The translations under genes and the position numbers were made by a program. A stretch of 64,000 nt of DNA. It comes from Rhipicephalus microplus (Eukaryota > Arthropoda > Arachnida > Ixodida > Ixodidae). The stretch covers positions 8,214,001 through 8,278,000 of the forward strand of contig NC_134701.1 of NCBI RefSeq assembly GCF_043290135.1. The letters are read 5' to 3'. The notes beneath the pieces are model-generated. The model saw nothing but the letters and a program-made list of their open reading frames with translations. It did no database searches and was not told where the DNA came from. Each line of letters begins with the position of its first letter. Position 1 is the first letter of the stretch. Positions 1-64,000 of the stretch are shown here, one piece after another.

Positions 1-54
1 ATAGCTCTGAAGAAATGTTCTGACGGTGGTGAGAGCGGAGCAGGACTGTCTCCG

Positions 55-66
55 TGGCGCAATTGG
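55..66 (+). promoter_or_regulatory. Pol III A box (internal promoter)
   Basis: TGGCGCAATTGG in the D arm of the first unit matches the Pol III type 2 A box pattern TGGCNNAGTGG except at the usual variable sites. The same box is intact in most units. Common variants are TGGCACAATTGG, TGGGGCAATTGG and TGGCGCCATTGG. Confidence 0.8.
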
Positions 67-99
67 CTAGCGCGATCGGCTGTTAACCGAAAGGTTGGA

Positions 100-110
100 G
101 GTTCGAGCCC
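100..110 (+). promoter_or_regulatory. Pol III B box (internal promoter)
   Basis: GGTTCGAGCCC in the T arm of the first unit matches the B box consensus GGTTCGANNCC that binds TFIIIC. Across the array the box occurs in three main states: this consensus, GGTTTGAGCCC (C56 to T) and GTTTCGAGCCC (G53 to T). The last two should bind TFIIIC less well and also break tRNA tertiary or stem contacts. Confidence 0.8.
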
Positions 111-130
111 ACCCGGTGGTGGTGCGGCGC

Positions 131-138
131 TTTTTTTT
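131..138 (+). terminator. Pol III T-run terminator
   Basis: Eight T residues lie about 10 bases after the end of the first tRNA body. A run of four or more T on the non-template strand ends Pol III transcription. Class A units usually have T7-T9 here and class B units T6. The implied precursor has a short 3' trailer. Confidence 0.8.
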
Positions 139-1967
139 CTTTGGGGCGATAGCTCTGAAGAAATGGTCTGACGGTGGTGAGAGTGGAGCACGACTGTCTC
201 CGTGGCGCTATTGGCTAGCGCGATCGGCTGTTAACCGAAAGGTCGGAGGTTCGAGCCCACCCGGTGGTGGTGCGGCGCTTTTTTTTTCTTTGGGCTGATA
301 GCTTGAAAGATATGTTCTAATGGTGGTGAGAGTGGAGCAGGACTGTCTCCGTGGCGCAATCGGCCAGCGCGTTCGGCTGTTAACCAAAAAGTTGGAGGTT
401 CGAGCCCTCCCGGGAGTGGTGTGTTGCTTTTTTCTTTGCTGCTGATAGCTTTGAAGATATGTTCTGATGGTGGTAAGAGTGGAGCACGACTGTCTCCGTG
501 GCGCAATTGGCTAGTGCGATCGGCTGTTAACCGAAACGTTGGAGCTTCGAGCCCACCCGGTGGTGGTGCGGCGCTTTTTTTTCTTTGGGCTGATAGCTTT
601 GAAGATATGTTTTGATGGTGGTGAGAGTGGAGCAGGACTGTCTCTGTGGCGCAATTGGCTAGCGCGATTGGCTGTTAACCGAAAGGTTGGAGGTTCGAGC
701 CCACCCGGTGGTGGTGCGGTGCTTTTTTTTCTTTGTGCTGATAGCTTTGAAGATATGTTCTGATGGGGTGAGAGTGGAGCAGGACTGTCTCCCTGGCGCA
801 ATTGGCTTGCGCAATCGGCTGTTAACCGAAAGGTTGGAGGTTCGAGCCCACCCGGTGGTGGTGCGGCGCTTTTTTTTCTTTGCGCTGATAGCTTTGAAGA
901 TATGTTCTGATGGTGGTGAGAGTGGAGCAAGACTGTCCCCGTGGCGCAATGGGCTCTCGTGATCGGCTGTTAACCGAAAGGTTGGAGTTTCGAGCCCTCC
1001 CGGGAGTGGTGTGTTGCTTTTTTCTTTGTGGTAATAGCTTTGAAGATATGTTCTGATGGTGGTGAGAGTGGAGCAGGACTGTCTCCGTGGCGCAATTGGC
1101 TAGCGCGATCGGCTGTTAACCGAAAGGTTGGAGGTTCGAGCCCACCCGGTAGTGGTGCGGCGCTTTTTTTTCTTTGCCCTGATAGCTTTGAAGAAATGTT
1201 CTGACGGTGGTGAGAGTGGAGCAGGACTTTCTCTGTGGCGCAATTGGCTAGCGCGATCGGCTGTTAACCGAAAGGTTGGAGGTTCGAGCCCACCCGGTGG
1301 TGGTGCGGCGCTTTTTTTTCTTTGGGGCGATAGCTCTGAAGAAATGGTCTGACGGTGGTGAAAGTGGTGCACGATTGTCTCCGTGGCGCAGTTGGCAAGT
1401 GCGATCGGCTGTTAATCAAAAGGTTGGAGGTTCGAGCCCACCAGGTGATGGTGTGGCACTTTTTTTCTTTGTGCTGATAGGTTTGAAGATATGTTCTGAT
1501 GGTGGTGAGAGTGGAGCAGGACTGTCTCCGTGGCGCAATTGGCTAGCGCGATTGGCTGTTAACCGAAAGGTTAAAGGTTCGAGCCCACCTGGTGGTGGTG
1601 CGGTGCTTTTTTTTCTTTGGGCTGATAGCTTTGAAGATATGTTCTGAAGGTGGTGAGAGTGGAGCAGGACTGTCTCCGTGGCACAATTGGCTTGCGCGAT
1701 CGGCTGTTAACCGAAAGGTTGGAGGTTCGAGCCCACCCAGTGGTGGTGCGGCGCTTTTTTTTCTTTGCGCTGATAGCTTTGAAGATATGTTCTGATGGTG
1801 GTGAGAGTGGAGGAAGACTGTCCCCGTGGCGCAATGGGCTAGCGCGATCGGCTGTTAACCGAAAGGTTGGAGGTTCGAGCCCACCCGGTGGTGGTGCGGC
1901 GCTTTTTTTTCTTTGCGCTGATAGCTTTGAAGATATGTTCTGATGGTGTTGAGAGTGGAGCAAGACT

Positions 1968-2925
1968 GTCTCCGTGGCGCATTGGGCGAGCGCGATCGGC
2001 TGTTAACGGAAAGTTTGGAGTTTCGAGCCCTCCCGGGAGTGGTGTGTTGCTTTTTTCTTTGTGGTAATAGCTTTGAAGATATCTTCTGATGGTGGTGATA
2101 GTGGAGCAGGACTGTCTCCAAGGCGCAATTGGCTAGCGCTATCGGCTGTTAACAGAAAAGTTGGTGTTTCGAGCCCACCCGGTGGCGGTGCGGCGCTTTT
2201 TTTTCTTTGGGCTGATAGCTCTGAAGAAATGTTCTGACGGTGGTGAGAGTGGAGCAGGACTGTCTCCGTGGCGCAATTGGCTAGCGCGATCGGCTGTTAA
2301 CCGAAAGGTTGGAGGTTCGAGCCAACCCGGAGGTGGTGCGGCGCTTTTATTTCTTTGGGGCGATAGCTCTGAAGAAATGGTCTGACGGTGGTGAGAGTGG
2401 AGCACGACTGTCTCCGTGGCGCAATTGGCTAGCGCGATCGGCTGTTAACCGAAAGGTTGGAGGTTCGAGCCCACCCGGTGGTGGTGCGGCGCTTTTTTTT
2501 CTTTGGGCTGATAGCTCTGAAGAAATGTTCTGACGGTGGTGAGAGTGGAGCAGGACTGTCCCCGTGGCGCCATTGGCTAGCGCGATCGGCTGTTAACCAA
2601 AAAGTTGGAGGTTCGAGCCCTCCCGGGAGTGGTGTGTTGCTTTTTTCTTTGCGCTGATAGCTTTGAAGGTATGTTCTGATGGTGGTAAGAGTGGAGCACG
2701 ACTGTCTCCGTGGCGCAATTGGCTAGTGCGATCGGCTGTTAACCGAAAGATTGGAGCTTCGAGCCCACCCGGTGGTGGTGCGGCGCTTCTTTTTCTTTGG
2801 GCTGATAGCTTTGAAGATATGTTCTGATGGTGGTGAGAAGGGAGCAAGACTGTCTCCGTGGCGCAATGGGCTGGCGCGATCGGCTGTTAACCGAAACGTT
2901 GGAGTTTCGAGCCCTCCCGGGAGTG
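1968..2925 (+). repeat. segment recurring at 4332-5290, offset 2365 bp
   Basis: Seven units in the same order with matching odd features: the AAGGCG acceptor junction, the CCAAAAAG variable region and the GGTGGTAAGAGTGG spacer. The offset equals 16 units. A nearby match, 3183-3625 with 5397-5839 (first anticodon bases), has offset 2214, one unit less, so a single-unit indel separates the two stretches. Confidence 0.8.
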
Positions 2926-3590
2926 GTGTGTTGCTTTTCTTTCTTTGCGCTGATAACTTTGTAGATATGTTCTCATGGTGGTGAGAGCGGAGCAAGACTG
3001 TCTCCGTGGCGCAAAGGGCTAGCGCGATCGGCTGTTAACCGAAAGGGTAGAGGTTCGAGCCCACCCGGTAGTGGTGCGGCGCTTTTTTTTTCTTTGGGGT
3101 GATAGCTCTGAAGAAATGTTCTGACGGTGGTGAGAGCGGAGCAGGACTGTCTCCGTGGCGCAATTGGCTAGCGCGATCGGCTGTTAACCGAAAGGTTGGA
3201 GGTTCGAGCCCACCCGGTGGTGGTGCGGCGCTTTTTTTTCTTTGGGGCGATAGCTCTGAAGAAATGGTCTGACGGTGGTGAGAGTGGAGCACGACTGTCT
3301 CCGTGGCGCTATTGGCTAGCGCGATCGGCTGTTAACCGAAAGGTTGGAGGTTCGAGCCCACCCGGTGGTGGAGCGGCGCTTTTTATTCTTTGGTCTGATA
3401 GCTCTGAAGAAATGTTCTGACGGTGGTGAGAGTGGAGCAGGACTGTCCCCGTGGCGCCATTGGCTAGCGCGATCGGCTGTTAACCGAAAAGTTGGAGGTT
3501 CGAGCCCTCCCGGGTGGGGTGTGTTGCTTTTTTCTTTGCGCTGATAGCTTTGAAGATATGTTCTGATGGTGGTGAGCGTGGAGCACGATT

Positions 3591-3664
3591 GTCTCCGTGG
3601 CACAATTGGCTCGCGCGATCAGCCGCTAACAGAATGTTTGGAGGTTCGAGCCCACCCGGTGGTG
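3591..3664 (+). tRNA. tRNA-like unit with anticodon GCT (Ser AGC/AGT type)
   Basis: The loop reads CCGCTAA: C33 replaces the invariant U33 and the anticodon is GCT. The stem reads ATCAG against CAGAA, with A30 opposite A40 and further weak pairs. The body otherwise is class A. With U33 lost and the stem damaged, this is most likely a pseudogene rather than a tRNA-Ser; it lacks the long variable arm of tRNA-Ser. Confidence 0.72.
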
Positions 3665-3887
3665 GTGCGGCGCTTTTTTTATCTTTGGGCTGATAGCTTG
3701 GAAGATATGTTCTAATGGTGGTGAGAGTGGAGCAGGACTGTCTCCGTGGCGCATTGGGCAAGCGTGATCGCCTGTTAACCGAAAGGTTGGAGGTTCGAGC
3801 CCACCTGGTGGTGGTGCGGCGCTTTTTTTTCTTTGGGGTGATAGCTCTGAAGAAATGTTGTGACGATGGTGAGAGTGGAGCACGACT

Positions 3888-4848
3888 GTCTCCATGGGGC
3901 AATAGGCTAGCGCGATCGGCTGTTAACCGAAAGGTTGGAGGTTCGAGCCCACCCGGTGGTGGTGCGGCGCTTTTTTTTCTTTGTGCTGATAGCTCTGAAG
4001 AAATGTTCTGACGGTGGTAAGAGTGGAGAAGGACTGTCTCCGTGGCGCAATTGGCTAGCGCGATCGGCTGTTAACCGAAAAGTTGGAGGTTCGAGCTCTC
4101 CCAGTGGTGCTGCGGCGCTTTTTTTTCTTTGCACTGATAGCTTTGAAGATATGTTGTGATGGTGGTGAGAGTGGAACAGGACTGTCTCCGTGGCGCAATT
4201 GGCTAGCGCGATCGGCTGTTAACCGAAAGGTTGGAGGTTCGAGCCCACCCGGTGGTGGTGTGGCGCTTTTTTTTCTTTGCGCTGATAGCTTTGAAGATAT
4301 GTTCTGATGGTGTTGAGAGTGGAGCAAGACTGTCTCCGTGGCGCAATGGGCGAGCGCGATTGGCTGTTAACCGAAAGGTTGGAGTTTCGAGCCCTCCCGG
4401 GAGTGGTGTGTTGCTTTTTTCTTTGTGGTAATAGCTTTGAAGATATGTTCTGATGGTGGTGATAGTGGTGCAGGACTGTCTCCAAGGCGACATTGGCTAG
4501 CGCGATCGGCTGTTAACCGAAAAGTTGGAGTTTCGAGCCCACCCGGTGGTGGTGCGGCGCTTTTTTTTCTTTGGGCTGATAGCTCTGAAGAAATGTTCTG
4601 ACGGTGGTGAGAGTGGAGCAGGACTGTCTCCGTGGCGCAATTGGCTAGCGCGATCGGCTGTTAACCGAAAGGTTGCAGATTCGAGCCCACCTGGTGGTGG
4701 TGCGGCACCTTTTTTTTCTTTGGGGCGATAGCTCTGAAGAAATGGTCTGACGGTGGTGAGAGTGGAGCACGACTGTCTCTGTGGCGCAATTGACTAGCGC
4801 GATCGGCTGTTAACCGAAAGGTTGGAGCTTCGAGCCCACCCGGTGGTG
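3888..4848 (+). repeat. segment recurring at 7725-8685, offset 3837 bp
   Basis: Seven units (3922-4809) match 7759-8646 almost base for base, including the rare GAGAAGGACT spacer and the CAGTGGTGCTGCGG 3' end. The offset is 26 units. The high identity points to a recent duplication. Confidence 0.85.
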
Positions 4849-5953
4849 GTGCGGCGCTTTTTTTTCTTTGGGCTGATAGCTCTGAAGAATTGTTCTGACG
4901 GTGGTGAGAGTGGAGCAGGACTGTCCCCGTGGCGCCATTGGCTAGCGCGATCGGCTGTTAACCAAAAAGTTGGAGGTTCGAGCCCTCCCGGGAGTGGTGT
5001 GTTGCTTTTTTCTTTGCGCGGAAAGCTTTGAAGGTATGTTCTGATGGTGGTAAGAGTGGAGCACGACTGTCTCCGTGGCGCAATTGGCTAGTGCGATCGG
5101 CTGTTAACCGAAAGATTGGAGCTTCGAGCCCACCCGGTGGTGGTGCGGCGCTTTTTTTTCTTTGGGCTGATAGCTTTGAAGATATGTTCTGATGGTGGTG
5201 AGAAGAGAGCAAGACTGTCTCCGTGGCGCAATGGGCTGGCGCGATCGGCTGTTAACCGAAACGTGGGAGTTTCGAGCCCTCCCGGGAGTAGTGTGTTGCT
5301 TTTTTCTTTGCGCTGATAGCTTTGTAGATATGTTCTCATGGTGGTGAGAGCGGAGCAAGACTGTCTCCGTGGCGCAAAGGGCTAGCGCGATCGGCTGTTA
5401 ACCGAAAGGTTGGAGGTTCGAGCCCACCCGGTGTTGGTGCGGCGCTTTTTTTTCTTTGGGGCGATAGCTCTGAAGAAATGGTCTGACGGTGGTGAAGGTG
5501 GAGCACGACTGTCTCCGTGGCGCTATTGGCTAGCGCGATCGGCTGTTAACCGAAAGGTTGGAGGTTCGAGCCCACCCGGTGGTGGTGCGGCGCTTTTTTT
5601 TCTTTGGGCTGATAGCTCTGAAGAAATGTTCTGACGGTGTTGAGAGTGGTGCAGGACTGTCCCCGTGGCGCCATTGGCTAGCGCGATCGGCTGTTAACCG
5701 AAAAGTTGGAGGTTCGAGCCCTCCCGGGTGGGGTGTGTTGCTTTTTTCTTTGCGCTGATAGCTTTGAAGATATGTTCTGATGGTGGTGAGCGTGGAGCAC
5801 GATTGTCTCCGTGGCGCAATTGGCTAGCGCGATCAGCCGTTAACCGAAAGGTTGGAGGTTCGAGCCCACCCGGTGGTGGTGTGGCGCTTTTTTTATCTTT
5901 GGGCTGATAGCTTGAAAGATATGTTCTAATGGTGGTGAGAGTGGAGCAGGACT

Positions 5954-8833
5954 GTCTCCGTGGCGCAATCGGCCAGCGCGATCGGCTGTTAACCAAAAAG
6001 TTGGAGCTTCGAGCCCACCCGGTGGTGGTGCGGCGCTTTTTTTTCTTTGGGCTGATAGCTTTGAAGATATGTTCTGATGGTGGTGAGAAGGGAGCAAGAC
6101 TGTCTTCGTGGCGCAATGGGCTAGCGCGATCGGCTGTTAACCGAAAGGTTGGAGTTTCGAGCCCTCCCGGGAGGGGTGTGTTGCTTTTTTCTTTGTGGTA
6201 ATAGCTTTGAAGATATGTTCTGATGGTGGTGAGAGTGGAGCAGGACTGTCTCCATGGCGCAATTGGCTAGCGCGATCGGCTGTTAACCGAAAGTTTGGAG
6301 TTTCGAGCCCACCCGGTGGTGGTGCGGTGCTTTTTTTCCTTTGGGCTGATAGCGCTGAAGAAATGTTCTGATGGTGGTGAGAGTGGAGCAGGACTGTCTC
6401 CGTGGCGCAATTGGCTAGCGCGATCGGCTGTTAACCGAAAGGTTGGAGGTTCGAGCCCACCCGGTGGCGGTGCGGCGCTTTTTTTTCTTTGGGGCGATAG
6501 CTCTGAAGAAATGGTCTGATGGTGGTGAGAGTGGAGCAGGACTGTCTCCGTGGCGCAATTGGCTAGCGCGATTGGCTGTTAACCGAAAGGTTGGAGGTTC
6601 GAGCCCACCCGGTGGTGGTGCGGTGCTTTTTTTTCTTTGGGCTGATAGCTTTGAAGATATGTTCTGAAGGTGGTGAGAGTGGAGCAGGACTGTCTCCGTG
6701 GCACAATTGGCTTGCGCAATCGGCTGTTAACCGAAAGGTTGGAGGTTCGAGCCCACCCAGTGGTGGTGCGGCGCTTTTTTTTCTTTGCGCTGATAGCTTT
6801 GATGATATGTTCTGATGGTGGTGAGAGTGGAGGAAGACTGTCCCCGTGGCGCAATGGGCTAGCGCGATCGGCTGTTAACCGAATGGTTGGAGGTTCGAGC
6901 CCACCCGGTAAAGGTGCGGCGCTTTTTTTTCTTTGGGTTGATAGCTCTGAAGAAATGTTCTGACGGTGGTGAGAGCGGAGCAGGACTGTCTCCGTGGCGC
7001 AATCGGCTAGCGCGATCGGCTGTTAACCGAAAGGTTGGAGGTTCGAGCCCACCCGGTGTTGGTGCGGCGCTTTTTTTTCTTTGGGGTGATAGCTCTGAAG
7101 AAATGGTCTGACGGTGGTGAGAGTGGAGCACGACTGTCTCCGTGGCGCTATTGGCTAGCGCGATCGGCTGTTAACCGAAAGGTTGGAGGTTCGAGCCCAC
7201 CCGGTGGTGGTGCGGCGCTTTTTTTTCTTTGGCTGATAGCTCTGAAGAAATGTTCTGACGGTGTTGAGAGTAGAGCAGGACTGTCCCCGTGGCGCCATTG
7301 GCTAGCGCGATCGGCTGTTAACCGAAAAGTTGGAGCTTCGAGCCCACCCGGTGGTGGTGCGGCACTTTTTTTTCTTTGGGCTGATAGCTTTGAAGATATG
7401 TTCTGATGGTGGTGAGAAGGGAGCAAGACTGTCTCCGTGGCGCAATGGGCTAGCGCGATCGGCTGTTAACCGAAAGGTTGGAGTTTCGAGCCCTCCCAGG
7501 AGTGGTGTGTTGCTTTTTTCTTTGCGCTGATAGCTTTGAAGATATGTTCTCATGGTGGTGAGAGCGGAGCAAGACTGTCTCCGTGGCGCAAAGGGCTAGC
7601 GCGATCGGCTGTTAACCGAGAGGTTGGAGGTTCGAGCCCACCCTGTGGTGGTGCGGCGCTTTTTTTTCTTTGGGGTGATAGCTCTGAAGAAATGTTCTGA
7701 CGGTGGTGAGAGTGGAGCACGACTGTCTCCGTGGGGCAATAGGCTAGCGCGATCGGCTGTTAACCGAAAGGTTGGAGGTTCGAGCCCACCCGGTGGTTGT
7801 GCGGCGCTTTTTTTTCTTTGTGCTGATAGCTCTGAAGAAATGTTCTGACGGTGGTAAGAGTGGAGAAGGACTGTCTCCGTGGCGCAATTGGCTAGCGCGA
7901 TCGGCTGTTAACCGAAAAGTTGGAGGTTCGAGCTCTCCCAGTGGTGCTGCGGCGCTTTTTTTTCTTTGCACTGATAGCTTTGAAGATATGTTGTGATGGT
8001 GGTGAGAGTGGAGCAGGACTGTCTCCGTGGCGCAATTGGCTAGCGCGATCGGCTGTTAACCGAAAGGTTGGAGGTTCGAGCCCACCCGGTGGTGGTGTGG
8101 CGCTTTTTTTTCTTTGCGCTGATAGCTTTGAAGATATGTTCTGATGGTGTTGAGAGTGGAGCAAGACTGTCTCCGTGGCGCAATGGGCGAGCGCGATTGG
8201 CTGTTAACCGAAAGGTTGGAGTTTCGAGCCCTCCCGGGAGTGGTGTGTTGCTTTTTTCTTTGTGGTAATAACTTTGAAGATATGTTCTGATGGTGGTGAT
8301 AGTGGAGCAGGACTGTCTGAAAGGCGCAATTGGCTAGCGCGATCGGCTGTTAACCGAAAAGTTGGAGTTTCGAGCCCACCCGGTGGTGGTGCGGCGCTTT
8401 TTTTTCTTTGGGCTGATAGCTCTGAAGAAATGTTCTGACGGTGGTGAGAGTAGAGCAGGACTGTCTCCGTGGCGCAATTGGCTAGCGCGATCGGCTGTTA
8501 ACCGAAAGGTTGCAGGTTCGAGCCCACCTGGTGGTGGTGCGGCACTTTTTTTCTCTTTGGGGCGATAGCTCTGAAGAAATGGTCTGACGGTGGTGAGAGT
8601 GGAGCACGACTGTCTCTGTGGCGCAATTGACTAGCGCGATCGGCTGTTAACCGAAAGGTTGGAGGTTCGAGCCCACCCGGTGGTAGTGCGGCGCTTTTTT
8701 TCCTTTGGGCTGATAGCTCTGAAGAAATGTTCTGACGGTGGTGAGAGTGGAGCAGGACTGTCCCCGTGGCGCCATTGGCTAGTGCGATCGGCTGTTAACC
8801 GAAAAGTTGGAGGTTCGAGCCTTCCCGGGTGGG
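5954..8833 (+). tRNA. 20 tRNA-Asn(GTT)-like units
   Basis: First anticodon base at 5988, 6136, 6282, 6430, 6578, 6726, 6874, 7022, 7170, 7317, 7465, 7611, 7759, 7907, 8055, 8203, 8349, 8497, 8646 and 8794. Class B units are 6136, 7465, 8203 and 8794. Unit 8349 has its acceptor 5' strand changed to GTCTGAA followed by AG, which breaks three acceptor pairs and the start of the A box. Units 7759 to 8646 copy 3922 to 4809. Confidence 0.85.
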
Positions 8834-9422
8834 GTGTGTTGCTTTTTTCTTTGCGCTGATAGCTTTGAAGATATGTTCTGATGGTGGTGAGCGTGGAGCA
8901 CGATTGTCTCCGTGGCGCAATTGGCTAGCGCGATCGGCCGTTAACCGAAAGGTTGGAGGTTCGAGCCCACCCGGTGGTGTTGCGGCGCTTTTTTTTTCTT
9001 TGGGCTGATAGCTTGAAAGATATGTTCTAATGGTGGTGAGAGTGGAGCAGGACTGTCTCCGTGGCGCAATCGGCCAGCGCGATCGGCTGTTAACCAAAAA
9101 GCTGGAGGTTCGAGCCCTCCCGGGAGTGGTGTGTTGCTTTTTTCTTTGCGCTGATAGCTTTGAAGATATGTTCTGATGGTGGTAAAAGTGGAGCACAACT
9201 GTCTCCGTGGGGCAATTGGCTAGCGCGGTCGGCTGTTAACCGAAAGGTTGGAGGTTCGAGCCCACCCGGTAGTGGAGCGGCGCTTTTTTTTCTTTGGGCT
9301 GATAGCTCACAAGAAATGTTCTGACGGTGGTGAGAGTGGAGCAGGACTGTCTCCGTGGCACAATTGGCTAGCGCGATCGGCTGTTAACCGAAAAGTGATA
9401 GGTTCGAGCTCTCCCGGGAGGG
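7873..9422 (+). repeat. segment recurring at 9939-11489, offset about 2066 bp
   Basis: Eleven units, 7907-9383, match 9973-11450 in order. Shared markers include GTCTGAA acceptors, CTCACAAGAAATG spacers and the poor ATAGG T stem. The offset drifts from 2065 to 2068 because of small T-run and GGT indels. Repeat period is 14 units. Confidence 0.85.
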
Positions 9423-11784
9423 GTGTGTTGCTTTTTTCTTTGCGCTGATAGCTTTGAACGTATGTTCTTATGGTGGTGAGAGTAGAGCACGACTGTCTCC
9501 GTGGCGCAATAGGCTAGCACGATCGGCTGTTAACCGAAAGGTTGGACGTTTGAGCCCACCCGGTGGTTTCGGCGCTTTTTTTTTTCTTTGGGGCGATAGC
9601 TCTGAAGAAATGGTCTGACGGTGGTGAGAGTGGAGCACGACTGTCTCCGTGGCGCAGTTGGCTAGCGCGATCGACTGTTAACCGAAAGGTTGGAGGTTCG
9701 AGCCCACCCGGTGATGGTGTGGCGCTGATTTTTCTTTGTGCTGATAGCTTTGAAGATATGTTCTGATAGTGGTGAGAGTGGAGCAGGACTGTCTCCGTGG
9801 CGCAGTTGGCTAGCGCGATTGGCTGTTAACCGAAAGGTTGGAGGTTCGAGCCCACCCGGTGGTGGTGCGGCGCTTTTTTTTCTTTGTGCTGATAGCTCTG
9901 AAGAAATGTTCTGACGGTGGTAAGAGTGGAGAAGGACTGTCTCCGTGGCGCAATTGGCTAGCGCGATCGGCTGTTAACCGAAAAGTTGGAAGTTCGAGCT
10001 CTCCCAGTGGTTCTGCGGCGCTTTTTTTCTTCGCGCTGATAGCTTTAAAGATATGTTGTGATGGTGGTGAGAGTGGAGCAGGACTGTCTCCGTGGCGCAA
10101 TTGGCTAGCGCGATCGGCTGTTAACCGAAAGGTTGGAGGTTCGAGCCCACCCGGTGGTGGTGTGGCGCTTTTTTTTCTTTGCGCTGATAGCTTTGAAGAT
10201 ATGTTCTGATGGTGTTCAGAGTGGAGCAAGACTGTCTCCGTGGCGCAATGGGCGAGCGCGATTGGCTGTTAACCGAAAGGTTGGAGTTTCGAGCCCTCCC
10301 GGGAGTGGTGTGTTGCTTTTTTCTTTGTGGTAATAGCTTTGAAGATATGTTCTGATGGTGGTGATAGTGGAGCAGGACTGTCTGAAAGGCGCAATGGGCT
10401 AGCGCGATCGGCTGTTAACCGAAAAGTTGGAGTTTCGAGCCCACCCGGTGGTGGTGCGGCGCTTTTTTTTCTTTGGGCTGATAGCTCTGAAGAAATGTTC
10501 TGACGGTGGTGAGAGTGGAGCAGGACTGTCCCCGTGGCGCAATTGGCTAGCGCGATCGGCTGTTAACCGAAAGGTTGCAGGTTCGAGCCCACCTGGTGGT
10601 GGTGGTGCGGCACTTTTTTTCTCTTTGGGGCGATAGCTCTGAAGAAATGGTCTGACGGTGGTGAGAGTGGAGCACGACTGTCTCTGTGGCGCAATTGACT
10701 AGCGCGATCGGCTGTTAACCGAAAGGTTGGAGGTTCGAGCCCACCCGGTGGTAGTGCGGCGCTTTTTTTCCTTTGGGCTGATAGCTCTGAAGAAATGTTC
10801 TGACGGTGGTGAGAGTGGAGCAGGACTGTCCCCGTGGCGCCATTGGCTAGCGCGGTCGGCTGTTAACCGAAAAGTTGGAGGTTCGAGCCCTCCCGGGTGG
10901 GGTGTGTTGCTTTTTTCTTTGCGCTGATAGCTTTGAAGATATGTTCTGATGGTGGTGAGCGTGGAGCACGATTGTCTCCGTGGCGCAATTGGCTAGCGCG
11001 ATCGGCCGTTAACCGAAAGGTTGGAGGTTCGAGCCCACCCGGTGGTGGTGCGGCGCTTTTTTTTCTTTGGGCTGATAGCTTGAAAGATATGTTCTAATGG
11101 TGGTGAGAGTGGAGCAGGACTGTCTCCGTGGCGCAATCGGCCAGCGCGATCGGCTGTTAACCAAAAAGTTGGAGGTTCGAGCCCTCCCGGGAGTGGTGTG
11201 TTGCTTTTTTCTTTGCGCTGATAGCTTTGAAGATATGTTCTGATGGTGGTAAAAGTGGAGCACAACTGTCTCCGTGGGGCAATTGGCTAGCGCGGTCGGC
11301 TGTTAACCGAAAGGTTGGAGGTTCGAGCCCACCCGGTGGTGGTGCGGCGCTTTTTTTTCTTTGGGCTGATAGCTCACAAGAAATGTTCTGACGGTGGTGA
11401 GAGTGGAGCAGGACTGTCTCCGTGGCACAATTGGCTAGCGCGATCGGCTGTTAACCGAAAAGTGATAGGTTCGAGCTCTCCCGGGAGGGGTGTGTTGCTT
11501 TTTTCTTTGCGGTGATAGCTTTGAACGTATGTTCTTATGGTGGTGACAGTAGAGCACGACTGTCTCCGTGGCGCAATAGGCTAGCGCGATCGGCTGTTAA
11601 CCGAAAGGTTGGAGGTTTGAGCCCACCCGGTGGTGGTGCGGCGCTTTTTTTTTCTTTGGGGCGATAGCTCTGAAGATATGTTCTGATGGTGGTGAGAGTG
11701 GAGCAAGACTGTCTCCGTGGCGCAATGGGCTAGCGCGATCGGCTGTTAACCGAAACATTGGAGTTTCGAGCCCTCCCGGGAGTG
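8906..11784 (+). tRNA. 20 tRNA-Asn(GTT)-like units
   Basis: First anticodon base at 8940, 9089, 9235, 9383, 9529, 9677, 9825, 9973, 10120, 10268, 10414, 10562, 10714, 10862, 11008, 11156, 11302, 11450, 11596 and 11745. Class B units are 9089, 9383, 10268, 10862, 11156, 11450 and 11745. Units 8940 and 11008 have C33. Unit 9677 has A31, breaking the pair that closes the anticodon loop, and its T run is only T5 after a GA interruption. Units 9383 and 11450 have T stem 5' strand ATAGG, which pairs poorly. Confidence 0.85.
10595..10607 (+). repeat. expanded GGT run in a unit trailer
   Basis: The acceptor/trailer GGTGGTGGTG is extended by one GGT repeat here. This explains most of the unusual 152-bp spacing from unit 10562 to unit 10714. 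It adds bases inside the predicted acceptor end of unit 10562, so the true 3' end of that tRNA is unclear. Confidence 0.7.
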
Positions 11785-11856
11785 GTGTGTTGCTTTTTTC
11801 TTTGCGCTGATAGCTTTGAAGAAATGTTCTGATGGTGGTGAGAGTGGAGCAGGACT

Positions 11857-11930
11857 TTCTCCGTGGCGCAATTGGCTAGCGCGATCGGCTCTTAACCGAA
11901 AGGTTGGAGGTTTGAGCCCACCCGGTGGTG
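11857..11930 (+). tRNA. tRNA-Asn-derived unit with anticodon CTT (Lys AAG)
   Basis: Loop CTCTTAA carries G34 to C, so the anticodon reads the Lys codon AAG. U33, A37 and A38 are kept. The body is class A with B box GGTTTGAGCCC. Because Asn identity depends on GUU and G73, this unit should lose AsnRS recognition. Charging by LysRS is possible in principle but not shown. Confidence 0.75.
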
Positions 11931-12300
11931 GTGCGGCGCTTTTTTTTTCTTTGGGGTGATAGCTCTGAATAAATGTTCTGACAGCGGTGAGAGTAGAGCA
12001 CAACTGTCTCCATGGGGCAATTGGCTAGCGCGGTCTGCTGTTAACCGAAAGGTTGGAGGTTCGAGCCCACCCGGTGGTGGTGCGGCGCTTTTTTTTTCTT
12101 TGGGCTGATAGCTCTGAAGACATGTTCTGACGGTGGTGAGAGTGGAGCAGGACTGTCTCCGTGGCACAATTGGCTAGCGCGATCGGCTGTTAACCGAAAA
12201 GTGAGAGGTTCGAGCTCTCCCGGGAGGGGTGTGTTGCTTTTTTCTTTGCGCTGATAGCTTTGAACGTATGTTCTTACGGTGGTGAGAGTGGAGCACGACT

Positions 12301-12374
12301 GTTTCCGTGGCGCAATAGGCTAGCGCGTTCGGCTGTTAATCGAACGGTTGGAGGTTCGAGCCCACCCTGTGATG
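12301..12374 (+). tRNA. tRNA-Asn(GTT)-like with T27 and paired anticodon stem
   Basis: Anticodon stem TTCGG/TCGAA pairs throughout with a G-U at 31:39. The acceptor is GTTTCCG with CTGTGAT, which has mismatches at 4:69 and 6:67. The T stem keeps the A-A clash. B box is consensus. Related units at 26310 and 51150 (first anticodon base) share the TAATCGAACGG string but have A27. Confidence 0.75.
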
Positions 12375-12748
12375 GTGCAGCGCTTTTTTTTTTCTTTGGG
12401 GCGATAGCTCTGAAGAAATGGTCTGACGGTGTTGAGAGTGGAGCACGACTGTCTCCGTGGGGCAATTGGCTAGCGCGATCGGCTGTTAACCGAAAGTTTG
12501 GAGGTTCGAGCCCACCCGGTGGTGGTGCGGCGCTTTCTTTTTCTTTGGGCTGAGAGCTTTGAAGATATGTTCTGACGGTGGTGAGAGTGGAGCAGGACTC
12601 TCTCCGTGGCGCAATTGGCTAGCGCGATTTCGTTGTTAACCGAAAAATTGGAGGTTTGAGCCCACCCGGTGGTGGTGCGGCGCTTTTTTTTCTTTGCGCT
12701 GATAGCTTTGAAGATATGTTCTGATGGTGGTGAGAGTGGAGCAAGACT

Positions 12749-12822
12749 GTCTCCGTGGCGCATTGGGCTAGCGCGATCGGCTTTTAACCGAAACATTGGA
12801 GGTTCGAGCCCTCCCGGGAGTG
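12749..12822 (+). tRNA. tRNA-Asn-derived unit with anticodon TTT (Lys AAA)
   Basis: Loop CTTTTAA carries G34 to T. The unit is class B (CCTCCCGGGAGTGG), has consensus B box GGTTCGAGCCC and an intact A box. The same change is present in the duplicate near 22047 and the related unit near 23666, which differ at the T-arm start. Confidence 0.78.
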
Positions 12823-12894
12823 GTGTGTTGCTTTTTTCTTTGCGCTGATAGCTTTGAAGATATGTTCTGATGGTGGTGAGAGTGGAGCAGGACT

Positions 12895-13709
12895 GTCTCC
12901 GTGGCGCAATTGGCTAGCGCGATCGGCTGTTAACCGAAAGGTTGAAGGTTTGAGCCCACCCGGTGGTGGTCCGGCGCTTTTTTTTCTTTGGGGTGATAGC
13001 TCTGAATAAATGTTCTGACGGCGGTGAGAGTGGAGCACAACTGCCTCCGTGGGGCAATTGGCTAGCGCGGTCGGCTGTTAACCGAAAGGTTGGAGGTTCG
13101 AGCCCACCCGGTGGTGGTGCGGCGCTTTTTTTTTCTTTGGGCTGATAGCTCAGAAGAAATGTTCTGACGGTGGTGAGAGTGGAGCAGGACTGTCTCCGTG
13201 GCACAATTGGCTGGCGCGATCGGCTGTTAACCGAAAAGTGATAGGTTCGAGCTCTCCCGGGAGGGGTGTGTTGCTTTTTTCTTTGCGCTGATAGCTTTGA
13301 AGATATGTTCTGATGGTGGTGAGAGTGGAGCAGGACTGTCTCCGTGGCGCAATTGGCTAGCGCGATCGGCTGTTAACCGAAAGGTTGAAGGTTTGAGCCC
13401 ACCCGGTGGTGGTGCGGCGCTTTTTTTTCTTTGGGGTGATAGCTCTGAATAAATGTTCTGACGGCAGTGAGAGTGGAGCACAACTGCCTCCGTGGGGCAA
13501 TTGGCTAGCGCGGTCGGCTGTTAACCGAAAGGTTGGAGGTTCGAGCCCACCCGGTGGTGGTGCGGCGCTTTTTTTTTTCTTTAGGCTGATAGCTCAGAAA
13601 AAATGTTCTGACGGTGGTGAGAGTGGAGCAGGACTGTCTCCGTGGCACAATTGGCTGGCGCGATCAGCTGTTAACCGAAAAGTGATAGGTTCGAGCTCTC
13701 CCGGGAGGG
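12895..13709 (+). repeat. three-unit local tandem duplication, 443 bp
   Basis: Units 12929, 13077 and 13226 are repeated as 13372, 13520 and 13670. The related region at 22.2-22.7 kb has only one copy of the triplet: offset changes from 9298 before it to 8854 after it, a difference of one triplet. The duplication, or its loss in the other copy, is therefore later than the larger duplication. Confidence 0.83.
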
Positions 13710-14078
13710 GTGTGTTGCTTTTTTCTTTGCGCTGATAGCTTTGAACGTATGTTCTTATGGTGGTGAGAGTAGAGCACGACTGTCTCCGTGGCGCAATAGG
13801 CTAGCGCGATCGGCTGTTAACCGAAAGGTTGGAGGTTTGAGCCCACCCGGTGGTGGTGCGGCGCTTTTTTTTCTGTGGGTTGATAGCTTTGATGATATGT
13901 TCTGATGGTGGTGAGAGTGAAGCAGGACTGTCTCCGTGGCACAATTGGCTAGCGCGATCGGCTGTTAACCGAAAGGTTGGAGGTTCGAGCCCACCCTGTG
14001 ATGGTGAGGCGCTTTTTTTTTCTTTGGGGCGATAGCTCTGAAGAAATGGTCTGACGGTGGTGAGAGTGGAGCACGACT

Positions 14079-14152
14079 GTCTCTGTGGCGCAATAGGCTA
14101 GCGCGATCGGCCTTTAACCGAAAGTTTGGAGGTTCAAGCCCACCCGGTGGTG
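14079..14152 (+). tRNA. tRNA-Asn-derived unit with C33 and anticodon TTT
   Basis: The loop reads CCTTTAA, so both U33 and G34 are changed. The duplicate at 22967 (first anticodon base) has C33 with GTT, so the G34 change came after C33 in this copy. The T loop reads GGTTCAAGCCC, losing the B-box G. Three defects together suggest a pseudogene. Confidence 0.72.
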
Positions 14153-14812
14153 GTTCGGCGCTTTTTTTTCTTTGGGCTGATAGCTTGAAAGATATGTTCT
14201 AATGGTGGTGAGAGTGGAGCAGGACTGTCTCCGTGGCGCAATTGGCCAGCGCGATCGGCTGTTAACTAAAAAGTTGGAGGTTCGAGCCCTCCCGGGAGAA
14301 GTGTGTTGCTTTTTTCTTTGCGCTGATAGCTTTTAAGATATGTTCTGATGGTGGTCAGAGTAGAGCAGGACTGTCTCCGTGGCACAATTGGCTAGCGCGA
14401 TCGGCTGTTAACCGAAAGGTTGGAGGTTTGAGCCCACCCGGTGGTGGTGCGGCGCTTTTTTTTGGGGTGATAGCTCTGAATAAATGTTCTGACAGCGGTG
14501 AGAGTGGAGCACAACTGTCTCCGTGGAGCAATTGGCTAGCGCGGTCGGCTGTTAACCGAAAGGTTGGAGGTTCGAGCCCACCCGATGGTGGTGCGGCGCT
14601 TTTTTTTCTTTGGGCTGATAGCTCTGAGGAAATGTTCTGACGGTGGTGAGAGTAGAGCAGGACTGTCTCCGTGGCGCAATTGGCTAGCGCGATCGGCTGT
14701 TAACCGAAAAATTGGAGGTTCGAGCCCACCCGGTGGTGGTGCGGTGCTTTTTTTTCTTTGGGCTGATAGCTTTGAAGATAAGTTCTCATGGTGGTGAGAG
14801 TGGAGCAGGACT

Positions 14813-14886
14813 GTCTCTGTGGCGCAATTGGCTAGCGCGTTTGGCTGTTAACCGAAAGGTTGGAGGTTTGAGCTCACCCGGTGGTG
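14813..14886 (+). tRNA. class A tRNA-Asn(GTT) with paired anticodon stem, weak B box
   Basis: Like the unit at 23813, with which its spacer and body share unusual bases (AAGATAAGTTCTCATGG upstream), it has T27 and a paired anticodon stem. Its B box reads GGTTTGAGCTC, losing C56 and another consensus base, so transcription should be weaker. Confidence 0.75.
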
Positions 14887-14961
14887 GTGCGGCGCTTTTT
14901 TTTCTGTGGGCTGATAGCTTTGATGATATGTTCTGATGGTGGTGAGAGTGAAGTTAGGACT

Positions 14962-16215
14962 TTCTCCGTGGCACAAATGGCTAGCGCGATCGGCTGTTAA
15001 CCGAAAGGTTGGAGGTTCGAGCCCTCCCGGGTGGGGTGTGTTGCTTTTTTCTTTGCGCTGATAGCTTTGAAGATATGTTCTGATGGTGGTGAGCGTGGAG
15101 CACGATTGTCTCCGTGGCGCAATTGGCTAGCGCGATCGGCCGTTAACCGAAAGGTTGGAGGTTCGAGCCCACCCGGTGGTGTTTCGGCGCTTTTTTTTCT
15201 TTGGGCTGATAGCTTTGAAGATATGTTCTGATGGTGGTGAGAGTGAAGCAGGACTGTCTCCGTTGCACAATTGGCTAGCGCGATTGGCTGTTAACCGAAA
15301 GGTTGGAGGTTCGAGCCCACCCGGTGTCGGTGCGGTGCTTTTTTTTCTTTGTGCTGATAGCTTTGAAGATATGTTCTGATGGTGGTGAGAGTGGAGCAGG
15401 ACTGTCTCCGTGGCGCAATTGGCTTGCGCGATCGGCTGTTAACCGAAACGTTGGAGGTTCGAGCCCACCCGGTAGTGGTGCGGCGCTTTTTTTTCTTTGC
15501 GCTGATAGCTTTGAAGATATGTTCTGATGGTGGTGAGAGTGGAGCAAGACTGTCCCCGTGCCGCAATGGGCTAGCACGATCGGCTGTTAACCGAAGGGTT
15601 GGAGGTTCGAGCCCACCCTGTGGTGGTGCGGCGCTTTTTTTTCTTTGTGGTAATAGCTTTGAAGATATGTTCTGATGGTGGTGAGAGTAGAGCAGGACTG
15701 TCTCCATGGCGCGATTTGCTAGCGCGATCGGCTGTTAACCGAAAGGTTGGAGTTTCGAGCCCACCTGGTGGTGGAGCGGCGCTTTTTTTCTTTGGGCTGA
15801 AAGCTCTGAAGAAATGTTCTGACGGTGGTGAGAGTGGAGCAGGACTGTCTCCGTGGCGCAATTGGCAAGCGTGATCGGCTGTTAACCAAAAGGTTCGAGG
15901 TTCGAGCCCACGCGGTGGTGGTGCGGCGCTTTTTTTTCTTTTGGGCGAAAGCTCTGAAGAAATGGTCTGACGGCGGTGAGAGTGGAGCACGACTGTCTCC
16001 GTGGCGCAGTTGGCTAGTGCGATCGACTGTTAACCGAAAGGTTGGAGGTTCGAGCCCACCCGGTGATGGTGTGGTGCTGATTTTTCTTTGTGCTGATAGC
16101 TTTGAAGATATGTTCTGATGGTGGGGAGAGTGGAGCAGGGCTGTCTCCGTGGACCATTGGCTAGCGCGATTGGCTGTTAACCGAAAGGTTGGAGGTTCGA
16201 GCCCACCCGGTGGTG
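14962..16215 (+). repeat. segment recurring at 16879-18131, offset 1916-1917 bp
   Basis: Nine units, 14996-16176, match 16913-18092. Shared markers include the GTGGACCATT unit and the A31 unit with GATTTTTC trailer. The offset is 13 units. Confidence 0.84.
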
Positions 16216-16436
16216 GTGCGGCGCTTTTTTTTCTTTGCGCTGATAGCTTTGAAGATATGTTCTGATGGTCGTGAAAGTGGAGCAGGACTGTCTCCGTGGC
16301 GCAATCGGCTTGCGCGATCGGCTGTTAACCAAAAGGTTGGAGGTTCGAGCCCAACCGGTGGTGGTGCGGCGCTTTTTTTCTTTGGGGTGATAGCTCTGAA
16401 GAAATGTTCTGACGGTGGTGAGAGTGGAGCACGACT

Positions 16437-18869
16437 GCCTCCGTGGGGCAATTGGCTAGCGCGGTCGGCTGTTAACCGAAAGGTTGGAGGTTCGAGCCAA
16501 CCCGGTGGTGGTGCGGCGCTTTTTTTTCTTTGGGCTGATAGCTCTGAAGAAATGTTTTGACGGTGGTGAGAGTGGAGCAGGACTGTCTCCGTGGCACAAT
16601 TGACTAGCGCGATTGGCTGTTAACCGAAAAGTGGGAGGTTCGAGCTCTCCCGGGAGGGGTGTGTTGCTTTTTTCTTTGCGCTGATAGCTTTGAACGTATG
16701 TTCTTACGGTGGTGAGAGTGGAGCACGACTGTCTCCGTGGCGCAATAGGCTAGCGCGATCGGCTGTTAACCGAAAGGTTTGAGGTTTGAGCTCACCCGGT
16801 GGTGGTGCGGCGCTTTTTTTTCTGTGGGCTGATAGCTTTGATGATATGTTCTGATGGTGGTGAGAGTGAGTTAGGACTTTCTCCGTGGCACAATTGGCTA
16901 GCGCGATCGGCTGTTAACCGAAAGGTTGGAGGTTCGAGCCCTCCCGGGTGGGGTGTGTTGCTTTTTTCTTTGCGCTGATAGCTTTGAAGATATGTTCTGA
17001 TGGTGGTGAGCGTGGAGCACGATTGTCTCCGTGGCGCAATTGGCTAGCGCGATCGGCCGTTAACCGAAAGGTTGGAGGTTCGAGCCCACCCGGTGGTGGT
17101 TCGGCGCTTTTTTTTCTTTGGGCTGATAGCTTTGAAGATATGTTCTGATGGTGGTGAGAGTGAAGCAGGACTGTCTCCGTGGCACAATTGGCTAGCGCGA
17201 TTGGCTGTTAACCGAAAGGTTGGAGGTTCGAGCCCACCCGGTGTCGGTGCGGTGCTTTTTTTCTTTGTGCTGATAGCTTTGAAGATATGTTCTGATGGTG
17301 GTGAGAGTGGAGCAGGACTGTCTCCGTGGCGCAATTGGCTTGCGCGATCGGCTGTTAACCGAAACGTTGGAGGTTCGAGCCCACCCGGTAGTGGTGCGGC
17401 GCTTTTTTTTCTTTGCGCTGATAGCTTTGAAGATATGTTCTGATGGTGGTGAGAGTGGAGCAAGACTGTCCCCGTGGCGCAATGGGCTAGCACGATCGGC
17501 TGTTAACCGAAGGGCTGGAGGTTCGAGCCCACCCTGTGGTGGTGCGGCGCTTTTTTTTCTTTGTGGTAATAGCTTTGAAGATATGTTCTGATGGTGGTGA
17601 GAGTAGAGCAGGACTGTCTCCATGGCGCGATTTGCTAGCGCGATCGGCTGTTAACCGAAAGGTTGGAGTTTCGAGCCCACCCGGTGGTGGAGCGGCGCTT
17701 TTTTTCTTTTGGCTGAAAGCTCTGAAGAAATGTTCTGACGGTGGTGAGAGTGGAGCAGGACTGTCTCCGTGGCGCAATTGGCAAGCGTGATCGGCTGTTA
17801 ACCAAAAGGTTCGAGGTTCGAGCCCACGCGGTGGTGGTGCGGCGCTTTTTTTTCTTTTGGGCGATAGCTCTGAAGAAATGGTCTGACGGTGGTGAGAGTG
17901 GAGCACGACTGTCTCCGTGGCGCAGTTGGCTAGTGCGATCGACTGTTAACCGAAAGGTTGGAGGTTCGAGCCCACCCGGTGATGGTGTGGTGCTGATTTT
18001 TCTTTGTGCTGATAGCTTTGAAGATATGTTCTGATGGTGTGGAGAGTGGAGCAGGGCTGTCTCCGTGGACCATTTGCTAGCGCGATTGGCTGTTAACCGA
18101 AAGGTTGGAGATTCGAGCCCACCCGGTGGTGGTGCGGTGCTTTTTTTTCTTTGGGCTGATAGCTTTGAAGATATGTTCTGATGGTGGTGAGAGTGGAGCA
18201 GGACTGTCTCCGTGGCGCAATTGGCTTGCGCGATCGGCTGTTAACCGAAAGTTTGGGGGTTCGAGCCCACCCGGTGGTGGTGCGGCGCTTTTTTTTCTTT
18301 GCGCTGATAGCTTTGAAGATATGTTCTGATGGTGGTGAGAGTGGAGCAAGACTGTCTCCGTGGCGCAATGGGCTAGCGCGATCGGCTGTTAACCGAAACA
18401 TTGGAGTTTCGAGCCCTCCCGGGAGTGGTGTGTTGCTTTTTTTTTGCGCTGATAGCTTTGAAGATATGTTCTGATGGTGGTGAGAGTGGAGCAGGACTGT
18501 CTCCGTGGCGCAATTGGCTAGCACGATCGGCTGTTAACCGAAAGGTTGGAGGTTTGAGCCCACCCGGTGGTGGTGCGGCGCTTTTTTTTTCTTTGGGGTG
18601 ATAGCTCTGAATAAATGTTCTGACGGCGGTGAGAGTGGAGCACAACTGTCTCCGTGGGGCAATTGGCTAGCGCGGTCGGCTGTTAACAGAAACGTTGGAG
18701 TTTCGAGCCCACCCGGTGGTGGTGCGGCGCTTTTTTTTCTTTGGGCTGATAGCTCTGAAGAAATATTCTGACGGTGGTGAGAGTGGAGCAGGACTGTCTC
18801 CGTGGCACAATTGGCTAGCGCGATCGGCTGTTAACCGAAAAGTGAGAGGTTCGAGCTCTCCCGGGAGGG
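16437..18869 (+). repeat. segment recurring at 24067-26203, offsets 7630 and 7335 bp
   Basis: Units 16471-17207 match 24101-24837 at offset 7630; units 17650-18830 match 24985-26164 at about 7335. The downstream copy lacks the two units corresponding to 17354 and 17502, a clean two-unit loss of about 295 bp. The truncated unit at 23961 sits just before this copy. Confidence 0.82.
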
Positions 18870-19608
18870 GTGTGTTGCTTTTTTCTTGGCGCTGATAGCT
18901 TTGAACGTATGTTCTTACGGTGGTGAGAGTGGAGCAGGACTGTCTCCGTGGCGCATTTGGCTTGCGCGATCGGCTGTTAACCGAAACGTTGGAGGTTCGA
19001 GCCCACCCGGTAGTGGTGCGGCGCTTTTTTTTTCTTTGCGCTGATAGCTTTGAAGATATGTTCTGATGGTGGTGAGAGTGGAGCAAGACTGTCCCCGTGG
19101 CGCAATGGGCTAGCACGATCGGCTGTTAACCGAAGGGTTGGAGGTTCGCGCCCACCCTGTGGTGGTGCGGCGCTTTTTTTTCTTTGTGGTAATAGCTTTG
19201 AAGATATGTTCTGATGGTGGTGAGAGTAGAGCAGGACTGTCTCCATGGCGCGATTTGCTAGCGCGATCGGCTGTTAACCGAAAGGTTGGAGTTTCGAGCC
19301 CACCCGGTGGTGGAGCGGCGCTTTTTTTCTTTGGGCTGAAAGCTCTGAAGAAATGTTCTGACGGTGGTGAGAGTGGAGCAGGACTGTCTCCGTGGCGCAA
19401 TGGGCTAGCGCGATCGGCTGTTAACCGAAAGGTTGGAGGTTCGAGCCCACCCTGTGATGGTGCAGCGCTTTTTTTTTCTTTGGGGCGATAGCTCTGAAGA
19501 AATGGTCTGACGGTGTTGAGAGTGGAGCACGACTGTCTCCGTGGGGCAATTGGCTAGCGCGATCGGCTGTTAACCGAACGTTTGAAGGTTTGAGCCCACC
19601 CGGTGGTG
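18648..19608 (+). repeat. segment recurring at 20863-21822, offset about 2215 bp
   Basis: Units 18682-19569 match 20897-21783 in order, sharing AAATATTCTGACGG spacers and GCACGATCGG bodies. The offset is 15 units. Confidence 0.82.
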
Positions 19609-19682
19609 GTGCGGCGCTTTTTTTTCTTTGGGGTGATAGCACTGAATAAATGTTCTGACGGCGGTGAGAGTGGAGCACAACT

Positions 19683-20641
19683 GCCTCCGTGGGGCAATTG
19701 GCTAGCGCGGTCGGCTGTTAACCGAAAGGTTGGAGGTTCGAGCCCACCCGGTGGTGGTGCGGCGCTTTTTTTTTCTTTGGGCTGATAGCTCAGAAGAAAT
19801 GTTCTGACGGTGGTGAGAGTGGAGCAGGACTGTCTCCGTGGCACAATTGGCTGGCGCGATCGGCTGTTAACCGAAAAGTGATAGGTTCGAGCTCTCCCGG
19901 GAGGGGTGTGTTGCTTTTTTCTTTGCGCTGATAGCTTTGAACGTATGTTCTTATGATGGGGAGAGTAGAGCACGACTGTCTCCGTGGCGCAATAGGCTAG
20001 CGCGATCGGCTGTTAACCGAAAGGTTGGAGGTTTGAGCCCACCCGGTGGTGGTGCGGCGCTTTTTTTTCTGTGGGTTGATAGCTTTGATGATATGTTCTG
20101 ATGGTGGTGAGAGTGAAGCAGGACTGTCTCCGTGGCACAATTGGCTAGCGCGATTGGCTGTTAACCGAAAGGTTGGAGATTCGAGCCCACCCTGTGATGG
20201 TGCGGCGCTTTTTTTTCTTTGGGGCGATAGCTCTGAAGAAATGGTCTGACGGTGGTGAGAGTGGAGCACGACTGTCTCTGTGGCGCAATAGGCTAGCGCG
20301 ATCGGCCGTTAACCGAAAGTTTGGAGGTTCGAGCCCACCCGGTGGTGGTTCGGCGCTTTTTTTTCTTTGGGCTGATAGCTTGGAAGATATGTTCTAATGG
20401 TGGTGAGAGTGGAGCAGGACTGTCTCCGTGGCGCAATTGGCCAGCGCGATCGGCTGTTAACTAAAAAGTTGGAGGTTCGAGCCCTCCCGGGAGTGGTGTG
20501 TTGCTTTTTTCTTTGCGCTGATAGCTTCGAAGATATCTTCTGATGGTGGTGAGAGTGGAGCAGGACTGTATCCTTGTCGCAATGGGCTAGCGCGATCGGC
20601 TGTTAACCGAAAGGTTGGAGGTTTGAGCCCACCCGGTGGTG
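19683..20641 (+). repeat. segment recurring at 22341-23300, offset about 2658 bp
   Basis: Units 19717-20602 match 22375-23261. Both include the GTATCCTTGTCGC unit (20602, 23261) and the CTAAAAAG variable region of 20456/23115. The offset is 18 units. Confidence 0.82.
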
Positions 20642-20715
20642 GTGCGGCGCTTTGTTTTCTTTGTGGTAATAGCTTTGAAGATATGTTCTGATGGTGGTGA
20701 GAGTAGAGCAGGACT

Positions 20716-23592
20716 GTCTCCATGGCGCGATTTGCTAGCGCGATCGGCTGTTAACCGAAAGGTTGGAGTTTCGAGCCCACCCGGTGGTGCAGCAGCGCTT
20801 TTTTTCTTTGGGCTGATAGCTCTGAATAAATGTTCTGACGGCGGTGAGAGTGGAACACAACTGTCTCCGTGGGGCAATTGGCTAGCGCGGTCGGCTGTTA
20901 ACCGAAACGTTGGAGGTTCGAGCCCACCCGGTGGTGGTGCGGCGCTTTTTTTTCTTTGGGCTGATAGCTCTGAAGAAATATTCTGACGGTGGTGAGAGTG
21001 GAGCAGGACTGTCTCCGTGGCACAATTGGCTAGCGCGATCGGCTGTTAACCGAAAAGTGAGAGGTTCGAGCTCTCCCGGGAGGGGTGTGTTGCTTTTTTC
21101 TTTGCGCTGATAGCTTTGAACGTATGTTCTTACGGTGGTGAGAGTGGAGCAGGACTGTCTCCGTGGCGCATTTGGCTTGCGCGATCGGCTGTTAACCGAA
21201 ACGTTGGAGGTTCGAGCCCACCCGGTAGTGGTGCGGCGCTTTTTTTTCTTTGCGCTGATAGCTTTGAAGATATGTTCTGATGGTGGTGAGAGTGGAGGAA
21301 GACTGTCCCCGTGGCGCAATGGGCTAGCACGATCGGCTGTTAACCGAAGGGTTGGAGGTTCGAGCCCACCCTGTGGTGGTGCGGCGCTTTTTTTTCTTTG
21401 TGGTAATAGCTTTGAAGATATGTTCTGATGGTGGTGAGAGTAGAGCAGAACTGTCTCCATGGCGCGATTTGCTAGCGCGATCGGCTGTTAACCGAAAGGT
21501 TGGAGTTTCGAGCCCACCCGGTGGTGGAGCGGCGCTTTTTTTCTTTGGGCTGAAAGCTCTGAAGAAATGTTCTGACGGTGGTGAGAGTGGAGCAGGACTG
21601 TCTCCGTGGCGCAATGGGCTAGCGCGATCGGCTGTTAACCGAAAGGTTGGAGGTTCGAGCCCACCCTGTGATGGTGCAGCGCTTTTTTTTTCTTTGGGGC
21701 GATAGCTCTGAAGAAATGGTCTGACGGTGTTGAGAGTGGAGCACGACTGTCTCCGTGGGGCAATTGGCTAGCGCGATCGGCTGTTAACCGAAAGTTTGGA
21801 GGTTCGAGCCCACCCGGTGGTGGTGCGGCGCTTTTTTCTTCTTTGGGCTGAGAGCTTTGAAGATATGTTCTCACGGTGGTGAGAGTGGAGCAGGACTCTC
21901 TCCGTGGCGCAATTGGCTAGCGCGATTTCGTTGTTAACCGAAAAATTGGAGGTTTGAGCCCACCCGGTGGTGGTGCGGCGCTTTTTTTTCTTTGCGCTGA
22001 TAGCTTTGAAGATATGTTCTGATGGTGGTGAGAGTGGAGCAAGACTGTCTCCGTGGCGCATTGGGCTAGCGCGATCGGCTTTTAACCGAAACATTGGACT
22101 TTCGAGCCCTCCCGGGAGTGGTGTGTTGCTTTTTTCTTTGCGCTGATAGCTTTGAAGATATGTTCTGATGGTGGTGAGAGTGGAGCAGGACTGTCTCCGT
22201 GGCGCAATTGGCTAGCGCGATCGGCTGTTAACCGAAAGGTTGAAGGTTTGAGCCCACCCGGTGGTGGTGCGGCGCTTTTTTGTCTTTGGGGTGATAGCTC
22301 TGAATAAATGTTCTGACGGCGGTGAGAGTGGAGCACAACTGCCTCCGTGGGGCAATTGGCTAGCGCGGTCGGCTGTTAACCGAAAGGTTGGAGGTTCGAG
22401 CCCACCCGGTGGTGGTGCGGCGCTTTTTTTTTCTTTGGGCTGATAGCTCAGAAGAAATGTTCTGACGGTGGTGAGAGTGGAGCAGGACTGTCTCCGTGGC
22501 ACAATTGGCTGGCGCGATCGGCTGTTAACCGAAAAGTGATAGGTTCGAGCTCTCCCGGGAGGGGTGTGTTGCTTTTTTCTTTGCGCTGATAGCTTTGAAC
22601 GTATGTTCTTATGGTGGTGAGAGTAGAGCACGACTGTCTCCGTGGCGCAATAGGCTAGCGCGATCGGCTGTTAACCGAAAGGTTGGAGGTTTGAGCCCAC
22701 CCGGTGGTGGTGCGGCGCTTTTTTTTCTTTGGGTTGATAGCTTTGATGATATGTTCTGATGGTGGTGAGAGTGAAGCAGGACTGTCTCCGTGGCACAATT
22801 GGCTAGCGCGATCGGCTGTTAACCGAAAGGTTGGAGGTTCGAGCCCACCCTGTGATGGTGCGGCGCTTTTTTTTTCTTTGGGGCGATAGCTCTGAAGAAA
22901 TGGTCTGACGGTGGTGAGAGTGGAGCACGACTGTCTCTGTGGCGCAATAGGCTAGCGCGATCGGCCGTTAACCGAAAGTTTGGAGGTTCGAGCCCACCCG
23001 GTGGTGGTTCGGCGCTTTTTTTTCTTTGGGCTGATAGCTTGAAAGATATGTTCTAATGGTGGTGAGAGTGGAGCAGGACTGTCTCCGTGGCGCAATTGGC
23101 CAGCGCGATCGGCTGTTAACTAAAAAGTTGGAGGTTCGAGCCCTCCCGGGAGTGGTGTGTTGCTTTTTTCTTTGTGCTGATAGCTTCGAAGATATCTTCT
23201 GATGGTGGTGAGAGTGGAGCAGGACTGTATCCTTGTCGCAATGGGCTAGCGCGATCGGCTGTTAAACGAAAGGTTGGAGGTTTGAGCCCACCCGGTGGTG
23301 GTGCGGCGCTTTTTTTTGGGGTGATAGCTCTGAATAAATGTTCTGACAGCGGTGAGAGTGGAGCACAACTGTCTCCGTGGAGCAATTGGCTAGCGCGGTC
23401 GGCTGTTAACCGAAAGGTTGGAGGTTCGAGCCCACCCGGTGGTGGTGCGGCGCTTTTTTTTCTTTGGGCTGATAGCTCTGAGGAAATGTTCTGACGGTGG
23501 TGAGAGTAGAGAAGGACTGTCTCCGTGGCGCAATTGGCTAGCGCAATCGGCTGTTAACCGAAAAATTGGAGGTTCGAGCTCTCCCGGGAGGG
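20716..23592 (+). tRNA. 20 tRNA-Asn-like units, one with anticodon TTT
   Basis: First anticodon base at 20750, 20897, 21045, 21191, 21339, 21487, 21634, 21783, 21933, 22081, 22227, 22375, 22524, 22670, 22818, 22967, 23115, 23261, 23405 and 23553. Class B units are 21045, 22081, 22524 and 23115. Unit 23553 is a recombinant: class B T arm (CTCTCCCGGGAGGGG) followed by a class A trailer and T8. Unit 22081 reads TTT. Unit 21933 has the inserted base in the anticodon arm. Unit 22967 has C33. Confidence 0.84.
22047..22120 (+). tRNA. tRNA-Asn-derived unit with anticodon TTT, duplicate
   Basis: Duplicate of the unit at 12749 in the 9298-bp-offset copy. Loop CTTTTAA is kept. Its T arm differs (GGACTTTCGAGCCC instead of GGAGGTTCGAGCCC), which weakens the B box and the T stem. 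Confidence 0.76.
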
Positions 23593-23665
23593 GTGCGGCG
23601 CTTTTTTTTCATGCGCTGATAGCTTTGAAGATATGTTCTGATGGTGGTGAGAGTGGAGCAAAACT

Positions 23666-23738
23666 GTCTCCGTGGCGCAATGGGCTAGCGCGATCAGCTT
23701 TTAACCGAAACATGGAGTTTCGAGCCCACCTGGTGGTG
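23666..23738 (+). tRNA. tRNA-Asn-derived unit with anticodon TTT, 1-base deletion
   Basis: Loop CTTTTAA again, with A30 weakening the anticodon stem and one T lost from the variable loop (AAACATGGAG). B box is GTTTCGAGCCC. It looks like a further decayed relative of the units at 12749 and 22047 joined to a class A 3' half. Confidence 0.72.
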
Positions 23739-23812
23739 GTGCGGTGCTTTTTTTTCTTTGGGCTGATAGCTTTGAAGATAAGTTCTCATGGTGGTGAGAG
23801 TGGAGCAGGACT

Positions 23813-23886
23813 GTCTCTGTGGCGCAATTGGCTAGCGCGTTTGGCTGTTAACCGAAAGGTTGGAGGTTCGAGCCCACCCGGTGGTG
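23813..23886 (+). tRNA. class A tRNA-Asn(GTT) with fully paired anticodon stem
   Basis: T27 replaces the A27 found in almost all units, so the stem TTTGG/CCGAA pairs throughout with one G-U at 29:41. B box is consensus GGTTCGAGCCC. The T stem still has the A51-A63 clash, and the acceptor GTCTCTG/CGGTGGT has one U-U and three wobble pairs. The trailer reads GTGGTGCTGCGGTGC before T8. Confidence 0.78.
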
Positions 23887-23960
23887 CTGCGGTGCTTTTT
23901 TTTCTTTGGGCTGATAGCTTTGAAGATATGTTCTGATGGTCGTGAAAGTGGAGCAGGACT

Positions 23961-23993
23961 GTCTCCGTGGCGCAATCGGCCCAACCGGTGGTG
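23961..23993 (+). pseudogene. truncated tRNA-Asn unit, 41-bp internal deletion
   Basis: The unit keeps GTCTCCGTGGCGCAATCGGC and then jumps to CCAACCGGTGG. Compared with the otherwise near-identical unit whose first anticodon base is 16324, 41 bases are missing, from the D loop to the T loop, including the whole anticodon arm and the B box. It is the only unit I found without an anticodon. Trailer and T run follow normally. Confidence 0.88.
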
Positions 23994-25981
23994 GTGCGGC
24001 GCTTTTTTTCTTTGGGGTGATAGCTCTGAAGAAATGTTCTGACGGTGGTGAGAGTGGAGCACGACTGCCTCCGTGGGGCAATTGGCTAGCGCGGTCGGCT
24101 GTTAACCGAAAGGTTGGAGGTTCGAGCCCACCCGGTGGTGGTGCGGCGCTTTTTTTTCTTTGGGCTGATAGTTCTGAAGAAATGTTTTGACGGTGGTGAG
24201 AGTGGAGCAGGACTGTCTCCGTGGCACAATTGACTAGCGCGATCGGCTGTTAATCGAAAAGTGGGAGGTTCGAGCTCTCCCGGGAGGGGTGTGTTGCTTT
24301 TTTCTTTGCGCTGATAGCTTTGAACGTATGTTCTTACGGTGGTGAGAGTGGAGCACGACTGTCTCCGTGGCGCAATAGGCTAGCGCGATCGGCTGTTAAC
24401 CGAAAGGTTTGAGGTTTGAGCTCACCCGGTGGTGGTGCGCGCTTTTTTTTCTGTGGGCTGATAGCTTTGATGATATGTTCTGATGGTGGTGAGAGTGAAG
24501 TTAGGACTTTCTCCGTGGCACAATTGGCTAGCGCGATCGGCTGTTAACCGAAAGGTTGGAGGTTCGAGCCCTCCCGGGTGGGGTGTGTTGCTTTTTTCTT
24601 TGCGCTGATAGCTTTGAAGATATGTTCTGATGGTGGTGAGCGTGGAGCACGATTGTCTCCGTGGCGCAATTGGCTAGCGCGATCGGCCGTTAACCGAAAG
24701 GTTGGAGGTTCGAGCCCACCCGGTGGTGTTTCGGCGCTTTTTTTTCTTTGGGCTGATAGCTTTGAAGATATGTTCTGATGGTGGTGAGAGTGAAGCAGGA
24801 CTGTCTCCGTGGCACAATTGGCTAGCGCGATTGGCTGTTAACCGAAAGGTTGGAGGTTCGAGCGCACCCGGTGTCGGTGCGGTGCTTTTTTTTCTTTGTG
24901 CTGATAGCTTTGAAGATATGTTCTGATGGTGGTGAGAGTAGAGCAGGACTGTCTCCATGGCGCGATTTGCTAGCGCGATCGGCTGTTAACCGAAAGGTTG
25001 GAGTTTCGAGCCCACCCGGTGGTGGAGCGGCGCTTTTTTTCTTTGGGCTGAAACCTCTGAAGAAATGTTCTGACGGTGGTGAGAGTGGAGCAGGACTGTC
25101 TCCGTGGCGCAATTGGCAAGCGTGATCGGCTGTTAACCAAAAGGTTCGAGGTTCGAGCCCACGCGGTGGTGGTGCGGCGCTTTTTTTCTTTTGGGCGATA
25201 GCTCTGAAGAAATGGTCTGACGGTGGTGAGAGTGGAGCACGACTGTCTCCGTGGCGCAGTTGGCTAGCGCGATCGACTGTTAACCGAAAGGTTGGAGGTT
25301 CGAGCCCACCCGGTGATGGTGTGGTGCTGATTTTTCTTTGTGCTGATAGCTTTGAAGATATGTTCTGATGGTGGGGAGAGTGGAGCAGGGCTGTCTCCGT
25401 GGACCATTGGCTAACGCGATTGGCTGTTAACCGAAAGGTTGGAGATTCGAGCCCACCCGGTGGTGGTGCGGTGCTTTTTTTTTCTTTGGGCTGATAGCTT
25501 TGAAGATATGTTCTGATGGTGGTGAGAGTGGAGCAGGACTGTCTCCGTGGCGCAATTGGCTTGCGCGATCGGCTGTTAACCGAAAGTTTGGAGGTTCGAG
25601 CCCACCCGGTGGTGGTGCGGCGCTTTTTTTTCTTTGCGCTGATAGCTTTGAAGATATGTTCTGATGGTGGTGAGAGTGGAGCAAGACTGTCTCCGTGGCG
25701 CAATGGGCTAGCGCGATCGGCTGTTAACCGAAACATTGGAGTTTCGAGCCCTCCCGGGAGTGGTGTGTTGCTTTTTTTTGCGCTGATAGCTTTGAAGATA
25801 TGTTCTGATGGTGGTGAGAGTGGAGCAGGACTGTCTCCGTGGCGCAATTGGCTAGCACGATCGGCTGTTAACCGAAAGGTTGGAGGTTTGAGCCCACCCG
25901 GTGGTGGTGCGGCGCTTTTTTTTTCTTTGGGGTGATAGCTCTGAATAAATGTTCTGACGGCGGTGAGAGTGGAGCACAACT

Positions 25982-28705
25982 GTCTCCGTGGGGCAATTGG
26001 CTAGCGCGGTCGGCTGTTAACCGAAACGTTGGAGGTTCGAGCCCACCCGGTGGTGGTGCGGCGCTTTTTTTTCTTTGGGCTGATAGCTCTGAAGAAATAT
26101 TCTGACGGTGGTGAGAGTGGAGCAGGACTGTCTCCGTGGCACAATTGGCTAGCGCGATCGGCTGTTAACCGAAAAGTGGGAGGTTCGAGCTCTCCCGGGA
26201 GGGGTGTGTTGCTTTTTTCTTGGCGCTGATAGCTTTGAACGTATGTTCTTACGGTGGTGAGAGTGGAGCACGACTGTTTTCGTGGTGCAATAGGCTAGCG
26301 CGATCGGCTGTTAATCGAACGGTTGGAGGTTCGAGCCCACCCTGTGATGGTGCGGCGCTTTTTTTTTCTTTGGGGCGATAGCTCTGAAGAAATGGTCTGA
26401 CGGTGGTGAGAGTGGAGCACGACTGTCTCCGTGGGGCAATTGGCTAGCGCGATCGGCTGTTAACCGAAAGTTTGGAGGTTCGAGCCCACCCGGTGGTGGT
26501 GCGGCGCTTTTTTTTTCTTTGGACTGAGAGCTTTGAGGATATGTTCTGACGGTGGTGAGAGTGGAGCAGGACTCTCTCCGTGGCGCAATTGGCTAGCGCG
26601 ATTTCGTTGTTAACCGAAAAGTTGGAGGTTTGAGCCCACCCGGTGGTGGTGCGGCGCTTTTTTTTCTCTGCGCTGAAAGCTTTGATGATATGTTCTGATG
26701 GTGGTGAGAGTGGAGCAAACTGTCTCCGTGGCGCAATGGGCTAGCGCGATCGGCTGTTAACCGAAACATTGGTGTTTCGAGCCCTCCCGGGAGTGGTGTG
26801 TTGCTTTTTTCTTTGCGCTGATAGCTTTGAAGATATGTTCTGATGGTGGTGAGAGTGGAGCAGGACTGTCTACGTGGCGCAATTGGCTAGCGCGATCGGC
26901 TGTTAACCGAAAGGTTGGAGGTTTGAGCCCACCCGGTGGTGGTGCGGCGCTTTTTTTCTTTGGGGTGATAGCTCTGAATAAATGTTCTGACGGCGGTGAG
27001 AATGGAGCACAACTGTCTCCGTGGGGCAATTGGCTAGCGCGGTCGGCTGTTAACCGAAAGGTTGGAGGTTCGAGCCCACCCGGTGGTGGTGCGGCGCTTT
27101 TTTTTCTTTGGGCTGATAGCTCTGAAGAAATGTTCTGACGGTGGTGAGAGTGGAGCAGGACTGTCTCCGTGGCACAATTGGCTAGCGCGATCGGCTGTTA
27201 ACCGAAAAGTGATAGGTTCGAGCTCTCCCGGGAGGGGTGTGTTGCTTTTTTCTTTGCGCTGATAGCTTTGAACGTATGTTCCTATGGTGGTGAGAGTAGA
27301 GCACGACTGTCTCCGTGGCGCAATAGGCTAGCGCGATCGGCTGTTAACCGAAAGGTTGGAGGTTTGAGCCCACCCGGTGGTGGTGCGGCGCTTTTTTTTC
27401 TGTGGGCTGATAGCTTTGATGATATGTTCTGATGGTGGTGAGAGTGAAGCAGGACTGTTTCCGTGGCACGATTGGCTAGCGCGATCGGCTGTTAACCGAA
27501 AGGTTGGAGGTTCGAGCCCACCCTGTGATGGTGCGGCGCTTTTTTTTTCTTTGGGGCGATAGCTCTGAAGAAATGGTCTGACGGTGGTGAGAGTGGAGCA
27601 CGACTGTCTCTGTGGCGCAATGGGCTAGCGCGATCGGCCGTTAACCGAAAGTTTGGAGGTTCGAGCCCACCCGGTGGTGGTTCGGCGCTTTTTTTTCTTT
27701 GTGCTGATAGCTTGAAAGATATGTTCTAATGGTGGTGAGAGTGGAGCAGGACTGTCTCCGTGGCGCAATTGGTCAGCGCGATCGGCTGTTAACCAAAAAG
27801 TTGGAGGTTCGAGCCCTCCCGGGAGTGGTGTGTTGCTTTTTTCTTTGCGCTGATAGCTTCGAAGATATCTTCTGATGGTGGTGAGAGTGGAGCAGGACTG
27901 TATCCTTGTCGCAATGGGCTAGCGCGATCGGCTGTTAACCAAAAGGTTGGAGTTTCGAGCCCTCCCGGGAGAAGTGTGTTGCTTTTTTCTTTGCGCTGAT
28001 AGCTTTGAAAATATGTTCTGATGGTGGTGAGAGTAGAGCAGGACTGTCTCTCTGGCGCAATTGGCTAGCGCGATCGGCTGTTAACCGAAAGGTTGGAGGT
28101 TTGAGCCCACCCGGTGGTGGTGCGGCGCTTTTTTTTGGGGTGATAGCTCTGAATAAATGTTCTGACGGCGGTGAGAGTGGAGCACAACTGTCTCCGTGGA
28201 GCAATTGGCTAGCGCGGTCGGCTGTTAACCGAAAGGTTGGAGGTTCGAGCCCACCCGGTGGTGGTGCGGCGCTTTTTTTTCTTTGGGCTGATAGCTCTGA
28301 AGAAATGTTCTGACGGTGGTGAGAGTGGAACACGACTGTCTCTGTGGCGCAATTGGCTAGCGCGATCGGCCGTTAACCGAAAGTTTGGAGGTTCGAGCCC
28401 ACCCGGTGGTGGTTCGGCGCTTTTTTTTCTTTGGGCTGATAGCTTGAAAGATATGTTCTAATGGTGGTGAGAGTGGAGCAGGACTGTCTCCGTGGCGCAA
28501 TTGGCCAGCGCGATCGGCTGTTAACCGAAAAGTTGGAGGTTCGAGCCCTCCCGGGAGTGGTGTGTTGCTTTTTTCTTTGCGCTGGTAGCTTCGAAGATAT
28601 CTTCTGATGGTGGTGAGTGTGGAGCAGGACTGTCTCCGTGGCGCAATTGGCTAGCGCGATCGGCTGTTAACCGAAAAGTTGGAGGTTCGAGCTCTCCCGG
28701 GAGGG
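25982..28705 (+). repeat. segment recurring at 50822-53545, offset 24840 bp
   Basis: Nineteen units, 26016-28666, recur as 50856-53506 with nearly identical sequence and constant offset. Few differences are visible, for example GGGAGGGG to GGGAGGAGT near 52070 and CTAGCGC to CTAGTGC near 52466. Such low divergence across 2.7 kb implies a recent long-range duplication. Confidence 0.88.
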
Positions 28706-29438
28706 GTGTGTTGCTTTTTTCTTTGCGCTGATAGCTTTGAAGGTATGTTCTTACGGTGGTGAGAGTGGAGCACGACTGTCTCCGTGGCGCAATAGGCTAG
28801 CGCGATCGGCTGTTAACCGAAAGGTTGGAGGTTTGAGCCCACCCGGTGGTGGTGCGGCGCTTTTTTTCTGTGGGCTGATAGCTTTGAAGATATGTTCTGA
28901 TGGTGGTGAGAGTGGAGCAGGACTGTCTCCGTGGCGCAATTGGCTAGCGCGATCGGCTGTTAACCGAAAGGTTTGAGTTTCGAGCCCACGCGGTGGTGGT
29001 GCGGTGCTCTTTTTTCTTTGGGCTGATAGCTTTGAAGATATGTTCTGATGGTGGTGAGAGTAGAGCAGGACTGTCTGCGTGGCGCGATTGGGTGGCGCGA
29101 TCGGCTGTTAACCGAAAGGTTGGTGTTTCGAGCCCTCCCGGGAGTGGTGTGTTTCTTTTTTCTTTGCGCTGATAGCTTTGAATATATGTTCTGATGGTGG
29201 TGAGAGTAGAGCACGACTGTCTCCGTAGCGCAGTTGGCTAGCGCGATCGGCTGTTAACCAAAAGTTTGGAGGTTCGAGCCCACCCGGTGGTGGTGCGGCG
29301 CTTTTTTCTTTGGGCTGATAGCTTTGAAGATATGTTCTGACGGTGGTGAGAGTGGAGCAGGACTGTCTCCGTGGCGCAATTGGCTTGCGCGATTGGCTGT
29401 TAACCGAAAGGTTGGAGGTTCGAGCCCACCCGGTGGTG
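26575..29438 (+). tRNA. 20 tRNA-Asn(GTT)-like units
   Basis: First anticodon base at 26609, 26756, 26902, 27049, 27197, 27343, 27491, 27640, 27788, 27934, 28080, 28224, 28372, 28520, 28666, 28812, 28959, 29107, 29253 and 29399. Class B units are 26756, 27197, 27788, 27934, 28520, 28666 and 29107. Unit 26609 has the inserted base in the anticodon arm. Units 27640 and 28372 have C33. Confidence 0.85.
28486..28559 (+). tRNA. class B reference unit, tRNA-Asn(GTT)-like
   Basis: Model class B unit. The T stem GGAGG/CCTCC is perfect. The acceptor GTCTCCG faces CGGGAGT: 5:68, 6:67 and 7:66 are Watson-Crick, 1:72, 2:71 and 4:69 are G-U, and 3:70 is C-A. A27-A43 remains. The T arm/acceptor junction holds the palindrome CTCCCGGGAG. 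The trailer is GTGGTGTGTTGC followed by T6, and the next spacer begins CTTTGCGCTGGTAGC, a variant of the usual CTTTGCGCTGATAGC. Confidence 0.82.
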
Positions 29439-30685
29439 GTGCGGTGCTTTTTTTTCTTTGGGCTGATAGCTTTGAAGATATGTTCTGATGGTGGTGAGAG
29501 TGGAGCAGGACTGTCTCCGTGGCGCAATTGGCTAGCGCGATCGGCTGTTAACCAAAAAGTCGGAGGTTTGAGCCCACCCGGTGGTGGTGTGGCGCTTTTT
29601 TTTGGGGCTGATAGCTTTGAAGATATGTTCTGGTGGTGGTGAGAGTGGAGCTGGACTGTCTCCGTGGCGCAATTGGCTTGCGCGATCGGCTGTTAACCGA
29701 AATGTTGAGGGTTCAGCCCACCAGGTGGTGGTGCGGCGCTTTTTTTTCTTCGTGCTGATAGCTTTGAAGATATGTTCTGATGGTGGTGAGAGTAGAGCAA
29801 GACTGTCTCCGTGACGCAATGGGCTAGTGCGATCGGCTGTTAACCGAAAGGTTGGAGTTTCGAGCGCTCCCGGGAGTGGTGTGTTGCTTTTTTCTTTGCG
29901 CTGATAGCTTTGAAGATATGTTCTGATGGTGGTGAGAGTGGAGCAGGACTGTCTCCGTGGCGCAATTGGCTAGCGCGATCGGCTGTTAACCGAAAGATTG
30001 GAGGTTCGAGCCCACGCGGTGGTGGTGCGGCGCTTTTTCTTCTTTGGGCTGATAGCTTTGAAGGTATGTTCTGGCGGTGGTGAGAGTGGAGCAGGACTGT
30101 CTCCGTGGCGCAATTGGCTAGCGCGATCGGCTGTTAACCGAAAAGTCGGAGGTTTGAGCCCACCCGGTGGTGGTGTGGCGCTTTTTTTTCTTTGGGCTGA
30201 TAGCCTTGAAGATATGTTCTGATGTTGGTGAGAGGTTAGCTGGACTGTCTCCTTGGCGCAATTGGCTTGCGCGATCGGATGTTAACCGAAAGGTTGAGGG
30301 TTTAGCCCACCCGGTGGTGGTGCGGCGCTTTTTTTTCTTCGCGCTGATAGCTTTGAAGATATGTTCTGATGGTGTGAGAGTGGAGCACGACTGTCTCCGC
30401 GGCGCAATTGGCTAGCGCGATCGGCTGTTAACCGAAAAGTTGGAGGTTCGAGCCCACCCGGTGGTGGTGCGGCGCTTTTTTTTCTTCGGGCTGATAGCTT
30501 TGAAGATATGTTCTGATGGAGGTGAGAGGGGAGCAAGACTGTCTCCGTGGCGTATTGGGCTAGCGCGATCGGCTGTTAACCGAAAGGTTGGAGTTTCGAG
30601 CTCTCCCGGGAGGGGTGTGTGGCTTTTTTTTTGCGCTGATAGCTTTGAAGGTATGTTCTGACGGTGGTGAGAGCCGAGCACGACT

Positions 30686-30759
30686 GTCTCCGTGGCGCAA
30701 TTGGTTAGCGCGATCGGCTGTTAACCGAAAGGTTGGAGGTTCGAGCCCTCCCGGTGGTG
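30686..30759 (+). tRNA. most canonical tRNA-Asn(GTT) candidate
   Basis: This A/B recombinant has the best fold of the class I examined. The D loop has GGTTA, as in standard animal tRNA-Asn, where most units have GGCTA. The T stem GGAGG/CCTCC is fully paired. The B box is the consensus GGTTCGAGCCC and the A box is intact. The acceptor GTCTCCG/CGGTGGT has six pairs and one U-U. Remaining defects are A27-A43 and the U-U at 4:69. T7 follows about 10 bases downstream. It is the unit I would test first for a functional tRNA. Confidence 0.8.
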
Positions 30760-30832
30760 GTGCGGCGCTTTTTTTCTGTGGGCTGATAGCTTTGAAGATA
30801 TGTTCTGATGGTGGTGAGAGTGGAGCAGGACT

Positions 30833-30906
30833 GTCTCCGTGGCGCAATTGGCTAGCGCGATCGGCTTTTAACCGAAAGATTGGAGGTTCGAGCCCACGCG
30901 GTGGTG
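30833..30906 (+). tRNA. tRNA-Asn-derived unit with anticodon TTT, separate lineage
   Basis: Loop CTTTTAA in a class A-like body (CCACGCGGTGGTGG, consensus B-box start GGTTCGAGCCC). Sequence around it (GAAAGATTGGAGG, T run written TTTTTCTTC) differs from the 12749 group, so G34 to T arose separately here. The closely related unit at 29985 keeps GTT. Confidence 0.76.
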
Positions 30907-32299
30907 GTGCGGCGCTTTTTCTTCTTTGGGCTGATAGCTTTGAAGGTATGTTCTGACGGTGGTGAGAGTGGAGCAGGACTGTCTCCGTGGCGCAATCGGC
31001 TAGCGCGATCGGCTGTTAACCGAAAAGTCGGAGGTTTGAGCCCACCCGGTGGTGGTGTGGCGCTTTTTTTTCTTTGGGCTGATAGCCTTGAAGATATGTT
31101 CCGATGGTGGTGAGAGTGGAGCTGGACTGTCTCCGTGGCGCTATTGGCTTGCGCGATGGGCTGTTAACCGAAAGGTTGAGGGTTCAGCCCACCCGGTGGT
31201 GGTGCGGCGCTTTTTTTTTCTTCGCGCTGATAGCTTTGAAGATATGTTCTGATGGTGGTGAGAGTAGAGCAAGACTGTCTCCGTGGCGCAATGGGCTAGT
31301 GGGATCGGCTGTTAACGAAAAGGTTGGAATATCGAGCCCTCCCGGGAGTGGTGTGTTGCTTTTTTCTTTGCGCTGATAGCTCTGAAGATATGTTTTGATT
31401 GTGGAGAGAGTGGAGTAGGACTATCTCCGTGGCGCAATTGGCTAGCGCGATTTCGTTGTTAACCGAAAGGTTGGAGGTTTGAGCCCACCCGGTGGTGGTG
31501 CGGCGCTTTTTTTTCTTTGCGCTGATAGCTTTGAAGATATATTCTGATGGTGGTGAGAGTGGAGCAAGACTGTCTCAGTGGCGCAATTGGCTAGCGCGAT
31601 CGGCTGTTAACCGAAAGGTTGGAGTTTCGAGCCATCCCGGGAGTGGTGTGTTGCTTTTTTCTTTGCGGTAATAGCTTTGAAGATATGTTCTGATGGTGGT
31701 GAGTGTGGAGCAGGACAGTCTTCGTGGCGCAATTGGCTAGCGCGATCGGCTGTTATCCGAAAGGTTGGAGGTTTGAGCCCACCCGGTGGTGGTGCGGCGC
31801 TTTTTTTTCTTTGGGGTGATAGCTCTGAAGAAATGGTCTGACGGTGGTGAGAGTGGACTGCCTCTGTAGCGCAATTGGCTAGCGCGATCGGCTGTTAACC
31901 GAAAGGTTGGAGGTTCGAGCCCACCCGGTGGTGGTGCGGCGCTTTTTTTTTGGTCTGATAGCTCTGAAGGAATGTTCTGATGGTGGTGAGAGGGGAGCAA
32001 GACTGTCTCCGTGGCGCAATGGGCTAACGCGATCGGCTGTTAACCGAAAGGATGGAGTTTCGAGCTCTCCCGGGAGGGGTGTGTTGCTTTTTTTCTTTGC
32101 GCTGATAGCTTTGAAGGTATGTTCTGACGGTGGTGAGAGTGGAGCACGACTGTCTCCGTGGCGCAATGGGCTAGCGCGATCGGCTGTTAATCGAAAGGTT
32201 AAAGGTTCGAGCCCACCCGGTGGTGGTGCGGCGCTTTTTTTTCTGTGGGCTGATAGCTTTGAAGATATGTTCTGATGGTGGTGAGAGTGAAGCAGGACT

Positions 32300-32373
32300 G
32301 TCTCCGTGGCGCAATTGGCTAGCGCGATCGGCTGGTAACCGAAAGGTTGGAGGTTTGAGCCCACCCGGTGGTG
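32300..32373 (+). tRNA. tRNA-Asn-derived unit with anticodon GGT (Thr ACC/ACT type)
   Basis: Loop CTGGTAA carries T35 to G, giving GGT. The duplicate at 56145 (first anticodon base) reads GTT, so the change is private to this copy and recent, or a sequencing error. B box is GGTTTGAGCCC. Confidence 0.7.
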
Positions 32374-32443
32374 GTGCGGCGCTTTTTTTTGGGGTGATAG
32401 CTCTGAATAAATGTTCTGACGGCGGTGAGAGTGGAGCACAACT

Positions 32444-35315
32444 GTCTCCGTGGAGCAATTGGCTAGCGCGGTCGGCTGTTAACCGAAAGGTTGGAGGTTC
32501 GAGCCCACCCGGTGGTGGTGCGGCGCTTTTTTTTCTTTGGGCTGATAGCTCTGAAGAAATGTTCTGACGGTGGTGAGAGTAGAGCAGGACTGTCTCCGTG
32601 GCGCAATTGGCTAGCGCGATCGGCTGTTAACCGAAAGGTTGGAGGTTCGAGCTCTCCCGGGAGGGGTGTGTTGCTTTTTTCTTTGCGCTGATAGCTTTGA
32701 AGGTATGTTCTTACGGTGGTGAGAGTGGAGCACGACTGTCTCCGTGGCGCAATAGGCTAGCGCGATCGGCTGTTAACCGAAAGTTTGGAGGTTTGAGCCC
32801 ACCCGGTGGTGGTGCGGCGCTTTTTTTTTCTTTGGGCTGATAGCTTTGAAGATATGTTCTGACGGTGGTGAGAGTGGAGCAGGGCTCTCTCCGTGGCGCA
32901 ATTGGCTAGCGCGATTTTGTTGTTAACCGAAAAGTTGGAGGTATGAGCCCACCCAGTGGTGGTGCGGCGCTTTTTTTCTTTGCGCTGATAGCTTTGAAGA
33001 TATGTTCTGATGGTGGTGAGAGTGGAGCAAGACTGTCTCCGTGGCGCAATGGGCTAGCGCGATCGGCTGTTAACCGAAACGTTGGAGTTTCGAGCCCTCC
33101 CGGGAGTGGTGTGTTGCTTTTTTCTTTGCGCTGATAGCTTTGAAGATATGTTCTGATGGTGGTGAGAGTGGAGCAGGACTGTCTCTGGGGCGCAACTGGC
33201 TAGCGCGATCGGCAGTTAACCGAAAGATTGGAGGTTTGAGCCCACCCGGTGGTGGTGCGGCGCTTTTTTTTCTTTGGGGTGATAGCTCTGAATAAATGTT
33301 CTGACGGCGGTGAGAGTGGAGCACAACTGTCTCCGTGGGGCAATGGGCTAGCGCGGTCGGCTGTTAACCGAAAGGTTGGAGGTTCGAGCCCACCCGGTGG
33401 TGGTGCGGCGCTTTTTTTTCTTTGGGCTGATAGCTCTGAAGAAATGTTCTGACGGTGGTGAGAGTGGAGCAGGACTGTCTCCGTGGCACAATTGGCTAGC
33501 GCGATCGGCTGTTAACCGAAAAGTGGGAGGTTCGAGCTCTCCCGGGAGGGGTGTGTTGCTTTTTTCTTTGCGCTGATAGCTTTGAACGTATGTTCTTACG
33601 GTGGTGAGAGTGGAGCACGACTGTCTCCGTGGCGCAATAGGCTAGCGCGATCGGCTGTTAACCGAAAGGTTGGAGGTTTGAGCCCACCCGGTGGTGGTGC
33701 GGCGCTTTTTTTTCTGTGGGCTGATAGCTTTGATGATATGTTTTGATGGTGGTGAGATTGAAGCAGGACTGTCTCCGTGGCACAAGTGGCTAGCGCGATC
33801 GGCTGTTAACCGAAAGGTTGGAGGTTCGAGCCCTCCCAGGTGGGGTGTGTTGCTTTTTTCTTTGCGCTGATAGCTTTGAAGATATGTTCTGATGGTGGTG
33901 AGCGTGGAGCACGATTGTCTCCGTGGCGCAATTGGCTAGCGCGATCGGCCGTTAACCGAAAGGTTGGAGGTTCGAGCCCACCCGGTGGTGGTTCGGCGCT
34001 TTTTTTTCTTTGGGCTTATAGCTTTGAAGATATGTTCTGATGGTGGTGAGAGTGAAGCAGGACTGTCTCCGTGGCGCAATTGGCTAGCGCGATTGGCTGT
34101 TAACCGAAACGTTGGAGGTTCGAGCCCACCCGGTGGCTCTGCGGTGCTTTTTTTTCTTTGTGCTGATAGATTTGAAGATATGTTCTGATGGTGGTGAGAG
34201 TGGAGCAGGACTGTCTCCGTGGTGCAATTGGCTTGCGCGATCGGCTGTTAACCGAAAGGTTGGAGGTTCGAGCCCATCCGGTAGTGGTGCGGCACTTTTT
34301 TTTCTTTGCGCTGATAGCTTTGAAGATATGTTTCTGATGGTGGTGAGAGTGGAGCAAGACTGTCCCCGTGGCGCAATGGGCTAGCACGATCGGCTGTTAA
34401 CCGAAAGGTTGGAGTTTCGAGCCCTCCCGGGAGTGGTGTGTTGCTTTTTTCTTTGCACTGATAGTTTGAAGATATGTTCTGATGGTGGTGAGAGTGGAGC
34501 AGGACTGTCTCCGTGGCGCAATTGGCTAGCTCGATCGGCTGTTAACCGAAAGGTTGGAGGTTCGAGCCCACCCGGTGGTGGTGCGGCGCTTTGTTTTCTT
34601 TGTGGTAATAGCTTTGAAGATATGTTCTGATGGTGGTGAGAGTAGAGCAGGACTGTCTCCATGGCGCGATTTGCTAGCGCGATCGGCTGTTAACCGAAAG
34701 GTTGGAGTTTCGAGCCCACCCGGTGGTGCAGCGGCGCTTTTTTTCTTTGGGCTGATAGCTCTGAAGAAATGTTTTGACGGTGGTGAGAGTGGAGCAGGAC
34801 TGTCTCCGTGGCGCAATTGGCAAGCGTGATCGGCAGTTAACCAAAAGGTTCGAGGTTCGAGCCCACGCGGTGGTGGTGCGGCGCTTTTTTTTTCTTTGGG
34901 GCGATAGCTCTGAAGAAATGGTCTGACGGTGGTGAGATTGGAGCACGACTGTCTCCGTGGCGCAGTTGGCTAGCGCGATCGACTGTTAACCGAAAGTTTG
35001 GAGGTTCGAGCCCACCCGGTGGTGGTGTGGCGCTTTTTTTTTGGGCTGAGAGCTTTGAAGATATGTTCTGACGGTGGTGAGAGTGGAGCAGGCCTGTCTC
35101 CGTGGCACAATTGGCTAGCGCGATCGGCTGTTAACCGAAAAGTTGGAGGTTCGAGCCCTCCCGGGTGGGGTGTGTTGCTTATTTCTTTGCGCTATTAGCT
35201 TTTAAGATATGTTCTGATAGTGGTGAGCGTGGAGCACGATTGTCTCCGTGGCGCAATTGGCTAGCGCGATCGGCTGTTAACCGAAAGGTTGGAGTTTCGA
35301 GCCCTCCCGGGAGTG
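32444..35315 (+). tRNA. 20 tRNA-Asn(GTT)-like units
   Basis: First anticodon base at 32478, 32626, 32772, 32922, 33069, 33215, 33363, 33511, 33657, 33805, 33951, 34099, 34247, 34396, 34541, 34689, 34836, 34985, 35130 and 35276. Class B units are 32626, 33069, 33511, 33805, 34396, 35130 and 35276. Unit 32922 has the anticodon-arm insertion (ATTTTG form). Units 33215 and 34836 have A33; 33951 has C33; 34985 has A31. Unit 35130 lacks a usable T run. Confidence 0.85.
35170..35190 (+). other. unit trailer with terminator lost
   Basis: After class B unit 35130 the expected T6 is broken to TTATTTCTTT, with no more than three T in a row. Pol III would be expected to read through into unit 35276, whose T6 lies about 150 bases on. 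Copies with the same break follow units 58941 and 61591; unit 41299 has TCATTTCTTT. Confidence 0.75.
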
Positions 35316-35387
35316 GTGTGTTGCTTTTTTCTTTGCGGTAATAGCTTTGAAGATATGTTCTGATGGTGGTGAGAGTGGAGCAGGACA

Positions 35388-38245
35388 GTCTTCATGGCGC
35401 AATTGGCTAGCGCGATCGGCTGTTATCCGAAAGGTTGGAGGTTTGAGCCCACCCGGTGGTGGTGCGGCGCTTTTTTTTCTTTGGGGTGATAGCTCTGAAG
35501 AAATGGTCTGACGGTGGTGAGAGTGGACTGTCTCTGTAGCGCAATTGGCTAGCGCGATCGGCTGTTAACCGAAATGTTGAGGGTTCAGCCCACCCGGTGG
35601 TGGTGCGGCGATTTTTTTTGGTCTGATAGCTCTGAAGGAATGTTCTGATGGTGGTGAGAGGGGAGCAAGACTGTCTCCGTGGCGCAATGGGCTAACGCGA
35701 TCGGCTGTTAACCGAAAGGTTGGAGTTTCGAGCTCTCCCGGGAGGGGTGTGTTGCTTTTTTTCTTTGCGCTGATAGCTTTGAAGATATGTTCTGATGGTG
35801 GTGAGAGTGGAGCAGGACTGTCTCCGTGGCGCAATTGGCTAGCGCGATCGGCTGTTAACCGAAAGGTTGGAGGTTTGAGCCCACCCGGTGGTGGTGCGGC
35901 GCTTTTTTTTGGGGTGATAGCTCTGAATAAATGTTCTGACGGCGGTGAGAGTGGAGCACAACTGTCTCCGTGGAGCAATTGGCTAGCGCGGGCGGCTGTT
36001 AACCGAAAGGTTGGAGGTTCGAGCCCACCCGGTGGTGGTGCGGCGCTTTTTTTTCTGTGGGCTGATAGCTCTGAAGAAATGTTCTGACGGTGGTGAGAGT
36101 GGAGCACGACTGTCTCCGTGGCACAATTGGCTAGCGCGATCGGCTGTTAACCGAAAAGTGGGAGGTTCGAGCCCACCCGGTGATGGTGTGGCGCTTTTTT
36201 TTTCTTTGGGCTGAGAGCTTTGAAGATATGTTCTGACGGTGGTGAGAGTGGAGCAGGACTCTCTCCGGTGCGCAATTGGCTAGCGCGATTTCGTTGTTAA
36301 CCGAAAAGTTGGAGGTTTGAGCCCACCCGGTGGTGGTGCGGCGCTTTTTTTTCTTTGCGCTGATAGCTTTGAAGATATGTTCTGATGGTGGTGAGAGTGA
36401 AGCAAGACTGTCTTCGTGGCGCAATGAGCTAGCGCGATCGGCTGTTAACCGAAACATTGGAGTTTCGAGCCCTCCCGGGAGTGGTTTGTTGCTTTTTTCT
36501 TTGCGCTGATAGCTTTGAAGATATGTTCTTATGGTGGTGAGAGTGGAGCAGGACTGTCTCCGTGGCGCAATTGGCTAGCGCGATCGGCTGTTAACCGAAA
36601 GGTTGGAGGTTTGAGCCCACCCGGTGGTGGTGCGGCGCTTTTTTTCTTTGGGGTGATAGCTCTGAATAAATGTTCTGACGGCGGTGAGAGTGGAGCACAA
36701 CCTTCTCCGTGGGGAATTGGCTAGCGCGGTCGGCTGTTAACCGAAAGGTTGGAGGTTCGAGCCCACCCGGTGGTGGTGCGGCGCTTTTTTTTCTTTGGGC
36801 TGATAGCTCTGAAGAAATGTTCTGACGGTGGTGAGAGTGGAGCAGGACTGTCTCCGTGGCACAATTGGCTAGCGCGATCGGCTGTTAACCGAAAAGTGGG
36901 AGGTTCGAGCTCTTCCGGGATGGGTGTGTTGCTTTTTTCTTTGCGCTGATAGCTTTCAACGTATGTACTTATGGTGGTGAGAGTAGAGCACGACTGTCTC
37001 CGTGGCGCAATAGGCTAGCGCGATCGGCTGTTAACCGAAAGGTTGGAGGTTTGAGCCCTCCCGGTGGTGGTGCGGCGCTTTTTTTTCTGTGGGCTGATAG
37101 CTTTGATGATATGTTCTGATGGTGGTGAGAGTGGAGCAGGACTGTCCCCGTGGCGCCATTGGCTAGCGCGATCGGCTGTTAACCAAAAAGTTGGAGGTTC
37201 GAGCCCTCCCGGGTGGGGTGTGTTGCTTCTTTCTTTGCGCTATTAGCTTTGAAGATATGTTCTGATGGTGGTGAGAGTAGAGCACGACTGTCTCCGTAGC
37301 GCAGTTGGCTAGCGCTATCGGCTGTTAACCAAAAGTTTGGAGGTTCGAGCCCACCCGGTGGTGGTGCGGCGCTTTTTTTTGGGCTGATAGCTTTGAAGAT
37401 ATGTTCTGACGGTGGTGAGAGTGGAGCAGGACTGTCTCCGTGGCGCAATTGGCTTGCGCGATTGGCTGTTAACCGAAAGGTTGGAGGTTGGAGCCCACCC
37501 GGTGGTGGTGCGTTGCTTTTTTTCTTTGGGCTGATAGCTTTGAAGATATGTTCTGATGGTGGTGAGAGTGGAGCAGGATTGTCTCCGTGGCGCAATTGGC
37601 TAGCGCGATCGGCTGTTAACCAAAAGGTTGGAGTTTCGAGCCCACGCGGTGGTGGTGCGGCGCTCTTTTTTCTTTGGGCTGATAGCTTTGAAGATATGTT
37701 CTGATGGTGGCGAGAGTGGAGCAGGACTGTCTCCGTGGCGCAATTGGCTAGCGTGATCAGCTGTTAACTGAAAAGCTGGAGGTTCGAGCCCACCGGGTGG
37801 TGGTGCGGCGCCTTTTTTTCTTTGGGCTGATAGCTTTGAAGATATGTTATGATGGTGGTGAGAGTGGAGCAGGACTGTCTCCGTGGCGCAATAGGCTAGC
37901 GCGATCGGCTGTTAACCGAAAGGATGGAGTTTCGAGCCCACCCGGTGGTGGTGCGGCGCTTTTTTTTCTTTGGGCTGATAGCTTTGAAGATATGTTCTGA
38001 TGGTGGTGAGAGTAGAGCAGGACTGTCTCCGTGGCGCAATTGGCTAGCGCGATCGGCTGTTAACCGAAAGGTTGGAGTTTCGAGCCCTCCCGGGAGTGGT
38101 GTGTGGCTTCTTTTCTTTGCGCTGATAACTTTGAAGATATGTTCTGATGGTGGTGAGAGTAGAGCACGACTGTCTCCGTGGCACAGTTCGTTAGCGCGAT
38201 CGGCTGTTAACCGAAAGTTTGGAGGTTCGAGCCAACCCGGTGGTG
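35388..38245 (+). tRNA. 20 tRNA-Asn(GTT)-like units
   Basis: First anticodon base at 35422, 35564, 35707, 35854, 35998, 36146, 36296, 36444, 36590, 36736, 36884, 37030, 37178, 37324, 37468, 37615, 37763, 37911, 38059 and 38206. Class B units are 35707, 36444, 36884, 37178 and 38059. Unit 37030 is an A/B recombinant (CCTCC T stem with CGGTGGT acceptor). Unit 35422 has T38. Unit 36296 has the anticodon-arm insertion and an acceptor ending CCGG before TGCGC. Unit 37178 lacks a T run; 38059 has only T4. Confidence 0.85.
37218..37238 (+). other. unit trailer with terminator lost
   Basis: After class B unit 37178 the T run is interrupted to TTCTTTCTTT. The same form follows units 43347 and 63344. 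The next T run of adequate length is after the following unit, so a two-tRNA transcript is predicted. Confidence 0.73.
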
Positions 38246-38320
38246 GTGCGGCGCTTTTTTTTTCTTTGTGCTGATAGCTTTGAAGATATGTTCTCATGGT
38301 GGTGAGAGTGGAGCAGGACT

Positions 38321-41194
38321 GTCTCCGTGGCGCAATTGGCTAGCGCGATTGGCTGTTAACCGAAAGGTTGGAGGTTCGAGCCAACCCGGTGGTGGTGCGG
38401 TGCTTTTTTTTCTTTGGGCTGATAGCTTTGAAGATATGTTCTGATGGTGGTGAGAGTGGAGCAGGACTGTCTCCGTGGCGCAATAGGCTAGCGTGATCGG
38501 CTGTTAACCGAAAGGTTGGAGGTTTGAGCCCACCCGGTGGTGGTGCGGCGCTTTTTTTTTCTGTGGGCTGATAGCTTTGATGATATGATCTGATGGTGGT
38601 GAGAGTGAAGCAGGACTTTCTCCGTGGCACAATTGGCTAGCGCGATCGGCTGTTAACCGAAAGGTTGGAGGTTCGAGCCCTCCCGGGTGGGGTGTGTTGC
38701 TTTTTTCTTTGCGCTGATAGCTTTGAAGATATGTTCTGATGGTGGTGAGCGTGGAGCACGATTGTCTCCGTGGCGCAATCGGCTAGCGCGATCGGCCGTT
38801 AACCGAAATGTTGGAGGTTCGAGCCCATGTGGCGGTGGTTCGGCGCTTTTTTTTCTTTGGGCTTATAGCTTTGAAGATATGTTCTGATGGTGGTGAGAGT
38901 GGAGCAGGACTGTCTCCATGGCGCGATTTGCTAGCGCGATCGGCTGTTAACCGAAAGGTTGGAGTTTCGAGCCCACCCGGTGGTGCAGCAGCGCTTTTTT
39001 TCTTTGGGCTGATAGCTCTGAAGAAATGTTCTGACGGTGGTGAGAGTGGAGCAGGGCTCTCTCCGTGGCGCAATTGGCTAGCGCGATTTTGTTGTTAACC
39101 GAAAAGTTGGAGGTATGAGCCCACCCAGTGGTGGTGCGGCGCTTTTTTTCTTTGCGCTGATAGCTTTGAAGATATGTTCTGATGGTGGTGAGAGTGGAGC
39201 AAGACTGTCTCCGTGGCGCAATGGGCTAGCGCGATCGGCTGTTAACCGAAACGTTGGAGTTTCGAGCCCTCCCGGGAGTGGTGTGTTGCTTTTTTCTTTG
39301 CGCTGATAGCTTTGAAGATATGTTCTGATGGTGGTGAGAGTGGAGCAGGACTGTCTCTGGGGCGCAACTGGCTAGCGCGATCGGCAGTTAACCGAAAGAT
39401 TGGAGGTTTGAGCCCACCCGGTGGTGGTGCGGCGCTTTTTTTTCTTTGGGGTGATAGCTCTGAATAAATGTTCTGACGGCGGTGAGAGTGGAGCACAACT
39501 GTCTCCGTGGGGCAATGGGCTAGCGCGGTCGGCTGTTAACCGAAAGGTTGGAGGTTCGAGCCCACCCGGTGGTGGTGCGGCGCTTTTTTTTCTTTGGGCT
39601 GATTGCTCTGAAGAAATGTTCTGACGGTGGTGAGAGTGGAGCAGGACTGTCTCCGTGGCACAATTGGCTAGCGCGATCGGCTGTTAACCGAAAAGTGGGA
39701 GGTTCGAGCTCTCCCGGGAGGGGTGTGTTGCTTTTTTCTTTGCGCTGATAGCTTTGAACGTATGTTCTTACGGTGGTGAGAGTGGAGCACGACTGTCTCC
39801 GTGGCGCAATAGGCTAGCGCGATCGGCTGTTAACCGAAAGGTTGGAGGTTTGAGCCCACCCGGTGGTGGTGCGGCGCTTTTTTTTCTGTGGGCTGATAGC
39901 TTTGATGATATGTTTTGATGGTGGTGAGAGTGAAGCAGGACTGTCTCCGTGGCACAAGTGGCTAGCGCGATCGGCTGTTAACCGAAAGGTTGGAGGTTCG
40001 AGCCCTCCCAGGTGGGGTGTGTTGCTTTTTTCTTTGCGCTGATAGCTTTGAAGATATGTTCTGATGGTGGTGAGCGTGGAGCACGATTGTCTCCGTGGCG
40101 CAATTGGCTAGCGCGATCGGCCGTTAACCGAAAGGTTGGAGGTTCGAGCCCACCCGGTGGTGGTTCGGCGCTTTTTTTTCTTTGGGCTTATAGCTTTGAA
40201 GATATGTTCTGATGGTGGTGAGAGTGAAGCAGGACTGTCTCCGTGGCGCAATTGGCTAGCGCGATTGGCTGTTAACCGAAACGTTGGAGGTTCGAGCCCA
40301 CCCGGTGGCGCTGCGGTGCTTTTTTTTCTTTGTGCTGATAGATTTGAAGATATGTTCTGATGGTGGTGAGAGTGGAGCAGGACTGTCTCCGTGGTGCAAT
40401 TGGCTTGCGCGATCGGCTGTTAACCGAAAGGTTGGAGGTTCGAGCCCATCCGGTAGTGGTGCGACACTTTTTTTCTTTGCGCTGATAGCTTTGAAGATAT
40501 GTTCTGATGGTGGTGAGAGTGGAGCAAGACTGTCCCCGTGGCGCAATGGGCTAGCACGATCGGCTGTTAACCGAAAGGTTGGAGTTTCGAGCCCTCCCGG
40601 GAGTGGTGTGTTGCTTTTTTCTTTGCACTGATAGTTTGAAGATATGTTCTGATGGTGGTGAGAGTGGAGCAGGACTGTCTCCGTGGCGCAATTGGCTAGC
40701 TCGATCGGCTGTTAACCGAAAGGTTGGAGGTTCGAGCTCACCCGGTGGTGGTGCGGCGCTTTGTTTTCTTTGTGGTAATAGCTTTGAAGATATGTTCTGA
40801 TGGTGGTGAGAGTAGAGCAGGACTGTCTCCATGGCGCGATTTGCTAGCGCGATCGGCTGTTAACCGAAAGGTTGGAGTTTCGAGCCCACCCGGTGGTGCA
40901 GCGGCGCTTTTTTTCTTTGGGCTGATAGCTCTGAAGAAATGTTTTGACGGTGGTGAGAGTGGAGCAGGACTGTCTCCGTGGCGCAATTGGCAAGCGTGAT
41001 CGGCTGTTAACCAAAAGGTTCGAGGTTCGAGCCCACGCGGTGGTGGTGCGGCGCTTTTTTTTTCTTTGGGGCGATAGCTCTGAAGAAATGGTCTGACGGT
41101 GGTGAGATTGGAGCACGACTGTCTCCGTGGCGCAGTTGGCTAGCGCGATCGACTGTTAACCGAAAGTTTGGAGGTTCGAGCCCACCCGGTGGTG
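38321..41194 (+). tRNA. 20 tRNA-Asn(GTT)-like units
   Basis: First anticodon base at 38355, 38503, 38652, 38798, 38946, 39094, 39241, 39387, 39535, 39683, 39829, 39977, 40123, 40271, 40419, 40566, 40711, 40859, 41006 and 41155. Class B units are 38652, 39241, 39683, 39977 and 40566. Units 38798 and 40123 have C33; 39387 has A33; 41155 has A31; 39094 has the ATTTTG insertion. From 39094 onward the order repeats that of 32922 onward. Confidence 0.85.
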
Positions 41195-41264
41195 GTGTGG
41201 CGCTTTTTTTTGGGCTGAGAGCTTTGAAGATATGTTCTGACGGTGGTGAGAGTGGAGCAGGCCT

Positions 41265-44117
41265 GTCTCCGTGGCACAATTGGCTAGCGCGATCGGCTGT
41301 TAACCGAAAAGTTGGAGGTTCGAGCCCTCCCGGGTGGGGTGTGTTGCTCATTTCTTTGCGCTATTAGCTTTTAAGATATGTTCTGATAGTGGTGAGCGTG
41401 GAGCACGATTGTCTCCGTGGCGCAATTGGCTAGCGCGATCGGCTGTTCACCGAAAGGTTGGAGTTTCGAGCCCTCCCGGGAGTGGTGTGTTGCTTTTTTC
41501 TTTGCGGTAATAGCTTTGAAGATATGTTCTGATGGTGGTGAGAGTGGAGCAGGACAGTCTTCATGGCGCAATTGGCTAGCGCGATCGGCTGTTATCCGAA
41601 AGGTTGGAGGTTTGAGCCCACCCGGTGGTGGTGCGGCGCTTTTTTTTCTTTGGGGTGATAGCTCTGAAGAAATGGTCTGACGGTGGTGAGAGTGGACTGT
41701 CTCTGTAGCGCAATTGGCTAGCGCGATCGGCTGTTAACCGAAATGTTGAGGGTTCAGCCCACCCGGTGGTGGTGCGCCGATTTTTTTTGGTCTGATAGCT
41801 CTGAAGGAATGTTCTGATGGTGGTGAGAGGGGAGCAAGACTGTCTCCGTGGCGCAATGGGCTAACGCGATCGGCTGTTAACCGAAAGGTTGGAGTTTCGA
41901 GCTCTCCCGGGAGGGGTGTGTTGCTTTTTTTCTTTGCGCTGATAGCTTTGAAGATATGTTCTGATGGTGGTGAGAGTGGAGCAGGACTGTCTCCGTGGCG
42001 CAATTGGCTAGCGCGATCGGCTGTTAACCGAAAGGTTGGAGGTTTGAGCCCACCCGGTGGTGGTGCGGCGCTTTTTTTGGGGGTGATAGCTCTGAATAAA
42101 TTTTCTGACGGCGGTGAGAGTGGAGCACAACTGTCTCCGTGGAGCAATTGGCTAGCGCGGGCGGCTGTTAACCGAAAGGTTGGAGGTTCGAGCCCACCCG
42201 GTGGTGGTGCGGCGCTTTTTTTTCTGTGGGCTGATAGCTCTGAAGAAATGTTCTGACGGTGGTGAGAGTGGAGCACGACTGTCTCCGTGGCACAATTGGC
42301 TAGCGCGATCGGCTGTTAACCGAAAAGTGGGAGGTTCGAGCCCACCCGGTGATGGTGTGGCGCTTTTTTTTTCTTTGGGCTGAGAGCTTTGAAGATATGT
42401 TCTGACGGTGGTGAGAGTGGAGCAGGACTCTCTCCGGTGCGCAATTGGCTAGCGCGATTTCGTTGTTAACCGAAAAGTTGGAGGTTTGAGCCCACCCGGT
42501 GGTGGTGCGGCGCTTTTTTTTCTTTGCGCTGATAGCTTTGAAGATATGTTCTGATGGTGGTGAGAGTGAAGCAAGACTGTCTTCGTGGCGCAATGAGCTA
42601 GCGCGATCGGCTGTTAACCGAAACATTGGAGTTTCGAGCCCTCCCGGGAGTGGTTTGTTGCTTTTTTCTTTGCGCTGATAGCTTTGAAGATATGTTCTTA
42701 TGGTGGTGAGAGTGGAGCAGGACTGTCTCCGTGGCGCAATTGGCTAGCGCGATCGGCTGTTAACCGAAAGGTTGGAGGTTTGAGCCCACCCGGTGGTGGT
42801 GCGGCGCTTTTTTTCTTTGGGGTGATAGCTCTGAATAAATGTTCTGACGGCGGTGAGAGTGGAGCACAACCTTCTCCGTGGGGAATTGGCTAGCGCGGTC
42901 GGCTGTTAACCGAAAGGTTGGAGGTTCGAGCCCACCCGGTGGTGGTGCGGCACTTTTTTTTCTTTGGGCTGATAGCTCTGAAGAAATGTTCTGACGGTGG
43001 TGAGAGTGGAGCAGGACTGTCTCCGTGGCACAATTGGCTAGCGCGATCGGCTGTTAACCGAAAAGTGGGAGGTTCGAGCTCTTCCGGGATGGGTGTGTTG
43101 CTTTTTTCTTTGCGCTGATAGCTTTCAACGTATGTACTTATGGTGGTGAGAGTAGAGCACGACTGTCTCCGTGGCGCAATAGGCTAGCGCGATCGGCTGT
43201 TAACCGAAAGGTTGGAGGTTTGAGCCCTCCCGGTGGTGGTGCGGCGCTTTTTTTTCTGTGGGCTGATAGCTTTGATGATATGTTCTGATGGTGGTGAGAG
43301 TGGAGCAGGACTGTCCCCGTGGCGCCATTGGCTAGCGCGATCGGCTGTTAACCAAAAAGTTGGAGGTTCGAGCCCTCCCGGGTGGGGTGTGTTGCTTCTT
43401 TCTTTGCGCTATTAGCTTTGAAGATATGGTCTGATGGTGGTGAGCGTGGAGCACGATTGTCTCCGTGGCGCAAATGGCTAGCGCGATCGGCCGTTAACCG
43501 AAAGTTTGGTGTTTCGAGCCCTCCCGGGAGTGGTGTGTTTCTTTTTTCTTTGCGCTGATAGCTTTGAATATATGTTCTGATGGTGGTGAGAGTAGAGCAC
43601 GACTGTCTCCGTAGCGCAGTTGGCTAGCGCTATCGGCTGTTAACCAAAAGTTTGGAGGTTCGAGCCCACCCGGTGGTGGTGCGGCGCTTTTTTTTGGGCT
43701 GATAGCTTTGAAGATATGTTCTGACGGTGGTGAGAGTGGAGCAGGACTGTCTCCGTGGCGCAATTGGCTTGCGCGATTGGCTGTTAACCGAAAGGTTGGA
43801 GGTTCGAGCCCACCCGGTGGTGGTGCGTTTCTTTTTTTCTTTGGGCTGATAGCTTTGAAGATATGTTCTGATGGTGGTGAGGGTGGAGCAGGATTGTCTC
43901 CGTGGCGCAATTGGCTAGCGCGATCGGCTGTTAACCAAAAGGTTGGAGTTTCGAGCCCACGCGGTGGTGGTGCGGCGCTCTTTTTTCTTTGGGCTGATAG
44001 CTTTGAAGATATGTTCTGATGGTGGCGAGAGTGGAGCAGGACTGTCTCCGTGGCGCAATTGGCTAGCGTGATCAGCTGTTAACTGAAAAGCTGGAGGTTC
44101 GAGCCCACCGGGTGGTG
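41265..44117 (+). tRNA. 20 tRNA-Asn(GTT)-like units
   Basis: First anticodon base at 41299, 41445, 41591, 41733, 41876, 42023, 42167, 42315, 42465, 42613, 42759, 42905, 43053, 43199, 43347, 43493, 43639, 43783, 43930 and 44078. Class B units are 41299, 41445, 41876, 42613, 43053, 43347 and 43493. Unit 41445 has C37 (loop CTGTTCA); its duplicates at 35276 and 61737 keep A37. Unit 41591 has T38; 43493 has C33; 42465 has the insertion. Units 41299 and 43347 lack a T run. Confidence 0.85.
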
Positions 44118-44709
44118 GTGCGGCGCCTTTTTTTCTTTGGGCTGATAGCTTTGAAGATATGTTATGATGGTGGTGAGAGTGGAGCAGGACTGTCTCCGTG
44201 GCGCAATAGGCTAGCGCGATCGGCTGTTAACCGAAAGGTTGGAGTTTCGAGCCCACCCGGTGGTGGTGCGGCGCTTTTTTTTCTTTGGGCTGATAGCTTT
44301 GAAGATATGTTCTGATGGTGGTGAGAGTAGAGCAGGACTGTCTCCGTGGCGCAATTGGCTAGCGCGATCGGCTGTTAACCGAAAGGTTGGAGTTTCGAGC
44401 CCTCCCGGGAGTGGTGTGTGGCTTCTTTTCTTTGCGCTGATAACTTTGAAGATATGTTCTGATGGTGGTGAGAGTAGAGCACGACTGTCTCCGTGGCACA
44501 GTTCGTTAGCGCGATCGGCTGTTAACCGAAAGTTTGGAGGTTCGAGCCAACCCGGTGGTGGTGCGGCGCTTTTTTTTTCTTTGTGCTGATAGCTTTGAAG
44601 ATATGTTCTAATGGTGGTGAGAGTGGAGCAGGACTGTCTCCGTGGCGCAATTGGCTAGCGCGATTGGCTGTTAACCGAAAGGTTGGAGGTTCGAGCCAAC
44701 CCGGTGGTG
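43313..44709 (+). repeat. segment recurring at 46992-48390, offset 3679-3682 bp
   Basis: Ten units, 43347-44670, match 47026-48351, including C33 unit 43493/47172, the AAGCTGGAGG unit 44078/47760 and the CTTCTTTTCTTT weak terminator of 44374/48056. Confidence 0.82.
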
Positions 44710-47065
44710 GTGCGGTGCTTTTTTTTCTTTGGGCTGATAGCTTTGAAGATATGTTCTGATGGTGGTGAGAGTGGAGCAGGACTGTCTCCGTGGCGCAATA
44801 GGCTAGCGTGATCGGCTGTTAACCGAAAGGTTGGAGGTTTGAGCCCACCCGGTGGTGGTGCGGCGCTTTTTTTTCTGTGGGCTGATAGCTTTGATGATAT
44901 GATCTGATGGTGGTGAGAGTGAAGCAGGACTTTCTCCGTGGCACAATTGGCTAGCGCGATCGGCTGTTAACCGAAAGGTTGGAGGTTCGAGCCCTCCCGG
45001 GTGGGGTGTGTTGCTTTTTTCTTTGCGCTGATAGCTTTGAAGATATGTTCTGATGGTGGTGAGCGTGGAGCACGATTGTCTCCGTGGCGCAATCGGCTAG
45101 CGCGATCGGCCGTTAACCGAAATGTTGGAGGTTCGAGCCCATGTGGCGGTGGTTCGGCGCTTTTTTTTCTTTGGGCTTATAGCTTTGAAGATATGTTCTG
45201 ATGGTGGTGAGAGTGAAGCAGGACTGTCTCCGTGGCGCAATTGGCTAGCGCGATTGGCTGTTAACCGAAAGGTTGGAGGTTCGAGCCCACCCGGTGGCGC
45301 TGCGGTGCTTTTTTATCTTTGTGCTGATAGCTTTGAAGATATGTTCTGATGGTGGTGAGAGTGGAGCAGGACTGTATCCGTGGCGCAATTGGCTTGCGCG
45401 ATCGGCTGTTAACCGAAAGGTTGGAGGTTCGAGCCCATCCGGTAGTGGTGCGGCGCTTTTTTTTCTTTGCGCTGATAGCTTTGAAGATATGTTCTGTTGG
45501 TGGTGAGAGTGGAGCAAGACTGTCCCCGTGGCGCAATGGGCTAGCACGATCGGCTGTTAACCGAAAGGTTGGAGTTTCGAGCCCTCCCGGGAGTGGTGTG
45601 TTGCTTTTTTCTTTGCACTGATAGCTTTGAAGATATGTTCTGATGGTGGTGAGAGTGGAGCAGGACTGTCTCCGTGGCGCAATTTGCTAGCTCGATCGGC
45701 TGTTAACCGAAAGGTTGGAGGTTCGAGCCCACCCGGTGGTGGTGCGGCGCTTTGTTTTCTTTGTGGTAATAGCTTTGAAGATATGTTCTGATGGTGGTGA
45801 GAGTAGAGCAGGACTGTCTCCATGGCGCGATTTGCTAGCGCGATCGGCTGTTAACCGAAAGGTTGGAGTTTCGAGCCCACCCGGTGGTGCAGCAGCGCTT
45901 TTTTTCTTTGGGCTGATAGCTCTGAAGAAATGTTTTGACGGTGGTGAGAGTGGAGCAGGACTGTCTCAGTGGCGCAATTGGCTAGCGCCATTGGCTGTTA
46001 ACCGAAAGGTTGGAGGTTCGAGCCCACCCGGTGGTGGTGCGGTGCTTTTTTTTGGGCTGATAGCTTTGAAGATATGTTCTGATGGTGGTGAGAGTGGAGC
46101 AGGACTGTCTCCGTGGCGCAATTGGCTTGCGCGATCGGCTGTTAACCGAAAGGTTGGAGGTTCGAGCCCAATCGGTGGTGGTGCGGCGCTTTTTTTTCTT
46201 TGGGGTGATAGCTCTGAAGAAATGTTCTGACGGTGGTGAGAGTGGAGCACGACTGTCTCCGTGGGGCAATTGGCTAGCGCGATCGGCTGTTAACCGAAAG
46301 TTTGGAGGTTCGAGCCCACCCGGTGGTGGTGTGGCGCTTTTTTTTTCTTTGGGCTGAGAGCTTTGAAGATATGTTCTGCCGGTGGTGAGAGTGGAGCAGG
46401 ACTCTCTCCGGTGCGCAATTGGCTAGCGCGATTTCGTTGTTAACCGAAAAGTTGGAGGTTTGAGCCCACCCGGTGGTGGTGCGGCGCTTTTTTTCTTTGA
46501 GGTGATAGCTCTGAATAAATGTTCTGACGGTGGTGAGAGTGGAGCACAACTGTCTCCGTGGGGCAATTGGCTAGCGCGGTCGGCTGTTAACCGAAAGGTT
46601 GGAGGTTCGAGCCCACCCGGTGGTGGTGCGGCGCTTTTTTTCTTTGAGCTGATAGCTCTGAAGAAATGTTCTGACGGTGGTGAGAGTGGAGCAGGACTGT
46701 CTCCGTGGCACAATTGGCTAGCGCGATCGGCTGTTAACCGAAAAGTGGGAGGTTCGAGCTCTCCCGGGAGGGGTGTGTTGCTTTTTTCTTTGCGCTGATA
46801 GCTTTGAACGTATGTTCTTATGGTGGTGAGAGTAGAGCACGACTGTCTCCTTGGCGCAATAGGCTAGCGCGATCGGCTGTTAACCGAAAGGTTGGAGGTT
46901 TGAGCCCTCCCGGTGGTGGTGCGGCGCTTTTTTTCTGTGGACTGATAGCTTTGATGATATGTTCTGATGGTGGTGAGAGTGGAGCAGGACTGTCCCCGTG
47001 GCGCCATTGGCTAGCGCGATCGGCTGTTAACCAAAAAGTTGGAGGTTCGAGCCCTCCCGGGTGGG
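44192..47065 (+). tRNA. 20 tRNA-Asn(GTT)-like units
   Basis: First anticodon base at 44226, 44374, 44521, 44670, 44818, 44966, 45112, 45260, 45408, 45556, 45702, 45850, 45997, 46141, 46289, 46439, 46586, 46733, 46879 and 47026. Class B units are 44374, 44966, 45556, 46733 and 47026. Unit 46879 is a CCTCC/CGGTGGT recombinant. Unit 45112 has C33; 46439 has the inserted base; 45997 has GCGCC in place of GCGCG at the D/anticodon junction. Confidence 0.85.
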
Positions 47066-47283
47066 GTGTGTTGCTTTTTTCTTTGCGCTATTAGCTTTGA
47101 AGATATGTTCTGATGGTGGTGAGCGTGGAGCACGATTGTCTCCGTGGCGCAATTGGCTAGCGCGATCGGCCGTTAACCGAAAGTTTGGTGTTTCGAGCCC
47201 TCCCGGGAGTGGTGTGTTTCTTTTTTCTTTGCGCTGATAGCTTTGAATATATGTTCTGATGGTGGTGAGAGTAGAGCACGACT

Positions 47284-47357
47284 GTCTCCGTAGCGCAGTT
47301 GGCTAGTGCTATCGGCTGTGAACCAAAAGTTTGGAGGTTTGAGCCCACCCAGTGGTG
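47284..47357 (+). tRNA. tRNA-Asn-derived unit with anticodon GTG (His CAC/CAT type)
   Basis: Loop CTGTGAA carries T36 to G. Duplicates at 37324, 43639 and 63636 (first anticodon base) read GTT, so the change is private. The B box is GGTTTGAGCCC while the duplicates have GGTTCGAGCCC, so this copy has collected two damaging changes. It lacks the extra G-1 needed by tRNA-His. Confidence 0.7.
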
Positions 47358-49641
47358 GTGCGGCGCTTTTTTTCTTTGGGCTGATAGCTTTGAAGATATG
47401 TTCTGACGGTGGTGAGAGTGGAGCAGGACTGTCTCCGTGGCGCAATTGGCTTGCGCGATTGGCTGTTAACCGAAAGGTTGGAGGTTCGAGCCCACCCGGT
47501 GGTGGTGCGTTGCTTTTTTTCTTTGGGCTGATAGCTTTGAAGATATGTTCTGATGGTGGTGAGAGTGGAGCAGGATTGTCTCCGTGGCGCAATTGGCTAG
47601 CGCGATCGGCTGTTAACCAAAAGGTTGGAGTTTCGAGCCCACGCGGTGGTGGTGCGGCGCTCTTTTTTCTTTGGGCTGATAGCTTTGAAGATATGTTCTG
47701 ATGGTGGTGAGAGTGGAGCAGGACTGTCTCCGTGGCGCAATTGGCTAGCGTGATCAGCTGTTAACTGAAAAGCTGGAGGTTCGAGCCCACCGGGTGGTGG
47801 TGCGGCGCTTTTTTTTCTTTGGGCTGATAGCTTTGAAGATATGTTATGATGGTGGTGAGAGTGGAGCAGGACTGTCTCCGTGGCGCAATAGGCTAGCGCG
47901 ATCGGCTGTTAACCGAAAGGTTGGAGTTTCGAGCCCACCCGGCGGTGGTGCGGCGCTTTTTTTTCTTTGGGCTGATAGCTTTGAAGATATGTTCTGATGG
48001 TGTTGAGAGTAGAGCAGGACTGTCTCCGTGGCGCAAGTGGCTAGCGCGATCGGCTGTTAACCGAAAGGTTGGAGTTTCGAGCCCTCCCGGGAGTGGTGTG
48101 TTGCTTCTTTTCTTTGCGCTGATAACTTTGAAGATATGTTCTGATGGTGGTGAGAGTAGAGCACGACTGTCTCCGTGGCGCAGTTCGCTAGCGCGATCGG
48201 CTGTTAACCGAAAGTTTGGAGGTTCGAGCCAACCCGGTGGTGGTGCGGCGCTTTTTTTTCTTTGTGCTGATAGCTTTGAAGATATGTTCTCATGGTGGTG
48301 AGAGTGAAGAAGGACTGTCTCCGTGGCGCAATTGGCTAGCGCGATTGGCTGTTAACCCAAAGGTTGGAGGTTCGAGCCAACCCGGTGGTGGTGCGGTGCT
48401 TTTTTTTCTTTGGGCTGATAGCTTTGAAGATATGTTCTGATGGTGGTGAGAGTGGAGCAGGACTGTCTCCGTGGCGCAATTGGCTAGCGCGATCGGCTGT
48501 TAACCAAAAAGTCGGAGGTTTGAGCCCACCCGGTGGTGGTGTGGCGCTTTTTTTTCTTTGGGCTGATAGCTTTGAAGATATGTTCTGATTGTGGTGAGAG
48601 TGGAGCTGGACTGTCTCCGTGGCGCAATTGGCTTGCGCGATCGGCTGTTAACCGAAATGTTGAGGGTTCAGCCCACCAGGTGGTGGTGCGGCGCTTTTTT
48701 TCTTCGTGCTGATAGCTTTGAAGATATGTTCTGATGGTGGTGAGAGTAGAGCAAGACTGTCTCCGTGACGCAATGGGCTAGCGCGATCGGCTGTTAACCG
48801 AAAGGTTGGAGTTTCGAGCCCTCCCGGGAGTGGTGTGTTGCTTTTTTCTTTTTGCTGATAGCTTTGAAGATATGTTCTGATGGTGGTGAGAGTGGAGTAG
48901 GACTATCTCCTTGGCGCAATTGGCTAGCGCGATTTCGTTGTTAACCGAAAGGTTGGAGGTTTGAACCCACCCGGTGGTGGTGCGGCGCTTTTTTTTCTTT
49001 GCGCTGATAGCTTTGAAGATATGTTCTGATGGTGGTGACAGTGGAGCAAGACTGTCTGCGTGGCGCAATGGGCTAGCGCGATCGGCTGTTAACCGAAAGG
49101 TTGGAGTTTCGAGCCCTCCCGGGAGTGGTGTGTTGCTTTTTTCTTTGCGGTAATAGCTTTGAAGATATGTTCTGATGGTGGAGAGATAGGAGCAGGACTG
49201 TCTTCGTGGCGCAATTGGCTAGCGCGATCGGCTGTTATCCGAAAGGTTAGAGGTTTGAGCCCACCCGGTGGTGGTGCGGCGCTTTTTTTTCTTTGGGGTG
49301 ATAGCTCTGAAGAAATGGTCTGACGGTGGTGAGAGCGGAGCACGACTGTCTCTGTGGCGCAATTGGCTAGCGCGATCGGCTGTTAACCGAAGGGTTGGAG
49401 GTTCGAGCCCACCCGGTGGTGGTGCGGCGCTTTTTTTTCTTTGGGCTGATAGCTTTGAAGATATGTTTTATTGTGGTGAGAGGGGAGCAAGACTGTCTCC
49501 GTGGCGCATTGGGCTAGCGCGATCGGCTGTTAACCGAAAGGTTGGAGTTTCGAGCTCTCCCGGGAGGGGTGTGTGGCTTTTTTTCTTTGCGCTGATAGCT
49601 TTGAAGGTATGTTCTGACGGTGGTGAGAGTGGAGCACGACT

Positions 49642-49715
49642 GTCTCCGTGGCGCAATTGGTTAGCGCGATCGGCTGTTAACCGAAAGGTTGGAGGTTCGA
49701 GCCCTCCCGGTGGTG
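49642..49715 (+). tRNA. most canonical tRNA-Asn(GTT) candidate, second copy
   Basis: Same recombinant type as the unit at 30686: GGTTA D loop, paired GGAGG/CCTCC T stem, consensus B box, CGGTGGT acceptor strand and T8 after the trailer. It lies in a segment (49.5-50.3 kb) that resembles 30.5-31.3 kb but diverges in some units, so the type has been kept through more than one duplication. Confidence 0.8.
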
Positions 49716-50085
49716 GTGCGGCGCTTTTTTTTCTGTGGGCTGATAGCTTTGAAGATATGTTCTGATGGTGGTGAGAGTGGAGCAGGGCTGTCTCCGTGGC
49801 GCAATTGGCTAGCGCGATCGGCTGTTAACCGAAAGATTGGAGGTTCGAGCCAACGCGGTGGTGGTGCAGCGCTTTTTCTTCTTTGGGCTGATAGCTTTGA
49901 AGGTATGTTCTGACGGTGGTGAGAGTGGAGCAGGACTGTCTCCGTGGCGCAATTGGCTAGCGCGATCGGCTGTTAACCGAAAAGTCGGAGGTTTGAGCCC
50001 ACCCGGTGGTGGTGTGGCGCTTTTTTTTCTTTGGGCTGATAGCCTTGAAGATATGTTCTGATGGTGGTGAGAGTGGAGCTGGACA

Positions 50086-52959
50086 TTCTCCGTGGCGCAA
50101 TTGGCTTGCGCGATCGGCTGTTAACCGAAAGGTTGAGGGTTCAGCCCACCCGGTGGTGGTGCGGCGCTTTTTTTCTTCGCGCTGATAGCTTTGAAGATAT
50201 GTTCTGATGGTGGTGAGAGTAGAGCAAGACTGTCTCCGTGGCGCAATAGGCTAGTGCGATCGGCTGTTAACCAAAGGGTTGGAGTATCGAGCCCTCCCGG
50301 GAGTGGTGTGTTGCTTTTTTCTTTGCGCTGATAGCTCTGAAGATATGTTCTGATGGTGGTGAGAGTGGAGTACGACTATCTCCGTGGCGCAATTGGCTAG
50401 CGCGATTTCGTTGTTAACCGAAAGTTGGAGGTTTGAGCTCACCCGGTGGTGGTGCGGCGCTTTTTTTTCTTTGGGCTGATAGCTTTGAAGATAAGATTTT
50501 ATTGTGGTGAGAGGGGAGCAAGACTGTCTCCGTGGCGCATTGGGCTAGCGCGATCGGCTGTTAACCGAAAGGTTGGAGTTTCGAGCTCTCCCGGGAGGGG
50601 TGTGTGGCTTTTTTTCTTTGCGCTGATAGCTTTGAAGATATGTTCTGATGGTGGTGAGAGTGGAGCAGGGCTGTCTCCGTGGCGCAATTGGCTAGCGCGA
50701 TCGGCTGTTAACCGAAAGATTGGAGGTTCGAGCCAACGCGGTGGTGGTGCGGCGCTTTTTTTTTCTTTGGGGTGATAGCTCTGAATAAATGTTCTGACGG
50801 CGGTGAGAGTGGAGCACAACTGTCTCCGTGGGGCAATTGGCTAGCGCGGTCGGCTGTTAACCGAAACGTTGGAGGTTCGAGCCCACCCGGTGGTGGTGCG
50901 GCGCTTTTTTTTCTTTGGGCTGATAGCTCTGAAGAAATATTCTGACGGTGGTGAGAGTGGAGCAGGACTGTCTCCGTGGCACAATTGGCTAGCGCGATCG
51001 GCTGTTAACCGAAAAGTGGGAGGTTCAAGCTCTCCCGGGAGGGGTGTGTTGCTTTTTTCTTGGCGCTGATAGCTTTGAACGTATGTTCTTACGGTGGTGA
51101 GAGTGGAGCACGACTGTTTTCGTGGTGCAATAGGCTAGCGCGATCGGCTGTTAATCGAACGGTTGGAGGTTCGAGCCCACCCTGTGATGGTGCGGCGCTT
51201 TTTTTTTCTTTGGGGCGATAGCTCTGAAGAAATGGTCTGACGGTGGTGAGAGTGGAGCACGACTGTCTCCGTGGGGCAATTGGCTAGCGCGATCGGCTGT
51301 TAACCGAAAGTTTGGAGGTTCGAGCCCACCCGATGGTGGTGCGGCGCTTTTTTTTTCTTTGGACTGAGAGCTTTGAGGATATGTTCTGACGGTGGTGAGA
51401 GTGGAGCAGGACTCTCTCCGTGGCGCAATTGGCTAGCGCGATTTCGTTGTTAACAGAAAAGTTGGAGGTTTGAGCCCACCCGGTGGTGGTGCGGCGCTTT
51501 TTTTTCTCTGCGCTGAAAGCTTTGATGATATGTTCTGATGGTGGTGAGAGTGGAGCAAGACTGTCTCCGTGGCGCAATGGGCTAGCGCGATCGGCTGTTA
51601 ACCGAAACATTGGTGTTTCGAGCCCTCCCGGGAGTGGTGTGTTGCTTTTTTCTTTGCGCTGATAGCTTTGAAGATATGTTCTGATGGTGGTGAGAGTGGA
51701 GCAGGACTGTCTACGTGGCGCAATTGGCTAGCGCGATCGGCTGTTAACCGAAAGGTTGGAGGTTTGAGCCCACCCGGTGGTGGTGCGGCGCTTTTTTTCT
51801 TTGGGGTGATAGCTCTGAATAAATGTTCTGACGGCGGTGAGAATGGAGCACAACTGTCTCCGTGGGGCAATTGGCTAGCGCGGTCGGCTGTTAACCGAAA
51901 GGTTGGAGGTTCGAGCCCACCCGGTGGTGGTGCGGCGCTTTTTTTTCTTTGGGCTGATAGCTCTGAAGAAATGTTCTGACGGTGGTGAGAGTGGAGCAGG
52001 ACTGTCTCCGTGGCACAATTGGCTAGCGCGATCGGCTGTTAACCGAAAAGTGATAGGTTCGAGCTCTCCCGGGAGGAGTGTGTTGCTTTTTTCTTTGCGC
52101 TGATAGCTTTGAACGTATGTTCCTATGGTGGTGAGAGTAGAGCACGACTGTCTCCGTGGCGCAATAGGCTAGCGCGATCGGCTGTTAACCGAAAGGTTGG
52201 AGGTTTGAGCCCACCCGGTGGTGGTGCGGCGCTTTTTTTTCTGTGGGCTGATAGCTTTGATGATATGTTCTGATGGTGGTGAGAGTGAAGCAGGACTGTT
52301 TCCGTGGCACGATTGGCTAGCGCGATCGGCTGTTAACCGAAAGGTTGGAGGTTCGAGCCCACCCTGTGATGGTGCGGCGCTTTTTTTTCTTTGGGGCGAT
52401 AGCTCTGAAGAAATGGTCTGACGGTGGTGAGAGTGGAGCACGACTGTCTCTGTGGCGCAATGGGCTAGTGCGATCGGCCGTTAACCGAAAGTTTGGAGGT
52501 TCGAGCCCACCCGGTGGTGGTTCGGCGCTTTTTTTTCTTTGTGCTGATAGCTTGAAAGATATGTTCTAATGGTGGTGAGAGTGGAGCAGGACTGTCTCCG
52601 TGGCGCAATTGGCCAGCGCGATCGGCTGTTAACCAAAAAGTTGGAGGTTCGAGCCCTCCCGGGAGTGGTGTGTTGCTTTTTTCTTTGCGCTGATAGCTTC
52701 GAAGATATCTTCTGATGGTGGTGAGAGTGGAGCAGGACTGTATCCTTGTCGCAATGGGCTAGCGCGATCGGCTGTTAACCAAAAGGTTGGAGTTTCGAGC
52801 CCTCCCGGGAGAAGTGTGTTGCTTTTTTCTTTGCGCTGATAGCTTTGAAGATATGTTCTGATGGTGGTGAGAGTAGAGCAGGACTGTCTCCGTGGCGCAA
52901 TTGGCTAGCGCGATCGGCTGTTAACCGAAAGGTTGGAGGTTTGAGCCCACCCGGTGGTG
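50086..52959 (+). tRNA. 20 tRNA-Asn(GTT)-like units
   Basis: First anticodon base at 50120, 50266, 50413, 50560, 50707, 50856, 51004, 51150, 51299, 51449, 51597, 51743, 51890, 52038, 52184, 52332, 52480, 52628, 52774 and 52920. Class B units are 50266, 50560, 51004, 51597, 52038, 52628 and 52774. Units 50413 and 51449 have the anticodon-arm insertion; 52480 has C33. From 50856 the block copies 26016 onward. Confidence 0.85.
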
Positions 52960-54498
52960 GTGCGGCGCTTTTTTTTGGGGTGATAGCTCTGAATAAATGT
53001 TCTGACGGCGGTGAGAGTGGAGCACAACTGTCTCCGTGGAGCAATTGGCTAGCGCGGTCGGCTGTTAACCGAAAGGTTGGAGGTTCGAGCCCACCCGGTG
53101 GTGGTGCGGCGCTTTTTTTTCTTTGGGCTGATAGCTCTGAAGAAATGTTCTGACGGTGGGGAGAGTGGAACACGACTGTCTCTGTGGCGCAATTGGCTAG
53201 CGCGATCGGCCGTTAACCGAAAGTTTGGAGGTTCGAGCCCACCCGGTGGTGGTTCGGCGCTTTTTTTTCTTTGGGCTGATAGCTTGAAAGATATGTTCTA
53301 ATGGTGGTGAGAGTGGAGCAGGACTGTCTCCGTGGCGCAATTGGCCAGCGCGATCGGCTGTTAACCGAAAAGTTGGAGGTTCGAGCCCTCCCAGGAGTGG
53401 TGTGTTGCTTTTTTCTTTGCGCTGGTAGCTTCGAAGATATCTTCTGATGGTGGTGAGTGTGGAGCAGGACTGTCTCCGTGGCGCAATTGGCTAGCGCGAT
53501 CGGCTGTTAACCGAAAAGTTGGAGGTTCGAGCTCTCCCGGGAGGGGTGTGTTGCTTTTTTCTTTGCGCTGATAGCTTTGAAGGTATGTTCTTACGGTGGT
53601 GAGAGTGGAGCACGACTGTCTCCGTGGCGCAATAGGCTAGCGCGATAGGCTGTTAACCAAAAGTTTGGAGGTTCGAGCCCACCCGGTGGTGGTGCGGCGC
53701 TTTTTTCTTTGGGCTGATAGCTTTGAAGATATGTTCTGACGGTGGTGAGAGTGGAGCAGGACTGTCTCCGTGGCGCAATTGGCTAGCGCGATCGGCTGTT
53801 AACCGAAAGATTGGAGGTTCGAGCCCACGCGGTGGTGGTGCGGCGCTTTTTCTTCTTTGGGCTGATAGCTTTGAAGGTATGTTCTGACGGTGGTGAGAGT
53901 GGAGCAGGACTGTCTCCGTGGCGCAATTGGCTAGCGCGATCGGCTGTTAACCGAAAAGTCGGAGGTTTGAGCCCACCCGGTGGTGGTGTGGCGCTTTTTT
54001 TTCTTTGGGCTGATAGCCTTGAAGATATGTTCTGATGTTGGTGAGAGGTTAGCTGGACTGTCTCCTTGGCGCAATTGGCTTGCGCGATCGGATGTTAACC
54101 GAAAGGTTGAGGGTTTAGCCCACCCGGTGGTGGTGCGGCGCTTTTTTTTCTTCGCGCTGATAGCTTTGAAGATATGTTCTGATGGTGTGAGAGTGGAGCA
54201 CGACTGTCTCCACGGCGCAATTGGCTAGCGCGATCGGCTGTTAACCGAAAAGTTGGAGGTTCGAGCCCACCCGGTGGTGGTGCGGCGCTTTTTTTTCTTT
54301 GGGCTGATAGCTTTGAAGATATGTTCTGATGGAGGTGAGAGGGGAGCAAGACTGTCTCCGTGGCGTATTGGGCTAGCGCGATCGGCTGTTAACCGAAAGG
54401 TTGGAGTTTCGAGCTCTCCCGGGAGGGGTGTGTGGCTTTTTTTTTGCGCTGATAGCTTTGAAGGTATGTTCTGACGGTGGTGAGAGCCGAGCACGACT

Positions 54499-54572
54499 GT
54501 CTCCGTGGCGCAATTGGTTAGCGCGATCGGCTGTTAACCGAAAGGTTGGAGGTTCGAGCCCTCCCGGTGGTG
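54499..54572 (+). tRNA. most canonical tRNA-Asn(GTT) candidate, third copy
   Basis: Duplicate of the unit at 30686 within the large segment shared between about 30-35 kb and 53.8-59.1 kb. I see the same body, trailer and T7 run. Defects are again A27-A43 and U-U at 4:69. Confidence 0.8.
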
Positions 54573-54645
54573 GTGCGGCGCTTTTTTTCTGTGGGCTGAT
54601 AGCTTTGAAGATATGTTCTGATGGTGGTGAGAGTGGAGCAGGACT

Positions 54646-54719
54646 GTCTCCGTGGCGCAATTGGCTAGCGCGATCGGCTTTTAACCGAAAGATTGGAGGT
54701 TCGAGCCCACGCGGTGGTG
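54646..54719 (+). tRNA. tRNA-Asn-derived unit with anticodon TTT, duplicate of 30833
   Basis: Copy of the unit at 30833 in the 23.8-kb-offset duplicate. The anticodon change, T arm and T5-C-TTC run are all kept, so the variant predates that duplication. Confidence 0.76.
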
Positions 54720-55962
54720 GTGCGGCGCTTTTTCTTCTTTGGGCTGATAGCTTTGAAGGTATGTTCTGACGGTGGTGAGAGTGGAGCAGGACTGTCTCCG
54801 TGGCGCAATCGGCTAGCGCGATCGGCTGTTAACCAAAAAGTCCGAGGTTTGAGCCCACCCGGTGGTGGTGTGGCGCTTTTTTTTCTTTGGGCTGATAGCC
54901 TTGAAGATATGTTCCGATGGTGGTGAGAGTGGAGCTGGACTGTCTCCGTGGCGCTATTGGCTTGCGCGATCGGCTGTTAACTGAAAGGTTGAGGGTTCAG
55001 CCCACCCGGTGGTGGTGCGGCGCTTTTTTTTCTTCGCGCTGATAGCTTTGAAGATATGTTCTGATGGTGGTGAGAGTAGAGCAAGACTGTCTCCGTGGCG
55101 CAATGGGCTAGTGGGATCGGCTGTTAACGAAAAGGTTGGAATATCGAGCCCTCCCGGGAGTGGTGTGTTGCTTTTTTCTTTGCGCTGATAGCTCTGAAGA
55201 TATGTTTTGATTGTGGTGAGAGTGGAGTAGGACTATCTCCGTGGCGCAATTGGCTAGCGCGATTTCGTTGTTAACCGAAAGGTTGGAGGTTTGAGCCCAC
55301 CCGGTGGTGGTGCGGCGCTTTTTTTTCTTTGCGCTGATAGCTTTGAAGATATATTCTGATGGTGGTGAGAGTGGAGCAAGACTGTCTCAGTGGCGCAATT
55401 GGCTAGCGCGATCGGCTGTTAACCGAAAGGTTGGAGTTTCGAGCCATCCCGGGAGTGGTGTGTTGCTTTTTTCTTTGCGGTAATAGCTTTGAAGATATGT
55501 TCTGATGGTGGTGAGTGTGGAGCAGGACAGTCTTCGTGGCGCAATTGGCTAGCGCGATCGGCTGTTATCCGAAAGGTTGGAGGTTTGAGCCCACCCGGTG
55601 GTGGTGCGGCGCTTTTTTTTCTTTGGGGTGATAGCTCTGAAGAAATGGTCTGACGGTGGTGAGAGTGGACTGTCTCTGTAGCGCAATTGGCTAGCGCGAT
55701 CGGCTGTTAACCGAAAGGTTGGAGGTTCGAGCACACCCGGTGGTGGTGCGGCGCTTTTTTTTGGTCTGATAGCTCTGAAGGAATGTTCTGATGGTGGTGA
55801 GAGGGGAGCAAGACTGTCTCCGTGGCGCAATGGGCTAACGCGATCGGCTGTTAACCGAAAGGATGGAGTTTCGAGCTCTCCCGGGAGGGGTGTGTTGCTT
55901 TTTTTCTTTGCGCTGATAGCTTTGAAGGTATGTTCTGATGGTGGTGAGAATGGAGCACGACT

Positions 55963-58834
55963 GTCTCCGTGGCGCAATGGGCTAGCGCGATCGGCTGTTA
56001 ATCGAAAGGTTAAAGGTTCGAGCCCACCCGGTGGTGGTGCGGCGCTTTTTTTTCTGTGGGCTGATAGCTTTGAAGATATGTTCTGATGGTGGTGAGAGTG
56101 AAGCAGGACTGTCTCCGTGGCGCAATTGGCTAGCGCGATCGGCTGTTAACCGAAAGGTTGGAGGTTTGAGCCCACCCGGTGGTGGTGCGGCGCTTTTTTT
56201 TGGGGTGATAGCTCTGAATAAATGTTCTGACGGCGGTGAGAGTGGAGCACAACTGTCTCCGTGGAGCAATTGGCTAGCGCGGTCGGCTGTTAACCGAAAG
56301 GTTGGAGGTTCGAGCCCACCCGGTGGTGGTGCGGCGCTTTTTTTTCTTTGGGCTGATAGCTCTGAAGAAATGTTCTGACGGTGGTGAGAGTAGAGCAGGA
56401 CTGTCTCCGTGGCGCAATTGGCTAGCGCGATCGGCTGTTAACCGAAAGGTTGGAGGTTCGAGCTCTCCCGGGAGGGGTGTGTTGCTTTTTTCTTTGCGCT
56501 GATAGCTTTGAAGGTATGTTCTTACGGTGGTGAGAGTGGAGCACGACTGTCTCCGTGGCGCAATAGGCTAGCGCGATCGGCTGTTAACCGAAAGTTTGGA
56601 GGTTTGAGCCCACCCGGTGGTGGTGCGGCGCTTTTTTTTTCTTTGGGCTGATAGCTTTGAAGATATGTTCTGACGGTGGTGAGAGTGGAGCAGGGCTCTC
56701 TCCGTGGCGCAATTGGCTAGCGCGATTTTGTTGTTAACCGAAAAGTTGGAGGTATGAGCCCACCCAGTGGTGGTGCGGCGCTTTTTTTCTTTGCGCTGAT
56801 AGCTTTGAAGATATGTTCTGATGGTGGTGAGAGTGGAGCAAGACTGTCTCCGTGGCGCAATGGGCTAGCGCGATCGGCTGTTAACCAAAACGTTGGAGTT
56901 TCGAGCCCTCCCGGGAGTGGTGTGTTGCTTTTTTCTTTGCGCTGATAGCTTTGAAGATATGTTCTGATGGTGGTGAGAGTGGAGCAGGACTGTCTCTGGG
57001 GCGCAAATGGCTAGCGCGATCGGCTGTTAACCGAAAGATTGGAGGTTTGAGCCCACCCGGTGGTGGTGCGGCGCTTTTTTTTCTTTGGGGTGATAGCTCT
57101 GAATAAATGTTCTGACGGCGGTGAGAGTGGAGCACAACTGTCTCCGTGGGGCAATGGGCTAGCGCGGTCGGCTGTTAACCGAAAGGTTGGAGGTTCGAGC
57201 CCACCCGGTGGTGGTGCGGCGCTTTTTTTTCTTTGGGCTGATAGCTCTGAAGAAATGTTCTGACGGTGGTGAGAGTGGAGCAGGACTGTCTCCGTGGCAC
57301 AATTGGCTAGCGCGATCGGCTGTTAACCGAAAAGTGGGAGGTTCGAGCTCTCCCGGGAGGGGTGTGTTGCTTTTTTCTTTGCGCTGATAGCTTTGAACGT
57401 ATGTTCTTACGGTGGTGAGAGTGGAGCACGACTGTCTCCGTGGCGCAATAGGCTAGCGCGATCGGCTGTTAACCGAAAGGTTGGAGGTTTGAGCCCACCC
57501 GGTGGTGGTGCGGCGCTTTTTTTTCTGTGGGCTGATAGCTTTGATGATATGTTTTGATGGTGGTGAGAGTGAAGCAGGACTGTCTCCGTGGCACAAGTGG
57601 CTAGCGCGATCGGCTGTTAACCGAAAGGTTGGAGGTTCGAGCCCTCCCAGGTGGGCTGTGTTGCTTTTTTCTTTGCGCTGATAGCTTTGAAGATATGTTC
57701 TGATGGTGGTGAGCGTGGAGCACGATTGTCTCCGTGGCGCAATTGGCTAGCGCGATCGGCCGTTAACCGAAAGGTTGGAGGTTCGAGCCCACCCGGTGGT
57801 GGTTCGGCGCTTTTTTTTCTTTGGGCTTATAGCTTTGAAGATATGTTCTGATGGTGGTGAGAGTGAAGCAGGACTGTCTCCGTGGCGCAATTGGCTAGCG
57901 CGATTGGCTGTTAACCGAAACGTTGGAGGTTCGAGCCCACCCGGTGGCGCTGCGGTGCTTTTTTTTCTTTGTGCTGATAGATTTGAAGATATGTTCTGAT
58001 GGTGGTGAGAGTGGAGCAGGACTGTCTCCGTGGTGCAATTGGCTTGCGCGATCGGCTGTTAACCGAAAGGTTGGAGGTTCGAGCCCATCCGGTAGTGGTG
58101 CGGCACTTTTTTTTCTTTGCGCTGATAGCTTTGAAGATATGTTCTGATGGTGGTGAGAGTGGAGCAAGACTGTCCCCGTGGCGCAATGGGCTAGCACGAT
58201 CGGCTGTTAACCGAAAGGTTGGAGTTTCGAGCCCTCCCGGGAGTGGTGTGTTGCTTTTTTCTTTGCACTGATAGTTTGAAGATATGTTCTGATGGTGGTG
58301 AGAGTGGAGCAGGACTGTCTCCGTGGCGCAATTGGCTAGCTCGATCGGCTGTTAACCGAAAGGTTGGAGGTTCGAGCCCACCCGGTGGTGGTGCGGCGCT
58401 TTGTTTTCTTTGTGGTAATAGCTTTGAAGATATGTTCTGATGGTGGTGAGAGTAGAGCAGGACTGTCTCCATGGCGCGATTTGCTAGCGCGATCGGCTGT
58501 TAACCGAAAGGTTGGAGTTTCGAGCCCACCCGGTGGTGCAGCGGCGCTTTTTTTCTTTGGGCTGATAGCTCTGAAGAAATGTTTTGACGGTGGTGAGAGT
58601 GGAGCAGGACTGTCTCCGTGGCGCAATTGGCAAGCGTGATCGGCTGTTAACCAAAAGGTTCGAGGTTCGAGCCCACGCGGTGGTGGTGCGGCGCTTTTTT
58701 TTTCTTTGGGGCGATAGCTCTGAAGAAATGGTCTGACGGTGGTGAGATTGGAGCACGACTGTCTCCGTGGCGCAGTTGGCTAGCGCGATCGACTGTTAAC
58801 CCAAAGTTTGGAGGTTCGAGCCCACCCGGTGGTG
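55963..58834 (+). tRNA. 20 tRNA-Asn(GTT)-like units
   Basis: First anticodon base at 55997, 56145, 56289, 56437, 56583, 56733, 56880, 57026, 57174, 57322, 57468, 57616, 57762, 57910, 58058, 58206, 58351, 58499, 58646 and 58795. Class B units are 56437, 56880, 57322, 57616 and 58206. Unit 56733 has the ATTTTG insertion, 57762 has C33 and 58795 has A31. Unit 56145 keeps GTT where its duplicate 32334 reads GGT. Confidence 0.85.
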
Positions 58835-59086
58835 GTGTGGCGCTTTTTTTTTTGGGCTGAGAGCTTTGAAGATATGTTCTGACGGTGGTGAGAGTGGAGC
58901 AGGCCTGTCTCCGTGGCACAATTGGCTAGCGCGATCGGCTGTTAACCGAAAAGTTGGAGGTTCGAGCCCTCCCGGGTGGGGTGTGTTGCTTATTTCTTTG
59001 CGCTATTAGCTTTTAAGATATGTTCTGATAGTGGTGAGCGTGGAGCACGATTGTCTCCGTGGCGCAATTGGCTAGCGCGATCGGCT
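56437..59086 (+). repeat. first copy of a 2650-bp tandem higher-order repeat
   Basis: Eighteen units, 56437-58941, recur immediately downstream at constant offset 2650. I saw no base differences in the stretches I compared. This is the cleanest and probably youngest duplication in the window. Confidence 0.9.
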
Positions 59087-61776
59087 GTTAACCGAAAGGT
59101 TGGAGGTTCGAGCTCTCCCGGGAGGGGTGTGTTGCTTTTTTCTTTGCGCTGATAGCTTTGAAGGTATGTTCTTACGGTGGTGAGAGTGGAGCACGACTGT
59201 CTCCGTGGCGCAATAGGCTAGCGCGATCGGCTGTTAACCGAAAGTTTGGAGGTTTGAGCCCACCCGGTGGTGGTGCGGCGCTTTTTTTTTCTTTGGGCTG
59301 ATAGCTTTGAAGATATGTTCTGACGGTGGTGAGAGTGGAGCAGGGCTCTCTCCGTGGCGCAATTGGCTAGCGCGATTTTGTTGTTAACCGAAAAGTTGGA
59401 GGTATGAGCCCACCCAGTGGTGGTGCGGCGCTTTTTTTCTTTGCGCTGATAGCTTTGAAGATATGTTCTGATGGTGGTGAGAGTGGAGCAAGACTGTCTC
59501 CGTGGCGCAATGGGCTAGCGCGATCGGCTGTTAACCAAAACGTTGGAGTTTCGAGCCCTCCCGGGAGTGGTGTGTTGCTTTTTTCTTTGCGCTGATAGCT
59601 TTGAAGATATGTTCTGATGGTGGTGAGAGTGGAGCAGGACTGTCTCTGGGGCGCAAATGGCTAGCGCGATCGGCTGTTAACCGAAAGATTGGAGGTTTGA
59701 GCCCACCCGGTGGTGGTGCGGCGCTTTTTTTTCTTTGGGGTGATAGCTCTGAATAAATGTTCTGACGGCGGTGAGAGTGGAGCACAACTGTCTCCGTGGG
59801 GCAATGGGCTAGCGCGGTCGGCTGTTAACCGAAAGGTTGGAGGTTCGAGCCCACCCGGTGGTGGTGCGGCGCTTTTTTTTCTTTGGGCTGATAGCTCTGA
59901 AGAAATGTTCTGACGGTGGTGAGAGTGGAGCAGGACTGTCTCCGTGGCACAATTGGCTAGCGCGATCGGCTGTTAACCGAAAAGTGGGAGGTTCGAGCTC
60001 TCCCGGGAGGGGTGTGTTGCTTTTTTCTTTGCGCTGATAGCTTTGAACGTATGTTCTTACGGTGGTGAGAGTGGAGCACGACTGTCTCCGTGGCGCAATA
60101 GGCTAGCGCGATCGGCTGTTAACCGAAAGGTTGGAGGTTTGAGCCCACCCGGTGGTGGTGCGGCGCTTTTTTTTCTGTGGGCTGATAGCTTTGATGATAT
60201 GTTTTGATGGTGGTGAGAGTGAAGCAGGACTGTCTCCGTGGCACAAGTGGCTAGCGCGATCGGCTGTTAACCGAAAGGTTGGAGGTTCGAGCCCTCCCAG
60301 GTGGGCTGTGTTGCTTTTTTCTTTGCGCTGATAGCTTTGAAGATATGTTCTGATGGTGGTGAGCGTGGAGCACGATTGTCTCCGTGGCGCAATTGGCTAG
60401 CGCGATCGGCCGTTAACCGAAAGGTTGGAGGTTCGAGCCCACCCGGTGGTGGTTCGGCGCTTTTTTTTCTTTGGGCTTATAGCTTTGAAGATATGTTCTG
60501 ATGGTGGTGAGAGTGAAGCAGGACTGTCTCCGTGGCGCAATTGGCTAGCGCGATTGGCTGTTAACCGAAACGTTGGAGGTTCGAGCCCACCCGGTGGCGC
60601 TGCGGTGCTTTTTTTTCTTTGTGCTGATAGATTTGAAGATATGTTCTGATGGTGGTGAGAGTGGAGCAGGACTGTCTCCGTGGTGCAATTGGCTTGCGCG
60701 ATCGGCTGTTAACCGAAAGGTTGGAGGTTCGAGCCCATCCGGTAGTGGTGCGGCACTTTTTTTTCTTTGCGCTGATAGCTTTGAAGATATGTTCTGATGG
60801 TGGTGAGAGTGGAGCAAGACTGTCCCCGTGGCGCAATGGGCTAGCACGATCGGCTGTTAACCGAAAGGTTGGAGTTTCGAGCCCTCCCGGGAGTGGTGTG
60901 TTGCTTTTTTCTTTGCACTGATAGTTTGAAGATATGTTCTGATGGTGGTGAGAGTGGAGCAGGACTGTCTCCGTGGCGCAATTGGCTAGCTCGATCGGCT
61001 GTTAACCGAAAGGTTGGAGGTTCGAGCCCACCCGGTGGTGGTGCGGCGCTTTGTTTTCTTTGTGGTAATAGCTTTGAAGATATGTTCTGATGGTGGTGAG
61101 AGTAGAGCAGGACTGTCTCCATGGCGCGATTTGCTAGCGCGATCGGCTGTTAACCGAAAGGTTGGAGTTTCGAGCCCACCCGGTGGTGCAGCGGCGCTTT
61201 TTTTCTTTGGGCTGATAGCTCTGAAGAAATGTTTTGACGGTGGTGAGAGTGGAGCAGGACTGTCTCCGTGGCGCAATTGGCAAGCGTGATCGGCTGTTAA
61301 CCAAAAGGTTCGAGGTTCGAGCCCACGCGGTGGTGGTGCGGCGCTTTTTTTTTCTTTGGGGCGATAGCTCTGAAGAAATGGTCTGACGGTGGTGAGATTG
61401 GAGCACGACTGTCTCCGTGGCGCAGTTGGCTAGCGCGATCGACTGTTAACCCAAAGTTTGGAGGTTCGAGCCCACCCGGTGGTGGTGTGGCGCTTTTTTT
61501 TTTGGGCTGAGAGCTTTGAAGATATGTTCTGACGGTGGTGAGAGTGGAGCAGGCCTGTCTCCGTGGCACAATTGGCTAGCGCGATCGGCTGTTAACCGAA
61601 AAGTTGGAGGTTCGAGCCCTCCCGGGTGGGGTGTGTTGCTTATTTCTTTGCGCTATTAGCTTTTAAGATATGTTCTGATAGTGGTGAGCGTGGAGCACGA
61701 TTGTCTCCGTGGCGCAATTGGCTAGCGCGATCGGCTGTTAACCGAAAGGTTGGAGTTTCGAGCCCTCCCGGGAGTG
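58907..61776 (+). tRNA. 20 tRNA-Asn(GTT)-like units
   Basis: First anticodon base at 58941, 59087, 59233, 59383, 59530, 59676, 59824, 59972, 60118, 60266, 60412, 60560, 60708, 60856, 61001, 61149, 61296, 61445, 61591 and 61737. Class B units are 58941, 59087, 59530, 59972, 60266, 60856, 61591 and 61737. Unit 59383 has the insertion, 60412 has C33 and 61445 has A31. Units 58941 and 61591 lack a T run. Unit 59087 is chimeric and marks the duplication joint. Confidence 0.85.
59087..61736 (+). repeat. second copy of the 2650-bp tandem higher-order repeat
   Basis: Copy of 56437-59086. Its first unit is a hybrid: the spacer and 5' half match unit 35276 (CACGATTGTCTCCG), and the 3' half matches unit 56437 (GCTCTCCCGGGAGGGG). 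The exchange point therefore lies inside the tRNA body. Unit 61737 resumes the 35276 pattern in full. Confidence 0.9.
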
Positions 61777-63350
61777 GTGTGTTGCTTTTTTCTTTGCGGT
61801 AATAGCTTTGAAGATATGTTCTGATGGTGGTGAGAGTGGAGCAGGACAGTCTTCATGGCGCAATTGGCTAGCGCGATCGGCTGTTATCCGAAAGGTTGGA
61901 GGTTTGAGCCCACCCGGTGGTGGTGCGGCGCTTTTTTTTCTTTGGGGTGATAGCTCTGAAGAAATGGTCTGACGGTGGTGAGAGTGGACTGTCTCTGTAG
62001 CGCAATTGGCTAGCGCGATCGGCTGTTAACCGAAATGTTGAGGGTTCAGCCCACCCGGTGGTGGTGCGGCGATTTTTTTTGGTCTGATAGCTCTGAAGGA
62101 ATGTTCTGATGGTGGTGAGAGGGGAGCAAGACTGTCTCCGTGGCGCAATGGGCTAACGCGATCGGCTGTTAACCGAAAGGTTGGAGTTTCGAGCTCTCCC
62201 GGGAGGGGTGTGTTGCTTTTTTTCTTTGCGCTGATAGCTTTGAAGATATGTTCTGATGGTGGTGAGAGTGGAGCAGGACTGTCTCCGTGGCGCAATTGGC
62301 TAGCGCGATCGGCTGTTAACCGAAAGGTTGGAGGTTTGAGCCCACCCGGTGGTGGTGCGGCGCTTTTTTTTGGGGTGATAGCTCTGAATAAATGTTCTGA
62401 CGGCGGTGAGAGTGGAGCACAACTGTCTCCGTGGAGCAATTGGCTAGCGCGGGCGGCTGTTAACCGAAAGGTTGGAGGTTCGAGCCCACCCGGTGGTGGT
62501 GCGGCGCTTTTTTTCTGTGGGCTGATAGCTCTGAAGAAATGTTCTGACGGTGGTGAGAGTGGAGCACGACTGTCTCCGTGGCACAATTGGCTAGCGCGAT
62601 CGGCTGTTAACCGAAAAGTGGGAGGTTCGAGCCCACCCGGTGATGGTGTGGCGCTTTTTTTTTCTTTGGGCTGAGAGCTTTGAAGATATGTTGTGACGGT
62701 GGTGAGAGTGGAGCAGGACTCTCTCCGGTGCGCAATTGGCTAGCGCGATTTCGTTGTTAACCGAAAAGTTGGAGGTTTGAGCCCACCCGGTGGTGGTGCG
62801 GCGCTTTTTTTTCTTTGCGCTGATAGCTTTGAAGATATGTTCTGATGGTGGTGAGAGTGAAGCAAGACTGTCTTCGTGGCGCAATGAGCTAGCGCGATCG
62901 GCTGTTAACCGAAACATTGGAGTTTCGAGCCCTCCCGGGAGTGGTTTGTTGCTTTTTTCTTTGCGCTGATAGCTTTGAAGATATGTTCTTATGGTGGTGA
63001 GAGTGGAGCAGGACTGTCTCCGTGGCGCAATTGGCTAGCGCGATCGGCTGTTAACCGAAAGGTTGGAAGTTTGAGCCCACCCGGTGGTGGTGCGGCGCTT
63101 TTTTTCTTTGGGGTGATAGCTCTGAATAAATGTTCTGACGGCGGTGAGAGTGGAGCACAACCTTCTCCGTGGGGAATTGGCTAGCGTGGTCGGCTGTTAA
63201 CCGAAAGGTTGGAGGTTCGAGCCCACCCGGTGGTGGTGCGGCGCTTTTTTTTCTTTGGGCTGATAGCTCTGAAGAAATGTTCTGACGGTGGTGAGAGTGG
63301 AGCAGGACTGTCTCCGTGGCACAATTGGCTAGCGCGATCGGCTGTTAACC
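61737..63350 (+). repeat. copy of 35276-36890, offset 26460-26461 bp
   Basis: Units 61737-63344 follow the order of 35276-36884, including T38 unit 61883, the CCACCCGG shortened T-arm unit 62025 and the GGGCGGC unit 62459. At unit 63344 the 3' half switches to the pattern of unit 43347, and units 63490-63927 then follow 43493-43930 at offset 19997. Confidence 0.86.
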
Positions 63351-63966
63351 GAAAAGTGGGAGGTTCGAGCCCTCCCGGGTGGGGTGTGTTGCTTCTTTCT
63401 TTGCGCTATTAGCTTTGAAGATATGTTCTGATGGTGGTGAGCGTGGAGCACGATTGTCTCCGTGGCGCAAATGGCTAGCGCGATCGGCCGTTAACCGAAA
63501 GTTTGGTGTTTCGAGCCCTCCCGGGAGTGGTGTGTTTCTTTTTTCTTTGCGCTGATAGCTTTGAATATATGTTCTGATGGTGGTGAGAGTAGAGCACGAC
63601 TGTCTCCGTAGCGCAGTTGGCTAGCGCTATCGGCTGTTAACCAAAAGTTTGGAGGTTCGAGCCCACCCGGTGGTGGTGCGGCGCTTTTTTTTGGGCTGAT
63701 AGCTTTGAAGATATGTTCTGACGGTGGTGAGAGTGGAGCAGGACTGTCTCCGTGGCGCAATTGGCTTGCGCGATTGGCTGTTAACCGAAAGGTTGGAGGT
63801 TCGAGCCCACCCGGTGGTGGTGCGTTGCTTTTTTTCTTTGGGCTGATAGCTTTGAAGATATGTTCTGATGGTGGTGAGAGTGGAGCAGGATTGTCTCCGT
63901 GGCGCAATTGGCTAGCGCGATCGGCTGTTAACCAAAAGGTTGGAGTTTCGAGCCCACGCGGTGGTG
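61849..63966 (+). tRNA. 15 tRNA-Asn(GTT)-like units at the window end
   Basis: First anticodon base at 61883, 62025, 62168, 62315, 62459, 62606, 62756, 62904, 63050, 63196, 63344, 63490, 63636, 63780 and 63927. Class B units are 62168, 62904, 63344 and 63490. Unit 61883 has T38, 62756 has the insertion and 63490 has C33. Unit 63344 is chimeric and lacks a T run. After 63966 the last trailer and T run and part of the next spacer continue to the window edge. Confidence 0.85.
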
Positions 63967-64000
63967 GTGCGGCGCTCTTTTTTCTTTGGGCTGATAGCTT

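What the first reader, a model, noticed from the sequence alone, without database searches (positions are those of the whole stretch)
1..64000. A 64-kb window made only of 435 tandem tRNA-Asn-like genes
Seen: 435 same-strand units at about 148 bp with no other content, open at both ends. Known: animal and plant genomes carry tRNA clusters, some in tandem, but usually mixed isotypes, longer units or far fewer copies. Inference: this is either an amplified Asn tRNA supply or a tRNA-derived satellite. A single-isotype array this dense is a strong candidate for an undescribed satellite or a TFIIIC-binding chromatin domain.
Basis: partly seen in the sequence, partly recalled or inferred. Interest (0 to 1): 0.88.

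Follow-up and report, generated by a model that had tools for sequence, protein, structure and literature searches.

The report
Satellite DNA made from tRNA pseudogenes
This stretch is one long run of short repeated units, each a decayed copy of an asparagine tRNA gene with its own flanks, which looks like satellite DNA rather than a large supply of working tRNA genes.

Summary
The window is one head-to-tail, single-strand array: 434 near-full units (425 of them 144-149 bp, mode 148), one 106-bp unit and 7 bp of a next unit; nothing else is present and both ends are open. The reading as an amplified Asn tRNA supply is not supported. Counted at consensus columns, 0 of 434 units form all 21 tRNA stem pairs (best 19); the consensus has a mispair in three of four stems; pairing is no better than after shuffling partners. 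The best copy scores 55.7 bits and the consensus sequence 45.2, against 70.8 and 69.1 for two intact phage/plasmid tRNA-Asn. Substitutions between recently duplicated blocks fall as often on the tRNA part as on the spacer. 329 of 434 units lie in recurring near-identical blocks. Best reading: a eukaryotic satellite derived from a tRNA-Asn gene, part of its copies with intact Pol III boxes and nearly all with a T-run. Kin are known: newt PolIII/TAN, Xenopus OAX, Rana/polIII (PMC10702118); single-gene tRNA arrays in an oomycete (PMC9584435). TFIIIC binding, transcription, genome copy number and species could not be tested.

The parts
1..64000 (+). tandem array of tRNA-Asn-derived satellite units, modal length 148 bp, open at both ends
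1..148 (+). first unit, as an example of the monomer
48..121 (+). tRNA-Asn-like part of the first unit, equal to the array consensus (anticodon GTT, discriminator G), with one mispair each in acceptor, anticodon and T stems
55..66 (+). A-box-like stretch of the first unit (338 of 434 units match a loose A-box pattern)
   Evidence: box pattern recalled
100..110 (+). B-box-like stretch of the first unit (204 of 434 units match GGTTCGANNCC exactly)
   Evidence: box pattern recalled
131..138 (+). T-run downstream of the tRNA part of the first unit, Pol III terminator-like (427 of 434 units have 4 or more T in a row)
23914..24019 (+). 106-bp unit with an internal deletion of 42 bp in the tRNA part
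29904..35194 (+). 36-unit block, mean unit identity 99.5% to 53717-59005
32840..37242 (+). 30-unit block, mean unit identity 99.6% to 39012-43411
56402..61755 (+). perfect tandem duplication, 2704 identical bases at offset 2650, the longest exact repeat in the window

Best explanation
The window is a stretch of satellite DNA, most likely of a eukaryote, whose monomer is one tRNA-Asn gene with a 5' flank, a trailer and a T-run. Shown: the tandem order, the loss of tRNA pairing, the even spread of substitutions over tRNA part and spacer, and recurring blocks of different divergence that keep the unit phase. Inferred: a nuclear tRNA-Asn gene was duplicated, lost the ability to make a normal tRNA, and was amplified and homogenised by unequal crossing-over or similar exchange. 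Its likely role is structural or none; the intact A and B boxes in part of the copies may still draw TFIIIC or allow weak Pol III transcription, which is untested.
For: 0 of 434 units form all 21 pairs, range 14-19; acceptor pair 4 is paired in 27% of units, the first anticodon-stem pair in 1%, the third T-stem pair in 28%. Mean pairs 16.970 against 16.959 (sd 0.015, largest 17.002, 300 shuffles) when 3' letters are dealt out anew. Mean column entropy of tRNA part and spacer is equal (difference 0.0008). In 174 unit pairs from 14 blocks that I chose: 195 substitutions, 1.311 per column in the tRNA part, 1.277 in the 5' spacer, 1.700 in the 3' spacer (p = 0.88 treating changes as independent). 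In all 36 blocks: 365 unit pairs, 529 substitutions, 3.73 per column in the tRNA part and 3.40 in the spacer (pairs overlap). 329 of 434 units lie in blocks of five or more units that recur at 97% or more, one weaker unit allowed. Controls: tRNA-Asn of a Gordonia phage and a mycobacterial plasmid score 70.8 and 69.1 bits without a mispair; best array copy 55.7, consensus sequence 45.2.
Against: Anticodon GTT is kept in 424 of 434 units, discriminator G in 423, both in 413. The anticodon loop is 6th least variable of 148 circular shifts and the B box 22nd. In all 36 blocks the B box (2.82) and anticodon loop (2.86) change somewhat less per column than the spacer (3.40), while the A box changes more (4.50); in my 14 chosen blocks the B box was not lower (1.455 against 1.277). 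Alleles seen once or twice are somewhat fewer in the tRNA part (38 in 74 columns) than in the spacer (41 in 57), p = 0.14; at other cut-offs p is 0.65-0.76. T-runs of 4 or more are kept in 427 of 434. The intact-tRNA controls are bacterial, not eukaryotic. I could not see this genome's other tRNA-Asn genes.
Confidence: 0.85

Rival explanations
1. A functional amplified tRNA-Asn supply, like the tRNA arrays of oomycetes or Entamoeba.
For: Anticodon GTT in 424 of 434, discriminator G in 423 of 434, T-run in 427 of 434; 332 Rfam matches above gathering score; anticodon loop among the least variable stretches.
Against: 0 of 434 units form all 21 pairs, pairing no better than shuffled, tRNA part changes as fast as spacer in fresh duplications; a mean of 10.0 substitutions from consensus per unit and no unit equal to it.
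Confidence: 0.04
2. A Pol III/TFIIIC chromatin domain: the degenerate copies are kept for their A and B boxes, which bind TFIIIC and organise or insulate chromatin, or make a non-tRNA transcript.
For: 204 of 434 units with an exact B box, 338 with a loose A box, 148 with both, all on one strand; B box somewhat less changed than spacer over all 36 blocks (2.82 against 3.40 per column); the newt PolIII/TAN repeat is transcribed in vitro (PMC10702118, passage).
Against: The A box changes more than spacer (4.50 against 3.40) and ranks 122 of 148 shifts in variability; 230 of 434 units lack an exact B box.
Confidence: 0.08
3. Assembly artefact: a shorter array wrongly expanded by the assembler.
For: Perfect 2704-base repeat at offset 2650; open ends; read depth not available.
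Against: 333 distinct aligned units of 434; the three longest recurring blocks differ by 0.3-0.5%, and at seven other offsets tested the longest exact run is 1020 bases or less, whereas a copying artefact would give exact copies.
Confidence: 0.03

Closest known systems
Amphibian Pol III satellites: newt PolIII/TAN, Xenopus OAX (satellite I), Rana/polIII (PMC10702118, passages seen)
   Same: Tandem repeats with a tRNA-like segment; the newt repeat can be transcribed in vitro.
   Different: Hydromantes Hy/polIII is named there too, but its tRNA origin is called questionable.
Oomycete single-gene tRNA arrays, e.g. 271 tRNA-Cys in a 513-nt unit in Phytophthora infestans (PMC9584435, passages seen)
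   Same: Hundreds of same-isotype copies head to tail; growth by unequal crossing-over suggested there.
   Different: Monomeric arrays on a single chromosome are described there as nearly identical repeats (dimeric and trimeric ones as more diverse); here mean pairwise identity is 0.877 and no unit has full tRNA pairing.
Entamoeba tRNA arrays (PMC2652664, passages seen)
   Same: Long tandem arrays of tRNA units.
   Different: Units with 1-5 tRNA types, short tandem repeats between genes in E. histolytica, and no clear evidence of pseudogene copies according to that paper.
Xenopus oocyte-type tandem tRNA genes (PMC11500080, a commentary, passages seen)
   Same: Tandemly arrayed tRNA genes in an animal.
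   Different: Described as activated, Pol III-transcribed genes; unit structure not given in the passages.
Amplified 5S rDNA of pikes (PMC5437419, passages seen)
   Same: A Pol III gene amplified into very large arrays with higher-order structure.
   Different: Most pike copies keep the conserved RNA structure; here no unit does.
SINE-derived satellites of squamates (PMC10702118, passages seen)
   Same: Tandem repeats from tRNA-related sequence.
   Different: Derived there from known SINEs; here no SINE library was available, and 1-900 had no Rfam match besides tRNA.

Membership tests
satellite DNA | long head-to-tail array of one short unit | tested here: met
   434 near-full units plus one short unit fill 64 kb
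satellite DNA | recurrent in-array duplication (higher-order blocks) | tested here: met
   329 of 434 units in recurring blocks of five or more units
satellite DNA | no gene-like constraint | tested here: met
   weak exceptions at anticodon loop and B box are told in the Against line
satellite DNA | heterochromatic or centromeric place and high genome copy number | not tested
   own genome not reached: searches did not complete
functional tRNA-Asn gene | intact cloverleaf pairing | tested here: not met
   0 of 434 with 21 pairs; best 19
functional tRNA-Asn gene | GTT anticodon and discriminator G (AsnRS identity, recalled) | tested here: met
   413 of 434
functional tRNA-Asn gene | tRNA part more conserved than flanks | tested here: not met
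Pol III-type satellite (as newt PolIII/TAN) | A and B boxes and T-run | tested here: inconclusive
   A box 338, exact B box 204, both 148 of 434; T-run 427 of 434
Pol III-type satellite (as newt PolIII/TAN) | transcription by Pol III | not testable with these tools
   no expression or ChIP data
SINE-derived satellite | homology of the unit to a SINE body or tail | tested here: inconclusive
   no Rfam match besides tRNA in 1-900; no SINE library held

The most novel reading that the evidence does not exclude
A whole-tRNA-gene satellite whose hundreds of regularly spaced, same-strand A and B boxes act as a dense TFIIIC/Pol III landing zone, about one per nucleosome-sized unit, giving a chromatin boundary, a TFIIIC sink or a centromere-type domain built from a tRNA gene.
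Probability: 0.1. Interest if true: 0.75.

Novelty: new member of a known kind. Interest (0 to 1): 0.36.

Why it matters
It is a clear case of a complete tRNA gene, flanks and T-run included, turned into a satellite monomer of about nucleosome size (the nucleosome length is recalled). It also warns that gene finders can count such copies as tRNA genes (281 ARAGORN calls, 332 Rfam matches here). If TFIIIC still binds it, it would be a natural test of how a dense array of Pol III sites shapes chromatin.

Tried and rejected
Functional tRNA array: rejected on missing pairs, pairing no better than shuffled, and even substitution rate. Another RNA gene in the spacer: in 1-900 no Rfam match at E up to 1 besides six tRNA matches. 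Relatives elsewhere: spacer motifs found nothing in viral contigs or genome contigs; tRNA-body motifs nothing in either; these were exact-match scans. The first 1500 bases matched 11 phage records and 1 plasmid record, over stretches of 54-69 bases of the record; 9 of the 11 phage records have an annotated tRNA-Asn under the match. One regular higher-order period: unit similarity by lag shows none that dominates, though exact repeats recur at 2650, about 6170 and about 23800 bp. Literature: ten searches (two of them listed no paper) and passages of six papers showed me no tRNA-Asn satellite; a seventh paper has no mention of tRNA in its text. Most results were seen only as listings, so absence in print is not shown.

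Full report
Observation. The window was segmented by aligning the 148-base unit step by step. It gives 434 near-full units (148 bp 181 times, 146 bp 104, 147 bp 67, 149 bp 52, 144 bp 15, 145 bp 6; the other nine are 137-139, 150, 152 and one printed as 124 because its alignment ended early), plus a 106-bp unit at 23914-24019 and seven bases of a next unit at the right end. TRF gives the same array. ARAGORN tRNA genes, all on the + strand. Rfam finds 332 matches above gathering score; the 150 listed are all tRNA on the + strand.

Anatomy of the unit. About 47 bp of 5' flank, a 74-nt tRNA-Asn-like part, 9 nt of trailer, a T-run (6-9 T in 398 of 434 units) and about 10 bp. The anticodon is GTT in 424 of 434 units and the discriminator G in 423. 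That is an inference; the species is not known.

No unit has full tRNA pairing. I counted standard pairs at the 21 stem positions of the consensus columns (9 insertion columns, used by 70 of 434 units, were dropped). 0 of 434 units form all 21; the range is 14-19. Single stems are complete in some units: acceptor in 1, D stem in 306, anticodon stem in 3, T stem in 60. Three pairs are broken in the consensus itself: acceptor pair 4 (paired in 27% of units), first anticodon-stem pair (1%) and third T-stem pair (28%). Mean pairs per unit is 16.970, and 16.959 (sd 0.015) in 300 shuffles of the 3' partners, so there is no sign of covariation. The best copies score 55.7 bits and the consensus sequence 45.2. 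Two tRNA-Asn genes found by the similarity search, in a Gordonia phage and a mycobacterial plasmid, score 70.8 and 69.1 with no mispair; they are bacterial-type controls.

Little or no constraint on the tRNA part is visible. Mean entropy of tRNA part and spacer columns is the same (difference 0.0008). Between near-identical duplicated units I first compared 174 pairs in 14 blocks that I chose from the 30 printed: 195 substitutions, 97 in the 74 tRNA columns, 77 in the 57 spacer columns and 21 in trailer and T-run; p = 0.88 if changes are independent. With all 36 blocks (365 overlapping unit pairs, 529 substitutions) the tRNA part has 3.73 per column and the spacer 3.40; A box 4.50, B box 2.82, anticodon loop 2.86. 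Results against: the anticodon loop is 6th least variable of 148 shifts and the B box 22nd; both are somewhat low over all blocks; alleles seen once or twice are fewer in the tRNA part (38 in 74 columns against 41 in 57, p = 0.14), though not at other cut-offs (p 0.65-0.76). In partial explanation, A columns vary least throughout the unit, and the anticodon loop has no shortage of rare alleles (6 in 7 columns).

How the array grows. Of 434 units, 329 lie in blocks of five or more units that recur at 97% identity or more, one weaker unit allowed (36 blocks). The three longest are 36 units (29904-35194 and 53717-59005, 99.5%), 30 units (32840-37242 and 39012-43411, 99.6%) and 28 units (32691-36802 and 59152-63262, 99.7%). 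One repeat is perfect over 2704 bases at offset 2650 (56402 and 59052). No single higher-order period dominates. The unit phase holds at 431 of 433 junctions without any gap, as expected from exchange between homologous units; unequal crossing-over is inferred, not shown. The CpG ratio is 1.01 overall, although at three of the ten consensus CpG sites TG is common (79, 141 and 136 of 434 units).

Function. A loose A box is present in 338, an exact B box in 204 and both in 148 of 434 units (patterns recalled); a run of four or more T in 427. Weak Pol III transcription or TFIIIC binding is therefore possible but untested.

Comparison with what is known. Tandem repeats with tRNA-like parts are described in newt, Xenopus and Rana, and SINE-derived satellites in squamates (PMC10702118, passages). 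Single-isotype tRNA arrays of hundreds of copies are described in Phytophthora infestans (PMC9584435, passages), tRNA arrays in Entamoeba (PMC2652664, passages), tandem tRNA genes in Xenopus (PMC11500080, passages) and amplified 5S genes in pike (PMC5437419, passages). A bivalve retroelement paper gave only short tRNA likenesses (PMC6934838, passages). The present array belongs with the tRNA-derived satellites; what sets it apart is the completeness of the tRNA gene in so short a unit.

Limits. Copy number, chromosomal place, transcription and conservation in other species remain open.

Noticed in passing
window 1-64000, unit columns 6-23 and 110-127: Variants in the trailer of one unit stay linked with the 5' flank of the next unit (a B-type trailer is followed by the common 5' type in 117 of 118 cases), while variants on the two sides of the tRNA part within a unit are unlinked (rare 5' type in 97 of 316 A and 37 of 118 B units); mean linkage is lowest around the anticodon stem-loop. 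Exchange may break more often inside the tRNA part, but distance is a confounder.
   Followed up: partly
window 31819, 35489, 41658, 55631, 61950: Five units of 137-139 bp share a 6-bp deletion upstream of the tRNA part and a changed T-run, marking a minor unit lineage.
   Followed up: partly
window 56402-61755: Perfect tandem repeat at offset 2650; either very recent or a local assembly over-expansion.
   Followed up: no
L002 599-671: The Mycobacterium ulcerans plasmid record holds a tRNA-Asn-like gene (69.1 bits) not listed in its gene table, which lists no RNA genes in this collection.
   Followed up: no
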